NCBI GenBank assembly: GCA_918292005.1
Contig: CAKJZJ010000004.1
Coordinates: forward strand, 33,264-97,263
Direction: 5' to 3'
Length of the DNA stretch: 64,000 nucleotides
Origin: Clostridiales bacterium
GTDB lineage: Bacteria; Bacillota; Clostridia; Christensenellales; UBA1242
Below, one piece after another: positions 1-64,000 of this stretch. How positions within the stretch are numbered: position 1 is the stretch's first letter; every line of letters begins with the position of its first letter. A program made the translations under genes and the position numbers. The notes beneath the pieces are model-generated. The model ran no database searches. It had not been told where the DNA came from and saw nothing but the letters and a program-made list of their open reading frames with translations.

Positions 1-1
1 T

Positions 2-1303
2 AAAGATAAGCCATCTTTTATTAAAATAAATACACATATAGGATTTGGCTCACCTCTGCAAGATAGTAACAAAGCACATGGTTCAGTATTGGGTGAAGAT
101 AATTGCAGAATCTTACGTGAAAATTTGGGAGTAAAGACACAACCTTTTGATTTAGGGAAAGATGTGAGCAGAGACTTAATCTTTTTGAGAAAACGATTTG
201 AGTCTGTAAAAGCTGATTTCAAAGAAAGATTGAAGACATATAGTAAATATTATCCAGGGGATTATAAACTTCTAATGTCTTGTGTGGATAATGATTTTGA
301 TGGTCTACATGAAACTATAAAAACAGTATCTATGGATAAAGAACTGTCCGGTAGAGAAATAGGTGGGCTTGCTCTAAATGTATTATGTAATAAGTATCCT
401 AGTATAGTGTGTGGTGCTGCCGATCTGAGTGGTAGTACTAAAGTTAAATTTAATAATAATGGCTTTATTAATGAGAATTTTGCCAATAGGAATATTAAGT
501 TTGGTGTAAGAGAATTTGGCATGAATGCAATATGTAATGGTATTGCACTATATGGTGGATTGGTGCCTATTGATAGTACATTTATGGTATTTAGCGACTA
601 TATGAAGCCGGCCCTACGTCTGGGTGCTATGATGCACAAAAAATCTATTACAATTCTTACACATGATAGTATTGCTGTGGGAGAAGATGGTGCTACACAT
701 GAACCATGTGAACAATTATGGTCGTTGCGTGCAATTCCTAATCTAAATGTGTTTAGACCTGCAAATTTGGTTGAGACATGTGTAGCGTATGAATCCGCAT
801 TGAAATATAATGGAAAAAGCGTAATTATACTTAGCAGACAAAAATTATCTAATTTTAGTTCTAATTATACCGATGTAATTAAAGGTGGATACATTGTAAA
901 AGACGGACAAAAGCGACAATTAAATGGTGTTATTTTGGCTACAGGCAGTGAAGTATCTTTGGCTCTAGAAGTACAAAAATTGGTTGAAAATAGGGGCTAT
1001 AGTATTAGGGTTGTTAGTATGCCTAGTTTGGAAATTTTTGAGCAACAGAGCAGTAAATATAAAAATAGCATCATTCCTAGAGACTTAAAGTCTATATTTA
1101 CTATAGAGGCTGGATCGACTAGTGGTTGGTATAGATATTCTGGTAAATATGGTAAGTGCTTTGGTGTTGATGATTTTGGTTATAGTGGAAAGTCTGAAGA
1201 TGTATATCGTAAATTTGGATTAACACCTGAAAACTTGGCTAAAGAGATTGTTCAAACCATTAGAAATAATAGGGATAAAATGTTAACATTACTAGATGAA
1301 TAA
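2..1303 (+). CDS. tkt: transketolase, 5' truncated by window edge
   Basis: The reading frame is open from base 2, so the gene begins left of the window. The visible part is the end of the thiamine-diphosphate domain (GFGSPLQDSNKAHGSVLGED), the whole pyrimidine-binding domain and the C-terminal domain. Typical family blocks are seen: the glutamate-containing GVREFGMNAI, DSIAVGEDGATHEPCEQL and FRPAN, all hallmarks of transketolase. The enzyme moves two-carbon ketol units between sugar phosphates in the non-oxidative pentose phosphate pathway. The gene ends at a TAA. About 160 bp of gene-free DNA and a shared terminator separate it from the convergent PFOR gene. Confidence 0.93.
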   Translation, partial: KDKPSFIKINTHIGFGSPLQDSNKAHGSVLGEDNCRILRENLGVKTQPFDLGKDVSRDLIFLRKRFESVKADFKERLKTYSKYYPGDYKLLMSCVDNDFDGLHETIKTVSMDKELSGREIGGLALNVLCNKYPSIVCGAADLSGSTKVKFNNNGFINENFANRNIKFGVREFGMNAICNGIALYGGLVPIDSTFMVFSDYMKPALRLGAMMHKKSITILTHDSIAVGEDGATHEPCEQLWSLRAIPNLNVFRPANLVETCVAYESALKYNGKSVIILSRQKLSNFSSNYTDVIKGGYIVKDGQKRQLNGVILATGSEVSLALEVQKLVENRGYSIRVVSMPSLEIFEQQSSKYKNSIIPRDLKSIFTIEAGSTSGWYRYSGKYGKCFGVDDFGYSGKSEDVYRKFGLTPENLAKEIVQTIRNNRDKMLTLLDE

Positions 1304-1460
1304 TAATTGTGTAATATGCAAAAGATATAATGTAATAAAAATATAGATGATATGCTATATGAACTTATTACATCTATATGTTTGTAATATGCAAACATAG
1401 AATACAGGGCTAAATATGGCATTAATTTGTGATATTATAGTCTTGTATTTTTTTATAAAA
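1304..1460. other. intergenic spacer with overlapping complementary segments
   Basis: This AT-rich spacer holds no open frame with a ribosome binding site. The 12-mer gtaatatgcaaa occurs twice, at 1311 and 1384. Two pairs of complementary segments interleave (1331-1338 with 1365-1372, and 1341-1349 with 1371-1379), so only one can fully form, or they could make a pseudoknot. In DNA this AT-rich, chance pairing is possible. Confidence 0.3.
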
Positions 1461-1490
1461 AAAGGTTTCAAATTGAAACCTTTTTCTTTT
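1461..1490. terminator. bidirectional intrinsic terminator between tkt and PFOR gene
   Basis: A ten-pair stem (1461-1470 with 1474-1483) has A-rich and T-rich flanks on both sides. It can terminate transcription of tkt from the left and of the PFOR gene from the right. Confidence 0.8.
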
Positions 1491-4400
1491 TAAAACTCAC
1501 ATTTTTCAGAAAGTGATTTGTAATAATTATATGTATTTATTGCATTCTGTTTTGATTCTTCAAATAGTTGATTTGCTAAATCTGGATTTTTTGTTGCTAG
1601 ACTCTTATATCTAGTCTCACCATTCAAGAAATCTTTATATTCTAATGTAGGCTGTTGACTATCTAATATGAATGGATTTTTACCTTTTAATTTTAGTAGT
1701 GGATTATAACGATATAGGAACCAATAACCAGATTCTACAGCTTTCTTTTCTTCAAGTATGCTATTTTCCATTTTGATACCATGATTGATGCAAGGTGCAT
1801 AGGCGATTATAATTGATACTCCATTGTATGCTTCTGCTTCCTGTATTGCAGTCAAGAACTGATTCATATTTGCACCAATAGCAACTCTAGCGACATAAAC
1901 ATTTTTATATTGTGCAGCTATTAAGCCTAGATCTTTTTTGTTTGTACGTTTACCAGAACTTGCAAATTTGGCTACAGCACCTAGTGGGGTAGATTTACTA
2001 GCCTGACCACCAGTATTACTATAAACTTCGGTATCTAGTACCAAAATATTGATGTTTTCTCCACTTGCTAGTACATGATCTAGACCACCATAGCCAATAT
2101 CATATGCCCAACCATCACCACCAACAATCCATACTGATTGATTAGAGAATATGTTTTTATTGTTTAATACATATTTCTTTGCTTCTTCTAATTCAGCATC
2201 AACATTGGTTTTTGCTAGAGTAGTTGTTATGCTTTCGGCTAGTTCTCTCTGTCTATCTACATCAATACATGTTTTGTATTCTTCGATATCAGCATCTAGT
2301 TTTTTGTCGTAATGTTTTTCTAGTAATTTATCTAAATTTTCTTTTAAAGTGTTCTGTTGAACTTCGTGTCCTAGTTTAATTCCATAACCAAATTCTGCAT
2401 TGTCTTCGAATAAACTATTTGCCCATGCTATACCATGACCAGATTGGTCTTTTACGTATGGGCATGTAGGGGAAGAACCACCATAAATTGAAGAACATCC
2501 TGTAGCATTTGCAATAATCATTCTATCTCCGAATAACTGGGAAATAACCTTTAGATAAGGTGTCTCTCCACAGCCTGCACATGCACCACTGAATTCGAAG
2601 TATGGCATATTATACTGGCTTCCTTTGACGGTATTAGGCATAAATGTTCCACTAGGTTGATTAGGAATAGAATTGATGTATTCGTAGTTTTTATGCTCTT
2701 TTTCCATGATATCAGATGCTTCAACCATGGTAAGTGCTTTTTCTTTTGCAGGGCAAACATTCGCACATACTCCACATCCGGTACAATCTTTGCTACTAAC
2801 TTGCATTACATATTTCAAGTCTCTTTCTGCCATAGCGTTTGCTGTATTTAGTCCGTCTGGTTTACCTTTTAGGTCTTCTTCTTTTACTAGATGTGGTCTA
2901 ATAGCAGCATGTGGACATACGAATGAACACATATTACATTGGATACATTTTTCACTATTCCAGCATGGTAATTGTGTGGCAACACCACGTTTTTCAAATC
3001 TAGTTGTATTGGTAGGAACTATGCCTCTAGGATCAAAAGTACTTACTGGTAAATTATTGCCTTCTAGCATTGTGATAGGTTTAATCACATTTTCAAAATA
3101 TTTTTCATCTTGATTCTTCTTAATAGTGGATTTTTCTTCAGGTAGATTTGCCCAATCAGCAGGGTATTTTACTGCCACTATGTTATTTGCGCCACTATCA
3201 ATTGCTTTGAAGTTCATGTCTAGAACGGCTTGACCTTTACTACCATAGCTCTTTTCTGCGTATTTTTTCATCTCGCTGATTGCTACATCAATAGGTATAA
3301 TATTGATCAATTTAAAGAATGCAGACTGCATAACTAGATTTATTTTATTGCCCAATCCTAATTCTCTTGCGATTTTATCTGCATCTATGGTATAGAATTT
3401 GATATGTTTTTGGGCTATTTCTCTTTTCATTGAATTAGGAAGCATTTTATTTAATTCTTCCAAATTCCAGCCAGCATTTAAAAGCAGTGTGCCATTTTCT
3501 TTTACATTATTCAAAAGGTTGTATTTGGTTACATACGAATCTTTATGTACGGCTACTAGGTCAATATTATCTAGCAAATAACTTTCGTTGATTTTGTTTT
3601 TACCAAATCTTAAGTGGCTTATTGTTGCACTTCCACTCTTTTTGCTATCATATTCAAAATATGCTTGGCCATTTAGATCTGTATTGTTACCAATAATTTT
3701 TATGCTACTTTTATTAGCACTGACGGTACCATCTCCACCGAATCCAAAGAATTTACATGCCGTGACCGATTTGTCGCTAGGGTAAATAAGTTTGGTAATT
3801 GGCAGGGAAGTATTGGTGACATCATCATAAATACCAACAGTAAAGTGATTTTTTGGATTTGGTATTTGTAGATTTTCAAATACTGCATTAACCATGGTTG
3901 GAGTGAACTCTTTGCTTCCTAGTCCATATCTACCACCATAAACATTAATGCCATTGAGTCCGTTTTCTGCTAGTGCACAAACAACATCTTTGTATAAAGG
4001 TTCGCCATCACTACCAGGTTCTTTTGTTCTATCGAGAACGGCAATGTTTTTTACCGTTTTTGGTAGGGCATTAACTAATGCTTTGCTATCAAAAGGTCTA
4101 AACAATCTAACTACTAATACGCCAAGTTTTGAACCAGTGGTTTTGTTTAAATACTCTACAGTTTCCTGAGTGGTGGATGCTCCGCTACCCATTATTACAA
4201 TAACGTGTTCAGCATTTGGATCTCCATAATAGTCAAACAGATGGTATTGTCTGCCAATAATTTTTCCTACTTTATCCATGTAATCTTGTACTATAGCAGG
4301 AGTTTTATCATAAAATTGGTTTGAACTCTCTCTGTTTTGGAAGTAAATATCTGGGTTCTGTGCTGTACCTTGTTGGTGTGGAGTATTAGAATTAAGTGCT

Positions 4401-5011
4401 CGAGATTTAAATTCTGTGATTTTATCGTAAGGAATTAAATGTTTAATAGATTCAATATCTATCTCTTCTATTGTATTTATTTCATGACTTGTTCTAAAAC
4501 CATCAAAGAAATGTACGAAAGGAACACTAGATTGTAGGGTAGATAAGTGTGCAATAAGAGCCATATCCATTGCTTCTTGTACACTTGAAGAACATAACAT
4601 TGCCCAACCTGTCTGACGAATACTCATTACATCAGAATGATCTCCAAATATGGATAGGGCATGGGTTGCTAGTGCTCTAGCACTAACGTGCATTACGCAT
4701 GGTGTTAATTCTCCAGCAATTTTATACATATTAGGTATCATGAGTAATAATCCTTGGCTAGCTGTAAATGTAGTGGTTAATGCTCCTGATGCTAGACTTC
4801 CATGTAGTGCACCACTGGCACCACCCTCGGATTGCATTTCAACAACTTTTACTTTATTACCAAAAATATTTGTTTTTCCGTCTGTTGCCCAACTATCACA
4901 TAGTTCAGCCATTGTACTACTAGGTGTAATTGGGTAAATTGCTGCAACTTCACTCATTTGATATGCAATGGTGGCTGCTGCTGTATTTCCATCTACTGTT
5001 ATTTTTTTCAC
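1490..5011 (-). CDS. nifJ: pyruvate:ferredoxin (flavodoxin) oxidoreductase
   Basis: This single-chain PFOR of 1173 residues oxidatively decarboxylates pyruvate to acetyl-CoA and reduces ferredoxin. Domains in order are the N-terminal pyruvate/TPP domain (TVDGNTAAATIAYQ, YPITPSSTMAE), domain II, the middle EKR-type region and two 4Fe-4S clusters (CIQCNMCSFVCP and CTGCGVCANVCP). The TPP domain follows with GACAGCGETPYLK, ATGCSSIYGGSSPTCPY and GDGWAYDIGYGG, then the C-terminal tail. The open frame extends 28 codons further upstream, but a GTG at 5011 starts the conserved KKITVDGN sequence and has an AAGGAG site at 5021-5026, so it is chosen. A strong promoter lies just upstream. Length matches clostridial PFORs. 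The enzyme is cytoplasmic, and the ferredoxin at 18145 is a possible partner. Confidence 0.97.
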   Translation of the reverse strand: MKKITVDGNTAAATIAYQMSEVAAIYPITPSSTMAELCDSWATDGKTNIFGNKVKVVEMQSEGGASGALHGSLASGALTTTFTASQGLLLMIPNMYKIAGELTPCVMHVSARALATHALSIFGDHSDVMSIRQTGWAMLCSSSVQEAMDMALIAHLSTLQSSVPFVHFFDGFRTSHEINTIEEIDIESIKHLIPYDKITEFKSRALNSNTPHQQGTAQNPDIYFQNRESSNQFYDKTPAIVQDYMDKVGKIIGRQYHLFDYYGDPNAEHVIVIMGSGASTTQETVEYLNKTTGSKLGVLVVRLFRPFDSKALVNALPKTVKNIAVLDRTKEPGSDGEPLYKDVVCALAENGLNGINVYGGRYGLGSKEFTPTMVNAVFENLQIPNPKNHFTVGIYDDVTNTSLPITKLIYPSDKSVTACKFFGFGGDGTVSANKSSIKIIGNNTDLNGQAYFEYDSKKSGSATISHLRFGKNKINESYLLDNIDLVAVHKDSYVTKYNLLNNVKENGTLLLNAGWNLEELNKMLPNSMKREIAQKHIKFYTIDADKIARELGLGNKINLVMQSAFFKLINIIPIDVAISEMKKYAEKSYGSKGQAVLDMNFKAIDSGANNIVAVKYPADWANLPEEKSTIKKNQDEKYFENVIKPITMLEGNNLPVSTFDPRGIVPTNTTRFEKRGVATQLPCWNSEKCIQCNMCSFVCPHAAIRPHLVKEEDLKGKPDGLNTANAMAERDLKYVMQVSSKDCTGCGVCANVCPAKEKALTMVEASDIMEKEHKNYEYINSIPNQPSGTFMPNTVKGSQYNMPYFEFSGACAGCGETPYLKVISQLFGDRMIIANATGCSSIYGGSSPTCPYVKDQSGHGIAWANSLFEDNAEFGYGIKLGHEVQQNTLKENLDKLLEKHYDKKLDADIEEYKTCIDVDRQRELAESITTTLAKTNVDAELEEAKKYVLNNKNIFSNQSVWIVGGDGWAYDIGYGGLDHVLASGENINILVLDTEVYSNTGGQASKSTPLGAVAKFASSGKRTNKKDLGLIAAQYKNVYVARVAIGANMNQFLTAIQEAEAYNGVSIIIAYAPCINHGIKMENSILEEKKAVESGYWFLYRYNPLLKLKGKNPFILDSQQPTLEYKDFLNGETRYKSLATKNPDLANQLFEESKQNAINTYNYYKSLSEKCEF

Positions 5012-5042
5012 AATTTTTCTCTCCTTATATATAACTGATAAA

Positions 5043-5071
5043 AGTATATTACTATAATATACTTTAGTCAA
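5043..5071 (-). promoter_or_regulatory. sigma-A promoter of the PFOR gene
   Basis: On the minus strand TTGACT (5066-5071) and TATACT (5043-5048) are separated by exactly 17 bases and stand about 30 bases before the GTG start. Confidence 0.75.
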
Positions 5072-5193
5072 ATAATTACCATGTATTGAGTACATTTATT
5101 TTACTGTACAACAGTCAAGGGTGCTATAATTAATTGTGAAATTTGCTGTATTGTATTACAATATATTATGTTAATATAACGGAGTTTTTGTTT

Positions 5194-5928
5194 ATGAGAT
5201 ATTTGATGCGAATTAGTTATGATGGTACAAATTATAGTGGATTTCAATGCCAGAGTAATAAGACAACAATACAGGGTGAGATTGAAAAAGAATTGGGCAA
5301 TATTTTTAAAAAACATATTCCAATAGTCACCAGTGGAAGAACTGATGCTGGTGTTTCTGCTTTGAGTCAAATATGCCATTTTGATATTGATGACGATATA
5401 GAATGTAATAAGGTGGCTAGTTATTTGAATGCTTTGTTACCTAGAGATATTCGTATTTTGGATATCAAAAAAGTAGATTACGATTTTCATGCTAGATATT
5501 CTTCGAAGAAAAAGACTTATGAGTATTATTTTTACATCGGTCATGACATTATTCCGTTTTATGAAAAATTCGCAGTCAATGTAGGATATGGTGTTGATAT
5601 AGATAAAATGAAATTGGCATGCAGTGGCTTTGTTGGTCTCCATGATTTTTCTGCATTTTGTGCTAGTAATACTAGTGTCAAAGATAAAAATAGGGAAATA
5701 TACGAAGCATATATAGATCAGTTGGGGGATAATCTATATAAATTCGTTGTTACTGGTAATGGTTTTTTATACAATATGGTTAGGATAATAATGGGAACTT
5801 TGGTAGACATTGGTATGGGTAAAAAATCTGTTGAAGATATTGGAAAGATATTATCAAGTAGAGATAGGAAGAATTCTGGCAAAACCATGCCATCAAAAGG
5901 TTTAGTCTTGAAAAAGGTGCTATATTAA
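5194..5928 (+). CDS. truA: tRNA pseudouridine(38-40) synthase TruA
   Basis: TruA converts uridines 38-40 of the tRNA anticodon arm to pseudouridine. The 244-residue protein starts MRYLMRISYDGTNYSGFQ, as the family does. It carries the catalytic aspartate in TSGRTDAGVSAL, and later YEYYFY and GNGFLYNMVRI blocks. The frame is open further upstream, but the ATG at 5194 has a GGAG at 5181 and gives the family-typical N terminus. It is divergent from the PFOR gene. The next gene follows after 75 bp. Confidence 0.95.
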   Translation: MRYLMRISYDGTNYSGFQCQSNKTTIQGEIEKELGNIFKKHIPIVTSGRTDAGVSALSQICHFDIDDDIECNKVASYLNALLPRDIRILDIKKVDYDFHARYSSKKKTYEYYFYIGHDIIPFYEKFAVNVGYGVDIDKMKLACSGFVGLHDFSAFCASNTSVKDKNREIYEAYIDQLGDNLYKFVVTGNGFLYNMVRIIMGTLVDIGMGKKSVEDIGKILSSRDRKNSGKTMPSKGLVLKKVLY

Positions 5929-6003
5929 TTGACTTTTATTTGACTACTATTGATACAATATGATAAATTATATATAAGTACTAATTGATTTTTGGAGTAC
6001 AAA

Positions 6004-7014
6004 ATGAAGTTTTGGGTAAAAATTGTCGTTGCACTATGTGTCGTTGTTGTAATAGTATTTGGAGTATGGGCATTTTTCTTTAGAGAGAAAGATGTAGTAA
6101 AGGCATACAATCAGACAACGCAATTAGTTGATTATAAGGAGTCTTTAGGTCTAAAAGAACGCTTAGTGGAATTGTCTAAAATGGATTATCTACATAATGA
6201 AAAGACTAGGAAAATCGTAGGGAATAATGCTGTAAATAATGAAATATTGAATATAAGAAAAGATTGTTTGAGTAGCGAATTGATTGTTGGATATGATGAA
6301 CATGATGTGGTTATTTACTCTTACGATTCGTATTTTATTGTAGATAAAACGGTGGATGATATCATTAGATTTTATTTGCCATATACAAGGGGTACATATT
6401 CTTCTAATACTCATCAAAAGAATTTGAGTAACACTATTAAAGTTTATATTGAATCTTTGTCATCTCTAGATAAAACTATAGATAATCTAATTGCATGTCA
6501 AAAAGAAATAACCGGTGAAGATACTGCAGAGATGGATGCACTTAGGGGACATTATAATCAATTATACTTAAAATATAGAAATGTTCTCAATAAATCTAGT
6601 CAGGTTATGATAGCATTGACAGATTATATTAATGTTTCGCTCTATGGTGGCAAGATGATGGCAGACTCTAGAATAGCATTATATGATTGCTATGCAAGGG
6701 CTTTAAAAGTGGCTACATCTAAGGATGAAATTAGAAAAGAAGTAGAAACATTATATTTGCATGATTTACATATGATTTGGGACAAAATGGATAAGGTACG
6801 TAATGGTATCGATATATATGATAGTACTTATACAGAGTATAAATTTTTAACTGGGTTTAATGCTCTTTTCTGTGAGTATAGGAAATCGTATGATTTAATT
6901 TTTGATAAGGTAAATCTTGACAAACGACAAATGGCAGATGGAGAAAAACTCTCTGATATTGTTGAAAAGGCTAAAGAGCCAGTAATAGTATTATTAAATG
7001 TTTTGGGGTTTTAA
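6004..7014 (+). CDS. membrane-anchored protein of unknown function
   Basis: The family is not recognised. The 336-residue product has a single N-terminal hydrophobic segment at about residues 5-25 preceded by a lysine. This is a signal anchor that would place the rest outside the cell. The remainder is hydrophilic and helix-rich, with no cysteine motif. The ATG at 6004 has a GGAG at 5994. The next gene, a lipoprotein of similar size, starts 6 bases after this stop, so the two probably form one unit, possibly with gltX behind them. Confidence 0.75.
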   Translation: MKFWVKIVVALCVVVVIVFGVWAFFFREKDVVKAYNQTTQLVDYKESLGLKERLVELSKMDYLHNEKTRKIVGNNAVNNEILNIRKDCLSSELIVGYDEHDVVIYSYDSYFIVDKTVDDIIRFYLPYTRGTYSSNTHQKNLSNTIKVYIESLSSLDKTIDNLIACQKEITGEDTAEMDALRGHYNQLYLKYRNVLNKSSQVMIALTDYINVSLYGGKMMADSRIALYDCYARALKVATSKDEIRKEVETLYLHDLHMIWDKMDKVRNGIDIYDSTYTEYKFLTGFNALFCEYRKSYDLIFDKVNLDKRQMADGEKLSDIVEKAKEPVIVLLNVLGF

Positions 7015-7020
7015 TTGAAT

Positions 7021-8088
7021 ATGAAAAAATTTATAGGGTTATTATTCATACCGGTTTTGGCTTTATTCAGTTTCTTTGGCTGCAGTAAAGACAAAAGTGC
7101 AGAAAACATAAAAACTCAATATACTTCAACGATAAGAAAGTATTATGATGATGACATTGAAAAAAATATTTTCTTTGCTGATGATACAAATGAAAATACT
7201 GTAAAAATCTATTATCCAAGTAGTATACAGGCTAGGATAGATATAACAAATCCTACAAACAATATGCAAAAAATGTATCGTGGTCTGTATTATCAACAAG
7301 TAGTGCTGGATAAGATATACAAGTATTATGAGATGACTCAAGAAGATTTCTATACGAAGATGTCAAGTAAGGGAAGTGACAAAAGTATAGGTGAGCTTTC
7401 TACACAATTAGAGAGACTTGATCGTGTATTAGATGAATTCAAAGTATCATACAATAATTTTTTAGACAATCAAGAAATGGAGTTTAATGTAACTAGTTAT
7501 TCCTTTGCATTGAATAAGGTAATAGATGTATCTTTTGATTTTATTTATAATTACATTCGTCTTTATGAGAAAAATTGTAGGTCAACAACTGGTGTTTATA
7601 CTAGTGATACATTACAGATAGATTTGTACAAATCTTATGTAGACGTGGCATTCATTGTATATAAGGAAAACATAAAAGCATTTACATATTCTGTTGGGGA
7701 AAATGGAATATGTGATTTGTCTCCTGTTGTAAAATCGTCTAGTACTTTTAATATTTTAGATAAATTATTAGGAAGTTGCACTTTGTCTTTGGATATTGCA
7801 AATGGTCTAAATAATGCTGACAATGCTGAGACTCTTGACAAGGTTAATAATTATTATTATTTTAAGTCAGTATTTGAACAGAGACTTGTTAATTATAAAC
7901 AGATTTATGCCGAGCAAGATATATATACTATTACTAGGTATAGATTTAATCTGGTTAATGGAGTTGATTACGATAATTATTTAAATTCTTTATCAATTTC
8001 TCAAAGATCTAATGTAACAATGTTAGATGATTTTGTCGCTAATAATTTTAATGATTATTATAATAAAATAAGCGCGATTGTTGCGTAA
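7021..8088 (+). CDS. predicted lipoprotein of unknown function
   Basis: The 355-residue product begins with lysines and a hydrophobic stretch that ends in a lipobox-like FFGC with cysteine 21, so it is probably lipid-anchored at the outer face of the membrane. The rest is hydrophilic, rich in Tyr, Asn and Asp, and has no domain that I recognise. An in-frame TTG six bases earlier is possible, but the ATG gives the expected MKKF signal start. There is no clear Shine-Dalgarno site other than GGGG inside the previous gene, which suggests translational coupling to that gene. Confidence 0.72.
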   Translation: MKKFIGLLFIPVLALFSFFGCSKDKSAENIKTQYTSTIRKYYDDDIEKNIFFADDTNENTVKIYYPSSIQARIDITNPTNNMQKMYRGLYYQQVVLDKIYKYYEMTQEDFYTKMSSKGSDKSIGELSTQLERLDRVLDEFKVSYNNFLDNQEMEFNVTSYSFALNKVIDVSFDFIYNYIRLYEKNCRSTTGVYTSDTLQIDLYKSYVDVAFIVYKENIKAFTYSVGENGICDLSPVVKSSSTFNILDKLLGSCTLSLDIANGLNNADNAETLDKVNNYYYFKSVFEQRLVNYKQIYAEQDIYTITRYRFNLVNGVDYDNYLNSLSISQRSNVTMLDDFVANNFNDYYNKISAIVA

Positions 8089-8099
8089 AAGGATTTTTT

Positions 8100-9764
8100 A
8101 TGGATTTTAATAAATTGGCAAATATGTTATATCCTAATGTTACTCGAGATATCAATTATTATTTCGAAAAGTATCCTAGTAGAACATTGATTAATGGTGG
8201 AGTTGTTTCAAGATTTGCACCTAGTCCAACTGGATATTTACATATTGGTGGTGTTTTTCAGTGTTTACTGCATGAAATGTTGACTAGGAAACCAACAAGT
8301 GTTTTCTATCTAAGACTCGAGGATACCGATCAAAAACGTGAAGTTGATGAAGCCGGAGAACTATTGTATGATACTATAGTTAAATTTGGGTTTGAGCCAA
8401 ACGAAGGATATCGTGGCAAATACGAAGAAAAGGGTTCCTATGGACCTTATAAGCAAAGTGATAGAATTGAGATATATAAAACATTTGCAAAATATCTAGT
8501 TTCTATGGGTGGTGCTTATCCATGCTTCTGTGAAAAATGCGAGGATAAAGAGGAAATACTGGCTAAAAGAGAACAAGAAATAGAAACAAACAACAATACA
8601 ATTGATCGTGATCCATGTAGAAATCTGACTTTAGAAGAAGTGGAAGAGAACTTAAACATGGGTAGACCATTTGCATTGAGATTGTTTTCTAAGGGTAACC
8701 CAGATACAATCATAAAAGTAAATGATCTAGTTAAAGGTGAGCGTGATATCAGGGAAAATGGCAAAGATATCATACTTGTTAAAAATAATGGCGTTCCCGT
8801 TTATGCATTCGCACATGCAGTTGATGATACATTGATGGGGACAACTATTATTGTTAGGGGCGAAGATTGGTTCCAAAGTTTGCCTGCTCATTTGGAAATA
8901 TTTAAATCATTTGGTTTTGAACCAATTCCTTATTTGCATACACCTAATATATGTAAATTGGATGATGGTAAAAAGAGAAAGTTGAGTAAAAGAAAGGATC
9001 CGGAGGCAGATGCAAGATTCTTCTTACAAGAAGGCTATCCTGTTGATGGAGTAAAGGAGTATCTATTAAACCTAATTAATAGTGATTTTGAAGAGTGGAG
9101 AAGTAAAAATCCAAAATTATCATATAAGGAATTTCCGTTTGAAATTGCTAAAATAGGTAGTGGAAACCCAATGTTTGACATGGTTAAACTCAACGATGTT
9201 TCTAAAGATTATATTTCTAGGCTTGACGCAAAGCAGGTATTTAATTATTTGCTAGAGTGGGCGAATGAATATGATCCAGAATTTGCTGCTATTTTGAATA
9301 ACGATCCAGAATATGCAACTAATGTTTTAAATATTGATCGTGAAGTTGAAAAACCTAGGAAAGATATTTATAAATGGTCTATGGTAAAAGAATACTATAA
9401 TTATATGTTCTCAGACTTTAAAAATATTGATTTGGATTTTACGCAAATTACAACAATCGATAATGAATTATTATACAAAATTTTGCATACATATGTGGTA
9501 TTATTTGAAGAGGATTTGGATAAAAATACTTGGTTTGAAAGAGTAAAAAAGCTGGCAGATAAACACGGATATTGTTCGGACAATAAAACGTTCAAAAAAG
9601 ATCCAACAAAGTATCATGGAAATCTAGCTTCATTCTGTAATCTTATAAGATATGCTTTCACTGGTAAAACAAATACCCCAGATTTATATTCAATTTGTTG
9701 TGTGTTGGGAAAAGACGAATTGTATAACAGATTAGCATTTATAAAGAAAAGAAATAATGTATAA
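8100..9764 (+). CDS. gltX: glutamate--tRNA ligase
   Basis: This class I aminoacyl-tRNA synthetase charges tRNA-Glu. The signatures are visible: the HIGH-type motif in FAPSPTGYLHIGG, YLRLEDTD, the KMSKS-type motif KRKLSKRKD, and a cysteine-rich insert (CFCEKC) that could hold zinc. At 554 residues it is about 60 longer than the usual bacterial enzyme. Some of this is an N-terminal leader of about 40 residues before the catalytic start, and the rest lies in the anticodon-binding half. It starts 12 bases after the lipoprotein gene and ends at a strong terminator. Confidence 0.95.
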   Translation: MDFNKLANMLYPNVTRDINYYFEKYPSRTLINGGVVSRFAPSPTGYLHIGGVFQCLLHEMLTRKPTSVFYLRLEDTDQKREVDEAGELLYDTIVKFGFEPNEGYRGKYEEKGSYGPYKQSDRIEIYKTFAKYLVSMGGAYPCFCEKCEDKEEILAKREQEIETNNNTIDRDPCRNLTLEEVEENLNMGRPFALRLFSKGNPDTIIKVNDLVKGERDIRENGKDIILVKNNGVPVYAFAHAVDDTLMGTTIIVRGEDWFQSLPAHLEIFKSFGFEPIPYLHTPNICKLDDGKKRKLSKRKDPEADARFFLQEGYPVDGVKEYLLNLINSDFEEWRSKNPKLSYKEFPFEIAKIGSGNPMFDMVKLNDVSKDYISRLDAKQVFNYLLEWANEYDPEFAAILNNDPEYATNVLNIDREVEKPRKDIYKWSMVKEYYNYMFSDFKNIDLDFTQITTIDNELLYKILHTYVVLFEEDLDKNTWFERVKKLADKHGYCSDNKTFKKDPTKYHGNLASFCNLIRYAFTGKTNTPDLYSICCVLGKDELYNRLAFIKKRNNV

Positions 9765-9770
9765 ATATAC

Positions 9771-9803
9771 AAAAACACCTTATTGTTTCAATAAGGTGTT
9801 TTT
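9771..9803. terminator. bidirectional terminator after gltX
   Basis: A perfect 15-pair stem (9771-9785 with 9789-9803) with a TTT loop has poly-A and poly-T ends. The stop codon of the convergent gene lies inside its right arm. Confidence 0.88.
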
Positions 9804-10269
9804 ACATTTGATGATTACTAGTTTTTGTCTCTGTCTCAATTTGTTTCATTTGTTCAATTGTAATATAATCTGGTAAAATTATATTTTTATTTAACGTGAT
9901 GATTGGGCGTGGATTGTCAACTGATTCTACGAACCCACAATCCATTCCTGTTAGATTTTCATGTGCAAGTTCAGGTATGATTTTATTCATAGTTAATACT
10001 TTAAATAATCTAATATTATCGTGATCTTTTAAATAATCTAGAAAATCTGATGAGTATGTACCATAGTTATTTTTATAATACTTTTTCTTTTCTTTGGGTG
10101 ATAATTCTATCATAAAATATAATCCATCATAAACTGATTTGGTAGTTTTTATCCTATACGTATTAACAGGTTGAATAGTATATTTTGCAAGTTGACCCAT
10201 ATATAATTGGTTACTAGGATATGCCATTTTACGTTTATTTTTCATATATGTTAGAAAGTCTTTAAACAT
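9802..10269 (-). CDS. hypothetical protein, 155 aa
   Basis: The protein is not recognised. It is basic, hydrophilic and tyrosine-rich, with no membrane segment. A GGAG lies eight bases before the ATG at 10269 (plus strand 10277-10280). It is transcribed alone toward the gltX terminator, and its last codons overlap that terminator. It could be a lineage-specific protein. The start is well supported but the function is unknown. Confidence 0.7.
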   Translation of the reverse strand: MFKDFLTYMKNKRKMAYPSNQLYMGQLAKYTIQPVNTYRIKTTKSVYDGLYFMIELSPKEKKKYYKNNYGTYSSDFLDYLKDHDNIRLFKVLTMNKIIPELAHENLTGMDCGFVESVDNPRPIITLNKNIILPDYITIEQMKQIETETKTSNHQM

Positions 10270-10367
10270 ATTTTTTCTCCGAGATAAATTTCGAATAGTA
10301 TATCATAATTAAATATGATATTCAATATCTATAGAAATTTATTTTGTAAAAATTTTCTGCAAAATCA

Positions 10368-10396
10368 TTGACAATAAAGTGGGGATTTGGTAATAT
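10368..10396 (+). promoter_or_regulatory. sigma-A promoter of the tRNA-Ala/tRNA-Ile unit
   Basis: A perfect TTGACA (10368-10373) is followed after 17 bases by TAATAT (10391-10396), 27 bases before tRNA-Ala. Confidence 0.85.
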
Positions 10397-10423
10397 ATAT
10401 AGTGTTCTGACGAACGCACTAAT

Positions 10424-10500
10424 GGGGGTATAGCTCAGTTGGCTAGAGCACCTGCCTTGCAAGCAGGGGGTCAAGAGTTCGAATCTCTTTATCTCCACCA
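10424..10500 (+). tRNA. tRNA-Ala (TGC)
   Basis: A full cloverleaf has anticodon loop CTTGCAA, an encoded CCA, and the G3:U70 pair that identifies alanine tRNAs. It is the first gene of a two-tRNA unit. Confidence 0.97.
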
Positions 10501-10503
10501 TAT

Positions 10504-10580
10504 AGAGATGTAGCTCAGCAGGTTAGAGCACCACCCTGATAAGGTGGGGGTCGGTGGTTCGAGTCCACTCATCTCTACCA
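10504..10580 (+). tRNA. tRNA-Ile (GAT)
   Basis: The acceptor stem AGAGATG pairs with CATCTCT. The anticodon loop is CTGATAA and CCA is encoded. It lies 3 bases after tRNA-Ala. Its 3' half is repeated in altered form 212 bp downstream. Confidence 0.97.
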
Positions 10581-10616
10581 AAATAATGACCATAAGGTCA
10601 TTTTTTTGTGTAAGAT
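10560..10616 (+). repeat. direct repeat copy 1: tRNA-Ile 3' end plus terminator
   Basis: These 57 bases, from the tRNA-Ile T-loop through CCA and the terminator, recur exactly at 10772-10828. Confidence 0.95.
10585..10607 (+). terminator. terminator of the tRNA-Ala/Ile unit
   Basis: Stem AATGACC/GGTCATT with an ATAA loop is followed by a run of T (10601-10607). Confidence 0.85.
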
Positions 10617-10792
10617 ACTGGTAAGACACCCACCTGGCATTTTATAAAAATGCGTGTTGTGAAACAACACATCAGGGTGGAGCCCTGTATACGAAGTATT
10701 GCCGAAAGGGCATAAGGTGGGGGGATCGGTGTGTACTCGCACGGCGAGATATTTCGTGAAAGCGAAATAGACGAGTCCACTCATCTCTACCA
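10617..10792 (+). other. hairpin-expanded tRNA-Ile-like element (element A)
   Basis: This segment aligns with tRNA-Ile from the D-arm to the CCA end but with large inserts. The anticodon stem halves (CCCACCT at 10629 and AGGTGGG at 10715) enclose five hairpins in tandem: 637-653, 654-670, 673-687, 689-699 and 700-712 (add 10000). The matching T-loop position holds two more (736-748 and 751-768). The last 20 bases equal the tRNA 3' end with CCA. Most loops are GAA, GAAA or ATA types. No 5' acceptor strand is present. It has no credible open frame. It may be a structured RNA, a degenerate tRNA or a small mobile repeat; I cannot decide which. Confidence 0.7.
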
Positions 10793-10828
10793 AAATAATG
10801 ACCATAAGGTCATTTTTTTGTGTAAGAT
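10772..10828 (+). repeat. direct repeat copy 2: tRNA-Ile 3' end plus terminator
   Basis: An exact copy of 10560-10616, it supplies element A with a CCA end and its own terminator (10797-10819). Confidence 0.95.
10797..10819 (+). terminator. duplicated terminator after element A
   Basis: The stem and T-run are the same as at 10585-10607, displaced by 212 bp as part of the direct repeat. Confidence 0.82.
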
Positions 10829-10885
10829 TTTGGTGAAACCTTATTGTATTTTTGTATCTATGTAATAATTTTGCTTTTATTCAAT

Positions 10886-10913
10886 TTGATGAAAAATAAT
10901 AATGTGTTATACT
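10886..10913 (+). promoter_or_regulatory. possible promoter of the 10941 gene
   Basis: TTGATG (10886-10891) and TATACT (10908-10913) are 16 bases apart, about 28 bases before the ATG. Confidence 0.45.
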
Positions 10914-10940
10914 ATTATTGTATTAAATAAGGATTATTAT

Positions 10941-11303
10941 ATGAAGAATTTTGGTGAATATATTAAGAATTATAGGATAACTAATAAAATCGAAAAAGAA
11001 GAATATGCAAGCAAACTTGAATTAAGTATCGCTGATTATGAAAAAATTGAAAATAATGAAACAATAATATCTAAAGACGAGCAAAAAATAATCTGTGAAA
11101 AATTGGATATAAAAAAGAAATTTAATAGTAAAAGACTAATAAAAATACTTGATTTGATTTTTAGATTGGGTGCTAATGTTATGGCTGTTGCTACTTTACT
11201 TTTGTGCATTAATGGTATTGGAACTCAAGAAACAATGATAGCAATGCTTTCTGTTGGCTTAATATTGACAACATTCACAATATTACCTAAAGTCGATAAA
11301 TAA
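10941..11303 (+). CDS. small HTH-like protein with two membrane segments
   Basis: The 120-residue product has an N-terminal part (residues about 4-62) resembling an Xre-type helix-turn-helix, including YASKLELSIADYEKIENNET. Two hydrophobic segments follow at about 70-90 and 95-113. It could be a membrane-tethered regulator, but no target is evident. The ATG at 10941 has an AAGG site and a promoter of its own. It lies directly after element A. HTH assignment is by pattern only. Confidence 0.65.
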   Translation: MKNFGEYIKNYRITNKIEKEEYASKLELSIADYEKIENNETIISKDEQKIICEKLDIKKKFNSKRLIKILDLIFRLGANVMAVATLLLCINGIGTQETMIAMLSVGLILTTFTILPKVDK

Positions 11304-11305
11304 AT

Positions 11306-11342
11306 TATTCAATCACGATTATTTCGTGGTTGAATATTTTTT
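11306..11342. terminator. bidirectional terminator of convergent genes
   Basis: Thirteen pairs (11306-11318 with 11324-11336, loop TTATT) are followed by T-rich sequence. The stop codon of the minus-strand flippase gene lies in the loop. Confidence 0.8.
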
Positions 11343-12806
11343 TGTAAATTGCTTTAGATATATTTTGATACCGTGCCTATCTAGAATATTGAATACAAAT
11401 ATTAGAGTTGTATATGTCATAATGCTTATTATTGCTGTGACTATTATTGCTATAATATTTGTTGTTAATTTATTAAATATATTGAAAACAAAATTGTCTA
11501 AAAGTAGTGTGGGTAATAGTATTAGTAAAAATGCAATTATATTTGATGTGAGATGTAGTTTTATTTTTGTTATTTTTTTTATTTTCATAGCATTGAGGAT
11601 AAATAATATGCTATTGCTAATACCTAATCCATAAGACATAGCGATAATACCTATGCGTGGTGTGGCAAATAACACAAACAATATTAATATAATGCTACTT
11701 ATTATGTAATATATAAAAGATTTAATTTCTTGGTTTAATGCGTTTAATATTGAAGATGAGATTTGTGCTAGTCCCATAGGGAGTATTATCCATGAGCTTA
11801 ATTTTAAATAATGACCTGCAATTGTATTATCAAATATATATTCGCATATTGGAATTCCTAATGTAATGAAAACGGGTAAGAATATGAATATGCATGTTAG
11901 TGTAAATTTTATATAATATCTGATTTGAACATTGATTTTTGTGTAATCAGATGCATTGCTAATTCTAGGAATTAAAATCATGCATAGTGCGCCGATAATT
12001 GTATTTGGTATGGATAGTAATGGTAGGGACATTCCCATAATAATACCCAATTCACTAAGTGCCATATTTTGACTATAGCCTATTTTTACTAGTGATAGTG
12101 GTAGGATAATGGATATTATTGGTTGCAATAGACTACTGAATATCCTAACTCCAGTTAGTGGTAAAGCGCTATCTATAATTGGTTTTAAATATCCTTTTTT
12201 ATATGCAAAATTACCATGATTTTTATAATATAGATATATTCCCAGTAGTGTACTTAGTCCACAGGCTATTGATAGTGCTAGTCCAATACTAATAATGTTT
12301 GATGTAAAAATATTCAAATGTACAAATAATAAACATAGTGCTATTCGTAATATTTGTTCTACAAATTCTACAATACTAACTGCAAAATAATTTTCTAGGC
12401 CCCATAAATATCCACGAATTTGTGAGTAAATAGCCGTAAAAATAACAGATGGTAACAAATATAGTATTAGTTCGTAGCCGATATTATTGCTGATTAGTTT
12501 TATAAACAACGGTCTTAAAAGAATGGTTATTAGTGATATTAATAACGATACAAAAGTCATAAATATCATTGAAGTTGTTACACTGTATTTTGTTTCATTT
12601 TCAGTATGTAGTGTGATATTTTTTGCAGTGATTTTAGATATGGTTAAAGGTATGCTAGAGCCAACTATGGTTATCAGCACCATGTATATAGATGTTGTTA
12701 AATTATATATGCCTAGGTCGGTTGTGGACATTATTTTTGTAATGTATATTTTATATAAAAAGCCTAGACACCTTGTAATTACACTAAACAATGTTAGCGT
12801 AAGCAT
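11319..12806 (-). CDS. SpoVB-like polysaccharide/lipid flippase (MOP superfamily)
   Basis: The 495-residue polytopic protein has about 14 predicted membrane helices and the SpoVB/Wzx/MviN fold pattern (SVITRCLGFLYKIYI near the N terminus). Relatives move lipid-linked sugars across the membrane, and SpoVB acts in spore cortex synthesis. The annotated ATG at 12806 has no Shine-Dalgarno site. In frame upstream, an ATA at 12827 lies 7 bases after a GAGG (12835-12838) and would add the MKKLIKA-type start common in this family, so a rare ATA start is plausible. The C-terminal end overlaps the shared terminator. Function beyond flippase is inferred. Confidence 0.85.
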   Translation of the reverse strand: MLTLTLFSVITRCLGFLYKIYITKIMSTTDLGIYNLTTSIYMVLITIVGSSIPLTISKITAKNITLHTENETKYSVTTSMIFMTFVSLLISLITILLRPLFIKLISNNIGYELILYLLPSVIFTAIYSQIRGYLWGLENYFAVSIVEFVEQILRIALCLLFVHLNIFTSNIISIGLALSIACGLSTLLGIYLYYKNHGNFAYKKGYLKPIIDSALPLTGVRIFSSLLQPIISIILPLSLVKIGYSQNMALSELGIIMGMSLPLLSIPNTIIGALCMILIPRISNASDYTKINVQIRYYIKFTLTCIFIFLPVFITLGIPICEYIFDNTIAGHYLKLSSWIILPMGLAQISSSILNALNQEIKSFIYYIISSIILILFVLFATPRIGIIAMSYGLGISNSILFILNAMKIKKITKIKLHLTSNIIAFLLILLPTLLLDNFVFNIFNKLTTNIIAIIVTAIISIMTYTTLIFVFNILDRHGIKIYLKQFTKKYSTTK

Positions 12807-12941
12807 AGCTTTAATTAGTTTTTTTATAAAAATACCTCAATATAGTTTTTATCATTATATTTGAAGTAAATTAATATTATTCTAATTCTGACATTAAAAT
12901 CGTATAATAGCATATATATAATTGATTTGTGTGGGGTGTTT

Positions 12942-13358
12942 ATGCAAGAAATATATTTGCTGAGAGAGGGTGAAAGTATAGATGCTTTGTCTATTGGTCA
13001 GCATCCAAAAACAATTAAAAGCGACAGAAAAATATTTGGATATAGATATATGGTAATTCAATCAGGGAATGATGATGTGTACTTTGTGAGAAACTATTAT
13101 CCTTTGTACGAGTATACTATCAAAGATAATGAAACGATATTAGATATTATGGCAAGAGGTTATAATGCAAACGATAATGGTGAGAAAGCAGGTGATACAA
13201 TTATACTTAGCAAACCAACAGCAAATAGGTATGTTGTTCAACCTATGGATACTATTCAATCCATTGCCAGTAAGTATTGTGTGGATGTAAAATATATAGT
13301 GGATATTAATCATCTAAAGTCTACCAAATTGTTTATTGGTCAAATATTATGGATATAA
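12942..13358 (+). CDS. LysM-repeat protein
   Basis: The 138-residue protein has a clear C-terminal LysM (RYVVQPMDTIQSIASKYCV, ending KLFIGQILWI) and one or two weaker LysM-like units before it. LysM binds peptidoglycan or related glycans. No signal peptide is visible, as in several spore-coat or cortex LysM proteins made in the mother cell. The ATG at 12942 follows a GGGG site. A TATAAT lies at 12903-12908. A role in the spore is only a guess from this pattern. Confidence 0.8.
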   Translation: MQEIYLLREGESIDALSIGQHPKTIKSDRKIFGYRYMVIQSGNDDVYFVRNYYPLYEYTIKDNETILDIMARGYNANDNGEKAGDTIILSKPTANRYVVQPMDTIQSIASKYCVDVKYIVDINHLKSTKLFIGQILWI

Positions 13359-13386
13359 AAAAAGTTCCTTTAATAGGAACTTTTTT
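13357..13386. terminator. bidirectional terminator
   Basis: Stem AAAGTTCCT/AGGAACTTT (13361-13369 with 13375-13383) has poly-A and poly-T flanks and separates convergent genes. Confidence 0.85.
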
Positions 13387-13387
13387 A

Positions 13388-16300
13388 TTATTTATTAGAG
13401 TCGGCATTTTTATTTGTCTTCTTTTGAGTCGTAGAAGATTTACTATTATTCTTAGTCGTTTTATGAGTGTTTTTATTGGTTTTTGCTTTTTCTTTTTCTA
13501 GTTTTTGTTGTGCTTTGTATTCAGCCTTTTTCTTCTTGGCTTCAGCTTTTGCTGCACGATATTCAGCCCACATTTGTTCTTCTTCTCTAGCTATTTCTTC
13601 GATTTCTGCCTCAATCTTTTCTATTTGTTTATTTATATATTCTTTTCTTTCTAAATATTTAGATAGGGCAAGTTTACTGGTTTCTCGTGCATTAGCCAAG
13701 CGAACATCTTTTTCATTCAATTGCTTCTGTAGAGCCATTTCTTGTTTGTCTAGTTTAGCAATGAATCGCTCATATTCTTTTTCTGCTTTGGTATTAGATA
13801 TCATTTCAGGATTATCTTTCAAAGCTTTTTCTCTAGCAGATGTTGCCTCTTTCTTCTTTATCTCAATTTCAAGTTTTTGTTTCTTTATCTCTTCTTGCTC
13901 GGAGTGAAGTTTTGTCTTTATTTCTTCAAGTTTTTCTTCAGCAAGTTTGTTGTAATCTTCTATTTCTTGGTCAATTGAGATTAATTCTGCATTTAATTCT
14001 GCAATAATTTTACGTCTAAGTTCAATCTTTTCTTTTTGGTCAATGTGTTTGTCTAAAGTTTTTCTTCTATCATAGTTTGTTCTAACTTTAGGTTTTCTAT
14101 TAAATCTAATTTTTCTAATATAATAACATATTACAGCCAATATTATTGCTAGTGCAGTGATTAAACTAGGGATTATTAGCCAGTTAAAGTTATTCTCCCA
14201 AGCATCATCTTCTTGGTCATTTGTATCTTCAGATTCTTTGTAATTAATAAATGATTTGATAGTGTTTGATGCGCTTTCACTGGTTTCACTGGTATAGGTG
14301 TCTTTATCAATACTCTTAACAACCAAGTTGTCAAATAATACTTTTCCAGAAGTTAATTGTTCGTTCGCTCCGAGTGATAGTGTGATTGTAGACTCTAGAC
14401 TTTCTTCTAGACAAACATATATAGCATATTCTTGCCACTCACCATTAGTAGAAATACCACTGATGTAGATTTCTTTTGAGTCGGTAAGTTTTATCGTTGC
14501 TCCATACATAATGTTATCTTGTGGATCGTCTTGAACTAAGTTGTTAGTCAGTACATTAATGGATATTTTGTAATATGTTTTTGCATCAAAGCTGTAAGCT
14601 TCTGGACTAATATAACCATAATAAATGTCATGCAAACTGGAAATATATAGTACATTTTTATTGTTTGATAGTGGGGTGGTTACATTATTTAGTCTAGAAT
14701 CACCTAATTGTATAATACCACTTTCTACACCAATTTTATCATCTTCTGTTAGTGTAGATGTAGGTGTCCAGTTGTTTACTTCTTGTAGAGTATTGTGATT
14801 TTTATATTGTCTATTATATGTTCTATTATCAAATGTTTCGGCACTTAAATCAACAATAACTGTTTTTACAGATGGATCTCTAAGAGAAGAGTCTGTATAT
14901 ACGATTTCTTCTATTGTTTCAAATCTTACTTCATCAAAGAAAACATATCCAGTAGTATTCTCAAATATCAAATTAATTTTGGCTGTATGAGAAGTTGTTC
15001 CTGTTTTGAATAATACTTCAATTCTATGCCAATTATTGTCTGTATAATAAATATTGAAGTAATCGCAAATAACATTATCACCAGAAGTGATTTTTAATCT
15101 AGCGCCGGTATTAATTCTTTCTTGAGAATATTGTGTGGCAACAAATAGTGAAATTCTATAATAACTATTTGAAGACATTGATAAGTCGTTACTAGTATAT
15201 GTTTGTACATTATTCTCAGCACTGCTACCTATCATTAATACATTATTGTCGGTGGATGTGTATTCAGTTAGAGCAGATAATTGAACAGGGTACATACCAG
15301 GAGTGCCATATTGTGCTAAATGATTTTCAAAATGTTGCTCGTTTGTTTTAATGACACCACTAAAAGTATTAGTTGTTTTTCCAGTACGAGTCCAGCCTGT
15401 TGGAACTAGTGGATAAGTGTCTGTATTTGTTTCATTCTCTGTTTTATCAAATGAACCATTTGTAACAGAATATTTGTCTTCTCCATTGTTTAAATTGAAG
15501 GCTGTACAATTTGTAGATGAACTATTATTAGTATATGTTTGATAATCAATACTTTGTAGTCTAAAATCGTCCACATATACATATCCAGATGTTTCAGAAT
15601 CGGTGGTACCCAACCAAATTTGAATAGTTGCTTCTTTGTTTGAATTGGATGGACCATAGATGTAGAATGAATATTCTGTCCAGTCATTTCTAAAAGTATT
15701 GCTATCTTTAGTAACAGTAGTTGCTAGTGATAATGTGGCTGTAATAGGGTCTTCGTCATCTGTTTTTTCAACTAATTTAACTGTAGCACCATTACCAACG
15801 TTGCAATCGCTTTTAGCAAAGAAACTTAATTTATAATACTTTTGACTTTCAATACTGATAGGGGTAGATTCTACGGCTTGATATGCATCTGTTTTATTGA
15901 ACATTACTAATGCATTGTCGTTATTTGCAGAACAATCAGAGCCAGGATTGTTAATTTTAGTAGATTCATCTATAGTCTCGGAATATGAATTTACATCAAC
16001 AATTTTGGCAAATTGTTTTTCATTAGAAGTATATTTGGTCGAAATTCTATCCCACAATGTAATTTCTTCAAAATTACTATTTGCTACAGGTAGAGTGTAT
16101 GGTTTGCTGAGTGATATGATATTGTAGTTGTTTGACTCATCATCGGCAGAATCTGCATATTGTTCTAGAATATTCTCGATGTAATAGTCTTCGCTATATC
16201 TAACTACTTTTACATTATTGTAGAAAACAGCGCCTTGAACATTTGCTGTTTTACTACCTAACCATAATTCTACATTTACAGTTTTTGAATCATTAGTATC

Positions 16301-16939
16301 TACATAGAATGTGTATGTTTCCCATGCACCTAGTGTAGAGAAATACTCAAATTTTGTATTGTAGTATTTTTCATCTGTATCATCTAGTAAACCAGTTAAA
16401 TATATAGATGCTCGTGCATCAGATTCATCATAATTTTCTGTTTGTTGAGTTTTTTGTGTATAAACATAAACACTTATTTCGTAGTAACTATTTGCTGCTA
16501 AAGTAAATGATTGGCTTTTGTATCCTAATTTTCCGGCACCATTATGAGAATTTATCATCAAGTTCCTGAAATATGCTTCAGATGTTTTGTCTGGGTTTGG
16601 CATGTTAGGTTTAGATGTCTTATAAGTTTCTGTATCAAAAGTAGTCTCGTCTTTCAAATTAACTATACCACTAATGATGTTGTCTTTGTTATAATGTCCA
16701 TCTACGATTGACCAACTACTATTAGGAGTAACAGGTTTTGCAGAACTAGTAGTATTAAAATCGTATTGGCTACCAATGGCCTCACTAGAAATGTCTTTGC
16801 TTATCTTGTTTGTCGTATTAGCATTAACTGTAATAGGGTTTTGTATATTCACACCTAAAAATGCTGATAGGATAATGCCGAAGCATAATAAGATGCTTAA
16901 AATAAATTTTTTGGTTTTGTTTTTATAAGTATTAATCAT
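13388..16939 (-). CDS. giant cell-surface protein with cytoplasmic coiled coil
   Basis: The 1183-residue product has a signal peptide (hydrophobic residues about 12-40 after a KNKTKK start). An extracellular region of about 870 residues follows. It repeats a beta-sandwich pattern, roughly 'YYxIxVYV ... GAxI ... WxxYxFYV ... VxLxLGxxxxxxGxVxFDxVxV', at least five times, as in carbohydrate-binding modules. A membrane helix lies at about 919-943. A tail of about 240 residues is very charged, mostly Lys/Glu coiled coil, ending in a Lys/Thr/Ser/Asn-rich stretch. The tail should be cytoplasmic. The start has a good AAAGGTG site. It stands alone on the minus strand. A link from surface glycan to the cell interior is inferred, not shown. 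Confidence 0.8.
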   Translation of the reverse strand: MINTYKNKTKKFILSILLCFGIILSAFLGVNIQNPITVNANTTNKISKDISSEAIGSQYDFNTTSSAKPVTPNSSWSIVDGHYNKDNIISGIVNLKDETTFDTETYKTSKPNMPNPDKTSEAYFRNLMINSHNGAGKLGYKSQSFTLAANSYYEISVYVYTQKTQQTENYDESDARASIYLTGLLDDTDEKYYNTKFEYFSTLGAWETYTFYVDTNDSKTVNVELWLGSKTANVQGAVFYNNVKVVRYSEDYYIENILEQYADSADDESNNYNIISLSKPYTLPVANSNFEEITLWDRISTKYTSNEKQFAKIVDVNSYSETIDESTKINNPGSDCSANNDNALVMFNKTDAYQAVESTPISIESQKYYKLSFFAKSDCNVGNGATVKLVEKTDDEDPITATLSLATTVTKDSNTFRNDWTEYSFYIYGPSNSNKEATIQIWLGTTDSETSGYVYVDDFRLQSIDYQTYTNNSSSTNCTAFNLNNGEDKYSVTNGSFDKTENETNTDTYPLVPTGWTRTGKTTNTFSGVIKTNEQHFENHLAQYGTPGMYPVQLSALTEYTSTDNNVLMIGSSAENNVQTYTSNDLSMSSNSYYRISLFVATQYSQERINTGARLKITSGDNVICDYFNIYYTDNNWHRIEVLFKTGTTSHTAKINLIFENTTGYVFFDEVRFETIEEIVYTDSSLRDPSVKTVIVDLSAETFDNRTYNRQYKNHNTLQEVNNWTPTSTLTEDDKIGVESGIIQLGDSRLNNVTTPLSNNKNVLYISSLHDIYYGYISPEAYSFDAKTYYKISINVLTNNLVQDDPQDNIMYGATIKLTDSKEIYISGISTNGEWQEYAIYVCLEESLESTITLSLGANEQLTSGKVLFDNLVVKSIDKDTYTSETSESASNTIKSFINYKESEDTNDQEDDAWENNFNWLIIPSLITALAIILAVICYYIRKIRFNRKPKVRTNYDRRKTLDKHIDQKEKIELRRKIIAELNAELISIDQEIEDYNKLAEEKLEEIKTKLHSEQEEIKKQKLEIEIKKKEATSAREKALKDNPEMISNTKAEKEYERFIAKLDKQEMALQKQLNEKDVRLANARETSKLALSKYLERKEYINKQIEKIEAEIEEIAREEEQMWAEYRAAKAEAKKKKAEYKAQQKLEKEKAKTNKNTHKTTKNNSKSSTTQKKTNKNADSNK

Positions 16940-17073
16940 ATTGTTATCACCTTTGAAGATTATTCACTTGATTATTATATACTATTTTACACATCTATTC
17001 AAGTAAATTCAAATAATAAATACATTAGTTTATATAAATAATATTAATATAAGGCTAATTTATTGTGTAGTTT

Positions 17074-17109
17074 AATTGGTCATGTCGTGTTATATTTTTG
17101 ACCAAAATT
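17074..17109. promoter_or_regulatory. inverted repeat upstream of TauE genes
   Basis: TTGGTCA (17076-17082) and TGACCAA (17099-17105) form a perfect 7-base inverted repeat 16 bases apart. It could be an operator for the exporter genes, but no regulator is nearby. Confidence 0.35.
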
Positions 17110-17166
17110 ATAAAATAATATCAATGAATTTGTGTATGATGGTGAGATGTCTAATGTAAGGTGGAT

Positions 17167-17184
17167 ATGGCAATAATTATTTAA
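17167..17184 (+). CDS. possible five-codon leader peptide
   Basis: An ATG with a strong AAGGTGG site reads Met-Ala-Ile-Ile-Ile-stop, and its TAA shares one base with the ATG of the next gene (TAATG). The exporter gene itself lacks a separate Shine-Dalgarno site, so it may be translated by coupling to this mini-frame. Confidence 0.35.
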   Translation: MAIII

Positions 17185-17627
17185 TGAAAAAATTAAACAT
17201 TAATCAAAACAATAAATATGGAACAACAGAGATATCTTTTGAATGTATTAAGGAAATTTCGCAAAATAATAAAAAGTCAAAAAAATCCATTGCATTGTTT
17301 TTTGGTGCAATAATCGGCTTTATTAATGGGTTTTGGGGTGGAGGTGGTGGTATGGTATGTGTACCGATTTTAATGCAGTTTTTACACTTGCCAGAGAAAA
17401 AAGCACATGCTACCACCTTGCTTATAATGTTACCTATGAGTATAGCAAGTTTAGTTGTTTATTTCATTAATGGTAATCTTCCATTTGATATAGGATGGCA
17501 AATTGGATTGGGGTTTATTACCGGTGGAATTTTGGGAGCATTGATTTTGAAAAAAATCAATAATTTTTGGTTGGGAATTGTGTTTAGTATAGTGATCATT
17601 GTCGGGGGAATAAAAATGTTGATATGA
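17184..17627 (+). CDS. TauE/SafE family permease, N-terminal half
   Basis: The 147-residue protein has a 35-residue hydrophilic N terminus, then about four membrane helices and the TauE signature GFWGGGGGMVCVPIL. Full-length TauE/SafE (DUF81) proteins have two such repeats and about 250 residues, and export sulfite, sulfoacetate or similar anions. Here the second repeat is a separate gene whose ATG overlaps this stop (ATGA). The two halves probably assemble. The substrate is unknown. Genes encoding such half-length pairs occur in other Firmicutes. Confidence 0.85.
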   Translation: MKKLNINQNNKYGTTEISFECIKEISQNNKKSKKSIALFFGAIIGFINGFWGGGGGMVCVPILMQFLHLPEKKAHATTLLIMLPMSIASLVVYFINGNLPFDIGWQIGLGFITGGILGALILKKINNFWLGIVFSIVIIVGGIKMLI

Positions 17628-18046
17628 GAATAATTTACTTTGTGTTATCTGGTCTAATTGGTGGGATTATTGGTGGAATGGGCATGGGTGGTGGAACGCT
17701 ATTAATACCTATAATTACCATTTTTTTGGCTGTTGAGCAAAGAAATGCACAGGCAGTTAATCTATTGGTATTTATACCAATGGCTATTGTTGCATTAGGC
17801 ATTCATATAAAAAATAAACTTGTTGATTTTAAAGTAGGAATACTCATTATGTGTTCGGGTATTATATTTTCTATTTTAGGATCATTTTGGGCAAATGAAA
17901 TAAACAATAATATTCTTAGAAAAATTTTTGCTGTATTTTTGTTACTTGTGGGTGTGTATCAATTTATATGTACGATAAAAAGTAAGAAAAAAATAAAAGA
18001 TAAAGCAAATTTTAAAAAATACAAAATAAAAATTCTATATAAATAA
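17624..18046 (+). CDS. TauE/SafE family permease, C-terminal half
   Basis: The 140-residue partner of the preceding gene has about four helices with the second signature GGMGMGGGTLLIPI. The tail is lysine-rich (KSKKKIKDKANFKKYK) and should be cytoplasmic. The four-base ATGA overlap implies coupled translation and equal amounts of both halves. Nothing shows whether the pair arose by splitting a full gene or is an ancestral arrangement. Confidence 0.85.
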   Translation: MRIIYFVLSGLIGGIIGGMGMGGGTLLIPIITIFLAVEQRNAQAVNLLVFIPMAIVALGIHIKNKLVDFKVGILIMCSGIIFSILGSFWANEINNNILRKIFAVFLLLVGVYQFICTIKSKKKIKDKANFKKYKIKILYK

Positions 18047-18144
18047 CAAATACTTATGTAGTCTAAATTAGTTGCTAAAAGTTGATTACTATGTTATATT
18101 GTTCGTGTATAAATGTGATTTACACATGACATTATGGAGGAAAT

Positions 18145-18312
18145 ATGGAAGTTAATAAGGAAACTTGTATTGGTTGTGGAACATGTGTTGGTTCATGTCC
18201 AGTAAATGCTATATCCTTTGGTGCAGACGGTAAAGCCGTTATAGATCAAGGAACTTGTATTCATTGTGGAACATGTGCTGGTGTTTGCCCAGTAAATGCT
18301 ATAAGCGAGTAA
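18145..18312 (+). CDS. 2[4Fe-4S] ferredoxin, 55 aa
   Basis: This small gene encodes a clostridial-type ferredoxin with two CxxCxxCxxxCP motifs (CIGCGTCVGSCP and CIHCGTCAGVCP) that bind two 4Fe-4S clusters. It carries low-potential electrons, probably from the PFOR encoded at 1490-5011. The ATG has a GGAGG at 18136-18140. It is monocistronic, followed by a terminator. The two halves of the protein are near-duplicates, typical of the family. Confidence 0.96.
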   Translation: MEVNKETCIGCGTCVGSCPVNAISFGADGKAVIDQGTCIHCGTCAGVCPVNAISE

Positions 18313-18320
18313 TATAATTT

Positions 18321-18346
18321 TGTCTAGTGTTTACTAGACATTTTTT
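18321..18346 (+). terminator. terminator of the ferredoxin gene
   Basis: Stem TGTCTAGT/ACTAGACA with a GTTT loop is followed by six T. Confidence 0.88.
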
Positions 18347-18461
18347 ATTCATATATTAGGATATAAATTCTAAAAAAGTGTGTACAAATTATATTTTTTA
18401 TGTTAAAATATCTGTGTTAAATGGTAAATCTTAAAAAATTTACAATAAAGGAGATTTGCGT

Positions 18462-19970
18462 TTGGAAAAGATTGCTGTTATTGAAATAAAAACAACTGGT
18501 GTAAAACTAAAAATAGTTGAGATTGTTAGAAATAAATTTTTCGAAGATTGCAAAACTATTGAAATGCCAATAAATTTAACAAAAGATTTTTATAATGATT
18601 TGTTTGTGAAGACAAACGTTATAAAGGAAATAAATGGTATATTAACTGTTTACAAAAAAATCATAGAAGAACATGAATGTTGTGATGTTATTTGTTTAGC
18701 GTCTGATGTGGTTTTTGAGGCTAAAAACCAAAATGGTTTCATTAATGAATTATCTGTAACCAGTGGTTATAAATTTAGGGTAATGAGTCCTGAAGACGAA
18801 ATTACTGCTATCTATACATCTGTAATAAATAGTTTTAATAGACCAAAGGGTGTAATTATAAATATTTCTGATTTTAATACAGAAGTTGTACTATACAATA
18901 GAAGAAATATTCTCGAAAAAATTGTTATTCCTTTCGGCTCTGTCAAATTAAAAGATATGTATGGTAATGTTGATTTGGCCGAGAAAGAAAAAATGGTGGA
19001 AAAATCTGTTGATGAAGCCATTCAGAATAGCAATCTAATGAGTCAATTACCTGAAGAGTTTGATGTAATTGGTACAGGAGATATGTTTAGGGCTTATGGT
19101 TCAATATGTAGGAAGGCTAAAAAGTATCCAATAGAACTACCACATAATTTCGTATCAAATAAAGAAGATATGGAGAAAGTGTATAGCCTAGTGACCGGTC
19201 CTAGCGTAGGCTCTGCAACAAAGATAAAGGGTGTTACGTTACAAGATAGCAAGTATCTTCCTAGTGCTATGATAATTATTAGAGCAATAGTCAATAAGTT
19301 TAAAAACCAAGAATTTGTTATTAGTAATCTAGACAGGGTAGACGGAATACTATTTAATGAAGTATTGCCAATAACATTAGAAAAACCTATGAGTGACACA
19401 TTGGGTTATAGTTTGCAAATGTTGAATGATTGTTATGATAAAAAACCAAATAATTCTCAACATATTTATGAATTATGCATGATACTATTCAAACAATTAA
19501 AAGTTCTCCATAAACTACCTAGACAATATGTAAGAGTATTGAGAATGGCTGGATATATGAGTAATGCTGGATATAGAGTCGGAGTAACCAATAATGAAAG
19601 AGTTGTATTTGATATTATCAAAAATAGCAACATATTTGGTGTAACACATAAAGAAATAATTTTAGCAGCATTTGTAGCATTAAGTAAAAATTCTGATAAT
19701 TTCAATCTCAGTGAATGGGTAAGATATAAAGAGATTATGACTGATGAAGATTTAATTGCTGTTAAAAAATTATCTGTAATACTTAAAGTAGCAGAAGCAC
19801 TAGATGTAACAGGATTTGGATATGTTAATGATATCAGCTGTGATATACTAGGCGATAGTGTAATTATGAAAACAATTGTTGATCAAGAGGCAACTTTTGA
19901 AATTAATTATACAATGTTGTGTGGTGCTGATTTCAAAAAGGCATTTAATAAAAATCTAGAAGTATTATAA
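18462..19970 (+). CDS. Ppx/GppA-type exopolyphosphatase
   Basis: The 502-residue protein belongs to the actin-fold Ppx/GppA family, which hydrolyses polyphosphate or pppGpp. The N-terminal half shows the family pattern AVIEIKTTGVKLKIVEI, a nucleotide-loop region around ISDFNTEVVLYN and GTGDMFRAYG. The C-terminal part resembles the helical HD-like region of long Ppx proteins, though the histidines are poorly conserved. Typical catalytic residues are less clear than in the E. coli enzyme, so activity is not certain. The TTG at 18462 is 8 bases after a GGAG. The TTG at 18456 is too close to it. Confidence 0.75.
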   Translation: MEKIAVIEIKTTGVKLKIVEIVRNKFFEDCKTIEMPINLTKDFYNDLFVKTNVIKEINGILTVYKKIIEEHECCDVICLASDVVFEAKNQNGFINELSVTSGYKFRVMSPEDEITAIYTSVINSFNRPKGVIINISDFNTEVVLYNRRNILEKIVIPFGSVKLKDMYGNVDLAEKEKMVEKSVDEAIQNSNLMSQLPEEFDVIGTGDMFRAYGSICRKAKKYPIELPHNFVSNKEDMEKVYSLVTGPSVGSATKIKGVTLQDSKYLPSAMIIIRAIVNKFKNQEFVISNLDRVDGILFNEVLPITLEKPMSDTLGYSLQMLNDCYDKKPNNSQHIYELCMILFKQLKVLHKLPRQYVRVLRMAGYMSNAGYRVGVTNNERVVFDIIKNSNIFGVTHKEIILAAFVALSKNSDNFNLSEWVRYKEIMTDEDLIAVKKLSVILKVAEALDVTGFGYVNDISCDILGDSVIMKTIVDQEATFEINYTMLCGADFKKAFNKNLEVL

Positions 19971-20001
19971 AAAAGGAAGCAATTAACTTTGCTTCTTTTT
20001 T
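19971..20001 (+). terminator. terminator after Ppx/GppA gene
   Basis: Stem GAAGCAA/TTGCTTC (19976-19982 with 19989-19995) is followed by T6. Confidence 0.85.
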
Positions 20002-20081
20002 CACAAACTGTTTAATTTTTATTTTGTTTGTAAATAAAAATATAGTAGAATGTGAGAGTAAATATAAATGAGGTTATAGAT

Positions 20082-20537
20082 ATGAAGTGTATATATTGTG
20101 GCGGTACAGAGAGTAAAGTACTGGATAGTCGAAGTTCCGATGATAGTAATAGCATAAGAAGAAGAAGAGAATGTTTGGCGTGTGGTAAAAGATTTACTAC
20201 ATATGAAACGGTCGAAACAACTCCATTGCTGGTTATCAAATCTGATAAAAGTAGACAACTGTACGATAGGGAAAAATTGAAGCGTGGAATAATCCGTGCA
20301 TGTGAAAAACGACCTGTTACTATGGCACAGATTGATAAGATGATTGATAATATAGAAAAAGAAATTTTCAACTCTCTCGATCAAGAAGTTCAGAGTTCTA
20401 GGATAGGTGAGTTGGTTATGGAAAATTTAAATAAAGTTGATGAAGTGGCATACATTAGATTTGCTAGTGTTTATCGTAAATTTGCTGATCTAACACATTT
20501 TATTGAGTTTATAAAAGAGTATGATGAAAAGAAATAA
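20082..20537 (+). CDS. nrdR: transcriptional repressor NrdR
   Basis: NrdR represses ribonucleotide reductase genes when dATP is high. The 151-residue protein has the zinc ribbon (MKCIYCGG ... RRRECLACGKRFTTYE) and an ATP-cone with VIKSDKSRQLYDREKLKRGI. The ATG at 20082 is 8 bases after GAGG. Length fits the family. No NrdR box was sought in the window because no ribonucleotide reductase gene is present here. Confidence 0.96.
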   Translation: MKCIYCGGTESKVLDSRSSDDSNSIRRRRECLACGKRFTTYETVETTPLLVIKSDKSRQLYDREKLKRGIIRACEKRPVTMAQIDKMIDNIEKEIFNSLDQEVQSSRIGELVMENLNKVDEVAYIRFASVYRKFADLTHFIEFIKEYDEKK

Positions 20538-20556
20538 TTGTATATAATTTGAGTCG

Positions 20557-20585
20557 GGTGTTGTATTAAAATGCAATACCTTTTT
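20557..20585 (+). terminator. terminator after nrdR
   Basis: Stem GGTGTTGTAT/ATGCAATACC (two wobble pairs) is followed by T5. The 180 bp beyond it are very AT-rich and hold no gene that I can support. Confidence 0.75.
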
Positions 20586-20768
20586 GTTTCAAAATTTTAT
20601 TAGATATATCAAAGTTTATTAATTAATAGTTACATAAAAATTATATAAATTTTAATATTTTTTCATACATTTTAAAAATGCATATTATTTTATTATTTAT
20701 TCAATTATTGACAATAACTTATATAATAATGACAGAAATTTATATGTTATAGACAATAATTAAAATAT

Positions 20769-21104
20769 TTATTGCTGAGTATTATTGTTTTTATTTTCAT
20801 TAATAATTTTTTTATTATTGTATATTTTATTGTTTGTTTCTATATTTTGTATAGCGCAATTATTTGGTTGCCCTATGTCTACTATTATAATATCTTTACC
20901 GATTTTGCATATGCGATTGTATGGGATAAATATATCATTGTTAGCCTTAAAGATGTTGAAAAAGTTTTTGCTATTTGATACTATTATGCCTAATATTTTT
21001 CCACAGTTTATATCAAAAATCATATCTGTCAGATTACCAAAATTTTTTCCATCAGATATGTTTACTACTTCTTTTTGTTTTAATGCACAATAAGATATTT
21101 CCAT
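20769..21104 (-). CDS. YlmC/YmxH-type PRC-barrel sporulation protein
   Basis: The 111-residue protein begins MEISYCALKQKEVVNISDGK followed by FGNLTDMIFDINCGKILGIIV, the PRC-barrel pattern of the YlmC/YmxH family linked to sporulation in Firmicutes. The C-terminal 30 residues are low-complexity Asn/Lys. An ATG 11 codons earlier lacks a ribosome site, whereas AAAGG stands 7 bases before the ATG at 21104, so that start is used. It is divergent from the spoIIP unit. Confidence 0.82.
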   Translation of the reverse strand: MEISYCALKQKEVVNISDGKNFGNLTDMIFDINCGKILGIIVSNSKNFFNIFKANNDIFIPYNRICKIGKDIIIVDIGQPNNCAIQNIETNNKIYNNKKIINENKNNNTQQ

Positions 21105-21161
21105 ACAATTACCTTTTATGTTATATGATTTTTTCATATATAAAATTACATAGTTGCCTTA

Positions 21162-21190
21162 CATTATTTTATGAGTTATTACATAAAAAT
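21162..21190 (+). promoter_or_regulatory. possible sigma-E-like promoter of the spoIIP unit
   Basis: CATTATT (21162-21168) and CATAAAAA (21182-21189), 13 bases apart, resemble the mother-cell sigma-E boxes. The next genes include spoIIP, a known sigma-E target. The match is loose. Confidence 0.35.
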
Positions 21191-21224
21191 GTTTTTATTT
21201 AACAAACTACATTTGGAGATGTGT

Positions 21225-21842
21225 ATGCCAATAGTTTTTATACTTTCTGGTATTTGTTTTACTTTAGTTTTGTTTAATTGTGTAGTTTGCAATAGTAAAA
21301 TCAAATATTTTATTTTAATGCTTTTGTTTTTAATATTAATTGGTTATTTTGTAGAGCCAATAGTTTTTTCTGGTTTTTCTATAAATATTCTTCATTCAAT
21401 ATTTTATGTTGTTTTTCTTATATGTTTGTTTTGCTTATCTAATAATAATACCTGTTTGGTTTTTTTCGTTATGCTAATGTCTTTTGGTGTTTTGTTATTT
21501 AATAGTGTATGTTCATTTCTTACTATGTCTGTTTTTTTATTTTATATTTTAGATTTTGTATTTAAACTTAGAAATAATTTTTATTACTATTTGTTCGTTG
21601 TGTCTTTTCTTACTTTTGTTTATGTGATGTATAATGCTATTCTTGAATTTAATGATTTTGGTTTTGCTTTTTTAGACTTTAATTATGTTTTTCATTATAT
21701 TGCGCTATTTACATTTTTAGTTTTGATTATATTTCTATTTATACAATATTTAGGGAGAGTGGGATATGTTAAAAAGAGCTATAATTACTTTTTTAATAAT
21801 CATTTGCATCCTATTGTGTGGTTCTCAGTACGTGATTGTTAG
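21225..21842 (+). CDS. polytopic membrane protein upstream of spoIIP
   Basis: The 205-residue protein is almost entirely hydrophobic, with about six predicted helices, very rich in Phe, Leu and Val and with several cysteines. The family is not recognised. The ATG at 21225 follows a GGAG by 6 bases. Its 3' end overlaps the spoIIP gene by 77 bases in another frame, so the two are almost certainly co-transcribed. A sporulation role is suggested only by position. Confidence 0.65.
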   Translation: MPIVFILSGICFTLVLFNCVVCNSKIKYFILMLLFLILIGYFVEPIVFSGFSINILHSIFYVVFLICLFCLSNNNTCLVFFVMLMSFGVLLFNSVCSFLTMSVFLFYILDFVFKLRNNFYYYLFVVSFLTFVYVMYNAILEFNDFGFAFLDFNYVFHYIALFTFLVLIIFLFIQYLGRVGYVKKSYNYFFNNHLHPIVWFSVRDC

Positions 21843-22860
21843 TGCAGATTATCTTGAGCCGGATATTTATACTATTGTAGATGAAAATTATAATTATTTG
21901 TTTGAAAGTGAGTATGTTGAGATAGGCGATAATTACTTGCATAATTCTGGTAAATTCTATGAAATTGTATATGTTGACCATGACAATAAGTCGGGTATTG
22001 CAAAATTTGTTGGGTTTAAAAAGATACCTGATGCTCATATTGAGACGAATGTAAAACCGATTGCTATTGATGGTAAAAGGATAGCAATGTACATGACTCA
22101 TAATGATGAGAGTTTTATTACTGGTGATGGTGTAGATAGTGTATATGGTAATGGTGGAATCAAGGATGTTGCTCTCAGATTTAAACAAGAATTAGAAAAA
22201 CATTTTGTTGATGTGTATTTTGATGATCAATTACATATTCCACATGATACTTCCGCTTATTCTAGGAGTAGTACTACTGCAAAAAAATTATTACAAAATT
22301 ATTCGCCAGATGCATTATTTGATATTCATAGAGATGGTGCAAGTAGGAAGTTTTACATAGCAGATGTTGGTGGTGTTGAAAGGTGTAAAGTCCGAATTGT
22401 TATTGGTAAAGCAAACCCTAATTATAAATTAAATGAAGAATTTGCTCTGTATTTATTGGGCGTTGCTCAAAAAATGTATCCTTGGTTGTTTACCGATATT
22501 TTTTATGCAAAAGGACATTACAATCAGGCTTTAGATGGCAAGGCAATTCTTTTTGAAATGGGATCGCACATGGTTGAAAAGGATTTGGTTATGCAGAGTT
22601 GTTGTGAATTGGCTGATGTTGTAACTACAGCTTTGTATAATACTACAGTTGATATTAATTCTGGAGAATTGGCTATAAATGGTAATGAAAGTGATACACA
22701 AGTAATTGTAAAAGATTTGATTGAAACCAAACAAAGAAACAATAGTACCACATTGATTGTGACTGTTGTTATAATCCTTCTTGCTGGTGTATTTACAGGT
22801 GCTTTTGTGGTCTTTTATAAAAACTACAAGGCAATTATGGTCGAAAATAATAAAAAATAG
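21766..22860 (+). CDS. spoIIP: stage II sporulation protein P
   Basis: SpoIIP is a peptidoglycan amidase/endopeptidase that drives engulfment together with SpoIIM and SpoIID. The 364-residue protein has an N-terminal signal anchor. Its catalytic domain shows MTHNDESF (the HxxE-type metal and active-site region), GNGGIKDVALRF, YSPDALFDIHRDGA and GKAILFEMGSH. Unusually, a second hydrophobic helix lies near the C terminus (about 330-352), followed by a lysine-containing tail. The start overlaps the upstream membrane-protein gene. It ends at a terminator. Confidence 0.9.
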   Translation: MLKRAIITFLIIICILLCGSQYVIVSADYLEPDIYTIVDENYNYLFESEYVEIGDNYLHNSGKFYEIVYVDHDNKSGIAKFVGFKKIPDAHIETNVKPIAIDGKRIAMYMTHNDESFITGDGVDSVYGNGGIKDVALRFKQELEKHFVDVYFDDQLHIPHDTSAYSRSSTTAKKLLQNYSPDALFDIHRDGASRKFYIADVGGVERCKVRIVIGKANPNYKLNEEFALYLLGVAQKMYPWLFTDIFYAKGHYNQALDGKAILFEMGSHMVEKDLVMQSCCELADVVTTALYNTTVDINSGELAINGNESDTQVIVKDLIETKQRNNSTTLIVTVVIILLAGVFTGAFVVFYKNYKAIMVENNKK

Positions 22861-22874
22861 ATTTTTCTATAAAG

Positions 22875-22909
22875 ATAAGATGCATTATTTAGTGGTGTGT
22901 CTTATTTTT
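22875..22909 (+). terminator. terminator after spoIIP
   Basis: A ten-pair stem (22875-22884 with 22896-22905, two wobble pairs) is followed by T5. Confidence 0.7.
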
Positions 22910-22921
22910 ATTCAATTTGAG

Positions 22922-22949
22922 TTGATATTTGTTATTAATTTGGTATAAT
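22922..22949 (+). promoter_or_regulatory. promoter of der-plsY
   Basis: TTGATA (22922-22927), a 16-base spacer ending TGG, and TATAAT (22944-22949). Confidence 0.65.
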
Positions 22950-22972
22950 AGGTATGTAATAAAGGAGCCGAT

Positions 22973-24304
22973 ATGAGAAAACCATTAGTGGCATTGATTG
23001 GTAGACCAAACGTTGGTAAAAGTACTTTTTTCAATACTGTTTGTGGTCGTAGAATAAGTATAGTAAAAGATATGCCCGGTGTAACTAGAGACAGAATTTA
23101 TGGCGATGCTGAATGGTGTGGCTATGCTTTTTCTATTGTTGATACTGGTGGACTAGACGTAAAATCTAAAGATGATTTTCAGAATAATATCACTAGACAG
23201 GCGCAAATAGCCGTTGAACTAGCTGACGTTGTTATATTTATGGTTGATGGTAAAGAAGGTCTGGTTCCTGCTGATTATGATGTTGCTAATTTCCTTAGAA
23301 AATATAAGGTGCCGGTTATTCTGGTTGTTAATAAATTAGACAATAATGAAGTAGATAAAACTTATGAATTTTATGATTTGGGAATAGGTAATCCCTTTGT
23401 ATGTAGTTCTGAGAATAATAAGGGTATAGGGGATATTCTCGATGAATGTGTGAATAACTTTAAAACCAAAGTTACTTTAGAAGAAGATGCTGGTAAGATA
23501 AAAATAGCAGTGGTTGGTAAGCCAAATGCTGGAAAATCCTCAATAATTAATAAGATTTTGGGCGAAAATCGTGTAATGGTAAGTAATGTAGCTGGTACGA
23601 CACGAGATGCAATAGATACACCATTTAGATATAATAATCAAGACTATGTCTTAATAGATACTGCAGGTATTAGACGAAAAAGATCTATCGAAAATGAAAG
23701 CGTAGAATTATATAGTGTTTTGCGTGCATTCGATGCTATTAGGAGAGCAGATGTCGTTGTACTAGTAATAGATGCAAATGCTGGAATATCTGAGCAAGAT
23801 GTACGATTGGCTGGTTTTATTCATGAAGAAGGAAAACCTAGCATTATAGCTATGAATAAATGGGATTTGATCGAAAAAGATGCTTATTCAATGAATAAAT
23901 TTAATGAGCAATTATCTGAAGATCTCAAGTTTATGAGTTATTACAAGCAGATCTATGTTTCTGCATTGACTGGTCAGAGATTAAATAAAATTATGGAAAC
24001 AGTGGAAACTGTTTATGCCAATGCTCATTATAGAATATCGACCAGTATGCTAAATGAAATCATATCTAATGCTGTTGCCGTAAATGAGCCACCAATAAAA
24101 AATGGTCGGAGATGTAAAATATATTATATGACACAATCACAAGTAGCACCTCCAACTTTCATTATTTTTGTTAATAATAAAGATTTAATGCATTTCTCAT
24201 ATGTAAGATATTTAGAGAATAGTATTAGGTCTATGGTTGATTTTTCAGGTACACCTATAAAATTGATTCTTAGAAGTAAGTCCGAAAAGGGAGATAATCA
24301 ATGA
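22973..24304 (+). CDS. der: ribosome-assembly GTPase Der (EngA)
   Basis: Der is a double GTPase needed for 50S subunit maturation. Both G domains are visible: the first has GRPNVGKST and DTGG, the second GKPNAGKSS, DTAGIRRK and NKWD. A C-terminal KH-like domain follows (KNGRRCKIYYMTQSQVAPPT). The length of 443 residues is normal. AAAGGAG precedes the ATG. The last four bases overlap the start of plsY (ATGA). Confidence 0.97.
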   Translation: MRKPLVALIGRPNVGKSTFFNTVCGRRISIVKDMPGVTRDRIYGDAEWCGYAFSIVDTGGLDVKSKDDFQNNITRQAQIAVELADVVIFMVDGKEGLVPADYDVANFLRKYKVPVILVVNKLDNNEVDKTYEFYDLGIGNPFVCSSENNKGIGDILDECVNNFKTKVTLEEDAGKIKIAVVGKPNAGKSSIINKILGENRVMVSNVAGTTRDAIDTPFRYNNQDYVLIDTAGIRRKRSIENESVELYSVLRAFDAIRRADVVVLVIDANAGISEQDVRLAGFIHEEGKPSIIAMNKWDLIEKDAYSMNKFNEQLSEDLKFMSYYKQIYVSALTGQRLNKIMETVETVYANAHYRISTSMLNEIISNAVAVNEPPIKNGRRCKIYYMTQSQVAPPTFIIFVNNKDLMHFSYVRYLENSIRSMVDFSGTPIKLILRSKSEKGDNQ

Positions 24305-25143
24305 GTTTGATTGATTGCGTTGTTTTCGCCGTTGCATGTATTCTTAGTTATTTGTTGGGCGGTGTAAGTATTGCAAGGTTAATTTTGAAAAAAAGTGGTG
24401 CAAATCAGGGCAGTGGTAATCCTGGTACTATGAATATGTTGCGTACTCAGGGCTTTGCAATGGGTATTTTTACGCTCTTTTGTGATGCATTAAAGGGTGT
24501 TATTCCAGCCTTATTTGGCCTATTATATTATGGGTATTTTTATAGTAAACCTGTAGCATTTGCAGCATTATTTACATTTGGTTTGTGTGCTGTTTTAGGA
24601 CATATTTTCCCAATTTATTTTAAGTTTAAAGGTGGAAAGGGTATTGCAACCACCTTTGGTGTCTTTGCTGTGGCTGATCCAATAAGTACAGTAATCCTTT
24701 TTGGAATAATGTTTGTAGTATTATATTTCATTAAGATTGGTAGTGTTGTAAGTTTACTTTTCATTACTATTGATGCTATAGTTCAGTGTTTCAAAAAAAG
24801 TATTCATAGTTCATGGGTTGCACTAGTAATTATGTGGTTAATGATTGTACTAGACATATATGCCCATAGGACAAATCTGGAAAGGCTAGTTGAGAATAGA
24901 GAAAATCCTGCAGATTTGCAAGAAGGATTGCAAAAAGATATCGATAAAATACGTAAAAAACGTGAAAAGAAATTAGAGCGCAATGCTATTAAATCTGAAA
25001 AAATAGATAAAAAATATGAGAATAAAATTTCTAAAAAGAGTGCTAGAGTTCAGAAAAAGATAGATAGAATAAACGAAAAAGACGACAAAAAGAACGTAAA
25101 TAATCAAAGCAATAATGAATCTAATACTGAACAAAATGATTAA
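24301..25143 (+). CDS. plsY: glycerol-3-phosphate acyltransferase PlsY
   Basis: PlsY transfers the acyl group of acyl-phosphate to glycerol-3-phosphate at the inner membrane, the first step of phospholipid synthesis. The motifs are present: SGNPGTMNMLRT, GHIFPIYFKFKGGKG and a final helix with HRTNLERLVENREN. The enzyme normally ends here at about 200 residues. This one has an added tail of about 75 residues that is highly charged (Lys/Glu/Asp) and likely coiled and cytoplasmic. It is coupled to der by ATGA. Confidence 0.95.
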   Translation: MSLIDCVVFAVACILSYLLGGVSIARLILKKSGANQGSGNPGTMNMLRTQGFAMGIFTLFCDALKGVIPALFGLLYYGYFYSKPVAFAALFTFGLCAVLGHIFPIYFKFKGGKGIATTFGVFAVADPISTVILFGIMFVVLYFIKIGSVVSLLFITIDAIVQCFKKSIHSSWVALVIMWLMIVLDIYAHRTNLERLVENRENPADLQEGLQKDIDKIRKKREKKLERNAIKSEKIDKKYENKISKKSARVQKKIDRINEKDDKKNVNNQSNNESNTEQND

Positions 25144-25162
25144 CAAATGAAAGAATAAAATT

Positions 25163-25188
25163 AACCAACCTTTCGGGTTGGTTTTTTT
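25163..25188 (+). terminator. terminator after plsY
   Basis: Stem AACCAACC/GGTTGGTT is followed by a T-run. Confidence 0.88.
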
Positions 25189-25197
25189 AATAAATCT

Positions 25198-25226
25198 GCA
25201 TATAGATATTTATTTGTTCATATAAT
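25198..25226 (+). promoter_or_regulatory. sigma-E-like promoter of spoIVA
   Basis: GCATATA (25198-25204) and CATATAAT (25219-25226), 14 bases apart, match the mother-cell sigma-E consensus in both boxes and in spacing. Sigma-E control of spoIVA is known in Bacillus. Confidence 0.65.
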
Positions 25227-25267
25227 CTTTTAAACAATCATAACTGATTGAAAGTAAGGAGGATTAT

Positions 25268-26743
25268 ATGGATAATTACAATATTTACAGAGATATTGCA
25301 AGTCGAACAAATGGTGATATCTATGTTGGTGTTGTTGGACCAGTAAGAACTGGCAAATCCACATTTATTGCAAAAGTAATGGAAAGTCTAGTACTTCCTA
25401 ATATACAAGATGCTAATGTGAGAGATAGGGCGAAAGATGAAATGCCACAAAGTGGTGATGGTAAACTTATAATGACTACACAACCCAAGTTTGTACCTAA
25501 CGAAGCTGTTAAAGTAGATATGGGTGGTGTTTTGTTTAATATGAGAATGATTGATTGTGTGGGATACATGGTTGAAGGCGCACAAGGCAATCAAGAAGAT
25601 GGCAAAACTAGAATGGTTGTTACTCCATGGTCTGATCAAGAAATGCCATTTGAAGAGGCTGCAGAAATTGGTACTAATAAAGTTATTACAAATCATTCTA
25701 CAGTGGCTGTACTAATAACTACTGATGGAAGTATTACCGATATTGATAGAACAAATTATGTTGTTGCTGAAGAACGTGTAGTAAAGGAACTAAAAAATTG
25801 TAATAAACCATTTGTAGTACTTCTAAATACGACACATCCAAATAGCCCAGAAACGACCAATTTAGCAAAATCTTTAAGTGAAAAGTATAAGGCTGCTGTT
25901 TTGCCAATCGAAATTCAAAACATAGAAGTAAGTGAAATAAACTCGGTATTTGCACAATTATTGGCAGAATTTCCTATAACGAAAATTGGTATAAAAATGC
26001 CTCAATGGATGCAAATTTTGGATTTTGATAGCGAAATAATGCATGAAATAATTGGAGTGATAAGAAAAACAATTCAGGATCTAGAGAAGATAAACGAAGT
26101 GCCAGACACCATCACAATACCAGAAATGGCAGAAAATTTTGAGCCAAATTTGGGCAAAATTGTAGATTTAGGAACAGGCAAGGTAACACTTATTATTAAT
26201 CCAAAACCAGATTTGTATTATAGAGTCCTTAGTCAACAATGTAATTGCGATATAAAAAATGAGTACCATTTAATCTCGTATATTAAACAATTATCGGTGG
26301 CAAAAACTCAATATGATAAATTCAAAGAAGCAATCGAACAGGTAAAAGAAACCGGTTATGGTATTGTTCGCCCAGAACTCGCCGATATGGTTTTAGAAGA
26401 ACCCCAATTATACAAGGCTGGTGGTAAATATGGTGTAAAATTAAAAGCCAATGCACCTAGTTTACATATAATGCAGGTTGATATTGAAACAGAAGTGAAT
26501 TCCATGGTGGGTAATGAACATCAAACACAAGAATTATTACAATATCTAAACAATGAATTTAATAATAATCCAAATGATATTTGGGAAACAAAAATGTTCG
26601 GTAGGAGTTTATATACTTTAGTAAATGATGGTATGCAGAGTAAACTTACCATTATGCCACCAGAAATACAAAAGAAGATGCGTAGGACACTGGGCAGAAT
26701 AGTAAATGAAGGAAAAGGTGGAATGATCTGTATATTATTGTAA
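25268..26743 (+). CDS. spoIVA: stage IV sporulation protein A
   Basis: SpoIVA is the mother-cell ATPase that polymerises on the forespore surface to form the coat basement layer. The 491-residue protein shows the Walker A GPVRTGKST (residues 24-32), MDTYS-region equivalents such as RMIDCVGYMVEGA, and the typical middle and C-terminal domains to the end IVNEGKGGMICILL. AAGGAGG precedes the ATG. The gene is monocistronic between two terminators. Length matches the family (about 492). Confidence 0.97.
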   Translation: MDNYNIYRDIASRTNGDIYVGVVGPVRTGKSTFIAKVMESLVLPNIQDANVRDRAKDEMPQSGDGKLIMTTQPKFVPNEAVKVDMGGVLFNMRMIDCVGYMVEGAQGNQEDGKTRMVVTPWSDQEMPFEEAAEIGTNKVITNHSTVAVLITTDGSITDIDRTNYVVAEERVVKELKNCNKPFVVLLNTTHPNSPETTNLAKSLSEKYKAAVLPIEIQNIEVSEINSVFAQLLAEFPITKIGIKMPQWMQILDFDSEIMHEIIGVIRKTIQDLEKINEVPDTITIPEMAENFEPNLGKIVDLGTGKVTLIINPKPDLYYRVLSQQCNCDIKNEYHLISYIKQLSVAKTQYDKFKEAIEQVKETGYGIVRPELADMVLEEPQLYKAGGKYGVKLKANAPSLHIMQVDIETEVNSMVGNEHQTQELLQYLNNEFNNNPNDIWETKMFGRSLYTLVNDGMQSKLTIMPPEIQKKMRRTLGRIVNEGKGGMICILL

Positions 26744-26767
26744 AAAAGAGCCATTTGGCTCTTTTTT
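26742..26767 (+). terminator. terminator after spoIVA
   Basis: Stem AAAAAGAGCC/GGCTCTTTTT with an ATTT loop; its left arm begins at the stop codon. Confidence 0.88.
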
Positions 26768-26882
26768 ACATAACATGACTATTAGTAATTGTATATATAT
26801 TACCTAATTGTTTGATTAATAAATAAAACTATGATATTTATATATATGTTAACATATTAGAGAGTGTTTTTTCAAGGTAAAT

Positions 26883-27332
26883 ATGAAAATAATTGTTATT
26901 AGTGATAGTCATGGTAATAAAAAGGGAATAAGTGAAATATTTGAAAAAATCAAGTTTGATTATCTTTTTTATTTGGGAGATGGATTGCAAGACCTTGGTT
27001 CGTATATTAATCTAGATAATGTTATTGCCGTATCTGGTAATTGTGATTATTTTTCTGATGTGGAAAATGAATTGGATTTTTCAATAAATGGAATAAAATT
27101 TTTTATAACTCATGGAAATGCGTATGGTGTTAAATACGGGCTAGAAAAATTGCAGAGACGTGCTAGGGAACTGGGTGTCCAAATTGTGTGTTTTGGTCAT
27201 ACACATAGGTATACTTGTGAGTTTGTAGATGGTATATATCATATAAACCCCGGATCTTTCAGGCATGATAATAATGGATTGATAATTAATATTGATAATG
27301 GCGAAATATCTATATTAGATTTAAGTATTTAA
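26883..27332 (+). CDS. YfcE/MJ0936-type metallophosphoesterase
   Basis: The 149-residue protein has all five metal-binding blocks of the calcineurin-like phosphoesterases: DSHGN (residues 8-12), GDG, GNCD, THGN and GHTHR. Family members hydrolyse phosphodiesters in vitro, and their physiological substrate is generally unknown. It is cytoplasmic. It often neighbours rdgB or rph in Firmicutes, but here it stands alone. Confidence 0.92.
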   Translation: MKIIVISDSHGNKKGISEIFEKIKFDYLFYLGDGLQDLGSYINLDNVIAVSGNCDYFSDVENELDFSINGIKFFITHGNAYGVKYGLEKLQRRARELGVQIVCFGHTHRYTCEFVDGIYHINPGSFRHDNNGLIINIDNGEISILDLSI

Positions 27333-27414
27333 ATTATGTAATTAGTCTTATATTTTTTACATAAATAAAATAATTTGATATAATCTACTCGAAATATGTG
27401 TGGTGGAGGAATAT

Positions 27415-28143
27415 ATGAGTATTGAATTAGCGATTGCTTTGATATTGGCATTTATAATGATATACATTTTTTTAATCAATGTATATTCTATCCTTTTTAG
27501 ATTGACTGGATTGACGAAAATAAAAGCCAGATTTCAGGCAATTTCCTTATTAACTAATAGTGGATATACTACTAGCGAATCGGAAATAATTACTACAAAT
27601 CATATGAGAAGAAATATAGCAATAGCATCGATGCTAACTGGTTATATTTTTTCGGTAGTTATTGTTTCTTTGGTTCTCAATCTTATCAATGCAGTTAGTT
27701 CTAATAGTCATCAAATTCGTTATGTATTTATATTTATTGCATTTGGCATCTTTATAGTTATTCTAATATTGTTTAAAATTCCTTTTATCAAAAGACCATT
27801 CGAAAGGTTGATTGAGAGAATTGGTTTGAAAATCATTAATAAAGATGGCAAAATGAATATTATGACATTGCTAGACAGCTATGGTAGTGAAGCAATTGTG
27901 CAGATTACACTTAATTATGTTCCAAAGGTTTTGAAGGATAAACCCTTGATTGATTTGAAGCTCCGTGATGATTACAATATAAATATGCTTATGTTAAAAG
28001 TAAATGGTGTGGCTAAAGAAATAACAAAGAATACAGTATTAAACGATGGAGATATTATAATAGTTTTTGGACCACTCCAAAGTATAAAAAGATTATTTAT
28101 TGGTTGGGAACAAATAAAAAGGGGAAAAGAAGAACAGAAATAA
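27415..28143 (+). CDS. membrane protein with C-terminal TrkA-C/RCK-C domain
   Basis: The 242-residue protein has three or four N-terminal membrane helices, then a cytoplasmic RCK_C-like domain (about 165-235: QITLNYVPKVLKDKPLIDL, and NDGDIIIVFGP). RCK_C domains bind small ligands such as c-di-AMP and gate transporters. No pore sequence was recognised, so it may be a regulator or an unusual transporter. The ATG at 27415 follows GGAGG by 5 bases. TATAAT at 27378-27383 suggests its own promoter. Confidence 0.78.
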   Translation: MSIELAIALILAFIMIYIFLINVYSILFRLTGLTKIKARFQAISLLTNSGYTTSESEIITTNHMRRNIAIASMLTGYIFSVVIVSLVLNLINAVSSNSHQIRYVFIFIAFGIFIVILILFKIPFIKRPFERLIERIGLKIINKDGKMNIMTLLDSYGSEAIVQITLNYVPKVLKDKPLIDLKLRDDYNINMLMLKVNGVAKEITKNTVLNDGDIIIVFGPLQSIKRLFIGWEQIKRGKEEQK

Positions 28144-28145
28144 AA

Positions 28146-28168
28146 AAGCGACCAAGAAGGTCGTTTTT
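28146..28168. terminator. bidirectional terminator
   Basis: Stem CGACC/GGTCG with an AAGAA loop has A-rich and T-rich flanks and lies between convergent genes. Confidence 0.75.
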
Positions 28169-28175
28169 ATTTATA

Positions 28176-28847
28176 CTACATAATATTATCTGGTGTGTTT
28201 TTATCTAGGGCATGATCTATTGCATATTTAATGTCATCTATTGCATCACGAAATCTCAGTCTTGTGTAGTAATCGCCACCACCAATAATTTTTGCGTTCT
28301 CATTATTTACTACTATTTTTGTAGATAGGGGAGTAACGAATGGGTTTTCTGGTGTTTTTAATATTCTGTCCAAATCGGATTCTGGATATGGATTCCATTG
28401 ATTAGGATATAATTCTATTCCACAATCCTTAAAATGTTTTTCAAAAATTGCATTTAAAAAGAATTTTAAATCATCGGGTTTACTAGTGAGAACTAGTGTT
28501 TTTTCGCTGGGTATTTCTGTAGTTTTATCAGGTGCATATCTCTTACCTTGCTCAAAATATATTGCATTTTGATATAATTCAGATAAATATTGATCCATAT
28601 TTCGCAATAATTTTTCGTAACTCAATAATTCCATTTTTGGAGTTTTAAGTTTAATTGTATAAGAATTATTAGCGATAGATATTAATCGATCAGACAATGT
28701 CTTTAGAAGTTCAGTATCTGATGTAATAACCGCTATGCCATTATTTCTATCTTCAAAACCACGACATGTATCTTTACTTAATAAAGATCGAAGTGCATTT
28801 GAAAATAATTTTTGTGTATCATCTTTATCTCTAAAATTATTAAACAT
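28176..28847 (-). CDS. hypothetical protein, 223 aa (second gene of orphan pair)
   Basis: The protein is not recognised. It is soluble, mixed alpha/beta in appearance, with no metal motif or membrane helix. The ribosome site AGGAG contains the stop codon of the upstream gene (12 bases between genes), so the two are co-transcribed. It could be an accessory function brought in near the tRNA cluster. Confidence 0.65.
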   Translation of the reverse strand: MFNNFRDKDDTQKLFSNALRSLLSKDTCRGFEDRNNGIAVITSDTELLKTLSDRLISIANNSYTIKLKTPKMELLSYEKLLRNMDQYLSELYQNAIYFEQGKRYAPDKTTEIPSEKTLVLTSKPDDLKFFLNAIFEKHFKDCGIELYPNQWNPYPESDLDRILKTPENPFVTPLSTKIVVNNENAKIIGGGDYYTRLRFRDAIDDIKYAIDHALDKNTPDNIM

Positions 28848-28859
28848 AATTACAAACTC

Positions 28860-29564
28860 CTAAAGTTCTTTTTCATCTTCATTGTCTGTAATTGTTTTGC
28901 TATTATGCAAGTGTTTGTATGCTTCTAGATCTGGTTTTACATCTTTTGGATTTATTGGTTTAAAACTATTGCATAGAGCTGCATATACTAAATCTTTACC
29001 ATAATCTCTACCAACAGCACGAATTATTTCTTGTTGACCATTATATATTATTGGTTTTGCAATGTATTTCAGTAGCTTATTTTGTGCAGAATTTCCTGGT
29101 ACTCTACATAGTACACAACGATCAGGTTCAGCAAAATGATGAGCATATTCTGACATCTCTTTAAATAATGGGTTTTTATAAATAATATTTTTAGGATTAT
29201 TTGTTTCAACAATTTTATCAACTATAAAAGAATAAATACTTGGGTGAAAATCTGTATCATAAAGAGTAAAAGTGTCGTGTATCCATTTATGAATTTCACC
29301 ATTTGATTGGTTGTACTTGGATTCAAGTATTTGACCTAAAAATACTTTTATAACTAGTTCTTCTGATCTATACATTCCAGTTCTATTTTCAATGCTTTCT
29401 ATATAACCATCTGTTGTATAATGTGCACCTTGAGGATTTACGCCAGAAATGGTTACTAGTGTACCATTACCAATATAGTGTTTTAATGCTTTTTTTGCCT
29501 CATATTCTACTTTTCCAGGTGTATATATAACTTCTTCCCCATTAATGATTTTTTTTGCAAACAT
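28860..29564 (-). CDS. hypothetical protein, 234 aa (first gene of orphan pair)
   Basis: The family is not recognised. The N-terminal part (FAKKIINGEEVIYTPGKVEY and LVTISGVN) looks like a small beta-rich domain. A single CVLC motif lies in the middle and the C-terminal tail is acidic. The ATG at 29564 is 9 bases from GGAG. An upstream in-frame start at 29579 overlaps the ribosome site and is unlikely. A strong promoter precedes it. Confidence 0.65.
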   Translation of the reverse strand: MFAKKIINGEEVIYTPGKVEYEAKKALKHYIGNGTLVTISGVNPQGAHYTTDGYIESIENRTGMYRSEELVIKVFLGQILESKYNQSNGEIHKWIHDTFTLYDTDFHPSIYSFIVDKIVETNNPKNIIYKNPLFKEMSEYAHHFAEPDRCVLCRVPGNSAQNKLLKYIAKPIIYNGQQEIIRAVGRDYGKDLVYAALCNSFKPINPKDVKPDLEAYKHLHNSKTITDNEDEKEL

Positions 29565-29596
29565 AATATTTATCTCCATATAAAAATCTTACGTAG

Positions 29597-29624
29597 ATTA
29601 TATCATTAAAATATGTTTTGTCAA
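29597..29624 (-). promoter_or_regulatory. promoter of the orphan gene pair
   Basis: On the minus strand TTGACA (29619-29624) and TATAAT (29597-29602) are 16 bases apart, both perfect consensus. Confidence 0.82.
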
Positions 29625-29640
29625 TACCTAAAGATTTGGG

Positions 29641-29690
29641 GAGTGGGGGTTAATAGATGAAATCTATTGCAGACATAGTCTGCCAAGTCC
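29641..29690 (+). other. split tRNA-Leu T-arm copy carrying two hairpins (element C)
   Basis: GTGGGGGTT (29643-29651) and CAAGTCC (29684-29690) are the two halves of the T-arm of the neighbouring tRNA-Leu. The 32 bases between them are exactly two perfect hairpins back to back (652-658 with 662-668, loop GAA; 669-674 with 678-683, loop ATA; add 29000). The copy is in the opposite orientation to the tRNA-Leu gene. A read-through transcript of the tRNA unit would therefore carry a sequence complementary to its own tRNA-Leu T-arm. It lies just beyond the unit's terminator. Nature unknown. Confidence 0.7.
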
Positions 29691-29700
29691 ATATACAAAC

Positions 29701-29730
29701 AAAAAAAGCAAGCATAAAGCTTGCAATTTT
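29701..29730 (-). terminator. terminator of the six-tRNA unit
   Basis: On the minus strand stem GCAAGC/GCTTGC is followed by seven T. Confidence 0.85.
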
Positions 29731-29813
29731 TGGTGCGGATGAGAGGACTTGAACCCCCACGGTCTCCCACTAGATCCTAAGTCTAGCGCGTCTGCCAGTT
29801 CCGCCACATCCGC
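29731..29813 (-). tRNA. tRNA-Leu (TAG)
   Basis: Class II tRNA with a long variable arm, anticodon loop CTTAGGA and encoded CCA. It is the last gene of the unit. Confidence 0.97.
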
Positions 29814-29816
29814 ATG

Positions 29817-29892
29817 TGGTGACCTATCCGCGATTCGAACGCGGGACACCATGATTAAAAGTCATGTGCTCTACCTACTGAGCTAATAGGCC
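29817..29892 (-). tRNA. tRNA-Lys (TTT)
   Basis: Cloverleaf with acceptor GGCCTAT/ATAGGTC, anticodon loop CTTTTAA and encoded CCA. Confidence 0.97.
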
Positions 29893-29899
29893 ATATTTT

Positions 29900-29974
29900 T
29901 GGCTGGGGTAGCAGGATTTGAACCTACGGATGCGAGAGTCAAAGTCTCGTGCCTTACCACTTGGCTATACCCCA
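29900..29974 (-). tRNA. tRNA-Gln (TTG)
   Basis: Cloverleaf with anticodon loop CTTTGAC, acceptor TGGGGTA and encoded CCA. Confidence 0.96.
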
Positions 29975-29988
29975 ATAACAAAATAAAA

Positions 29989-30065
29989 TGGGGTGAATAG
30001 TGGGACTCGAACCCACGACTTCCAGAGCCACAATCTGGCGCTCTACCAACTGAACTATATCCACC
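29989..30065 (-). tRNA. tRNA-His (GTG)
   Basis: Anticodon loop TTGTGGC. The extra G at position -1 facing C73, required by HisRS, is encoded at 30065. CCA is encoded. Confidence 0.96.
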
Positions 30066-30076
30066 ATATAAAATAG

Positions 30077-30153
30077 TGGTACGCCAGAAGGGATTCGAAC
30101 CCCCGACACCCGCCTTAGAAGGGCGGTGCTCTATCCAGCTGAGCTACTGGCGC
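30077..30153 (-). tRNA. tRNA-Arg (TCT)
   Basis: Anticodon loop CTTCTAA, acceptor GCGCCAG, encoded CCA. Confidence 0.97.
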
Positions 30154-30172
30154 ACATCTCGCATCAAGTGAT

Positions 30173-30246
30173 TGGAGCGGATGATGGGAATCGGACCCAC
30201 GTGACCAGCTTGGAAGGCTGGGGCTCTACCATTGAGCTACACCCGC
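30173..30246 (-). tRNA. tRNA-Gly (TCC)
   Basis: Anticodon loop CTTCCAA, acceptor GCGGGTG, encoded CCA. It is the first gene of the unit. Confidence 0.97.
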
Positions 30247-30273
30247 ACATCTATTTACACAAAACGCATTGTT

Positions 30274-30302
30274 ATGATATCATTGTTGTGTCTTCTTGTC
30301 AA
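30274..30302 (-). promoter_or_regulatory. promoter of the six-tRNA unit
   Basis: Minus-strand TTGACA (30297-30302) and TATCAT (30274-30279) are 17 bases apart, 28 bases before tRNA-Gly. The rest of the 30247-30544 spacer holds AT-rich sequence that must contain the divergent promoter of the ABC transporter; nothing else was recognised. Confidence 0.8.
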
Positions 30303-30544
30303 CAATTTTTATAAAAAAATATTTGTAATATTACTACTTAACTAGGTGTGTTACGATACATTATTGTATTTATAATTAATTTATTATGAGTAACTTGTGT
30401 CTACGATAAATATGTGTTAAAATTAACTCTAAGTGAATAAACTTGGATTTCGAATTATCAATATTTGAGATTCACAAAGTAAGTATTATATTATAGAACT
30501 TAATTTTATCAATAATCATAATAATCATAAGAAAGGAAAGCAAA

Positions 30545-33157
30545 ATGATACAGATAAAGAATATAGTAAAGAATTATTTGTCCGGTGAAAATGAAGTACA
30601 TGCATTAAAAGATGTAAGTATTAATTTTCGTAATAGTGAGTTTGTATCTATTCTAGGACCATCTGGTTGTGGAAAAACAACACTACTAAATATAATTGGT
30701 GGGCTAGATAAGTATACATCTGGTGATATTATTATTAATGGTGTATCAACTAAAGAGTATAAGGATAAAAACTGGGATGCATACCGTAATCATTATATTG
30801 GCTTTGTTTTTCAGTCATATAATCTTATCTCACATTTGACAATATTGGAAAATGTTGAATTGTCTCTTAGTATAGCAGGACTTAGTGCTAGTGAAAAACG
30901 TAAAAAGGCAATAAAAGCACTGAAAGAAGTTGGTTTGCAGGATCAAATGAAAAAGAAGCCAAACCAATTATCTGGTGGTCAAATGCAGAGAGTGGCTATT
31001 GCTAGAGCAATAGTAAATGAGCCTAAGATTATTCTTGCAGATGAACCAACTGGTGCACTAGATAGTGAAACTAGTATTCAAGTTATGGATATTCTAAAAA
31101 AAGTATCGGAAAAATACTTGGTTATTATGGTTACTCACAACGAGATTCTCGCAGAAAGGTATTCGAATAGAATTATTAGTATTTTGGATGGTAAACTAAT
31201 AGGCGATACCAATCCATATAATCCTAGTGAAGATGAAGTAAGTGTAGATAAAGATTCTCATGAAAAGAGTGATATAAAAGAACAAGAACGTAAGAAAAAG
31301 AAAAAATTAAAATCTGCCATGAGTTATTTTACTGCATTTATGCTATCTTTGAAAAATTTATGGTCCAAAAAGGGTAAGACCATAATTGAGAGTTTGGCAG
31401 GCTCTATTGGTATTATTGGTATAGCATTGGTTTTGGCTGTAAGTACTGGACTAAATACATATGTTGCGAATATGCAATCATCTACACTTAGTGCATATCC
31501 AATAACAATTGGTGCCGTGGCTATTGATTATGATGCACTTACTAATTATTTTTCAAATAGAAATACTACTCATAGTGAAATAGATAAAGAAACGCAACTC
31601 AGTACGTATAGCATTACTAATATGTTATTAAATTTCGGTAATTTCAATTTTTTGAATAAAGAATTCAATGATTATCTAGATAAATACGTAAATAAAGATA
31701 ATTCTAAACCAGAAGATAAAAAAGAATTAACATCATTCCAGAGAAACTATAACTTAAATATGCAAGTTCTAACTGAATACAAAGGTATTGTAATGCCAGT
31801 ATTTACTAAAAATCAAACAAGCAGTATGAGTGGAACGACAACAGGTTCTTCATTTAGTGAAGGGATATCTAATAAAGATTTTATATTAGAGAATTATGAT
31901 GTGTTGGGTGGGGAGACTGCACATTATCCTGCAAACAAAAATGAAGTTGCATTAGTGGTGTCTAAAGACAATACTATTGCTATGGAAGTATTGGCATCTC
32001 TAGGTATTGATACACCAACACCAGAAGATACCGACAAGGCTACGACAATGGATATCTCTACTATCATTGGCAAAGAATATAGATTTTTAAGGGCAAATGA
32101 TTACTTTAAACAAACTAGTACAGATCCGGTTGAATTTGAAGTAGAAAACTTATCATTAGAACCATCTAATATGTCTAATTTGAGAAATATATATAATTCT
32201 TATGCTGATGATGATCATAATGATAATAAACTAAGGATTACATGTATCCTAAGGCCAAAAGAAGACTCTGTAGGCGAATTGTTACGTACTAATAGCATTA
32301 TGTATTTACCAGAATTGGGGGAATATTTACGTGCTGATGCAAAAGCATCTAATATTGCAATAGAGACATTAAAATTGGGACTCACAGACAATTTTTATTT
32401 GCCATATGTTTTGGAAATAAGTGAACTATCTATGTTTGTGAGTGACCCAGATGCTGCAGCATCATTCTTTAAATATGAAACTGCAGAACAAATTATAAAT
32501 GTAACAAATACCCAATATAAATTGAATTTGACCAAAGATGATGCTATACAAATGGCATTACAGATGGTGGGTGCTAGTGATATTCCTACTTCAGTGTCTT
32601 TCTATACTAATAGTTTTGATGGTAAAAAGAATGTAATTAATTACATTAATGATTGGAATAAGGTAGAGCATGATGCAAATAATAAAATCGTGTATACCGA
32701 TGCAACAGGATTTTTAACCGAAACATTGGGTATGTTGATAGACATAATCTCGTATGTACTAATAGCATTTGCTGCAATATCATTGGTGGTAAGTTCTGTA
32801 ATGATAGGTATTATTACATACTCATCTGTAATCGAGAGAACAAAAGAAATAGGTGTATTACGTTCTATTGGTGCTAGAAAAAAAGATATATCTAGGATAT
32901 TCAATAGTGAGACAATACTAATAGGATTCTTTGCGGGACTACTTGGCGTCTTGATTAGTTGGATACTGACTTTCCCAATAAGTGCTATTATAAAGGCAGT
33001 GGCAGGTGGTAGTATTACTACTAGTATGGCTATACTAAAATTTAGTGATGCAGCTGTACTAGTATTAATTAGTACTATTTTAACAACATTGGCTGGTACA
33101 GTGCCTGCAATGTTGGCATCCAAGAAAGATCCTGTGAAATGTTTGAGAACGGAATAA
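30545..33157 (+). CDS. fused ABC transporter ATPase and FtsX-type permease
   Basis: The 870-residue protein is of MacB/LolCDE type. The ATPase domain has Walker A GPSGCGKT (38-45), signature LSGGQ (142-146) and Walker B ILADEPTGAL. A charged linker leads to a first helix near 285-305. A large extracellular domain of about 420 residues follows, then three C-terminal helices with the FtsX signature ERTKEIGVLRSIGARKKDI. Such mechanotransmission transporters act on lipoproteins, peptides or cell-wall enzymes rather than as classic pumps. AAGGAAAG precedes the ATG. No two-component genes adjoin it, so the substrate is open. Confidence 0.92.
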   Translation: MIQIKNIVKNYLSGENEVHALKDVSINFRNSEFVSILGPSGCGKTTLLNIIGGLDKYTSGDIIINGVSTKEYKDKNWDAYRNHYIGFVFQSYNLISHLTILENVELSLSIAGLSASEKRKKAIKALKEVGLQDQMKKKPNQLSGGQMQRVAIARAIVNEPKIILADEPTGALDSETSIQVMDILKKVSEKYLVIMVTHNEILAERYSNRIISILDGKLIGDTNPYNPSEDEVSVDKDSHEKSDIKEQERKKKKKLKSAMSYFTAFMLSLKNLWSKKGKTIIESLAGSIGIIGIALVLAVSTGLNTYVANMQSSTLSAYPITIGAVAIDYDALTNYFSNRNTTHSEIDKETQLSTYSITNMLLNFGNFNFLNKEFNDYLDKYVNKDNSKPEDKKELTSFQRNYNLNMQVLTEYKGIVMPVFTKNQTSSMSGTTTGSSFSEGISNKDFILENYDVLGGETAHYPANKNEVALVVSKDNTIAMEVLASLGIDTPTPEDTDKATTMDISTIIGKEYRFLRANDYFKQTSTDPVEFEVENLSLEPSNMSNLRNIYNSYADDDHNDNKLRITCILRPKEDSVGELLRTNSIMYLPELGEYLRADAKASNIAIETLKLGLTDNFYLPYVLEISELSMFVSDPDAAASFFKYETAEQIINVTNTQYKLNLTKDDAIQMALQMVGASDIPTSVSFYTNSFDGKKNVINYINDWNKVEHDANNKIVYTDATGFLTETLGMLIDIISYVLIAFAAISLVVSSVMIGIITYSSVIERTKEIGVLRSIGARKKDISRIFNSETILIGFFAGLLGVLISWILTFPISAIIKAVAGGSITTSMAILKFSDAAVLVLISTILTTLAGTVPAMLASKKDPVKCLRTE

Positions 33158-33195
33158 TGCAGATATTTAAAAATTGAATAAATTGTTTTATAATC

Positions 33196-33224
33196 TTGAC
33201 AAGTGTAAGGAATTATTATATACT
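33196..33224 (+). promoter_or_regulatory. promoter of tRNA-Lys (CTT)
   Basis: TTGACA (33196-33201) and TATACT (33219-33224) with a 17-base spacer. Confidence 0.85.
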
Positions 33225-33238
33225 TACACTTGTTATAT

Positions 33239-33314
33239 GGATCATTAGCTCAGTTGGTAGAGCACCTGACTCTTAATCAGGGTGTCCAGGGTTCGAGTCC
33301 CTGATGATCCACCA
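33239..33314 (+). tRNA. tRNA-Lys (CTT)
   Basis: Cloverleaf with acceptor GGATCAT/ATGATCC, anticodon loop CTCTTAA and encoded CCA. It is a single-gene unit and lacks any hairpin element downstream. Confidence 0.97.
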
Positions 33315-33320
33315 AAAAAT

Positions 33321-33343
33321 ATGACCGAAAGGTCATTTTTTTG
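33321..33343 (+). terminator. terminator of tRNA-Lys (CTT)
   Basis: Stem ATGACC/GGTCAT with a GAAA loop, followed by T7. Confidence 0.87.
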
Positions 33344-33355
33344 TTTGATAAATAC

Positions 33356-33910
33356 TTATAATATACGTTTAATATTGTTTTTATCTGTGGAAAATAAAGC
33401 GCAATGTGGAATAGGTACGGTGGTTTTATCTAGGAAGTTCCATTCGGTATTATTGATGTAATTATGTATGACGCTTATAACATTTCTATGAGTAATGAAT
33501 AGAGTATCGTTTGAATTTTTAATTGTGTCATTATAGTATTTTATAATTCTATTTTGAAATTCCCCCAGGGTTTCTCCTTCGGGATATTTAAAGTTTTTAT
33601 TCAAATAGTCGGTAGCTTTGGTTGGAAACAACTGATCAATCTCTTGATATGTTTTTCCAGATGCAATGCCTGCATTGAATTCTCTGAGTTTGTCTGTGTA
33701 GGTAATATGCAAATTTAGTTTTTGATTGATAATTTCGGCAGTTTCTTTGGCTCTTTGGAGATCGCTGCATACTATTTGTTTGATGTTTAGTTTGGCTAAT
33801 GCATTTGCTGTGGTATTGGCAAGTATTATACCTTCTTCGGTGAGTGGTGCTTGACTCCATCCACCTTTTTTTGTATTATCATCGATGCTATGTCTAAGTA
33901 AATAATTCAT
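33356..33910 (-). CDS. histidine phosphatase family protein
   Basis: The 184-residue protein has the phosphoglycerate-mutase-like fold signs: the RH motif LLRHSIDDN, VCSDLQRAKETAEI, the acid REFNAGI and the second histidine in FITHRNVI. Members remove phosphate from small metabolites, including nucleotides. It is the last gene of the minus-strand nucleotide cluster, 3 bases after the dCTP deaminase paralog, so it may act on deoxynucleotides. This is inferred. Confidence 0.85.
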   Translation of the reverse strand: MNYLLRHSIDDNTKKGGWSQAPLTEEGIILANTTANALAKLNIKQIVCSDLQRAKETAEIINQKLNLHITYTDKLREFNAGIASGKTYQEIDQLFPTKATDYLNKNFKYPEGETLGEFQNRIIKYYNDTIKNSNDTLFITHRNVISVIHNYINNTEWNFLDKTTVPIPHCALFSTDKNNIKRIL

Positions 33911-33913
33911 ATG

Positions 33914-34441
33914 TTACTCCTTACTCTTAAAGTCAATATAGACTTTACTTTCTTGTGGACCAATACTATTCTGATATTTACCATTGTATAGTTTGATTTT
34001 GCCAGTTGGTTTCCAGAACATGACTTGTCCTAATTGCATACCTTTGTATATTCTAACTGGTTGGACTGAGTGCATCTGAAATGTTAGATTACCTTTAAAT
34101 CCAATGTCAACGAGATCTGCTGTAATTTGTACAAATAGTCCTAGTCTGCCTGTTGAACTTCGGCCAGTGATGGTGGGGACATAGTGATCACTTCCAATTA
34201 TTTCTTTTGTAAAGCCTAAATATACTTTGTCTGGTTCAATTATAATACCTTTGTCTGGTATTGGTATTGTTTTTGTTTTTAATTCCATTTTGCTATCTAA
34301 TATATCATCTGTGTAGACTTTGACATAGTCGCCTAGTGTTACATTGTAGCTATTAGGATTTACATTTATTATATCAAATGGTTCAATCGTAATCCTATTA
34401 TTTCTGACTTGTTTTGTTATTTCTTTACCAGTTAATATCAT
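33914..34441 (-). CDS. dCTP deaminase-like protein with altered active site
   Basis: The 175-residue protein belongs to the dCTP deaminase/dUTPase fold: NPNSYNVTLGDYV, GRSSTGRLGLFVQITADLVD and GFKGNLTFQMHSVQP. Known Dcd enzymes have a glutamate in the TLEL/VLEF position (E138 in E. coli) that catalyses deamination. Here it is glutamine 122. The aspartate of the DxG motif (D112) is kept. Its ATG overlaps the stop of the paralog by four bases. It may be inactive alone, act as dUTPase, or pair with the paralog. Confidence 0.85.
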   Translation of the reverse strand: MILTGKEITKQVRNNRITIEPFDIINVNPNSYNVTLGDYVKVYTDDILDSKMELKTKTIPIPDKGIIIEPDKVYLGFTKEIIGSDHYVPTITGRSSTGRLGLFVQITADLVDIGFKGNLTFQMHSVQPVRIYKGMQLGQVMFWKPTGKIKLYNGKYQNSIGPQESKVYIDFKSKE

Positions 34442-34962
34442 AATACCTCTTTATAAAATTTACTTATTTGTGGTCTTTGATAATTTTTGTATTCTCCATT
34501 TACATAATTAATTTTTCTATTTCCTTTGGTTTTCCAGAAAGTTACTTGGCCTATTTTCATTAATGGATACACTCGTAATGGTTGTACTGTGTGTAATTCC
34601 AAAGTCCAAGAGTGATATGTTCCTACATGTCCAAGTGGAGCAGTTATTTGTAGAAAAAGTCCAAGGCGACCTATTGAACTACGACCGATTAATTGTGTTA
34701 CAAATTTTTTACTACCGATTTTTTCGAATGTTGAGCCTAAGTATAGTTTACCCGGTTGTAGCACGTATCCTGTTGGTGGAATGTGAATTATTTTAGTTTT
34801 GGGTTTTTGGTGGGCATCTATTTGTATTTGATCGAATTCTATTAGAGTATGTCCTAGACGATAATTGTAACTATTAGGATTGAGTAGGGTGCTAGAATAT
34901 GGGGTAATATTAATATTTTTCTTTTTGACTTGTTTGTCTATTTCTAATTTGGTTAAAATCAT
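34438..34962 (-). CDS. dCTP deaminase-like protein, second paralog
   Basis: The 174-residue paralog aligns with the preceding entry without gaps over most of its length (MILTKLEIDKQ, NPNSYNYRLG, GRSSIGRLGLFLQITAP). It keeps the catalytic glutamate (TLELHTVQPLR, E122), but the usual DxG aspartate is histidine 112. The ATG at 34962 follows AAGG by 6 bases. A longer open frame upstream overlaps the previous gene and lacks a site. The four-base overlap with the other paralog implies coupled translation. Confidence 0.85.
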   Translation of the reverse strand: MILTKLEIDKQVKKKNINITPYSSTLLNPNSYNYRLGHTLIEFDQIQIDAHQKPKTKIIHIPPTGYVLQPGKLYLGSTFEKIGSKKFVTQLIGRSSIGRLGLFLQITAPLGHVGTYHSWTLELHTVQPLRVYPLMKIGQVTFWKTKGNRKINYVNGEYKNYQRPQISKFYKEVL

Positions 34963-34976
34963 ATAATCCTTCTTGT

Positions 34977-35675
34977 TTAGATTTTTGCCCAAGCATCTGG
35001 TGTTCGGAAATCTATAGGTAACAAGTTTAAGTATGAGTCGATTCGGATAATTAATTGAAAATTGTTTTGGCAATCCAAATCTATTAAACGATCTCTAATG
35101 GTGTCTATCATATTGTGAATTTTTTGTGAGAGATAATCTACTGAATAGTAGTCCAAATTATTAATGCTTGCAATTTGTTTGTTAAATTTATTGATGTGGT
35201 AGATAGATGAATAATCATTAGGATATTCAATCTCGATATATGATGAATTTTCTCTGGTATTTATTCCAGGGACATATGACGGAATGAAACTAACTTTATC
35301 AATTGCATCTGTCAGTAAATTTGTAGAAAATTGAGCAATAGCCAATTTGTCAGAGTAATAGTTTTCGCCGTATTTAAATTTGTGACATTCAATACAAAAA
35401 TCAAAGATATCATCAAATTCATCTATTCCTTTCTTTAAGTCATTTATATTATTGAAAAAACGATTATCTTTAAATCTAATATCATTTATGAAATGTTTAT
35501 TAGCACTGCGTTTTAGGAGAAGTGTATCATATTTTTCGGGAATTTTGAGCGAAAGCAGGTCTTTTTTGCTATTGACGAAGAATAAATTAATGCGTGATTT
35601 GTCGAAATAGTATGGAAAATTTTCACTTAAAAATTTTAAACCTAGTACTCTATTGAAAATTAAATTGTTTCTCAT
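34977..35675 (-). CDS. hypothetical protein in nucleotide cluster, 232 aa
   Basis: The protein is not recognised. It is soluble, Asn/Asp/Tyr/Phe-rich, with a CIEC pair near residue 95 and a helix-rich C-terminal half. The ATG at 35675 is 5 bases from GAGG, and that site overlaps the stop codon of the dNMP kinase-like gene, so translation is coupled. Co-occurrence with Dcd and kinase genes suggests a role in nucleotide handling or a phage-related function. Confidence 0.6.
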   Translation of the reverse strand: MRNNLIFNRVLGLKFLSENFPYYFDKSRINLFFVNSKKDLLSLKIPEKYDTLLLKRSANKHFINDIRFKDNRFFNNINDLKKGIDEFDDIFDFCIECHKFKYGENYYSDKLAIAQFSTNLLTDAIDKVSFIPSYVPGINTRENSSYIEIEYPNDYSSIYHINKFNKQIASINNLDYYSVDYLSQKIHNMIDTIRDRLIDLDCQNNFQLIIRIDSYLNLLPIDFRTPDAWAKI

Positions 35676-35677
35676 TT

Positions 35678-36193
35678 TCACCTCACCAAAATTTTTTTCA
35701 TTAATATAATTAGATTATTTTCATATTCTTCCATGGTTCCTAGATTATTTACTTCATAATCGTGGGGAATGTCGTTGTGCCATTCTAGGTATGAAGCAGT
35801 ATCAGATTTTGTGTGGTCGTGTCGATTTCTTTTAAATCCATTTATTTTCACAAATATAAAACCTAGTTGCTTTAAAGCATCAAAATCTGGCGTACGACAA
35901 TCGTCATTTGTGATAATACCTTTAAAGTTTTTATATTTTTTTAATTTTTGTTTAAAGGTATCTATAATAAATTCTGGATTTTCTGCTCTGATTTTTCGCC
36001 CTAAATATTGCAATAATTCGCCATCTTGTTCTCCATGCATTCGAGTATGGATAAACTTATAAAAGTGTTTTTGTAGTTTGTATAGTGGGGCGGCAAGTTT
36101 GATATTGACTATTCTGTAATGCTTTTTCAATATTTTAATTGCTGTATTTTTGCCATATTCACTAGGGGCCAAAAAACAAATCATTATACTCAT
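35678..36193 (-). CDS. deoxynucleoside monophosphate kinase-like P-loop protein
   Basis: The 171-residue protein has a Walker A-like APSEYGKNT near the N terminus and the arrangement of phage-type dNMP kinases: KLAAPLYKLQ, GELLQYLGRKIR, NPEFIIDTF, then a strand and acidic segment GIITNDDCRTPDFDALKQLG. Such kinases phosphorylate dNMPs during phage infection. The P-loop glycine usual at the first position is replaced by alanine. AAGGAG precedes the ATG by 5 bases. A palindrome resembling the one in the cluster's first promoter stands just upstream. Confidence 0.75.
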   Translation of the reverse strand: MSIMICFLAPSEYGKNTAIKILKKHYRIVNIKLAAPLYKLQKHFYKFIHTRMHGEQDGELLQYLGRKIRAENPEFIIDTFKQKLKKYKNFKGIITNDDCRTPDFDALKQLGFIFVKINGFKRNRHDHTKSDTASYLEWHNDIPHDYEVNNLGTMEEYENNLIILMKKILVR

Positions 36194-36210
36194 TTATACT
36201 CCTTATATAT

Positions 36211-36227
36211 TGTGTAAAATTTACGCA
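36211..36227 (-). promoter_or_regulatory. second operator-like palindrome of the nucleotide cluster
   Basis: TGTGTAAA-A-TTTACGCA is nearly identical to the perfect palindrome at 36961-36979. On the minus strand it sits in the same place relative to a CAATAT box, but the -35 position reads AAAACA, so it may be an internal operator or a weak regulated promoter. Confidence 0.55.
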
Positions 36228-36262
36228 TTTGTTTTGTTTTTTAAACACATCTAGTGATGTGT

Positions 36263-36940
36263 TTATTTATAAAAACTAATATTAGTCTGTTTGTTTGTAA
36301 ATGAATATAGTTTAGTCGTTTTCTTATTATCTATTTTTTGTGTTAAGTTTGTTTCTTGAATAATATTGTCTGATAATAATTTTTTTCTAAAATTTCTTCG
36401 GTCAAGTTTTTTATCTAAAATTTTTTCGTAAACCATTTGTAGATCTGGTAGGGTGAATGTAGTAGGGAATAATTTTCTTATAATGGTTGTTGTGAATACT
36501 TTTTCTTTTAGGTTTTGTATGGCTTTTTCTAATATGTCTTTATGGTCATAGCCTAGTTCTGGGATTCGATCTATTTCGAACCAATCGGCATCTGATGCTT
36601 TCTCTGTTTGTTTAAAAACCTGAATAATACTGCTATCACATACTCCCATATATGCTAGGGCAACCATCCTTTTTAGTGGTGACCTTTTAGGATTATCGAA
36701 TACACCAAACAATTCAAAATCGACGTTTTTAATATGAGTTTTTTCGTACATTTCTCGCATCATTGCTTCTTTACCTGTCTCTGTATTGTAGGCGCATCCA
36801 CCAATTAATATCCATTTGTTTTTAAATGGTTCGTTCTTTCTTTTGATAAGAAGTACTTTAAATTTACCTTTATCAACTGTAAATAGCGCTAATACAACGT
36901 GTATTCCTTGGTTGTCATATCTTTTATCATTTACATTCAT
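36263..36940 (-). CDS. NrtR-like regulator: Nudix domain plus winged helix
   Basis: The 225-residue protein has an N-terminal Nudix domain with a slightly degenerate box (GGCAYNTETGKEAMMREMYE, where the second glutamate of the EE pair is lysine). A C-terminal winged helix follows (FTLPDLQMVYEKILDKKLDR, NFRKKLL), the layout of NrtR regulators that sense ADP-ribose-type ligands. It is the first gene of the minus-strand cluster. A perfect palindrome lies between the -35 and -10 of its own promoter, which suggests autoregulation. ATG 36940 follows GGAGG by 6 bases. Catalytic activity is doubtful. Confidence 0.82.
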   Translation of the reverse strand: MNVNDKRYDNQGIHVVLALFTVDKGKFKVLLIKRKNEPFKNKWILIGGCAYNTETGKEAMMREMYEKTHIKNVDFELFGVFDNPKRSPLKRMVALAYMGVCDSSIIQVFKQTEKASDADWFEIDRIPELGYDHKDILEKAIQNLKEKVFTTTIIRKLFPTTFTLPDLQMVYEKILDKKLDRRNFRKKLLSDNIIQETNLTQKIDNKKTTKLYSFTNKQTNISFYK

Positions 36941-36957
36941 CTCCAACCTCCACTTAT

Positions 36958-36986
36958 ATTATGTGTAAATTTTACACATTTGTCAA
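36958..36986 (-). promoter_or_regulatory. promoter with embedded palindromic operator
   Basis: Minus-strand TTGACA (36981-36986) and CATAAT (36958-36963) are 17 bases apart. The spacer is filled by the perfect inverted repeat ATGTGTAAA-T-TTTACACAT (36961-36979), so a bound repressor would block RNA polymerase. Confidence 0.75.
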
Positions 36987-37046
36987 CAATATTTTGAAAG
37001 TTTTTAATCATTAACAAAATTTTTTATTTTTTACATAAGTAATATT

Positions 37047-38126
37047 ATGACAAATTACAATGATTTTATAGTAGATATCAAACAATTAAGAAGTAATATT
37101 ATAAATATAAGAGCATTATGTGGGTGGGACGTCCGATATTGTGCTATTGTAAAAGCCAATGCATACGGTCTAGGTGCTATGCATGTATGCCAAAATATCA
37201 CTGATTTAGTTGATTTTTTTGCCGTGGCAACATTTAAGGAAGCTGTGCAGATAAGAGAAGTAGATGCTGATACTAGAATACTCGTTTTGGGTGCTGTGGA
37301 TATTGAGAATATTCAGATATGTTCCGATCTAAATATTTCTATCAGCATTGGTAATTATGCTCAATTAAATAAAATAGCAGATAGATTAAGTGGTAAAATA
37401 CATATACATCTACAAGTAAATACGGGATTAAATAGATATGGTTTTAGGTCGACGATAGAATTCAAAAAAGCATTGCATTTGATAGAACTATCTGAAAATA
37501 TGGTATTAGAGGGTGTTTATTCACATTTTGCTACCAAACAAAACGATATCAATTTTATTAATAAGCAATACTACAAGTTTATTCAATATAAAAATTACGT
37601 GAAAAATAAAGACATAATATTTCACATTGCAAATTCATTTGCAACAATTTATGATAATAGATTGAGATTGCAAATGGTAAGGACTGGTATGTTGATGTAT
37701 GGTGGTATAGATGGTGGCCTTGGCAATGAACCAGTACTGAGTATAAAATCGCATATTATTAATATTAATAACATAAAAAAGGGAGATAGTGTAGGCTACG
37801 ATAGGACATTTGTGGCGAAAAAAAAGATGATTATTGCTATCGTGCCTATGGGGTATGCAGATGGTTTAGATAGAAGATTGTCTAATAAATTCTGTTTGTT
37901 GGTCAATGGCAAAAAGTGTCGTATAATAGGTAATATTTGTATGGATGTTTGTATGATTGATATTACAGATGTGGGTGCCCAATTAGGTGATGAAGTGGTG
38001 ATTTTGGGTAAACAGGGCACAAATGGTATTAGTTTACAAGATTATGCTAGTGTTCTCAATACGTCAATATATGATGTTTTATTAAAATTTAATTATAGAA
38101 GAATGAATTATGTTCTTGTCAAATAA
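37047..38126 (+). CDS. alr: alanine racemase
   Basis: This PLP enzyme makes D-alanine for peptidoglycan. The 359-residue protein has the PLP lysine in AIVKANAYGLG, QVNTGLNRYGF, RTGMLMYGG, and the catalytic tyrosine region GYDRTFVAKK with MGYADGLDR. The C-terminal domain has GNICMDVCMID. The start ATG has little Shine-Dalgarno complementarity. It is divergent from the regulator gene, about 60 bp from that promoter, so both share the intergenic region. Confidence 0.96.
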   Translation: MTNYNDFIVDIKQLRSNIINIRALCGWDVRYCAIVKANAYGLGAMHVCQNITDLVDFFAVATFKEAVQIREVDADTRILVLGAVDIENIQICSDLNISISIGNYAQLNKIADRLSGKIHIHLQVNTGLNRYGFRSTIEFKKALHLIELSENMVLEGVYSHFATKQNDINFINKQYYKFIQYKNYVKNKDIIFHIANSFATIYDNRLRLQMVRTGMLMYGGIDGGLGNEPVLSIKSHIININNIKKGDSVGYDRTFVAKKKMIIAIVPMGYADGLDRRLSNKFCLLVNGKKCRIIGNICMDVCMIDITDVGAQLGDEVVILGKQGTNGISLQDYASVLNTSIYDVLLKFNYRRMNYVLVK

Positions 38127-38274
38127 ATATGCAGAATTATTAATAATTATACATTATAAAACATAATTTAAACAAAAACCAAATTGTACTATTGATTTGC
38201 TATAATGTGATATTTATTGTATACTAATATATAGAAATGTGACATAGAAAAAGTTTTTATAAGGGATATAACAT

Positions 38275-38817
38275 ATGAGAATAGTAGCGGGTAAACACAA
38301 AGGTTTGGTTTTATCAACATTTAATGCAGAGAATATTAGGCCAACAATCGATAGAGTTAGAGAGGCTATTTTTAGCAAGATTCAATTTGATATAAAAGAT
38401 TCTGTTGTATTGGACTTGTTCGGTGGTACGGGTGCTATTAGTCTAGAATTTTTAAGCCGTGGAGCAAAGCGTGTTGTAACTGTAGATAATAGTAAAACTA
38501 GTATAAAACTTATAACTGAGAATTTTAAAAAAGCAGGTGAAAAGCCAGATTTATACGAATGTGACTATTTGGTAGCATTGGGTAAATTTATTTCTATGGA
38601 ATTTGATTTTATATTTTTAGACCCACCTTTTGATACCGATTATGCACCTATTGCAATGCATGCTATCGCTAGTAATAAATTACTCAAACCTACAGGTATG
38701 ATAATTTATGAACATGCTTTAAACAAAGAATTTGGTATTCCTCAAGAGTATGTTTTATTAGATGAAAAGAAATATGGTAGCGTTGGAGTGTCTTTCATAG
38801 GTGTGAAGAATGATTAG
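38275..38817 (+). CDS. rsmD: 16S rRNA (guanine966-N2)-methyltransferase RsmD
   Basis: The 180-residue SAM-dependent methyltransferase has the family start MRIVAGKHKGLVL, RPTIDRVREAIFS, the SAM motif VLDLFGGTGAISLEFLSRGA and the catalytic DPPF. It methylates G966 of 16S rRNA during 30S assembly. The coaD gene that often follows is absent; a small Smr-like gene overlaps its end by 8 bases. Confidence 0.95.
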   Translation: MRIVAGKHKGLVLSTFNAENIRPTIDRVREAIFSKIQFDIKDSVVLDLFGGTGAISLEFLSRGAKRVVTVDNSKTSIKLITENFKKAGEKPDLYECDYLVALGKFISMEFDFIFLDPPFDTDYAPIAMHAIASNKLLKPTGMIIYEHALNKEFGIPQEYVLLDEKKYGSVGVSFIGVKND

Positions 38818-39148
38818 GATTATTAATATAAAAGAGAATAATCCTAATGCCGACTATGCAATGTTTCTTGTAGATGAAGAAATAAAATATTCAAAAGCAG
38901 TGGGCAATCGTGTGGTTATAATTATACATGGTTATGGTTCTCATGGTAAAGGTGGTACCATCAAGGAGTATATCAAGTCGTATTTACCTTCTTTAAAAAA
39001 GAAAGGCATAATCTCAGATTATGTCTTTGGTGAGAATTGGGGAGAACTAAATGATGCGAGAAAAAAGATATGTGAGATTGCACCAGAAATAATTTTGAAA
39101 GAGAATCTATCTAGATTGAATGCCGGTGTTTCTGTAATACTTATATGA
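38810..39148 (+). CDS. Smr-domain-like small protein
   Basis: The 112-residue protein contains VVIIIHGYGSHGKGGTIKEY followed by a hydrophobic strand and FGENWGELNDARK, the pattern of Smr domains found in MutS2, which nick or bind nucleic acid. The usual second strand motif is weak. It is translationally coupled to rsmD (overlap). Alternative annotation: uncharacterised protein. Confidence 0.68.
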   Translation: MIRIINIKENNPNADYAMFLVDEEIKYSKAVGNRVVIIIHGYGSHGKGGTIKEYIKSYLPSLKKKGIISDYVFGENWGELNDARKKICEIAPEIILKENLSRLNAGVSVILI

Positions 39149-39161
39149 TAGTATTGGCTAT

Positions 39162-39605
39162 CTATAGGTATTTTTTTAATGATTCTACAAAGGCTTCTTC
39201 GTATTCAATGATTTTTTGGACAATACCTAATAGTTTACTATTTTTAGATGGGTAATCGCCTTTTGCTTTAATTAATTGTGTTATTCCCATAGTTGTGCCT
39301 TCGACTAACATTTGGGCATGGTGTGATGATTCATTATTTATCAGTGTCTTCATTTTAATACTTGTGAAAGACATTCCTTTTAGAAATGGATTGATATCTA
39401 TTGTCTTATGTTTAATGGATTTGGATAGTGCTTCTATACTTTTTGTACTTTCCAAATAGTATTGATTTTGCTTTCTAAGCAGATCTTCTAGACTTTTGTT
39501 TTCGATTTTTTCAATTAAACAATCTATAGCAAAACTCGCCATTCTTACATTTTTATATGCTTCATCAATGAGTTTAGTTGTGATTTCGTATTCTTCTTTA
39601 TCCAT
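39162..39605 (-). CDS. helical cytoplasmic protein of unknown function
   Basis: The 147-residue protein is all-helical, with four long amphipathic segments resembling a ferritin-like or four-helix bundle. It contains NNESSHHAQMLVEGTTMGI, a block I associate with a widespread uncharacterised clostridial family. Paired histidines and glutamates could bind metal, but no canonical ExxH repeat was identified. It is monocistronic, with a GGAG-type site before the ATG. Confidence 0.7.
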   Translation of the reverse strand: MDKEEYEITTKLIDEAYKNVRMASFAIDCLIEKIENKSLEDLLRKQNQYYLESTKSIEALSKSIKHKTIDINPFLKGMSFTSIKMKTLINNESSHHAQMLVEGTTMGITQLIKAKGDYPSKNSKLLGIVQKIIEYEEAFVESLKKYL

Positions 39606-39697
39606 TATGTTTACTCCTTGTTTATCTTATTATGTGATGCATTCAAAAAAATATGCTAGATTGGTGGTATTTTTTATAATAATATAATAATTAATTA

Positions 39698-39726
39698 TTG
39701 ACAAAATAGTTGTTTTGTGGTAAATT
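39698..39726 (+). promoter_or_regulatory. promoter of rplU-prp-rpmA
   Basis: TTGACA (39698-39703) and TAAATT (39721-39726) are 17 bases apart. Confidence 0.78.
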
Positions 39727-39796
39727 TGTTGTGTACCACTAGGAAAGGGTTTTAAATACCTTGGGGTATGCCCATACTGTGAGTTTGGTCAGAGGA
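39727..39796 (+). promoter_or_regulatory. probable L21 leader RNA
   Basis: About 70 bases of GC-richer, structured 5' leader (for example GTATG/CATAC and complementary CCTTGGGG-type segments) lie between the promoter and the rplU ribosome site. Firmicute rplU operons commonly carry an autoregulatory L21 leader at this spot. Identification here is by position and structure only. Confidence 0.5.
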
Positions 39797-39806
39797 GGTA
39801 AATTAC

Positions 39807-40112
39807 ATGTACGCTATAGTTACAACTGGAGGCAAACAATACAAAGTTAGCCAAGACGAAGTAATCAATGTTGAAAAATTAGATGCTAAAGTAGGCGATA
39901 AAATCAACCTTGATGTAATGATGTTGGTTGATGGTGACAAGGTTACTAATGGTAATCCTTTGGTAAAAGGTGCTGAAGTAGTTGCTGAAGTAGTAGAACA
40001 GGGCAAAGAAGAAAAAGTTGTTGTGTTCAAATACAAGGCTAAGAAAAACTACCGCAGAAAACAAGGTCACAGACAGCCTTTCACAGCATTAAAGATAATT
40101 TCGGTTAAATAA
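39807..40112 (+). CDS. rplU: 50S ribosomal protein L21
   Basis: The 101-residue protein begins MYAIVTTGGKQYKVSQ and ends KKNYRRKQGHRQPFTALKI, diagnostic of L21. It binds 23S rRNA. GAGGAGG precedes the ATG. First gene of the rplU-prp-rpmA operon. Confidence 0.98.
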   Translation: MYAIVTTGGKQYKVSQDEVINVEKLDAKVGDKINLDVMMLVDGDKVTNGNPLVKGAEVVAEVVEQGKEEKVVVFKYKAKKNYRRKQGHRQPFTALKIISVK

Positions 40113-40113
40113 T

Positions 40114-40455
40114 ATGACAAATATTAGAATTTTTAAAAGAAATGGATACATTGTCGGATTTGAATGTTCTGGTCATACTGGTTATGGAGAATATGGCAGT
40201 GATATCTTATGTGCTACGATATCTGCTTTATCACAAAGTTGTGTTTTAGGAATCAAAAAGATTTTGAAACTTAAACCAAAGGTTACAAAACGTGATAATG
40301 ATGGATATCTGAAAATTGAGTTTTCGAATATAACAGATATTGAGAATATTACAAAGGCTCAAGTATTATTTGAGACATTCAAAGTAAGTATTGAAGATTT
40401 GTTGAAAGAATACTCAGATTATATAATGATGGAGGTAATAGAGAATGTTTATTAA
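40114..40455 (+). CDS. prp: ribosomal-processing cysteine protease Prp
   Basis: The 113-residue protein has the catalytic histidine and cysteine blocks GHTGYGEYG and [13 protein letters not shown]. Prp removes the N-terminal extension of L27 in Firmicutes. It sits between rplU and rpmA, one base after the rplU stop, and overlaps rpmA by 11 bases. The L27 next to it carries the matching cleavage sequence. Confidence 0.95.
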
Positions 40456-40723
40456 TATTCAACTGTTTGCTCACAAGAAAGGTCAAGGTACTTCTAAAAA
40501 TGGTCGTGACTCAAAAAGCAAACGTTTAGGTGTAAAATGTTCAGATGGACAAGTAGTGTCCGCTGGTTCTATTATCATTAGACAAAGGGGTACAAAAGTT
40601 AATGCCGGTACCAATGTGGGTGTAGGTAGAGACTATACTTTGTATGCTTTAACTGATGGTAAAGTAAAATTTGAAAATGAAACCAAAGATAAGAAAAAAG
40701 TAAGTGTTTATCCTGCTAAATAA
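40445..40723 (+). CDS. rpmA: 50S ribosomal protein L27 with cleavable N-terminal extension
   Basis: The 92-residue protein starts [20 protein letters not shown]. The INIQLF segment before AHKKG is the Prp recognition motif; processing should expose AHKKG, which reaches the peptidyl-transferase center. The rest matches L27 ([20 protein letters not shown]). Confidence 0.98.
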
Positions 40724-40737
40724 CTTTGGTGTGTATA

Positions 40738-40767
40738 AACCAACTTTATTCGTGAAGTTGGTTTTTC
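40738..40767 (+). terminator. terminator of the rplU operon
   Basis: Stem AACCAACTT/AAGTTGGTT is followed by T5. Confidence 0.85.
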
Positions 40768-40799
40768 TGATTATATAGAGAAATAGGTATAAAACCAGA

Positions 40800-41630
40800 A
40801 TGAAATATACGGAATATGACGATTACATTGAGGTCAAAAGCGACGGTGACTTTGATGTAAAACAGACACTTGAGTGTGGTCAGGTATTTAGATACAAAGT
40901 CAGGGATTTTGGCTATACAGTATATAGTTTGAGCCATAAAGCAGATATTTATTGTCAGAATGGTACTATAAAAATTTATACCAAAGACAAAAAATATTTT
41001 ATAAAATACTTTGATTTTTGTACAAACTATGTTAGAATAAAGTCAAGGTTGGTAGCAGATCCAATTCTTAAAGATGCTGTTGGTTTTGGTAGTGGCATCA
41101 GAATACTTAATAGTGATCCATTAGAAATGCTAATAGAATTCATCATATCTCAGAATAACAATATTCCTAGAATAAAGGGAATTGTTGAAAAAATATGTGA
41201 GTCATATGGCGATGATATGGGCGACTACTATGCTTTTCCTACATTAGAACAATTGAAAAAAATTCCTTTGGATTTTTTCACAAATATCAAATGTGGGTAT
41301 AGAGATAAGTATTTATATGAAACTATTCAAAGTCTGGGCGATGGCGAAATAATAAATAACATCATGAATATGAATACAGCCGATGCTCGAAAAGAGTTGT
41401 GCAGGTTTAAGGGCATTGGTCGTAAGGTTGCTGATTGTATTTTATTGTTTGGTTTTCATCGTACTGATGTATTCCCAACAGATACTTGGGTGATACAGGC
41501 TTACAACAAAATATTTGGGACCAATGAAAATAATGCAACATTGATATCCACTAAATTTGTTGATAGGTTTGGAGATTTGTCTGGATATGCTCAACAATAT
41601 TTATTTTATCAAATGAGAGAAAATAGTTAG
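40800..41630 (+). CDS. ogg: 8-oxoguanine DNA glycosylase (OGG1-type HhH-GPD)
   Basis: The 276-residue protein has the OGG N-terminal domain (TLECGQVFRY), SQNNNIPRIKGIVEKI, and the helix-hairpin-helix-GPD signature LCRFKGIGRKVADCILLFGF with the catalytic lysine and the aspartate in VFPTDTWV. It removes oxidised guanine and nicks the strand. The NYN-domain gene follows with 9 bases between. Confidence 0.93.
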   Translation: MKYTEYDDYIEVKSDGDFDVKQTLECGQVFRYKVRDFGYTVYSLSHKADIYCQNGTIKIYTKDKKYFIKYFDFCTNYVRIKSRLVADPILKDAVGFGSGIRILNSDPLEMLIEFIISQNNNIPRIKGIVEKICESYGDDMGDYYAFPTLEQLKKIPLDFFTNIKCGYRDKYLYETIQSLGDGEIINNIMNMNTADARKELCRFKGIGRKVADCILLFGFHRTDVFPTDTWVIQAYNKIFGTNENNATLISTKFVDRFGDLSGYAQQYLFYQMRENS

Positions 41631-41639
41631 GAGAAAATT

Positions 41640-42473
41640 ATGAAAGAGAAAAAGATTGCATTATTAGTCGATGTAGACAATGTAAAAATTGGTGGAGAAG
41701 CTTTCGATGAATTGTATGATAAACTAACTGCTATGGGTGATGTAGTATATTGTAAGTTCTATGGCTACAATGATAGAAAGCATCTATACCTAAGTGAAGT
41801 AATCGCTAAATACGGTTACGAGACTGCACCATTTATGAGATTCAAGAAAAGATATAGTCAATTAGATTCTAGAATTCTTGTAGATGCTGTTAGATTAAGC
41901 TATACAAAACCAGAAATTGATACTTATTGTATCGTTGCTGGTGATGGCGATTTAATCCCATTACTAGTAGAATTAAAGAGCAGTGGCAAAACTGTAATTG
42001 ATGTTAATACAGAATATCAAGAAATGAACTATCATATGTTTGATACTCATATTACACTTAATAAGATCAATTCCAGCAATGATGCTTATACATCTAGGGG
42101 TAAAAAGTCTGCTCCTGCAAAGAAACCTGCCAAGAAAGCAGCTCCTGCACCAGCACCTAGAGTAACAACAACTACTACTACAACTAAGACATATTCTAAA
42201 CCTGCACCTGTAGAAGAAGATTATTATGAAGAAACTGCATACGATAATGATCAACTAAGTGAAATGTTGAAAGACATCACTGATAGATATAGTGAATTAG
42301 ACTTCAGTGACAATAGTGATATTGATAAAAAGGTTGAACTTATCAAAGATATTGAAGTTCTTATTGATGACGAAACTAAGAAGGGTGAAGGTCTTAATAG
42401 TAAAAATGCTGATGTTCGTCAAATATTTGTTGAATTACAAAATATTGTTGATGATATGAAAAATGCATTGTAA
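41640..42473 (+). CDS. NYN-domain (PIN-like) protein with Ala/Pro/Thr linker
   Basis: The 277-residue protein has an NYN/LabA-type nuclease fold with LLVDVDNVKIGG, a conserved DSRILVDAVRL and CIVAGDGDLIPLLVELKSSG, whose acidic residues would bind metal. A Lys/Ala/Pro and poly-Thr linker (about 155-195) connects to an acidic helical C-terminal domain. NYN proteins are usually RNases or RNA-processing factors. A promoter was not identified, so it is probably co-transcribed with ogg. Confidence 0.88.
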   Translation: MKEKKIALLVDVDNVKIGGEAFDELYDKLTAMGDVVYCKFYGYNDRKHLYLSEVIAKYGYETAPFMRFKKRYSQLDSRILVDAVRLSYTKPEIDTYCIVAGDGDLIPLLVELKSSGKTVIDVNTEYQEMNYHMFDTHITLNKINSSNDAYTSRGKKSAPAKKPAKKAAPAPAPRVTTTTTTTKTYSKPAPVEEDYYEETAYDNDQLSEMLKDITDRYSELDFSDNSDIDKKVELIKDIEVLIDDETKKGEGLNSKNADVRQIFVELQNIVDDMKNAL

Positions 42474-42488
42474 TCATTAAAATGTATA

Positions 42489-42522
42489 AAAAATCTACGG
42501 CTTTATGTTCGTAGATTTTTTT
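42489..42522 (+). terminator. terminator after NYN gene
   Basis: Stem AAATCTACG/CGTAGATTT with a 10-base loop is followed by T-rich sequence. Confidence 0.82.
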
Positions 42523-42704
42523 TATTTTGCAATATATAGCAAATTTTATGAATTGAATCCATTTTTTGTTTGGAATAAATATAAAAAAATGCTTATAAAT
42601 ATTCATTTAACAATATTTTAATATGGTATTTATTTTCTATAATTATTATGATATAATATTTATATGAAAAATGGAGAGTAATCACACTATAGTGGAGGTT
42701 GCTT

Positions 42705-43700
42705 ATGAATATATTGCTAAGTACGGGGCTGTGGATAGGAATAAGTATTGCAGTTGTTTTTGTTATGCTGATTGCAGTATTTTTTGGAACAGTTCCAGTT
42801 AACTTGTGGGTAAAGTCGACATTTAGTGGTGCATATATTCCAGCACGAAAACTTGTTGGAATGAAATTGAGAAATGTAGATGTTGCATTAATAGTAAAAT
42901 GCTATATAAATGCAACTAAAGCAGGTGTAAAGATAACAATATCTGATCTAGAGACTCACTATTTGGCTGGTGGTAATATAGAAAGAGTGGTAGAGGCACT
43001 GATTGTTGCTCATGGTGCTAAAATCAATTTGTCGGTTGATAATGCGAAGGCAATTGATTTGGCTAATCGAGATATATTACTGGCTGTTCAGAACTGTGTT
43101 ACTCCAGTGGTCATTACAACACCACCAATATCTGCTGTTGCCTGTGATGGTATCGAATTGATAGTTAAAATACGTATTACGGTACAGAGCAATATAGAAA
43201 AATTAATTGGTGGAGCAGGAGAAGAGACTATTCTAGCAAGGGTTGGTGAAGGCGTGGTAAGTGTGGTTGGTTCTGCGAAAAACCACCAATTAGTGCTAGA
43301 AAATCCAGATGCTATTAGTAAGTCTGTATTATCCAAGGGTTTGGATAAAGGAACTGCGTTCGAAATACTAAGTATTGATGTCGCGGATATAGACATAGGT
43401 AGAAACGTAGGAGCAAAATTACAGGCAGAAAAGGCTGAGGCTGATGTACAAATAGCTAATGCAAGAGCAGAAGAGCGTAGAGCAATGGCAATTGCTGCAG
43501 AGCAAGAAATGAAAGCTAAAACACAAGAAATGCATGCAAAATTATTAAATGCTCAGTCTGAAGTTCCTAGAGCTATAAGTATGGCATTTAAATCGGGTAA
43601 TATTGGGGTTATGGATTACTATAGAATGCAGAATATACAAGCAGATACGCATATGAGAAATTCTATAGGCGATTCAAAAGGTGGAGAAATCAATAATTAA
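42705..43700 (+). CDS. floA: flotillin-like protein FloA
   Basis: The 331-residue protein has one N-terminal membrane segment, then the SPFH/YqfA region (VPVNLWVKSTFSGAYIPARK, TPPISAVACDGIELIVKIRI) and an Ala/Glu-rich coiled coil (AEKAEADVQIANARAEERRA). FloA organises membrane microdomains. ATG 42705 is 7 bases after GGAGG. In Bacillus an NfeD gene precedes it; here none does. Confidence 0.95.
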   Translation: MNILLSTGLWIGISIAVVFVMLIAVFFGTVPVNLWVKSTFSGAYIPARKLVGMKLRNVDVALIVKCYINATKAGVKITISDLETHYLAGGNIERVVEALIVAHGAKINLSVDNAKAIDLANRDILLAVQNCVTPVVITTPPISAVACDGIELIVKIRITVQSNIEKLIGGAGEETILARVGEGVVSVVGSAKNHQLVLENPDAISKSVLSKGLDKGTAFEILSIDVADIDIGRNVGAKLQAEKAEADVQIANARAEERRAMAIAAEQEMKAKTQEMHAKLLNAQSEVPRAISMAFKSGNIGVMDYYRMQNIQADTHMRNSIGDSKGGEINN

Positions 43701-43717
43701 TTAGAGTGAGAATTGTT

Positions 43718-44302
43718 ATGTTAGAACTCATTATTGAACATCCAATGTTTTGTATTTTGTCGGCAGTGGGAATGCTTATATTCTTTTTGGTGCTATTTAA
43801 AATAGGCAACTGGCTTGAAAAGGTAGATTGGTCAGGTCAAAGCAAATCAAAAGAATCGAGTAAAAAAGAAACAACGATAAAAGAAGTAAAAGAAAAGGTA
43901 GCTTCGTCAGATACATCGAAAATTGTAGGTGATATTAAAGAAAAATCTAGTGATGATAAAGAATCAAAATCAAACGCTGAGTCATCTAAAAATGGACCTT
44001 TAAATAATTATCTATATGATAGATATGTTGAAACGCCTTGTAGAGAAGATCATTTCCCATATTCGAGCAAGGCTAATGATGCATTCCTAACAGATGGAGA
44101 AATAGACGCTATACAAAAGCGTAAGATAAAAATCAGGGTAAAAGAAAACGAAGAAAAGAGCAATAATGCTGTCTATAAAAAATTGCAAGAAGCATCTGTA
44201 AAAGAAGAAAAAGACAGAGAAAAAATACTAGCAGAGTTTAATCAATTACCTAGATCTATGAAATTGATGATTATTCAGAATATACTCAATACCATAGAAT
44301 AA
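43718..44302 (+). CDS. membrane-anchored charged protein, floA partner position
   Basis: The 194-residue protein has an N-terminal membrane helix (residues about 9-28) and a long, highly charged Lys/Glu/Ser region with low complexity. The C-terminal part is helical. It occupies the place of yqfB between floA and yqfC but shows no similarity that I can name. The start chosen (ATG 43718) follows GTGAG. It may act with FloA at the membrane. Confidence 0.62.
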   Translation: MLELIIEHPMFCILSAVGMLIFFLVLFKIGNWLEKVDWSGQSKSKESSKKETTIKEVKEKVASSDTSKIVGDIKEKSSDDKESKSNAESSKNGPLNNYLYDRYVETPCREDHFPYSSKANDAFLTDGEIDAIQKRKIKIRVKENEEKSNNAVYKKLQEASVKEEKDREKILAEFNQLPRSMKLMIIQNILNTIE

Positions 44303-44303
44303 T

Positions 44304-44328
44304 GCGAGATATTTATCTCGCTTTTTTG
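44304..44328 (+). terminator. terminator before yqfC
   Basis: Stem GCGAGAT/ATCTCGC with an ATTT loop is followed by T6. It separates the floA unit from the sporulation genes. Confidence 0.82.
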
Positions 44329-44372
44329 TTATTAAAAAAAATCAATACTCATATATATAATATAGGTGAGTA

Positions 44373-44666
44373 GTGAATATGAATAATTACTTTGAAGAAA
44401 TAATTAATATATGTAAAATGCCACTAAAAGAAATCACTGATGAATTAAAAATTATACAAATAGGTAATAGGGCATTGTATATCAGTAATTTTAAAAAACT
44501 ATTAGAATATGGTGGCGAGAAAATTACACTCAAAACAAAAACTGGAAATTTTGTAATTGAAGGTAATGATTTGTTTATAAGACAAGCAAACAAAGGCGAG
44601 CTAATGGTTAGCGGTAATATTATGTGCTGTGGAGCAAATCTAGATTATGAAAAGAAAACAAAATAA
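44373..44666 (+). CDS. yqfC: sporulation protein YqfC
   Basis: The 97-residue protein matches YqfC (LEYGGEKITLKTKTGNFVIEG, then GELMVSGNIMCCGANLD), a mother-cell sporulation protein found with YqfD. The GTG at 44373 has an AGGTGAG site; ATG 44379 is an alternative. CATATATA boxes just upstream (near 44350) are compatible with sigma-E control. The gene overlaps yqfD by 20 bases. Confidence 0.85.
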   Translation: MNMNNYFEEIINICKMPLKEITDELKIIQIGNRALYISNFKKLLEYGGEKITLKTKTGNFVIEGNDLFIRQANKGELMVSGNIMCCGANLDYEKKTK

Positions 44667-45768
44667 TAATTATGATAATGCTATTTATAGTCGTATTGAG
44701 TGTAGTGGTTATGGTGTTGTAAACGTAGTTTCTAATTTTATAAAAAACAACATTGAGATTTTTAATATAGAAAAGAATGTAAATGAAATTAGTTTTTATG
44801 TATATACTAAAGATTTAAATAAAATTGCGAAAATAAATATTGATAATTGCGATATAAATATTGTAAAATCTAGTAAAAATAATAGGCTAAAACAATTAAT
44901 TTCTGGAATTTTGTGTATAGTAATTGTCATAAGCATAGTATGTTTATGTCAAAACAGATTATTTTATATAAAAATTTATGGTGTTGAAAATATTGATAAA
45001 AATGAGATAATTTCTTCGATTAGTATGTGTGGTGTAAAGAAATTTTCTATAATGAATTACGATTTACATTCGGTAGAAAAATATATCTATGATAATTATA
45101 ATGTCTCTATGGTTAGTGCAATTAATAAAGGTTCTTGTTTGATTATTAATATAAAAGAAGAAATTCCTAATTCGAAAATGAATTATAATCCGATTGTGTC
45201 TCCGTGTAATCTTATCGTAGATAGTATAGATATTTATTCTGGTACTCTGTGCGTAGAGCCAAATTCTATTGTTTATACCAATGATGTTTTAGTAGAGCCG
45301 TGGGTTATGATTGATGGTGAAAAAGTGTATGTTGAACCATCTGCTAAAATCTGTGGTAAAACATATTTGACGGAAAGTTTTGTATTTGATAATTTATCGT
45401 ATCATAATATTCGCACCGGTAAATATCAATGTGTTTCCTGCGAAATGTTTTTGGGTAAAATTTCTTTATTTAATTCTAGTAAAGATGTCTCATTTGATAA
45501 TTATGAAATAATGGTTAATTGTACAAATACATCATTAATGTTACCTATTAGATGTGTTAAAACTATTGCTTATGAATTGAATACCATTGAGGTTGTTAAT
45601 GATTTTAATTCTAAAAAAGATATTATAATTGAAACACTCAAAAATAATTGTATGTCTAGACTTATTCCATGTATGTCTGTATATGATCAGTACAGTGATA
45701 TTAATTCTTATGAATCTGGTTATATTCTGAACTATACCATATGTTGTGAAGTGCTAATTAATTATTAG
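44647..45768 (+). CDS. yqfD: sporulation protein YqfD
   Basis: The 373-residue protein has a cytoplasmic N-terminal domain (about 90 residues), one membrane helix (LISGILCIVIVISIVCLC) and a large external region with POTRA-like start FYIKIYGVENIDKNEI and repeated EPW/VEPSA blocks, as in YqfD. The family is sigma-E dependent and needed for sporulation in Bacillus. It overlaps yqfC, so they are co-expressed. PhoH normally follows yqfD but is not here. Confidence 0.92.
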   Translation: MKRKQNNNYDNAIYSRIECSGYGVVNVVSNFIKNNIEIFNIEKNVNEISFYVYTKDLNKIAKINIDNCDINIVKSSKNNRLKQLISGILCIVIVISIVCLCQNRLFYIKIYGVENIDKNEIISSISMCGVKKFSIMNYDLHSVEKYIYDNYNVSMVSAINKGSCLIINIKEEIPNSKMNYNPIVSPCNLIVDSIDIYSGTLCVEPNSIVYTNDVLVEPWVMIDGEKVYVEPSAKICGKTYLTESFVFDNLSYHNIRTGKYQCVSCEMFLGKISLFNSSKDVSFDNYEIMVNCTNTSLMLPIRCVKTIAYELNTIEVVNDFNSKKDIIIETLKNNCMSRLIPCMSVYDQYSDINSYESGYILNYTICCEVLINY

Positions 45769-45827
45769 TTTTTATTGATTATTTTATCATTCTTTGATAT
45801 AACAAATGAGAAGGGTTATTTTGATAT

Positions 45828-46340
45828 ATGGTTATTAATTTTAATAAAAAAACTTTTAATTCTAAATACATTGCTAAAATCAGTATGGCATATGACTATG
45901 CTCTTGATTTTTTAAAGATTTCTAATAAGAATCTAGAGATTAATATTAGTTTTGTTTCTAAAAACGAAATTAAATCTTTGAATGCTAATTTTAGAAACAT
46001 GGACAAGGTTACTGATGTTTTGTCTTTTCCTACTCTTTTAGAGCCTAATAAAACAAATATGCAAGTTATTATTGATAAACTCAATAATAATGTTTTTTTG
46101 ACCGATCTAAACCCTGAAACTAATTGCATTGTGATTGGTGATGTCTGTATATGTAAGCAAATTGTCTATCAACATGCTAAAGAGTATGGTAATACTAGAA
46201 TGCGTGAAATGGTGTATATGGCTGTTCATGGATTATTGCATCTGCTGGGTTATGACCATATATTAGACGATGATCGCAAAATTATGCGTGGAATAGAAGA
46301 GGAAATTATGGCTCATTTGGATTTAAAAAGGGGTGTGTAA
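45828..46340 (+). CDS. ybeY: endoribonuclease/rRNA maturation factor YbeY
   Basis: The 170-residue protein has the zinc motif HGLLHLLGYDH (three histidines) and FRNMDKVTDVLSFP. YbeY trims 16S rRNA 3' ends and helps ribosome quality control. It precedes era by two bases, as in many Firmicutes, though the usual dgkA and cdd genes between them are missing. Confidence 0.95.
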   Translation: MVINFNKKTFNSKYIAKISMAYDYALDFLKISNKNLEINISFVSKNEIKSLNANFRNMDKVTDVLSFPTLLEPNKTNMQVIIDKLNNNVFLTDLNPETNCIVIGDVCICKQIVYQHAKEYGNTRMREMVYMAVHGLLHLLGYDHILDDDRKIMRGIEEEIMAHLDLKRGV

Positions 46341-46342
46341 AT

Positions 46343-47230
46343 ATGAAGTCTGGTTTTGTTGCTATACTTGGAATGCCCAATGTGGGTAAAAGTACTCTAT
46401 TAAATGCAATTTTAAAGGAAAAAGTATCAATAGTATCTCCCAAGCCACAAACAACACGAAATAAGATCCTTGGTATATATAATGATGCCGATAGTCAAAT
46501 AGCATTTATAGATACGCCAGGTATTCATACATCACATAATAAACTTGATGAATATATGGAAAAAGCTATTAATTCTGCAAAAAATGATGTAGATGTGCTT
46601 TTATATGTGATAGATGGAACAAAAAAAATTAATACAAATGTGATTGATAATCTCAACAAGTACTCTCAGGGCATAAAAAACATTATTTTGATTGTAAATA
46701 AAATTGATGATACTACTTATGAAAAATTATATCCCGAATTGGCCAAATGCAATAGTCTAGAGAATGTTAAAGATATTATTCCTGTATCTGCACTAAAAGG
46801 TAAAAATATTGATGAAGTTATAAAGGTTATTAAAAAATATTTGCACGATGAAATTAAATATTTTGATGACGATGTTTATACCGACAAATCTATTAAATTT
46901 TTGGTTGCTGAGATAATTAGAGAAAAGGCTCTTTGGTTATTACAAGATGAATTACCACACGGATTGGCTGTTGAAATTACTTCATTTAAAGAGGGTGGGA
47001 CTCTGTGTGAAATTAATGCTGATATTATCACAGAGAAATCATCTCATAAGCAAATTATTATTGGTAAAAATGGTATAATGTTAAAAAATATCGGCACAAA
47101 AGCAAGAATAGATATAGAAAAATTGGTTGGTCAAAAGGTCATGTTGCAATTATTTGTTAAAGTTCGCGAAAACTGGAGAGAATCTGGTAGTAGTGTTAGG
47201 GCATATGGTTACAACGATCAAGATTTATAA
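46343..47230 (+). CDS. era: GTPase Era
   Basis: The 295-residue GTPase has GMPNVGKST, KPQTTRNKI, DTPGIH and NKID motifs and a C-terminal KH domain (IIIGKNGIMLKNIGTKARID) that binds the 16S rRNA 3' end. Needed for 30S assembly. It follows ybeY and precedes recO in the classical order. Confidence 0.97.
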   Translation: MKSGFVAILGMPNVGKSTLLNAILKEKVSIVSPKPQTTRNKILGIYNDADSQIAFIDTPGIHTSHNKLDEYMEKAINSAKNDVDVLLYVIDGTKKINTNVIDNLNKYSQGIKNIILIVNKIDDTTYEKLYPELAKCNSLENVKDIIPVSALKGKNIDEVIKVIKKYLHDEIKYFDDDVYTDKSIKFLVAEIIREKALWLLQDELPHGLAVEITSFKEGGTLCEINADIITEKSSHKQIIIGKNGIMLKNIGTKARIDIEKLVGQKVMLQLFVKVRENWRESGSSVRAYGYNDQDL

Positions 47231-47285
47231 AAATACACAAATATGAATAATTATAATAGAAGCAGTAATAAATAAAGGAAATATT

Positions 47286-48011
47286 TTGGAAGAAATTGAA
47301 GTAACTGGTATTGTACTCAATTCGATTAAACAAGGTGAAAAAGATAGGATTATCAAAATATTCAGTGTGGAATTGGGTGGAATATCTTGTGTTTTAAAAG
47401 GTGTTGAAAATAGTAATGCCAAGCTAAAATATGCTTGTCAACCTTTTTGTTTTGCGAGATTTGATTTGGCTAAAAGTGGTGAATTTTATTTAGTCAAACA
47501 AGTAGATTTGATAGATACATTTTTTGACTTAACGTCCAATTATACTGCTTATTCTCTTTGTTTTTCGATGTTGGAAGTTTGTAATGTTTTACTTAAACCA
47601 AATATTATTAGTGAAAGATTGTTTTTGTGTTTGATAAAGAGTTTGAAAACAATTGTGTATGGAGGTATAGATGAATATTTGGTTGCTTTGAAATTTTATT
47701 TAGATATGCTCAGTATTATAGGATACAAGCCAAATTTTGAGTATTGCGATACCTGTGGTATGAAATTTATTGGGGACATTAAATATGATTACCAAGAAGG
47801 TATGTTTAGATGTACGAATTGTCCTGGTGGCATAAAAATTTCAAAAAAAGATTTTATGACCATAAAGATTATCTTTGATACCGACTATGAAAAACTGCAA
47901 ACCATTAAACTGCATAACGATTCTGTACAGTATGCATTCCGTCTAGTTGTACGTAATGTATGTAGTAGATTGAATTACAGAATAAAATCAATTAATTTGG
48001 ATTTTGATTAA
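47286..48011 (+). CDS. recO: DNA repair protein RecO
   Basis: The 241-residue protein has the OB-fold start EEIEVTGIVLNSIKQGEKDRI and the C-terminal zinc motif CDTCGMKF ... FRCTNC. RecO loads RecA with RecR. The start codon is TTG at 47286 with AAAGG upstream. Confidence 0.94.
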   Translation: MEEIEVTGIVLNSIKQGEKDRIIKIFSVELGGISCVLKGVENSNAKLKYACQPFCFARFDLAKSGEFYLVKQVDLIDTFFDLTSNYTAYSLCFSMLEVCNVLLKPNIISERLFLCLIKSLKTIVYGGIDEYLVALKFYLDMLSIIGYKPNFEYCDTCGMKFIGDIKYDYQEGMFRCTNCPGGIKISKKDFMTIKIIFDTDYEKLQTIKLHNDSVQYAFRLVVRNVCSRLNYRIKSINLDFD

Positions 48012-48085
48012 TGCATAATTATACATTTTTGATATGTTCTAGCATTTGAAGTTGAATCTAATATTTACTAATAAAAAGAAAATTT

Positions 48086-48114
48086 TTGCGACTGAAAGGT
48101 TGCAATATTTTTTT
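48086..48114 (+). terminator. terminator after recO
   Basis: Stem TTGCGAC/GTTGCAA (one wobble) is followed by a T-rich run. Confidence 0.72.
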
Positions 48115-48161
48115 AAAAAATATATACTTATTCACAGTAGACTTAAATTAAAGGAGAAAAT

Positions 48162-50807
48162 ATGGCAAAGAAATACGTTTATTTGTTTAGCGAAGGTAAT
48201 GCTAAAATGAGAGAACTTCTTGGTGGTAAAGGTGCAAACCTAGCAGAAATGACTAATCTTGGATTACCAGTTCCACAGGGATTTACAATTTCTACAGAGG
48301 CTTGTACTCAATACTATGAAGACGGAAGACAAATTAATCCAGAAATCCAAGCTGAGATTATGGAGTATATTGGTAAAATGGAGAATATAACCGGTAAGAA
48401 ATTCGGTGATAAAGAGAATCCATTATTAGTTTCTGTTCGTTCTGGTGCTAGGGCATCTATGCCTGGAATGATGGATACTATTCTAAATTTGGGTTTGAAT
48501 GAGAATGTTGTAGAAGTAATTTCTAAAAAGTCTGGTAACCCTAGATGGGCTTGGGACTGTTATAGAAGATTTATTCAGATGTTCTCTGATGTCGTTATGG
48601 AAGTAGGTAAGAAATACTTCGAAAAACTTATCGATCAAATGAAAGAGAAAAAACACGTAGTATATGATGTAGATTTGACTGCTGATGATTTAAAAGAATT
48701 GGCTAGACAATTCAAAGCTGAGTATAAAAAACAATTAGGAAAAGATTTCCCAGATGATCCAAAGGAACAATTATTTGAGGCTATCAAGGCAGTGTTCCGT
48801 TCTTGGGATAATCCTAGAGCAAATGTATATCGTATGGATCACGATATTCCTTATAGTTGGGGTACTGCTGTCAATGTTCAAATGATGGCATTCGGTAATA
48901 TGGGTGAAACATCTGGTACAGGTGTTGCATTTACTAGAAATCCTGCTACAGGTGAAAAAGGTCTAATGGGTGAATTCTTAATGAATGCACAAGGTGAAGA
49001 CGTTGTTGCTGGTGTTAGAACACCTATGCCTATTGCAAAAATGGCTGAAATTATGCCAGAAGTATACAAACAATTCCTAGATATCTGCAATACTCTAGAG
49101 AAACATTATCGTGATATGCAAGATATGGAATTTACTATTGAAGATAAACATTTGTATATGTTGCAAACTAGAAATGGTAAAAGAACAGCTGCTGCAGCTA
49201 TTAGAATTGCATGTGACCTAATTGATGAAGGCATGATTACAGAAGAAGAAGCATTGATGCAGATAGATGCCAAGACTCTAGATATGTTATTACATCCAAC
49301 ATTTGATGTAGAGGCATTGAAGAAAGCAGATAAAAATAATGTAATTGGTAAAGGTATCGCTGCTTCTCCAGGTGCTGCTGCTGGTAAAATCGTATTTACT
49401 GCAGAAGATGCTGTAGAACACGGTAAGAGAAAAGAAAAAGTAGTTCTAGTTAGACTAGAGACTAGTCCAGAAGATATTGAGGGTATGAAATATGCTCAAG
49501 GTATTTTGACCGTACGTGGTGGTCAGACATCACACGCAGCCGTAGTTGCTAGAGGTATGGGTACTTGTTGTGTATCTGGTTGTGGTGAAATCAAGATGGA
49601 TGAAGAGAATAAATGCTTCACACTTGCTGGTCAGACATTCCATGAGGGTGATGAATTGTCATTAGATGGCTCTACTGGTAAAATTTATAATATTGCTATT
49701 AAGACTGTTCCTGCAGACCCTAATAGTGGATATTTCGGTAGAATCATGAAATTAGCAGATAAATACAGAAAGTTGGGTGTAAGAACCAATGCAGATACTC
49801 CAACTGATGCTAAACGTGCTGCTGAATTAGGTGCAGAAGGTATTGGTCTATGTAGAACAGAGCATATGTTCTTTGATCCAGATAGAATTGGAGCATTCAG
49901 AGAGATGATTTGTTCTGATACTGATGAAGAAAGAAAAGAAGCTCTTGATAAAATCGAACCAATGCAACAATCAGACTTTGAAGGTCTAATGGAAGCATTA
50001 CAGGGTAAGCCTGTTACTATCAGATATTTGGATCCACCTCTACATGAGTTCGTTCCTACTGATGAAGCAGACATTAAAGCTCTTGCAAAAGCAAAGAATA
50101 AAACAGTTGCACAAATCAAACAATATATTACAGATTTACACGAAACCAATCCAATGATGGGTCATCGTGGTTGTAGACTAGCAGTTACATATCCTGCTAT
50201 TGCTGAGATGCAGACCAGAGCTGTAATCAAAGCTGCAATTAATGTTCAAGCTAGACACAAAGACTGGAAGGTTGTTCCAGAAATCATGATTCCTTTAATT
50301 GGAGACACAAAGGAATTGGCATTTGTAAAGAAAATTGTTGTTGCTACTGCTGATGCTGTTATCAAACAAGCAAAATCAAAATTAAAATATGAAGTTGGTA
50401 CTATGATTGAGATTCCTAGAGCTGCTCTAACTGCTGACGAAATCGCTAAAGATGCAGAATTTTTCTGTTTCGGTACCAATGACTTGACACAGATGACATT
50501 TGGATTTAGCCGTGATGATGCTGGTAAATTCTTACCATCTTATTATCAAAATAAAATATTTGAGTCTGATCCATTTGCAAGACTAGATACAATAGGTGTA
50601 GGTAAACTAATGGATATGGCTGTTAAACTAGGTAAATCTACTAGACCAAATCTACATTGTGGTATCTGTGGTGAACATGGTGGTGATCCTTCTTCTATAG
50701 AATTCTGTCATCAGATTGGTCTAACATATGTATCTTGTTCTCCATTCAGAGTTCCTATTGCTAGACTTGCTGCTGCTCAAGCTGCTATTAAACACAAAAA
50801 TAAATAA
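48162..50807 (+). CDS. ppdK: pyruvate, phosphate dikinase
   Basis: The 881-residue enzyme interconverts pyruvate, ATP and Pi with PEP, AMP and PPi, and serves as a PPi-linked glycolytic step in anaerobes. The N-terminal ATP-grasp domain starts LFSEGNAKMRELLGGKGANL. The central swivelling domain carries the phospho-histidine in GGQTSHAAVVARGMG, and the C-terminal PEP domain ends with NLHCGICGEHGGDP with the catalytic cysteine. AAAGGAG precedes the ATG. The gene uses fewer rare codons than its neighbours, suggesting strong expression. Confidence 0.98.
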   Translation: MAKKYVYLFSEGNAKMRELLGGKGANLAEMTNLGLPVPQGFTISTEACTQYYEDGRQINPEIQAEIMEYIGKMENITGKKFGDKENPLLVSVRSGARASMPGMMDTILNLGLNENVVEVISKKSGNPRWAWDCYRRFIQMFSDVVMEVGKKYFEKLIDQMKEKKHVVYDVDLTADDLKELARQFKAEYKKQLGKDFPDDPKEQLFEAIKAVFRSWDNPRANVYRMDHDIPYSWGTAVNVQMMAFGNMGETSGTGVAFTRNPATGEKGLMGEFLMNAQGEDVVAGVRTPMPIAKMAEIMPEVYKQFLDICNTLEKHYRDMQDMEFTIEDKHLYMLQTRNGKRTAAAAIRIACDLIDEGMITEEEALMQIDAKTLDMLLHPTFDVEALKKADKNNVIGKGIAASPGAAAGKIVFTAEDAVEHGKRKEKVVLVRLETSPEDIEGMKYAQGILTVRGGQTSHAAVVARGMGTCCVSGCGEIKMDEENKCFTLAGQTFHEGDELSLDGSTGKIYNIAIKTVPADPNSGYFGRIMKLADKYRKLGVRTNADTPTDAKRAAELGAEGIGLCRTEHMFFDPDRIGAFREMICSDTDEERKEALDKIEPMQQSDFEGLMEALQGKPVTIRYLDPPLHEFVPTDEADIKALAKAKNKTVAQIKQYITDLHETNPMMGHRGCRLAVTYPAIAEMQTRAVIKAAINVQARHKDWKVVPEIMIPLIGDTKELAFVKKIVVATADAVIKQAKSKLKYEVGTMIEIPRAALTADEIAKDAEFFCFGTNDLTQMTFGFSRDDAGKFLPSYYQNKIFESDPFARLDTIGVGKLMDMAVKLGKSTRPNLHCGICGEHGGDPSSIEFCHQIGLTYVSCSPFRVPIARLAAAQAAIKHKNK

Positions 50808-50816
50808 TTATTTTGA

Positions 50817-50850
50817 GAAGATTGGGTGTTTCACCTAATCTTTCTCTTTG
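50817..50850 (+). terminator. terminator after ppdK
   Basis: Stem AGATTGGGTG/CACCTAATCT (50819-50828 with 50832-50841), followed by an interrupted T-rich run. Confidence 0.7.
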
Positions 50851-50893
50851 TAATATAATCTATAAATGCAGTAAAGCAAAAATGGAGATTGAT

Positions 50894-51391
50894 ATGGAAT
50901 TATTACAAGTTTTTGATAAAAACAAAAATATTTTGAATGAAAGTGTATCCAGAGATGACAAATATAATTTACCGGATGGTAAATATTTTATGATAGTTTT
51001 GATTTTTATTCAAAATGATAGAGGACAATTCCTATTACAAAAGACATCTAAATCTAGACATTCATGTTTCGCCACGACTGGTGGACATGTGTCTTTTGGT
51101 GATGATGGCTCGTATACTGTATTAAAAGAAGTAAAAGAAGAATTAGGATTGAATATTTCCAAAGATAAAGTAAAATATGTGTGCACAAAAATCTTTAAAA
51201 ATTGTTTACTTGAGACATACTATTCTAATATGAATCTAGATATCAATTCTTTGTCATTACAGACTGAAGAGGTAGACTATGTTGACTGGTTTGATGTAGA
51301 GCATATTAATCATTTGATAGACACAAAAGAATTTCGTGAAGGAAACATAGAACCTTTCAGAGAGATACTAAGATATTTAAATAAAAATTAA
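50894..51391 (+). CDS. Nudix hydrolase
   Basis: The 165-residue protein has a Nudix box (GGHVSFGDDGSYTVLKEVKE, then ELG) of the isopentenyl-diphosphate isomerase/MutT-like type, with an N-terminal strand LLQVFDKNKNIL often seen in YfcD-like proteins. It probably hydrolyses a nucleoside diphosphate derivative. ATG 50894 is 6 bases after GGAG. The frame is open upstream through the ppdK terminator, but no start site is seen there. Confidence 0.85.
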   Translation: MELLQVFDKNKNILNESVSRDDKYNLPDGKYFMIVLIFIQNDRGQFLLQKTSKSRHSCFATTGGHVSFGDDGSYTVLKEVKEELGLNISKDKVKYVCTKIFKNCLLETYYSNMNLDINSLSLQTEEVDYVDWFDVEHINHLIDTKEFREGNIEPFREILRYLNKN

Positions 51392-51476
51392 TATACCAGA
51401 AATAATGCTAAAATCATTTAACTTATTGAATTATTTTTGTTATTATAAATATATACGAAGAAATAGGAGTAGTTTT

Positions 51477-51722
51477 ATGTTTAGAAAAAGTAAAGCAAGA
51501 ATGATTAGTGATGCAATAAGCGGAGTAGTATTATTGTGTGCTGTATTATCATATATTTTGATTGTTGCTTTTACTGGTAAATGGCATCCATCTTGGGTAA
51601 TTTTGCCTTGTGCCATTGTATTTGCTTCTGTTCTTACTATTGTTGTTAATGCAGTAACAAGAGTAAAGAAAGATGGTGAAGAAGATGTAAAGGACACATT
51701 CAATAGAAAGAATAAGATTTAA
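51477..51722 (+). CDS. small membrane protein, two helices
   Basis: The 81-residue protein has a basic N terminus, two membrane helices (about 11-32 and 41-62) and a charged tail. It is not recognised. AGGAG precedes the ATG at 51477 by 7 bases. It ends at a good terminator. Confidence 0.68.
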   Translation: MFRKSKARMISDAISGVVLLCAVLSYILIVAFTGKWHPSWVILPCAIVFASVLTIVVNAVTRVKKDGEEDVKDTFNRKNKI

Positions 51723-51735
51723 TCAAGTCCGTATT

Positions 51736-51761
51736 GTAAGGCGTATGCCTTACTTTTTTTT
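51736..51761 (+). terminator. terminator before dnaG
   Basis: Stem GTAAGGC/GCCTTAC with a GTAT loop and eight T. Confidence 0.9.
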
Positions 51762-51855
51762 GTGATATTATATGCAATTAATATAATTTTATTCAAAATA
51801 AAGGAAATATGAAATATATATCGTAAATATATATTGTGAAATAAGGAGAGTACTT

Positions 51856-53634
51856 TTGGATAAAGGTTTTAATGAAGAGTGGATTGAAAAATTAAAACAG
51901 AGTAATGACATAGTGTCTGTTGTGGGGAAATATATTACACTAGCTAAAAAGGGTAGAACTTGGTGGGCATGTTGTCCATTTCATTTCGAAAAAACACCAT
52001 CTTTCGCTGTAAATGATATTGAACAATATTTTCATTGCTTTGGATGTGGTGCTAGTGGTGATGTAATTAAATTCGTGGAAAAATATGAGTCTTTAGATTT
52101 CTATGATGCATGTGCAAAGCTTGCCGAATATGCAGGTATGGAATTGCCGGAGTATAAAACTGATGAAAATTTATTGAAAACCAAGAAAAAACGTGAAAGA
52201 ATATATCAGGCTCTACTAGATGCTGCTAGGTATTATTACTCAAATTTAAAATTAAAAGAATCTCAAGTGGCTCTAGATTATCTGTCTAAACGTAAATTAG
52301 ATACGGCAACTATAAAAGAGTTTGGTTTGGGGTATAGTCTAGGTTGGACGGAAGCAATCAAGTATTTAAACTCTAAAGGATATACGGACGAAGAATTAAT
52401 TGATGCTGGTATTGCAGAAAAACGTAGCGATGGGACACTTTATGATGTATATGCCAAACGTTTAATTTTCCCAATTTTCAATATTTATGGCAATATTGTT
52501 GGCTTTAGTGGGAGAGTTTTAGAAAAATCGGATTTTGCTAAATACAAAAATACATCTCAAACATTAGTCTTTGATAAAAGTAAATGTATTTATGGAATTA
52601 ATCAATTAAAGAAACTGAAAAATACTGAGAATATTAAAGAAGTTGTAATAGTTGAAGGTCAGATGGATGTCATATCCCTCTACAAGGCAGGAGTTAGAAA
52701 TGCAGTAGCATGTATGGGAACTGCTTTAACGCCATCTCATGCGAAGGATTTAAAAAGATTTTCAGACAAAGTTATTTTGTGTTTTGATGGGGATAGTGCT
52801 GGTCAAAAGGCTACTTTGCGTAGTATAGAAATATTGTTTAATGCAGGCATGAATGTGTTTATTGTTACTATTCCTAATAATAATGATCCAGATGAATTTA
52901 TAAATTTATATGGAATAAATGAATGGAATAAGATGTTGTCTGGGGCTTATTATTGGGTGGAATTTTTAATCAGGGATTTTGCAAATCACTATGATTTGAC
53001 CAAAATGGAACAGAAGAATAAGTTTATTTCCGATTCACTCAATGTTATCAAAAAATTGCCAACAAATTCCGAACAAGAGATATATTTAAAAATGGTTCAG
53101 GATATGTCTAATGTGTCTATTAATGTGCTAAAGAGTGATTTAAAAAATGGTACAAATACAGAATTAAAACAAGAAGACATAAAAGAACAAATAGAAGATA
53201 AGCAAATAAATTTAAAAGATAATGCTTACGTAAAAGCAGTAAAATTTATAATTTCGGCATTGATACATAAGAAAGAATATGCTAAACTAGATGATAGGAT
53301 TAGGCAGAGTTTACTTAATAGCGACTATGTAAAGATATATGATTATGTGGCTGGCGAACATAGTGAAGGTAGAATACCAATAGTTAGCAAACTTTTTGAT
53401 ATGTTTGATGTAGAAGGACAAAAAGATATATATGATGTAGTCAATTTTGTATTTGTTGCTGGCGAAGATAATGAAAAATACTATAATGATTGTGTGAAAA
53501 TTTTGGTTAAAACTGGATTGACTACACAAAAAGATCAATTATTGGCTAAATTATCTAAAACTAAAGATAGTGAAGAGAAAAAGGCTATAATGTCTGAAAT
53601 ACAAAAAATATTAATAATGGAAAAAACAAAATAA
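51856..53634 (+). CDS. dnaG: DNA primase
   Basis: The 592-residue primase has the CHC2-type zinc domain ([15 protein letters not shown] ... [11 protein letters not shown]), the catalytic core with [20 protein letters not shown], and a Toprim domain with VIVEGQMDV and [11 protein letters not shown]. The C-terminal helicase-binding region is divergent, as usual. The TTG start at 51856 is 7 bases after AAGGAG. rpoD follows 17 bases later. Confidence 0.97.
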
Positions 53635-53651
53635 TTAGCGATGGAGAAAAT

Positions 53652-54707
53652 ATGGATAGTTTAGAAAAAGAATTTCAAGAAATATTGAAAAATGCGAAAA
53701 GAGATGGAAATTCTATTACTGAAGAAGATTTAGGTGAAAAACTCATCAATTATGAATTAACTGCTGAAGAGATGGAGAAATTCAAGGCAAGACTAGAAGA
53801 TGAAGGCATAGATGTTGAGCCATCAATGGACGAAACCATCAAAGATGATGAACTCAAAGAACTTATTAGTAATGTAAAAGTAGATGATCCAGTAAAAATG
53901 TATTTAAAGGATATTGGACAAGCACAATTGCTTACTTCAGAGCAAGAAGTAGAATTAGCTAAAAGAATCCTTGAAGGCGACAAAAATGCTAAAAAAGAAT
54001 TGTCCGAGAGAAACTTAAAACTAGTTGTTAGTATCGCCAAAAAGTATGTTAATAGAAGTAGCATGCAATTTTTGGATTTGATTCAAGAGGGGAATTTGGG
54101 ACTTTTAAAGGCTGTAGAAAAATTTGACTATACCAAAGGCTTTAGATTTTCTACATACGCTACTTGGTGGATTAGACAATCAATTACTAGAGCAATTGCT
54201 GACCAAGCAAGAACTATAAGAATACCGGTACACATGGTAGAAACTATACATAGATTGTCTAGAGTTAGTAAACAATTAATGCAAGAATTAGGCAGAGATC
54301 CTACCAATGCAGAGATTGCTGAAAAAATGGGTATTAGTGAAAATAGAGTAATTGAAATACAAAAAATTGCACAAGATCCAGTATCTTTGGAGAGCCCTGT
54401 CGGTGAAGAAGATGAGAGCAAAATAAGTGATTTTGTGGAAGATGAATCAATCAAATCTCCTACAGACAATGCTGCTCAAGATATTCTAAAGTCACAATTA
54501 TTACAGGTTATAGAGACTCTTACTCCGAGAGAGCAAAAAGTAATTAGGCTAAGATATGGTCTAGATGATTCCCATCCAAGAACTCTAGAAGAAGTAGGCA
54601 AAGAATTTAATGTCACAAGGGAAAGAATAAGACAGATCGAAGCAAAAGCATTACGCAAACTAAGACATCCTAATAGATCAAAGAAATTGCAGGATTTTTA
54701 TGAATAG
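53652..54707 (+). CDS. rpoD: RNA polymerase primary sigma factor
   Basis: The 351-residue sigma-70 factor has region 1.2 ([19 protein letters not shown]), region 2 ([20 protein letters not shown]), region 3 and region 4 ([20 protein letters not shown]). The short, acidic N terminus is typical of Firmicutes. dnaG-rpoD-trmK is the conserved macromolecular-synthesis order. The 3' end overlaps trmK by 8 bases. Confidence 0.98.
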
Positions 54708-55395
54708 TCTGTCAAAAAGATTAAAGGCGATTGCTTCTCTAGTAGATGGTAAGTGTATAGCAGATGTTGGCTGTGACCATGGTAAGTTGGCAGATTATCT
54801 ATTAGAAAACAATATTATCGAATATGCCTATGTGTCTGATATTAGTGAATCATCGCTAAATAAGGCTATTAAATTATTGTCAAAATATAATAATCGATAT
54901 ATGGCAATATGCTGTGATGGATTATCTGGGTATAAAGATAATAATATAGATACTTGTATCATTTCTGGTATGGGTGGTGATGAAATAAATAAAATTATTT
55001 CTAGTAGTCCTATTAAAATCAAAAATTTTATTCTTTCACCACAGCATAATGAGATTATGGTGAAAAAATCCATGTTGAATAGTGGATACAGTATTGTTTA
55101 TGATATTATTATTAAGGATAAACATAAATTTTATAATATCGTAAAATATACTCAGTCAGATTCGCTTCAAAATGTTGATGAATTTGATTTATATTTTGGT
55201 AAAGATAATTTCATTAATAATAAAGATTTTGTGGAGTATTTAGATTACGAGACTCAAAAGATTAGCAATATTGTAAATCAGATTTCGGGCGAAAATAAAC
55301 AAGAATTGAAAAAATACTTGGAACTTTTAAAACTAGCAAAAGGAAGGTTAGATAATTATGAAAAAAATGTTGGAGTATCAAGCACTAGATATTGA
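54700..55395 (+). CDS. trmK: tRNA (adenine22-N1)-methyltransferase TrmK
   Basis: The 231-residue methyltransferase has the SAM motif [16 protein letters not shown] and [13 protein letters not shown], typical of TrmK, which methylates A22 of tRNAs. The C-terminal part is a helical coiled coil. The start lies within rpoD; the end overlaps the zinc-ribbon gene by 38 bases. Confidence 0.93.
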
Positions 55396-56050
55396 ATTGG
55401 CTAATTTGAAAAAGAATAGTATAAATAGTGATGATAGAATCAATATGCAAAAAATTAAAGAGTATATGGTTGAAACTCATAATAAAGCGTACAAACTAGA
55501 AGATTCGGGCAAAGAACTAATAGCAGAATATGAGAAATTGAAAGACCAATACAACAAGAATTGTGACAAGATTCAAAAATTAACAAATACAGATATTAAT
55601 TCAATTAGTCTAGATGCTGTAGATGAATATTTGTCTACAATAAATAGTTTGAGCAGTGAATTATTCTTGCTTGAAAGAAATATAAACATCATCATTACTA
55701 AAATCAAAAGTAGTCTAAAAGAATTTGAATTCAATAAAAATAATCTTATCAAGGCTAAGAAAAAACATGATGAGTATAAATTAAAATGTGAGCAAGATTT
55801 ACAAAAAGTAGCACCTAAAATACAGGCGATAGAGAATAAAATGAAAGAGATGGAAAAGTCTCTAAATCCTACTTTGTTTGCTAAGTACAAAGAATTGAAG
55901 GCAGATAAAATAAAACTTCCAGTATTTGTAAAAGTAGAGAATGGCCACTGTGGTGGTTGCAGGGTAGAATTACCATCTGCAAAAGTAAATAAATTAAAGG
56001 CTGATGGTACTATAGTTTGTGAATGTCATAGAATAATATATAATGATTAA
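55358..56050 (+). CDS. coiled-coil protein with C4 zinc ribbon
   Basis: The 230-residue protein is mostly a long antiparallel coiled coil, followed by a zinc ribbon (CGGC ... CECH, where the last ligand may be Cys or His). This is the zf-RING_7/CT398-like family, commonly encoded beside rpoD or trmK. Relatives are suspected to bind RNA polymerase or RNA. AAGGAAGG precedes the ATG. Confidence 0.85.
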   Translation: MKKMLEYQALDIELANLKKNSINSDDRINMQKIKEYMVETHNKAYKLEDSGKELIAEYEKLKDQYNKNCDKIQKLTNTDINSISLDAVDEYLSTINSLSSELFLLERNINIIITKIKSSLKEFEFNKNNLIKAKKKHDEYKLKCEQDLQKVAPKIQAIENKMKEMEKSLNPTLFAKYKELKADKIKLPVFVKVENGHCGGCRVELPSAKVNKLKADGTIVCECHRIIYND

Positions 56051-56054
56051 TTTT

Positions 56055-56087
56055 AAAAGACCATAATAATGGTCTTTTTGTTTTTTT
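56055..56087 (+). terminator. terminator after zinc-ribbon gene
   Basis: Stem AAAAGACCAT/ATGGTCTTTT with an AATA loop and T-rich tail. Confidence 0.88.
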
Positions 56088-56177
56088 AATTTGAATTTAT
56101 TTACAGAAACATGACAATTGTTTGATTATTTGGGTATTATTTGATATAATCCAATATGGATAAATGTAGGGAGAGTC

Positions 56178-56825
56178 ATGCTTCATTTTATTGGTAGTTA
56201 TTCGGGTGTAGATTTTTTAATAGTATCAATATCTTTTATTTTAGGTATTGTATTATCACTCTCTTTGCATGAATTTGCACATGCATTTGTTGCATACAAA
56301 ATGGGAGATGTAAATGTCAAGGCACAGGGAAGACTTACGATAAATCCATTAAGGCATATTGATCCTATAGGATTTTTATGTTGTGCTTTATTTGGGTTTG
56401 GTTGGGCTAGACCAGTACAAATAAATCCTAGCAATTTTAGAAATATAAAGAAAGGTATTATTTGGACTAGTATCGCTGGTGTAATTACAAATTTAATTTT
56501 ATCGTTTGTTTTCTGTGGTTTATTCAAGCTGTCATTGCTGATAAATGCAGAAAATGTGTTGGTTAATTTTATTCAATATTTTACTTATTATATGTCTCTA
56601 ATTAATATTAGTCTGGCCGTTTTCAATATTTTACCTATATATCCATTGGATGGATTCAAGTTTATTGAGGGTGTAACGAAGTACAATAATGGTTATGTAA
56701 ACTTTATGTATAGGTATGGTTCATTAATACTTTTACTATTTTTAATTTGTTTTGACTATTTATTATTCAATATGATTATGTGGGCATTTATACCTATTCA
56801 GAGTTTTTGGAATTTAATTTTTTAA
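56178..56825 (+). CDS. site-2 protease family M50 metallopeptidase (YwhC-like)
   Basis: The 215-residue membrane protein has the zinc-binding HEFAHAFVAYKMGD in the second helix and NILPIYPLDGFK in a later helix, the M50B signature. Members cleave membrane substrates, and the exact target of this short type is unknown. About six helices. It precedes scpA by nine bases, the order seen in many Firmicutes. Confidence 0.93.
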   Translation: MLHFIGSYSGVDFLIVSISFILGIVLSLSLHEFAHAFVAYKMGDVNVKAQGRLTINPLRHIDPIGFLCCALFGFGWARPVQINPSNFRNIKKGIIWTSIAGVITNLILSFVFCGLFKLSLLINAENVLVNFIQYFTYYMSLINISLAVFNILPIYPLDGFKFIEGVTKYNNGYVNFMYRYGSLILLLFLICFDYLLFNMIMWAFIPIQSFWNLIF

Positions 56826-56834
56826 TGGTTATTT

Positions 56835-57635
56835 ATGGAAGAAAAGGAAGAGAAAGTCAACGAAACAATAGAAGATGAAGAATTATCGGAAGACATTGTT
56901 TCAGATAAATTAACATTTAAATTAGACAATTTTAGTGGGCCACTAGACCTACTTCTTTCTTTGATTAAAAAGAGTAAATTGGAAATAGAAGATATTGAAT
57001 TATCTAGTCTTACAGAACAATATCTAGAGATTATGAAAGATATCTCAACGGTAGATATGGAAGTGGCTAGTGAATTTATAGAATATGCTGCTATACTTAT
57101 TGAGATTAAAAGTAAAAAATTATTGCCAAAATTAGAGACTGCTGAAGAAGATGAGCTGGATCCAGAATACATATTGAAATTAAGACTTCGTGAATATCAG
57201 ATGTTCAAAGAAGCCAATGAAAAACTAAAAGAACTAGAGAGCAATGATAAATTTTATAAACAACCAGAAAAAGAAGCGAATAAGTATAGAATTGTTCTCA
57301 AAGATATGCAATTAGATATGTTGCTTGATGCATTTGTAGGAATAATGCATAAGGTAAACAAGATAGAGAAAAACAAAGAAAGCAAAGAGATTAAAAAAGA
57401 AGAGTATACTGTCGAGCAGAAAGTATGTACTATCAAAGATGCGCTTTTGTCTAGGAATAAAATAAGTTTTAATGAATTATTCCTAGAATCATCAACAAAA
57501 GATGAAGTAATTACAACATTTTTAGCAATGCTAGAATTAATCAAGATACAGTTTATTAGAATTAGTCAAGATGATTTATTTTCTGATATACAGATAGAAA
57601 GAACGGGAGAAGAGTTTAATGGAGAACTTATCTAA
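56835..57635 (+). CDS. scpA: segregation and condensation protein A
   Basis: The 266-residue kleisin of the SMC-ScpAB complex has the N-terminal FKLDNFSGPLDLLLSLIKKS and EYAAILIEIKSKKLLP, with an acidic start and a winged-helix C terminus. It loads condensin for chromosome segregation. It overlaps scpB by 17 bases. Confidence 0.96.
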   Translation: MEEKEEKVNETIEDEELSEDIVSDKLTFKLDNFSGPLDLLLSLIKKSKLEIEDIELSSLTEQYLEIMKDISTVDMEVASEFIEYAAILIEIKSKKLLPKLETAEEDELDPEYILKLRLREYQMFKEANEKLKELESNDKFYKQPEKEANKYRIVLKDMQLDMLLDAFVGIMHKVNKIEKNKESKEIKKEEYTVEQKVCTIKDALLSRNKISFNELFLESSTKDEVITTFLAMLELIKIQFIRISQDDLFSDIQIERTGEEFNGELI

Positions 57636-58371
57636 TATAATTGAGGGTATATTGTTTGTTGCTGGTGAACCAGTTTCTTTCCTAGACATTAGTGAGAAAT
57701 TAGAGATTGAGAAGTCTGAAGTAGAAGAAGCAGTAAAAGAATTACAAAAGAGAAAAAATGAAAATTCAGAGGGGATTCAAGTATTAATTTTTAATGAAAA
57801 GGCACAGTTGTGCTCAAACAAGGCATATGCCGAGCCAATATCGGTGGTACTCAATCCAATCAAAGAGAAAATGTTAACAAAACTTGTATTGGAAGTTTGT
57901 GGAATTATTGCATACAAACAGCCAATTACTAGATTGGAAATTGAAAATATTAGAGGTGGATCACCTTGTGATTATGCTATAAATACATTGATGGAGAATA
58001 ATTTAATAGAAGTTGTGGGTAGAAAAGATGCTGTAGGACATCCTTTGCTATATGGAACCACTGATAATTTTTTAAAGAAATTCAATCTTAGTAGTATAAA
58101 AGATCTACCTGATTATGATGAATTATTGGAAAGAATAAAGGTATTACACGAAGAAACAGATAATTCATTATTTGACTTTAGGGAAATACCTGAAGAAGAG
58201 GATATAGCTGAAAATATGTCTGACGAGGAAGTAGATAGTATTATCAAAGGAATCAAAGAGACTAAAGAAGAAATTTTGGATGATAGAAATAGACTAGATG
58301 ATATTCTCGATAAGTTTGTAGATGACCTGCATAGTATTCCAGATTACACATTTGATAGTGACCAATTTTAA
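57619..58371 (+). CDS. scpB: segregation and condensation protein B
   Basis: The 250-residue protein has two winged-helix domains (IEGILFVAGEPVS; ITRLEIENIRGG). An acidic C-terminal extension of about 60 residues goes beyond the usual length. It forms the ScpB dimer that binds ScpA. Overlap with scpA implies coupled translation. Confidence 0.95.
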   Translation: MENLSNIIEGILFVAGEPVSFLDISEKLEIEKSEVEEAVKELQKRKNENSEGIQVLIFNEKAQLCSNKAYAEPISVVLNPIKEKMLTKLVLEVCGIIAYKQPITRLEIENIRGGSPCDYAINTLMENNLIEVVGRKDAVGHPLLYGTTDNFLKKFNLSSIKDLPDYDELLERIKVLHEETDNSLFDFREIPEEEDIAENMSDEEVDSIIKGIKETKEEILDDRNRLDDILDKFVDDLHSIPDYTFDSDQF

Positions 58372-58408
58372 ATTACATAAAAAGTAAATATATGTTAAAG
58401 ATAATAGT

Positions 58409-58951
58409 ATGAATTATACTATTATTTTTTTACTCTTATTTGTATGTGTTTTGAGTATTCTTATTACTATTGAAGTAGACATGAATGTGAATGTAATAAA
58501 GTGTGTCGCAGATATAAAAATTAAAATAATGCATCTGAAAATTTTGAAAATTGAAATAGGGCTCTATGGATTAACATTAAAACTAAATGGAAGTAAAAAA
58601 GTAAAATCAATAAATTTGTTTAAAATCAAACAAGAGAATTATATTATAAAACAAATTAAGACTAGCGTTATATCAAAATTGTATTTAGAAAAATTAGATG
58701 TGGGTTTTCGTTTGGGATTGATTGATAGTAAGTACACATCACAAATAAATGGGTTGTTATTATTATTTAATAATATGATTGCTATAAATAATGTAAACAA
58801 CGACATGGATTATTGTATACACGTAATGCCTGACTATGTAAATAATTGTATTGCATTAAAGGGATATGCGAAAATATATTTAACACTATTTGATATGATT
58901 TTTGCTATAGTAATGAGTATATATAAAGGAAAGCAATATGCAAAAAGATGA
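58409..58951 (+). CDS. DUF2953-like membrane protein (YtfI position)
   Basis: The 180-residue protein has an N-terminal membrane helix and a soluble beta-rich part with LKILKIEIGLYGLTLKL and LEKLDVGFRLGLIDS, resembling DUF2953 proteins. These are encoded next to gerW/ytfJ in spore formers, as here (14-base overlap). The function is unknown but is likely tied to sporulation. Confidence 0.75.
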   Translation: MNYTIIFLLLFVCVLSILITIEVDMNVNVIKCVADIKIKIMHLKILKIEIGLYGLTLKLNGSKKVKSINLFKIKQENYIIKQIKTSVISKLYLEKLDVGFRLGLIDSKYTSQINGLLLLFNNMIAINNVNNDMDYCIHVMPDYVNNCIALKGYAKIYLTLFDMIFAIVMSIYKGKQYAKR

Positions 58952-59318
58952 AAATAATATAGATAATATGATTAATGATATGTTTAAAAATATTACAGAT
59001 ATTGCCAAAAATAATATAGTTATTGGCAATATTGTTAATATTGCAGACAATATATATGTAATACCTGTAAATAAAATCAGTGTCGGTATTGTCTCTGGGG
59101 AATTTGAATTATATAATAAAAAACATAAAAATAATAGCAGTATAGGTAATGCGACTGGGTTTAATATATTTCCTATCGGCTTTGTCTGTTTGACTAATGG
59201 TGTATTAAATTATCTAAATGTTAACGAATGTGGTGACTCAAAAAAATTAATTGATTTGATTTTTAAAATGTATGATTATATATCCAATACTTTGGATTCG
59301 GGAGATGATAATGTATAA
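58938..59318 (+). CDS. gerW: GerW/YtfJ family sporulation protein
   Basis: The 126-residue protein matches GerW/YtfJ: NIVNIADNIYVIPVNKISVGI, then a Gly/Asn-containing loop and FNIFPIGFVCLTNG. In Bacillus it is forespore-expressed and needed for germination with L-alanine. It lies between the DUF2953-like gene and dacF, the usual order, overlapping both. Confidence 0.88.
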   Translation: MQKDENNIDNMINDMFKNITDIAKNNIVIGNIVNIADNIYVIPVNKISVGIVSGEFELYNKKHKNNSSIGNATGFNIFPIGFVCLTNGVLNYLNVNECGDSKKLIDLIFKMYDYISNTLDSGDDNV

Positions 59319-60447
59319 AAAATACCTAGGGCTTATATATATTGTAATTGCATTTTTAATAGTTGTTTTTAATAACTCTTTTCACGTATGTGCTTTTGAT
59401 ACAAGTGTTTTATCTTCTGCGAAAGCTATGGTTGTATTAGAAGGATATACGGATACTGTTTTATATTCTAAAAATATGGATGTAACTCTTCCTATGGCTA
59501 GTACTACTAAAATTATTACATGTATTTTAGCTATTGAGAAGTGTGATGATTTGGATGAAAAATTTGTTGTTAGTGATAATGCTATTGGTATTGAGGGAAC
59601 TAGTATATATTTGAAATCTGGTGAGTCAATGTCTATGCGTGATTTATTATACGGATTAATGCTTGCTAGTGGTAATGATTGTGCTGTTGCTATTGCTGAG
59701 AGATTGGGTGGTACCTATGATTTTGTGCATGATATGAATAGTTTTGTTGAAAGCCTTAATCTTAAAAATACACATTTTGATAATCCTCATGGTCTAGATA
59801 GTGATACTCATTATACTTCGGCATATGATTTGGCTATGATTACATCTTATGCTCTTAAAAACACTGTGTTTAGAGAGATCGTTTCTACTGAGCGATATGT
59901 TATACCTAGTACTAATGTATATAAATCTAGATATTTAAAGCATAAAAATAGACTTTTGTTTACTGATAATAATTGTGTAGGTGTAAAGACTGGTTTTACG
60001 GATAATGCAGGAAGATGTCTTGTTAATGCTCATGAAGAAAATGGAATGCAAATAATATCTGTGGTTTTGAATTGTCAGCCAATGTTTGAAGAATGTGATA
60101 GATTAACTAAAATGGCTGTGGATAAATATATGATGAAAGAGTTTATAAAACCATATAATTATGTAAGTTCTGTAGATATTGAAGATAGCAAAAAGTCTAA
60201 TATCGGTGTAATCACGATCGGTGGGTATTCTACACCTATATTAAAATCTGAAGAGAATAATTATGAAGTAAGATATAATTTGCCAGACAAACTTGTGGCA
60301 CCTATTGATTTGAATGAAATTGTGGGGACGGTAGATGTCATATATAATGGTAAAATTGTTTATTCAGGTGATTTGATTACTATAGAGGGTGCTACCAATA
60401 ATGATATTAAATACCTTTTTGATAATATTATTGATAGATGGTTCTAA
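59311..60447 (+). CDS. dacF: D-alanyl-D-alanine carboxypeptidase (DacF type)
   Basis: The 378-residue penicillin-binding protein has an N-terminal signal sequence, the SxxK motif (MASTTK), SGN (LASGNDCA) and KTG (VGVKTGFTDNAGR), with a C-terminal domain. It removes terminal D-alanine from peptidoglycan stems; DacF acts in spore cortex formation. ATG 59311 is 6 bases after GGAG, and it overlaps gerW by eight bases. The assignment to DacF rather than DacA rests on the neighbours. Confidence 0.9.
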   Translation: MYKKYLGLIYIVIAFLIVVFNNSFHVCAFDTSVLSSAKAMVVLEGYTDTVLYSKNMDVTLPMASTTKIITCILAIEKCDDLDEKFVVSDNAIGIEGTSIYLKSGESMSMRDLLYGLMLASGNDCAVAIAERLGGTYDFVHDMNSFVESLNLKNTHFDNPHGLDSDTHYTSAYDLAMITSYALKNTVFREIVSTERYVIPSTNVYKSRYLKHKNRLLFTDNNCVGVKTGFTDNAGRCLVNAHEENGMQIISVVLNCQPMFEECDRLTKMAVDKYMMKEFIKPYNYVSSVDIEDSKKSNIGVITIGGYSTPILKSEENNYEVRYNLPDKLVAPIDLNEIVGTVDVIYNGKIVYSGDLITIEGATNNDIKYLFDNIIDRWF

Positions 60448-60451
60448 TATA

Positions 60452-60477
60452 AAAGCAGGATAATAGTCCTGTTTTTT
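60452..60477 (+). terminator. terminator after dacF
   Basis: Stem CAGGA/TCCTG extended by A:T pairs, followed by T6. Confidence 0.8.
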
Positions 60478-60534
60478 ATTTGTATATGTTTGCTAAAATA
60501 TTATAAAGATAGTAAACTAATAATAGAGGTAATT

Positions 60535-61242
60535 ATGCGAATAAATAAGTATTTGGCAGAGTGTGGGCTTGGTAGTAGGAGAAAAGTAGAGCAATACATT
60601 TTGAATGGTGATATTTCAATAAATAATACAATTATCACTAATCTAGGATTCGACGTGAAAGATAATGATGTTGTATCTTTTAAAGGTAATGTATTATGCA
60701 AACAAGCAGAAAAAGTCTATATAATGCTGAATAAACCTAAATGTTATATCACTTCATTAAAAGATGAAAAAGGTAGACGCGTTGTTACAGATTTATTGAA
60801 AGGCTGTAAAGAAAAAGTATTTCCTGTTGGTAGATTGGATTATAATACCGAGGGGTTATTACTTTTAACTAACGATGGTGATTGGGCGAATAATATTATT
60901 CATCCATCTAAAAACATTGAAAAGACATACGAAGTAAAATTAAAGTATATGGCTACTAATAAGCAGATTCATGCCTTAGAGACGGGTATTTTGATTGATG
61001 GTAAAAAAACATTGCCAGCATGTGTAGAATACATGGGAGATGATAACGAATACTTTGTATACAATATAACAATTCACGAAGGTCGTAATAGAGAAATAAG
61101 AAAAATGTTTGAGTCTTTGGGTTTGAAAATATATAATTTAAAAAGAATAAGCATTGGTAGTTTACTTTTAGATGATTTACCTATGGGTAAGTATAAGTAT
61201 TTAAAAAATAACGAGATAAATTTGGTTTTTGGAGGTAAATGA
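60535..61242 (+). CDS. rluB: RluB/RsuA-family pseudouridine synthase
   Basis: The 235-residue protein has an N-terminal S4 domain (MRINKYLAECGLGSRRKVEQ) and the catalytic aspartate in PVGRLDYNTEGLLLLTNDGD, with GRNREIRKMF. It modifies 23S rRNA uridine near 2605 in the family. ATG 60535 follows GAGG. An upstream in-frame start at 60490 is not supported. It overlaps cmk. Confidence 0.93.
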   Translation: MRINKYLAECGLGSRRKVEQYILNGDISINNTIITNLGFDVKDNDVVSFKGNVLCKQAEKVYIMLNKPKCYITSLKDEKGRRVVTDLLKGCKEKVFPVGRLDYNTEGLLLLTNDGDWANNIIHPSKNIEKTYEVKLKYMATNKQIHALETGILIDGKKTLPACVEYMGDDNEYFVYNITIHEGRNREIRKMFESLGLKIYNLKRISIGSLLLDDLPMGKYKYLKNNEINLVFGGK

Positions 61243-61907
61243 TGTTAAATATTGCTGTTGATGGCCATTCTTCTTCTGGTAAAGGTGTTGTTTGCACTAG
61301 GCTTGCTAAAAAACTGGGAGTTATTCATTTCGATACAGGGGCTATTTATAGGCTTATTGCTGTGTATGTGAGAGATAATAATATCGATCCTAGAGATCAA
61401 AAAGCTGTAGAAAAGGCACTTGCAAAAATCAAAGTGGATTTAAAGCATAATGATGGTGAACAGATTACCATATTAAATGGTGTAGATGTATCTAAAACAA
61501 TAAGAGACAATGATATTAGTGATATGTGTTCTATAATTAGTCCATATCCTAAATGTAGAGATTTTGTTTTAAAAATTCAGAGAGATTCTGCTAAAAAATA
61601 TGATTTAGTTATGGAAGGCAGAGATATTACATCTCATGTATTGCCTAATGCTCCTTTTAGGTTTTTCTTGACTGCCAGTATTGATGTTAGGACAGAGAGA
61701 AGATATAATGATTTAATTAAAAAGGGCGAAAATGTTACATATGAGCAAGTAAAAGCCGATTTGATTGAAAGAGATAGAAGGGATACCCAAAGGGAATTGT
61801 CTCCATTGATTTTAACTGAGGGTACAATATATATAGACAATTCTAATATGACTATAGATGAAGAAGTTGATTTGATGTACAGAACAATAAAAGGTGAGAA
61901 CAAATGA
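61239..61907 (+). CDS. cmk: cytidylate kinase
   Basis: The 222-residue kinase phosphorylates (d)CMP. It has the P-loop DGHSSSGKGVV, DTGAIYRLIA and EGRDITSHVLPNA. An ATG at 61242 is an equally possible start. It overlaps rluB and plsC (ATGA), so rluB-cmk-plsC form one unit. Confidence 0.96.
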   Translation: MMLNIAVDGHSSSGKGVVCTRLAKKLGVIHFDTGAIYRLIAVYVRDNNIDPRDQKAVEKALAKIKVDLKHNDGEQITILNGVDVSKTIRDNDISDMCSIISPYPKCRDFVLKIQRDSAKKYDLVMEGRDITSHVLPNAPFRFFLTASIDVRTERRYNDLIKKGENVTYEQVKADLIERDRRDTQRELSPLILTEGTIYIDNSNMTIDEEVDLMYRTIKGENK

Positions 61908-62551
61908 TTTTTTGGATTTTATGGATTATTTGTATACCATGGCTTTTAATTCTATTACCAACTAGAATTATTGGAAAAAGATATTTAAAGACGATAAAAA
62001 AAAATGCGAGTATTTTTGCATGTAATCATCAGTCCAATAATGATGCTGTAATACTGAAGACGAGAGTGAATACTGGATTTAAATTTATGGCTAAAGATAG
62101 CCTTTTTAAAAAACGTTTTAATAGATGGTTTTTTAAAAAATTAGGTATGTATCCCGTGAAGCGTGGCGGTAACGATATAGATGCAGTTAAAAAGACTCTT
62201 GTTTATTTAAAAAATAATAAATCGATAGTAATCTTTCCAGAAGGTACAAGAGTAAAAGAGGGCGAGAGTGCTGAATTTAAAAATGGTTTGGTGCTATTCG
62301 CTATAAAATCAGATTGTTATGTAATACCGGCAGTATTTAGGAGCAAACCAAAGTTTTTTTCTAGAAGTACTTTGCTAATTGGTAAGCCTTTTAAATTTTC
62401 TGAATATGATGAATTTAATGGAGTGAAACCCAACAAAGATATTTTAAACGATGCTAGCAGTCTATTGTCTCAAAAAATGAATGAATTAAAAACAGTGGAC
62501 ATCAAGGAATATAAAAAACAAATCAAAGATGAGTTTAAAAAGAAAAAGTAG
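61904..62551 (+). CDS. plsC: 1-acyl-sn-glycerol-3-phosphate acyltransferase
   Basis: The 215-residue protein has an N-terminal membrane helix, the NHQSNNDAV (HX4D) catalytic motif and FPEGTRVKEG. It acylates lysophosphatidate, the step after PlsY. In many Clostridia ispH follows; here it does not. Confidence 0.93.
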   Translation: MIFWILWIICIPWLLILLPTRIIGKRYLKTIKKNASIFACNHQSNNDAVILKTRVNTGFKFMAKDSLFKKRFNRWFFKKLGMYPVKRGGNDIDAVKKTLVYLKNNKSIVIFPEGTRVKEGESAEFKNGLVLFAIKSDCYVIPAVFRSKPKFFSRSTLLIGKPFKFSEYDEFNGVKPNKDILNDASSLLSQKMNELKTVDIKEYKKQIKDEFKKKK

Positions 62552-62572
62552 TAATCAAATACTACTTTTTTA
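62543..62572. terminator. bidirectional terminator after plsC
   Basis: Stem AAAAAGTAGTA/TACTACTTTTT with a six-base loop. It overlaps the end of both convergent genes. Confidence 0.85.
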
Positions 62573-63121
62573 TATATATTCCAAGATTTCTTTAAATTCT
62601 GTGTATCCTGTCTCCGAATTGATATGACCAGCGCCATGTAATACTATTTGCTTTGTTGCTATTTGATCGGCGAAATTTTTTTCTGCATCAAATTTTACAT
62701 ATGGGTCATTATCAGAATAGAAACAAATAATACTATCACAATAATGTTTAATTAATTCTAAATTGTCAGTATACATAGTTTTATTTACTGTGTCATATTC
62801 GTAATTTATACCAAAATAATTATTAAAACCACATACGAAAATCAATTTATTTACTGTTATTTTGTGTTCAATTAGGTATTTACATATAAAGACAGGTGCG
62901 ATACTATGAGCAATTATAGTTGTGTCAGAATTGATTAGACCCATTTTGTAGTACACATCCATTAGATTGCTCCAGTTATCATAATTCTGTAAATCTATAC
63001 CGATGGGAAAATCTGGTGTATATACAGAGTTGTTTTTTTCAATTAAAAATTTTGCTAGCCAATTAAACCAATTAGAGTGTGGTGTTCCAAATGAGCCATG
63101 AATTATAAAGTAATTATTCAT
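62570..63121 (-). CDS. RBBP9/YdeN-type alpha/beta hydrolase
   Basis: The 183-residue protein has IIHGSFGTPHSNW, the nucleophile serine in IAHSIAP (a GxSxG variant), CFYSDNDPYV with the acid and GAGHIN with the histidine. Substrates of this family are mostly unknown. GAGG stands 8 bases before the ATG. It is a single gene between plsC and the tRNA unit. Confidence 0.88.
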   Translation of the reverse strand: MNNYFIIHGSFGTPHSNWFNWLAKFLIEKNNSVYTPDFPIGIDLQNYDNWSNLMDVYYKMGLINSDTTIIAHSIAPVFICKYLIEHKITVNKLIFVCGFNNYFGINYEYDTVNKTMYTDNLELIKHYCDSIICFYSDNDPYVKFDAEKNFADQIATKQIVLHGAGHINSETGYTEFKEILEYI

Positions 63122-63167
63122 ATCTTAACCTCGATCAGTTTAATTATAACAAAAATAATCTAATATT

Positions 63168-63220
63168 AAAACAAAAAAACACCTGAAAGGTGTAGAAAGT
63201 GGTGGGAGGGGATGGATTCG
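63168..63220 (-). repeat. direct repeat copy 2: tRNA-Tyr 3' end plus terminator
   Basis: This repeats 63318-63369 with one inserted A: T-loop to CCA of tRNA-Tyr and the terminator that follows. It gives element B a CCA end and a terminator (hairpin at about 63179-63193). Confidence 0.93.
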
Positions 63221-63317
63221 TCAATGTGCTGAAAGCATATTTGTCACGAAAGTGACTACCTAGATGGTTCGCATGACGGAAGACATGATCAGGTAAAAAC
63301 TGCAAAATCCATACCCG
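63221..63317 (-). other. hairpin-chain tRNA-Tyr-like element (element B)
   Basis: On the minus strand, between the terminator of tRNA-Tyr and a second copy of its 3' end, lie about 97 bases with four hairpins: 223-241 (loop TGAAA), 243-256 (loop GAAA), and a longer one at 257-295 that contains another (272-287) (add 63000). The 5' edge GGGTATGGATT can pair with AATCCATCCC of the tRNA-derived 3' end, closing a long stem, and TTGCAG also occurs at the start of tRNA-Tyr. There is no open frame. Confidence 0.7.
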
Positions 63318-63369
63318 AAAACAAAAAAACACCTGAAAGGTGTAGAAGTGGTGGGAGGGGATGGATTCG
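63318..63369 (-). repeat. direct repeat copy 1: tRNA-Tyr 3' end plus terminator
   Basis: The original of the repeat, covering the terminator and the tRNA-Tyr 3' end up to its T-loop. Confidence 0.93.
63322..63343 (-). terminator. terminator of the five-tRNA unit
   Basis: Stem ACACCT/AGGTGT with a 3-base loop, followed on the minus strand by T7. Confidence 0.85.
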
Positions 63370-63433
63370 AACCATCGAAGCCGGAGGCGACGGATTTACA
63401 GTCCGTTGCATTTGACCGCTCTGCAACCCTCCC
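63349..63433 (-). tRNA. tRNA-Tyr (GTA)
   Basis: Class II tRNA with long variable arm, anticodon loop CTGTAAA and encoded CCA. Last gene of the unit. Confidence 0.97.
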
Positions 63434-63440
63434 ATAAAAA

Positions 63441-63515
63441 TGGAGCTGGTGATAGGAATCGAACCTACAACCTGCTGATTACAAGTCAGCTGCTCTACCG
63501 TTGAGCCACACCAGC
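63441..63515 (-). tRNA. tRNA-Thr (TGT)
   Basis: Anticodon loop CTTGTAA, acceptor GCTGGTG, encoded CCA. Confidence 0.97.
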
Positions 63516-63530
63516 ATAACTAAATATATA

Positions 63531-63606
63531 TGGTGCCTTGGGGCGGAATCGAACCACCGACACAGGGATTTTCAGTCCCTTGCTCTACCGACTGAGCTAC
63601 CAAGGC
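63531..63606 (-). tRNA. tRNA-Phe (GAA)
   Basis: Anticodon loop CTGAAAA, acceptor GCCTTGG, encoded CCA. Confidence 0.97.
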
Positions 63607-63618
63607 AAGATATATAAA

Positions 63619-63695
63619 TGGCGACCTGGATGGGGATCGAACCCACGACCTCTAGCGTGACAGGCTAGCGCTCTAACCATCTGAGCTACCAGGCC
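63619..63695 (-). tRNA. tRNA-Asp (GTC)
   Basis: Anticodon loop CTGTCAC, discriminator G, encoded CCA. Confidence 0.97.
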
Positions 63696-63729
63696 AAATA
63701 TAAAAATAATCGGTTACTAATATTAATAA

Positions 63730-63806
63730 TGGTGGGCCTTCAGGGACTTGAACCCCGGACAAACCGGTTATGAGCCGGTTGCTCTGACCAACTGAGCTAA
63801 AGGCCC
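63730..63806 (-). tRNA. tRNA-Met (CAT), or tRNA-Ile2 with modified CAT
   Basis: Anticodon loop CTCATAA, acceptor GGGCCTT, encoded CCA. It is not an initiator (no C1:A72 mismatch or three G:C pairs). A CAT anticodon cannot separate elongator Met from lysidine-modified Ile2 by sequence alone. First gene of the unit. Confidence 0.93.
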
Positions 63807-63820
63807 TCAACACAACGACT

Positions 63821-63848
63821 ATTATATCAGAAATTTTGAAAAAGTCAA
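63821..63848 (-). promoter_or_regulatory. promoter of the five-tRNA unit
   Basis: Minus-strand TTGACT (63843-63848) and TATAAT (63821-63826), spacer 16. Confidence 0.82.
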
Positions 63849-63946
63849 CCCCTAAAAATAAAAAAAATAAATTAAAAGTCGTAAAAATGAGAATTTTTGT
63901 CAAATGTTACACCACAAAAAATTCAATATTATTTTATACAAAATTC

Positions 63947-63975
63947 TTGACAAGCAAATAAATATATAGTAAAAT
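63947..63975 (+). promoter_or_regulatory. promoter reading out of the window
   Basis: TTGACA (63947-63952), 17 bases, TAAAAT (63970-63975). Its gene lies right of the window. Confidence 0.65.
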
Positions 63976-64000
63976 TGACATGTCATTAATCCGAGTAATG

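Follow-up and report, generated by a model that had tools for sequence, protein, structure and literature searches.

In integrons, single genes lie between imperfect palindromic attC sites in tandem arrays at a fixed docking site. Elements that integrate into tRNA genes by crossing over in the T-loop bring an identity block, from the T-loop to the 3' end, which restores the tRNA. REP sequences carry GTAG. PMC3053210 deals with the recombination of attC sites through the bottom strand and with their extrahelical bases. In PMC10872708, tycheposons are cargo elements of 4–200 kb, and islands are preceded by a variable copy number of the last 20 bases of tRNA-Lys.

We analysed a 64 kb stretch of DNA from a Clostridiales bacterium, referred to here as the window. 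A sequence-only reading had reported three hairpin-loaded sequences in it, each built from the tail of the neighbouring tRNA, and knew of no class to which they belong. The observation is confirmed and proves to be larger than first noted: all three elements are present, two of them full (A and C) and one truncated (B), and they belong to a recurring, structured and tRNA-matched family for which we likewise found no fitting class.

Elements A, B and C

Element A (10627–10828, + strand) is a full element 3' of tRNA-Ile. Its docking unit, tRNA-Ala(TGC) and tRNA-Ile(GAT) as identified by ARAGORN (10424–10580, +), is followed by a first copy of the tRNA-Ile terminator and spacer (10581–10616, +). 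The element begins with an antisense tRNA-Ile anticodon arm (10627–10680, +), the loop of which is split by two perfect hairpins (10637–10653 and 10654–10670); this plan recurs, with compensatory changes in the stems, in three other genomes (G002, G006 and G012). The anticodon arm is then copied in the sense direction, its loop holding hairpins (10681–10724, +), and leads into a 5' remnant of the T-stem and the conserved core (10725–10772, +), composed of hairpins P3 (10733–10748) and P4 (10749–10772). The tRNA-Ile 3' part (T-loop end, T-stem, acceptor strand and CCA; 10773–10792, +) is identical to the 3' end of the tRNA, and a second copy of the terminator and spacer (10793–10828, +) matches the first at 36 of 36 positions.

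Element C (63172–63316, − strand), also full, lies 3' of tRNA-Tyr and its first terminator copy (63318–63348, −). An antisense tRNA-Tyr T-arm (63263–63316, −; arms 63306–63316 and 63263–63272) surrounds imperfect hairpins and is followed by the core (63220–63260, −; P3 63243–63260, P4 63220–63242), the tRNA-Tyr 3' part including CCA (63200–63219, −) and a second terminator copy (63172–63199, −); over the compared stretch, this copy has one base more than the first. Both cores are matched by R1, our covariance model of the core, at L001:1729–1776 for A (E 2.2e-9) and at L003:1270–1317 for C (E 1.8e-9), each being one of the 30 cores from which the model was built. Element B, 3' of tRNA-Leu(TAG), lacks the core and consists of an antisense T-arm (29643–29691, −) split by two perfect hairpins (29669–29683 and 29652–29668).

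The earlier description of strings of perfect hairpins filling the T-loop is thus accurate in part. Perfect hairpins are found in A and B, but those upstream of the core in C are imperfect; the T-loop position applies to the sense half, which comes after an antisense T-arm, and element A also copies the anticodon arm in both senses. None of the three elements encloses a gene. A Ser_hydrolase (PF06821) gene (62570–63121, −) stands directly after element C in the direction of the tRNA and is possibly a cassette gene, though no second element closes it.

Distribution and conserved structure

In the genome of the window (G000), 15 of the 22 tRNA units examined, single- or multi-gene, and the tmRNA gene carry an element. 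The proposed restriction to multi-gene units holds for all five such units, but 10 of the 17 single-gene units and the tmRNA gene have one too; the rule is an accident of the window. Gene cargo, tmRNA sites and single-gene units beyond the window lay outside the view of the first reading.

A first core pattern matched the window genome only, and R1 was therefore built, from 30 hand-picked cores (A1). At E ≤ 0.001 it matches 19 of 247 family genomes, one through a false coding hit (G015). At E ≤ 0.05 the count is 12 of 60 genomes, among them that of the window; the hits in three (G015, G025 and G030) lie in sequence that resembles coding DNA and were discounted on visual inspection, leaving eight of the 13 genomes of the genus together with G023. 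Absence from close relatives had been named as grounds for abandoning the observation; R1 matches are present in these eight genomes of the genus and absent from the other five. The related worry of assembly error is unlikely to apply, because separately assembled genomes show the element. A core-pattern scan of 15 stretches from named genomes gave matches in Paenibacillus, Cohnella and others, which may be due to chance. An Rfam search of the window and 12 element loci returned only tRNAs above the gathering cut-off.

Within the stretches fetched, 61 of the 85 distinct cores lie no more than 1 kb downstream of a detectable tRNA or tmRNA gene. The genes at which these 61 dock comprise 22 tRNA species by anticodon and tmRNA (4 of 61). 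Their 3' parts have a mean identity of 0.843 with the neighbouring tRNA end, compared with 0.500 for other ends, and the neighbour is the best match in 44 of 61. A copy of a unit's own tRNA tail was found downstream of 24 of 74 unit ends, compared with 47 of 4980 comparisons with tails for other amino acids. For the remaining 24 of 85 cores no tRNA or tmRNA gene was detectable within 1 kb in the stretches examined; these include second copies behind cargo, cores at contig ends and cores that follow degraded tRNAs.

The elements follow a common order. An antisense T-arm, usually holding two hairpins, comes first; then the core, whose two hairpins form a conserved fold; and last the 3' part of the tRNA (C56 to CCA), to which a terminator copy is often added. 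Units repeat in tandem. Structure is kept over sequence in the imperfect palindrome, and the core also has conserved sequence. At least two hairpins stand just upstream of the core in 44 of 85 distinct elements (mean 3.7, maximum 7, in 20 mononucleotide shuffles), and NCCA occurs 8–40 bases 3' of the core in 73 of 85 (294 of 850 random positions). The most variable core pair, 5/147, is paired in 77 of 78 sequences as three pair types (CG 33, UA 26, GC 18) with no G-U, and its covariation score is 0.305, compared with 0.089 in shuffles. Covariation figures from A1 lean towards the named structure, because its cores were chosen by hand and R1 derives from them; A2 was fitted to R1, takes in matches up to E 0.5 and comes from 77 loci chosen for holding R1 hits or tRNA units. 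We also note one core nested within the P4 loop of another (L198), and P3-like hairpins nested in L173 and L175.

Loops and mismatches are distributed unevenly between the two strands. When read on the bottom strand, the complement of the tRNA sense strand, GNA makes up 39 of 88 three-base loops, with approximately 11% expected from loop composition, whereas on the top strand it makes up 2 of 88. Similarly, 22 of 26 distinct imperfect core hairpins have A.C, TC.TC or C.C on the top strand, and hence G.T, GA.GA or G.G on the bottom strand. The second hairpin of element A, with a GAA loop on the top strand, runs counter to the general trend. The bottom strand of element A folds 5.65 s.d. below dinucleotide shuffles, but the difference in folding energy between strands is no larger than in shuffles, and energy was set aside as uninformative for strand preference.

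Gene cargo and recombinases

Nine intervals contain genes (seven have one ORF and two have two); each separates a tRNA from an element, or one element copy from another. Most of the 85 cores are not beside such an interval, and the units seen span about 0.15–2.1 kb. Two cargo genes are each shared between species but sit there at different tRNAs. One, a GNAT gene, lies at tRNA-Asn in G006 and at tRNA-Arg(tcg) in G004, with 88% protein identity; the other encodes a 202-residue protein and lies at tRNA-Arg(acg) in G012 and at tRNA-Leu(taa) in G006, with 94.5% DNA identity over 822 bp. This identity stops at the CCA, and from there on the two loci differ, each having a terminator and an antisense arm of its own. 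Two further cases are weaker (57 and 68% protein identity): in each, one partner or both lack an element on at least one side. Homologous recombination between repeats could account for the movement of shared cargo. No integrase family was found by Pfam among the ORFs of the nine intervals, the ORF at G006 tRNA-Leu(taa) being judged through a 99% identical relative in G012. A NUDIX-like assignment for one protein was dropped as it had no Pfam match.

G000 has two tyrosine recombinases, one XerS-like (scoring 187.9 bits where the cut-off is 267) and one island-type integrase about 1.6 kb from tRNA-Thr(ggt). Neither is an integron integrase by TIGR02249 (cut-off 265), scoring 68.1 and 37.5 bits, respectively. 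The XerS-like protein, of about 350 residues, was the only candidate seen with counterparts in most of the genomes searched; these include the element-free G009 and G011, and the G002 counterpart has an internal stop. Comparison of the G000 tyrosine recombinases and their counterparts identified no dedicated recombinase for the elements. A retro-element origin was rejected, as reverse transcriptase (PF00078) is absent from eight of 11 genomes searched, including G000, G004 and G012. Serine recombinase (PF00239) was also set aside, with none in G000, G004, G005 and G011 among the 11. A phage origin was rejected: the element A segment was unmatched in phages and one core pattern was unmatched in viral contigs.

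Proposed cassette docking and its alternatives

Some sites flank single genes that are also found at other tRNAs and therefore look like integron-like cassette docking points. An element typically carries the 3' part of the docked gene, from C56 to CCA, so that the tRNA gene can stay intact when a unit joins it. In our view the chances are about even that the elements serve as structured attachment sites for a system of gene cassettes that dock at tRNA and tmRNA genes. Strand exchange by a tyrosine recombinase in the T-loop or T-stem beside the core would insert or excise units, in the manner of integrons at attC, and the substrate would be the bottom strand folded as single-stranded DNA. We put forward more tentatively a gene-capture system apart from integrons, in which the tRNA and tmRNA genes provide numerous docking sites in parallel, each T-arm-derived site recombines as folded single-stranded DNA and reduced genomes exchange single genes at 12 or more loci, perhaps through the host XerS-like recombinase. 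We found no prior description of an integron-like tRNA-docked cassette system.

Readings as RNA decoys, transposons or template-switch products are less supported than cassette docking. The interpretation offered by the sequence-only reading is partly supported overall, and the closest of its three ideas is a tRNA-targeted structured repeat family. A form of this, which we consider unlikely, is that the elements are non-autonomous palindromic repeats, REP/BIME or MITE-like, inserted at T-arms with the aid of a transposase, the genes between copies being bystanders. Like REP sequences, the elements are short and hairpin-forming, and the GTA at the foot of P3 resembles GTAG; the nested core and hairpins, and copies at which no intact tRNA gene was found (L153 and L155), also fit. 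Yet Y1 transposase (PF01797), present in the element-bearing G002, G007 and G012, was not found in the other five of the eight element-bearing genomes of the genus (G000, G001, G004, G005 and G006) and occurs in two of the five element-free ones (G009 and G010). It does not track the element, and a REP/RAYT system was rejected on this basis. Searches of G000 for PF00078 and PF00239 found neither. Simple insertion leaves unexplained the antisense and sense arms, copied from the particular tRNA at each site, and the duplications of tail plus terminator.

The elements could instead be structured RNA, acting as a decoy, an antisense or a regulator of tRNA maturation and made by read-through of tRNA operons. 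They lie downstream on the tRNA strand, mostly end in CCA and fold far better than shuffles, and no terminator was seen between tRNA and element at four loci of genus g12 (L193, L194, L196 and L197). In the window's genome, however, a terminator-like hairpin usually precedes the element, and across relatives its occurrence at any one tRNA is patchy. The hairpin stems have no wobble bias, with six G-T and five A-C in 737 pairs, whereas tRNA stems from seven family genomes have 107 G-T and six A-C in 1308 pairs. This weakens the decoy idea of the first reading. The core pair that varies most has undergone 44 double changes, none of them to G-U, and we consider an RNA role improbable. Very doubtful is neutral debris, left by tandem duplication of tRNA tails and then hairpin-templated replication errors (quasipalindrome correction), which would account for the near identity of tandem copies and for stems that are near-perfect and free in sequence but which, like the pure template-switch scars suggested earlier, leaves unexplained a sequence core common to different tRNAs and genera, mismatches that recur at fixed places and core pairs that covary.

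If cassette docking is correct, cassette capture through folded sites is not restricted to integrons, and the tRNA genes of one small genome can act as many parallel docking sites. It would provide a route for single-gene swapping in uncultured relatives of Clostridia, would account for repeated fragments of tRNA 3' ends, which annotation may overlook or assign wrongly, and would bear on the origin of attC sites.

Among known systems, genomic islands and tycheposons likewise have cargo beside tRNA genes with repeated tRNA tails. By contrast, the sites described here fold, have a conserved core and occur at 22 tRNA species and at tmRNA; their units are far smaller, and no recombinase gene was recognized in their gene-bearing intervals. 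As in tRNA-integrating elements, a block of identity that begins in the T-loop and runs to the 3' end restores the tRNA, but most units are too small for an integrase, and an antisense T-arm with hairpins precedes the site. The likeness to integron attC sites includes single genes between imperfect palindromic sites, structure kept over sequence, tandem arrays at a fixed docking site and signs of bottom-strand preference in loop and mismatch asymmetry, though not in energies. Membership of attC was rejected, since none of the 79 elements examined, all differing in their cores, has the boxes RYYYAAC...GTTRRRY in order (mean of 0.8 in shuffles). Integrons differ further in their integrase, to which neither G000 tyrosine recombinase belongs, and gene-bearing intervals here are few relative to cores. 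The present elements dock at tRNA and tmRNA genes and copy their own tRNA.

Elements of the window and its genome

ARAGORN finds 14 tRNA genes in four units in the window. The sequence-only reading had described hairpin-rich sequences after tRNA-Ile, tRNA-Leu(tag) and tRNA-Tyr (elements A, B and C), and all three are found; A and C are complete, and B consists of an antisense T-arm and two hairpins only. The tRNA-Lys(ctt) unit carries no element, as had been reported. The genome of the window (G000) is a 1.2 Mb draft in 19 contigs with an estimated completeness of 96.4% and 35 tRNA matches, one of which (C6:893-967) was missed by ARAGORN and lies outside the 22 tRNA unit ends whose downstream sequence was read by eye. 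An element was identified at 15 of these ends: at Ile, Tyr, Thr-cgt, Leu-taa, Glu, Asn, Gln-ctg, Ser-tga, Leu-cag, Ser-cga and Leu-gag, truncated at Leu-tag and Ser-gga, with a different core at Gly-gcc and beyond an ORF of 219 amino acids at Arg-acg. Six ends carry no element (Lys-ctt, Thr-ggt, Gly-ccc, Trp, Met and Arg-ccg), and Ser-gct, which is ambiguous, is counted in neither group. The tmRNA gene bears an element too (locus L148). The contrast previously drawn between multi-gene and single-gene units is not real, because elements occur at all five multi-gene units of G000 but also at ten of the 17 single-gene units.

Distribution among relatives

A DNA search with a segment of element A, which contained the tRNA tail, gave matches in 10 of 60 genomes, counting the window's own; that in relative G005 is to the tRNA tail only. 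Phages gave no match to this segment and viral contigs none to one core pattern. Four pattern matches of equal length in Paenibacillus and Cohnella (L119, L124, L126 and L128) are possibly a coding coincidence.

In relatives the Ala-Ile unit is followed by elements in G002, G004, G012 and G032 (in tandem, as read by eye, in G002, G004 and G032) and by a partial element in G006. The operon of G004 contains, between tRNA-Ala and tRNA-Ile, a pseudo 5' half of a tRNA-Ile whose anticodon loop holds hairpins (L036). For six relatives the surroundings of part of the tRNA genes were covered. An automatic test for a copy of the own tail or a core downstream of unit ends, which is cruder than reading, misses the partial element at G006 Ile and had its positives checked in part, was positive at 7/13 ends in G002, 1/1 in G004, 1/12 in G005, 7/18 in G006, 0/7 in G009, 9/13 in G012 and 3/10 in G032. 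The own tRNA tail is repeated after 24 of 74 unit ends, compared with 47 of 4980 comparisons with the tails of other amino acids.

A covariance model built from 30 cores (hairpins P3 and P4), named R1, matched 12 of 60 genomes at E<=0.05. The matches in G015, G025 and G030 are false and lie in coding-like sequence; their removal leaves eight of the 13 genomes of the genus and G023. Under strict filters none of 24 genomes from other families of the order matched. At E<=0.001, 19 of 247 family genomes, taken out of a larger group, were matched (eight in genus g1, six in g12, two in g59 and one each in g53, g54 and g4), the single g4 match being the false one in G015. An element or core was seen in all ten new loci from this search (L190-L199).

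Anatomy and structure of the element

Read along the tRNA strand, the 5' half of the element consists of the antisense 3' strand of the T-stem, two successive hairpins and the antisense T-loop with the 5' strand of the T-stem. The 3' half consists of a sense T-stem remnant of variable length, P3, P4 and then C56, T-stem, acceptor strand and CCA of the tRNA. A terminator copy often follows this CCA, and at four g12 loci (L193, L194, L196 and L197) no terminator was seen between tRNA and element. Ile elements additionally contain sense and antisense copies of the anticodon arm, with hairpins placed within the loop. The hairpin stems differ on both sides between species (for Ile, GCATTTT/AAAATGC, GCATTAC/GTAATGC and GCATTGC/GCAATGC). 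At least two hairpins lie immediately 5' of the core in 44 of 85 elements, against an average of 3.7 in shuffles. The 85 cores conserve a junction C (82), a first G (84), a T (82) and an A (79).

Among 79 distinct cores the paired cells amount to 84.3% (67.5 in shuffles), with 115 double changes (31.7 in shuffles) and a covariation score of 0.305 (0.089 in shuffles, <=0.118 in slid versions); these figures are biased upward because the alignment used was fitted to R1, and a MAFFT alignment of the cores gave a result of the same kind. Further pair types show no excess (17 against 16.4 in shuffles). The best pair occurs as CG (33), UA (26) and GC (18), with one unpaired and G-U absent, and a third helix is weaker (72.5% paired).

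A longer, different core of about 90 bases (TCGGTCC...CCAGACCGC...GTTGCTCCCGGCT, with variants) occupies the same T-loop position at G002 Asn (L060), G006 Met (L085) and G032 Ile (L038), and is present in two genera. One core is nested within the P4 loop of another (L198, around 1440-1560), and P3-like hairpins are nested in L173 and L175; the nesting suggests a core that may itself be able to insert.

Gene-bearing intervals, folded strand and interpretation

Nine intervals carry genes. In G006 the interval from tRNA-Asn to the first core holds a GNAT (185 aa), and that from the first to the second core encodes both a 267-aa peptidase S51 and a 211-aa FGase-like protein that falls under the Pfam cut-off. 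Other GNATs are found at G004 Arg-tcg (190 aa) and, in the opposite direction, at G002 Ser-tga (167 aa); a DUF4097 protein (269 aa) at G005 Leu-gag also runs in the opposite direction. Proteins with no Pfam match are encoded at G012 Arg-acg (86 and 202 aa), at G012 Leu-tag (299 aa; second core truncated) and at G000 Arg-acg (the 219-aa ORF, with the tRNA on one side and a degenerate tail plus element on the other). G006 Leu-taa encodes a relative of the 202-aa protein, flanked on one side by an element and on the other by a copied tail, a terminator and a partial element. At G004 Arg-tcg the 3' part behind the first core is unlike tRNA-Arg (identity 0.39), and the site is possibly a recombinant.

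The GNATs of G006 Asn and G004 Arg-tcg share 88% protein identity (DNA 82.95% over 569 bp). The 202-aa protein of G012 Arg-acg and its G006 Leu-taa relative are 99% identical over the compared stretch (DNA 94.5% over 822 bp), and this 822-bp block extends through the CCA and ends where the own terminator of each locus starts. The FGase-like protein shares 57% identity (DNA 67.9% over 616 bp) with one at G005 Met/Glu, where R1 found no element, and a 226-aa protein at G000 Leu-taa/Val shares 68% (DNA 72.4% over 519 bp) with one at G005 Leu-gag, with an element flanking just one side. G002 and G012 both have the 167-aa GNAT at Ser-tga (90%), so no movement is shown.

We give an even chance to the interpretation that the elements are the sites of an integron-like cassette system at tRNA genes. 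The units would be integrated elements with a crossover in the T-loop, the tRNA being rebuilt each time. A palindromic transposon with no cassette function is an unlikely account of the same sites.

G000 gave no match to PF01797, PF00078 or PF00239; a gene may be missing. Its two tyrosine recombinases are a XerS-like protein (187.9 bits against a cut-off of 267) and an island-type enzyme. PF00589 matches occur in 16 of the 18 genomes covered. In most of these genomes there are proteins near the XerS-like one in length and score, the test of XerS-likeness itself covering G000; the XerS-like protein is only a candidate, because counterparts are found in the element-free G009 and G011 and the G002 copy has an internal stop. 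G000 seems to have this single XerS-like recombinase (356 aa; L202:1042-2112) in place of separate XerC and XerD, its PF00589 proteins numbering only two. The island-type enzyme, a 464-aa tyrosine integrase (C9:34550-35149, L221:922-2316), lies about 1.6 kb from the element-free tRNA-Thr(ggt) and is followed by a gene at L221:2355-3500. A 1183-aa ORF on the minus strand of the window (13388-16939) has no NCBIfam match at E 0.001.

Upstream of the core, the stems of 108 distinct hairpins contain six G-T, five A-C and 18 other mismatches in 737 pairs. In G002, G004-G006, G009, G012 and G032 the tRNA stems contain 107 G-T and six A-C in 1308 pairs, and the terminators ten and three in 583. Set against the tRNA stems, the element hairpins therefore show no RNA-like wobble bias, which argues against a structured RNA, a reading we regard as quite improbable. 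GNA is found in 39 of 88 three-base loops on the bottom strand (the complement of the tRNA sense strand) and in two on the top, about 11% being expected on the bottom from the loops' own base composition; GNNA is found in 30 of 67 four-base loops on the bottom strand (17 GNRA, 13 GNYA) and in four on the top. Of 26 distinct imperfect core hairpins, 22 have A.C, TC.TC or C.C on the top strand, corresponding to G.T, tandem GA and G.G on the bottom. Loops of the GNA and GNNA types and these mismatches are probably stable in single-stranded DNA. The bottom strand of element A folds as DNA at -34.8 kcal/mol (z -5.65); the second hairpin of this element runs counter to the trend, with its GAA on the top strand. 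Folding energies with DNA parameters lend no support to the bottom strand, which is the more stable one in 69 of 78 elements and, in shuffles, in 66. That the elements are debris of replication is a little less likely than the structured-RNA reading.

No description recognised as this element family was found in the open-licence full-text literature; since subscription papers are largely, and bioRxiv preprints wholly, outside this scope, the novelty of the family is provisional. By its boxes the element is no integron attC site (0/79 elements), but in arrangement the units resemble integron cassettes and the folded sites look attC-like.
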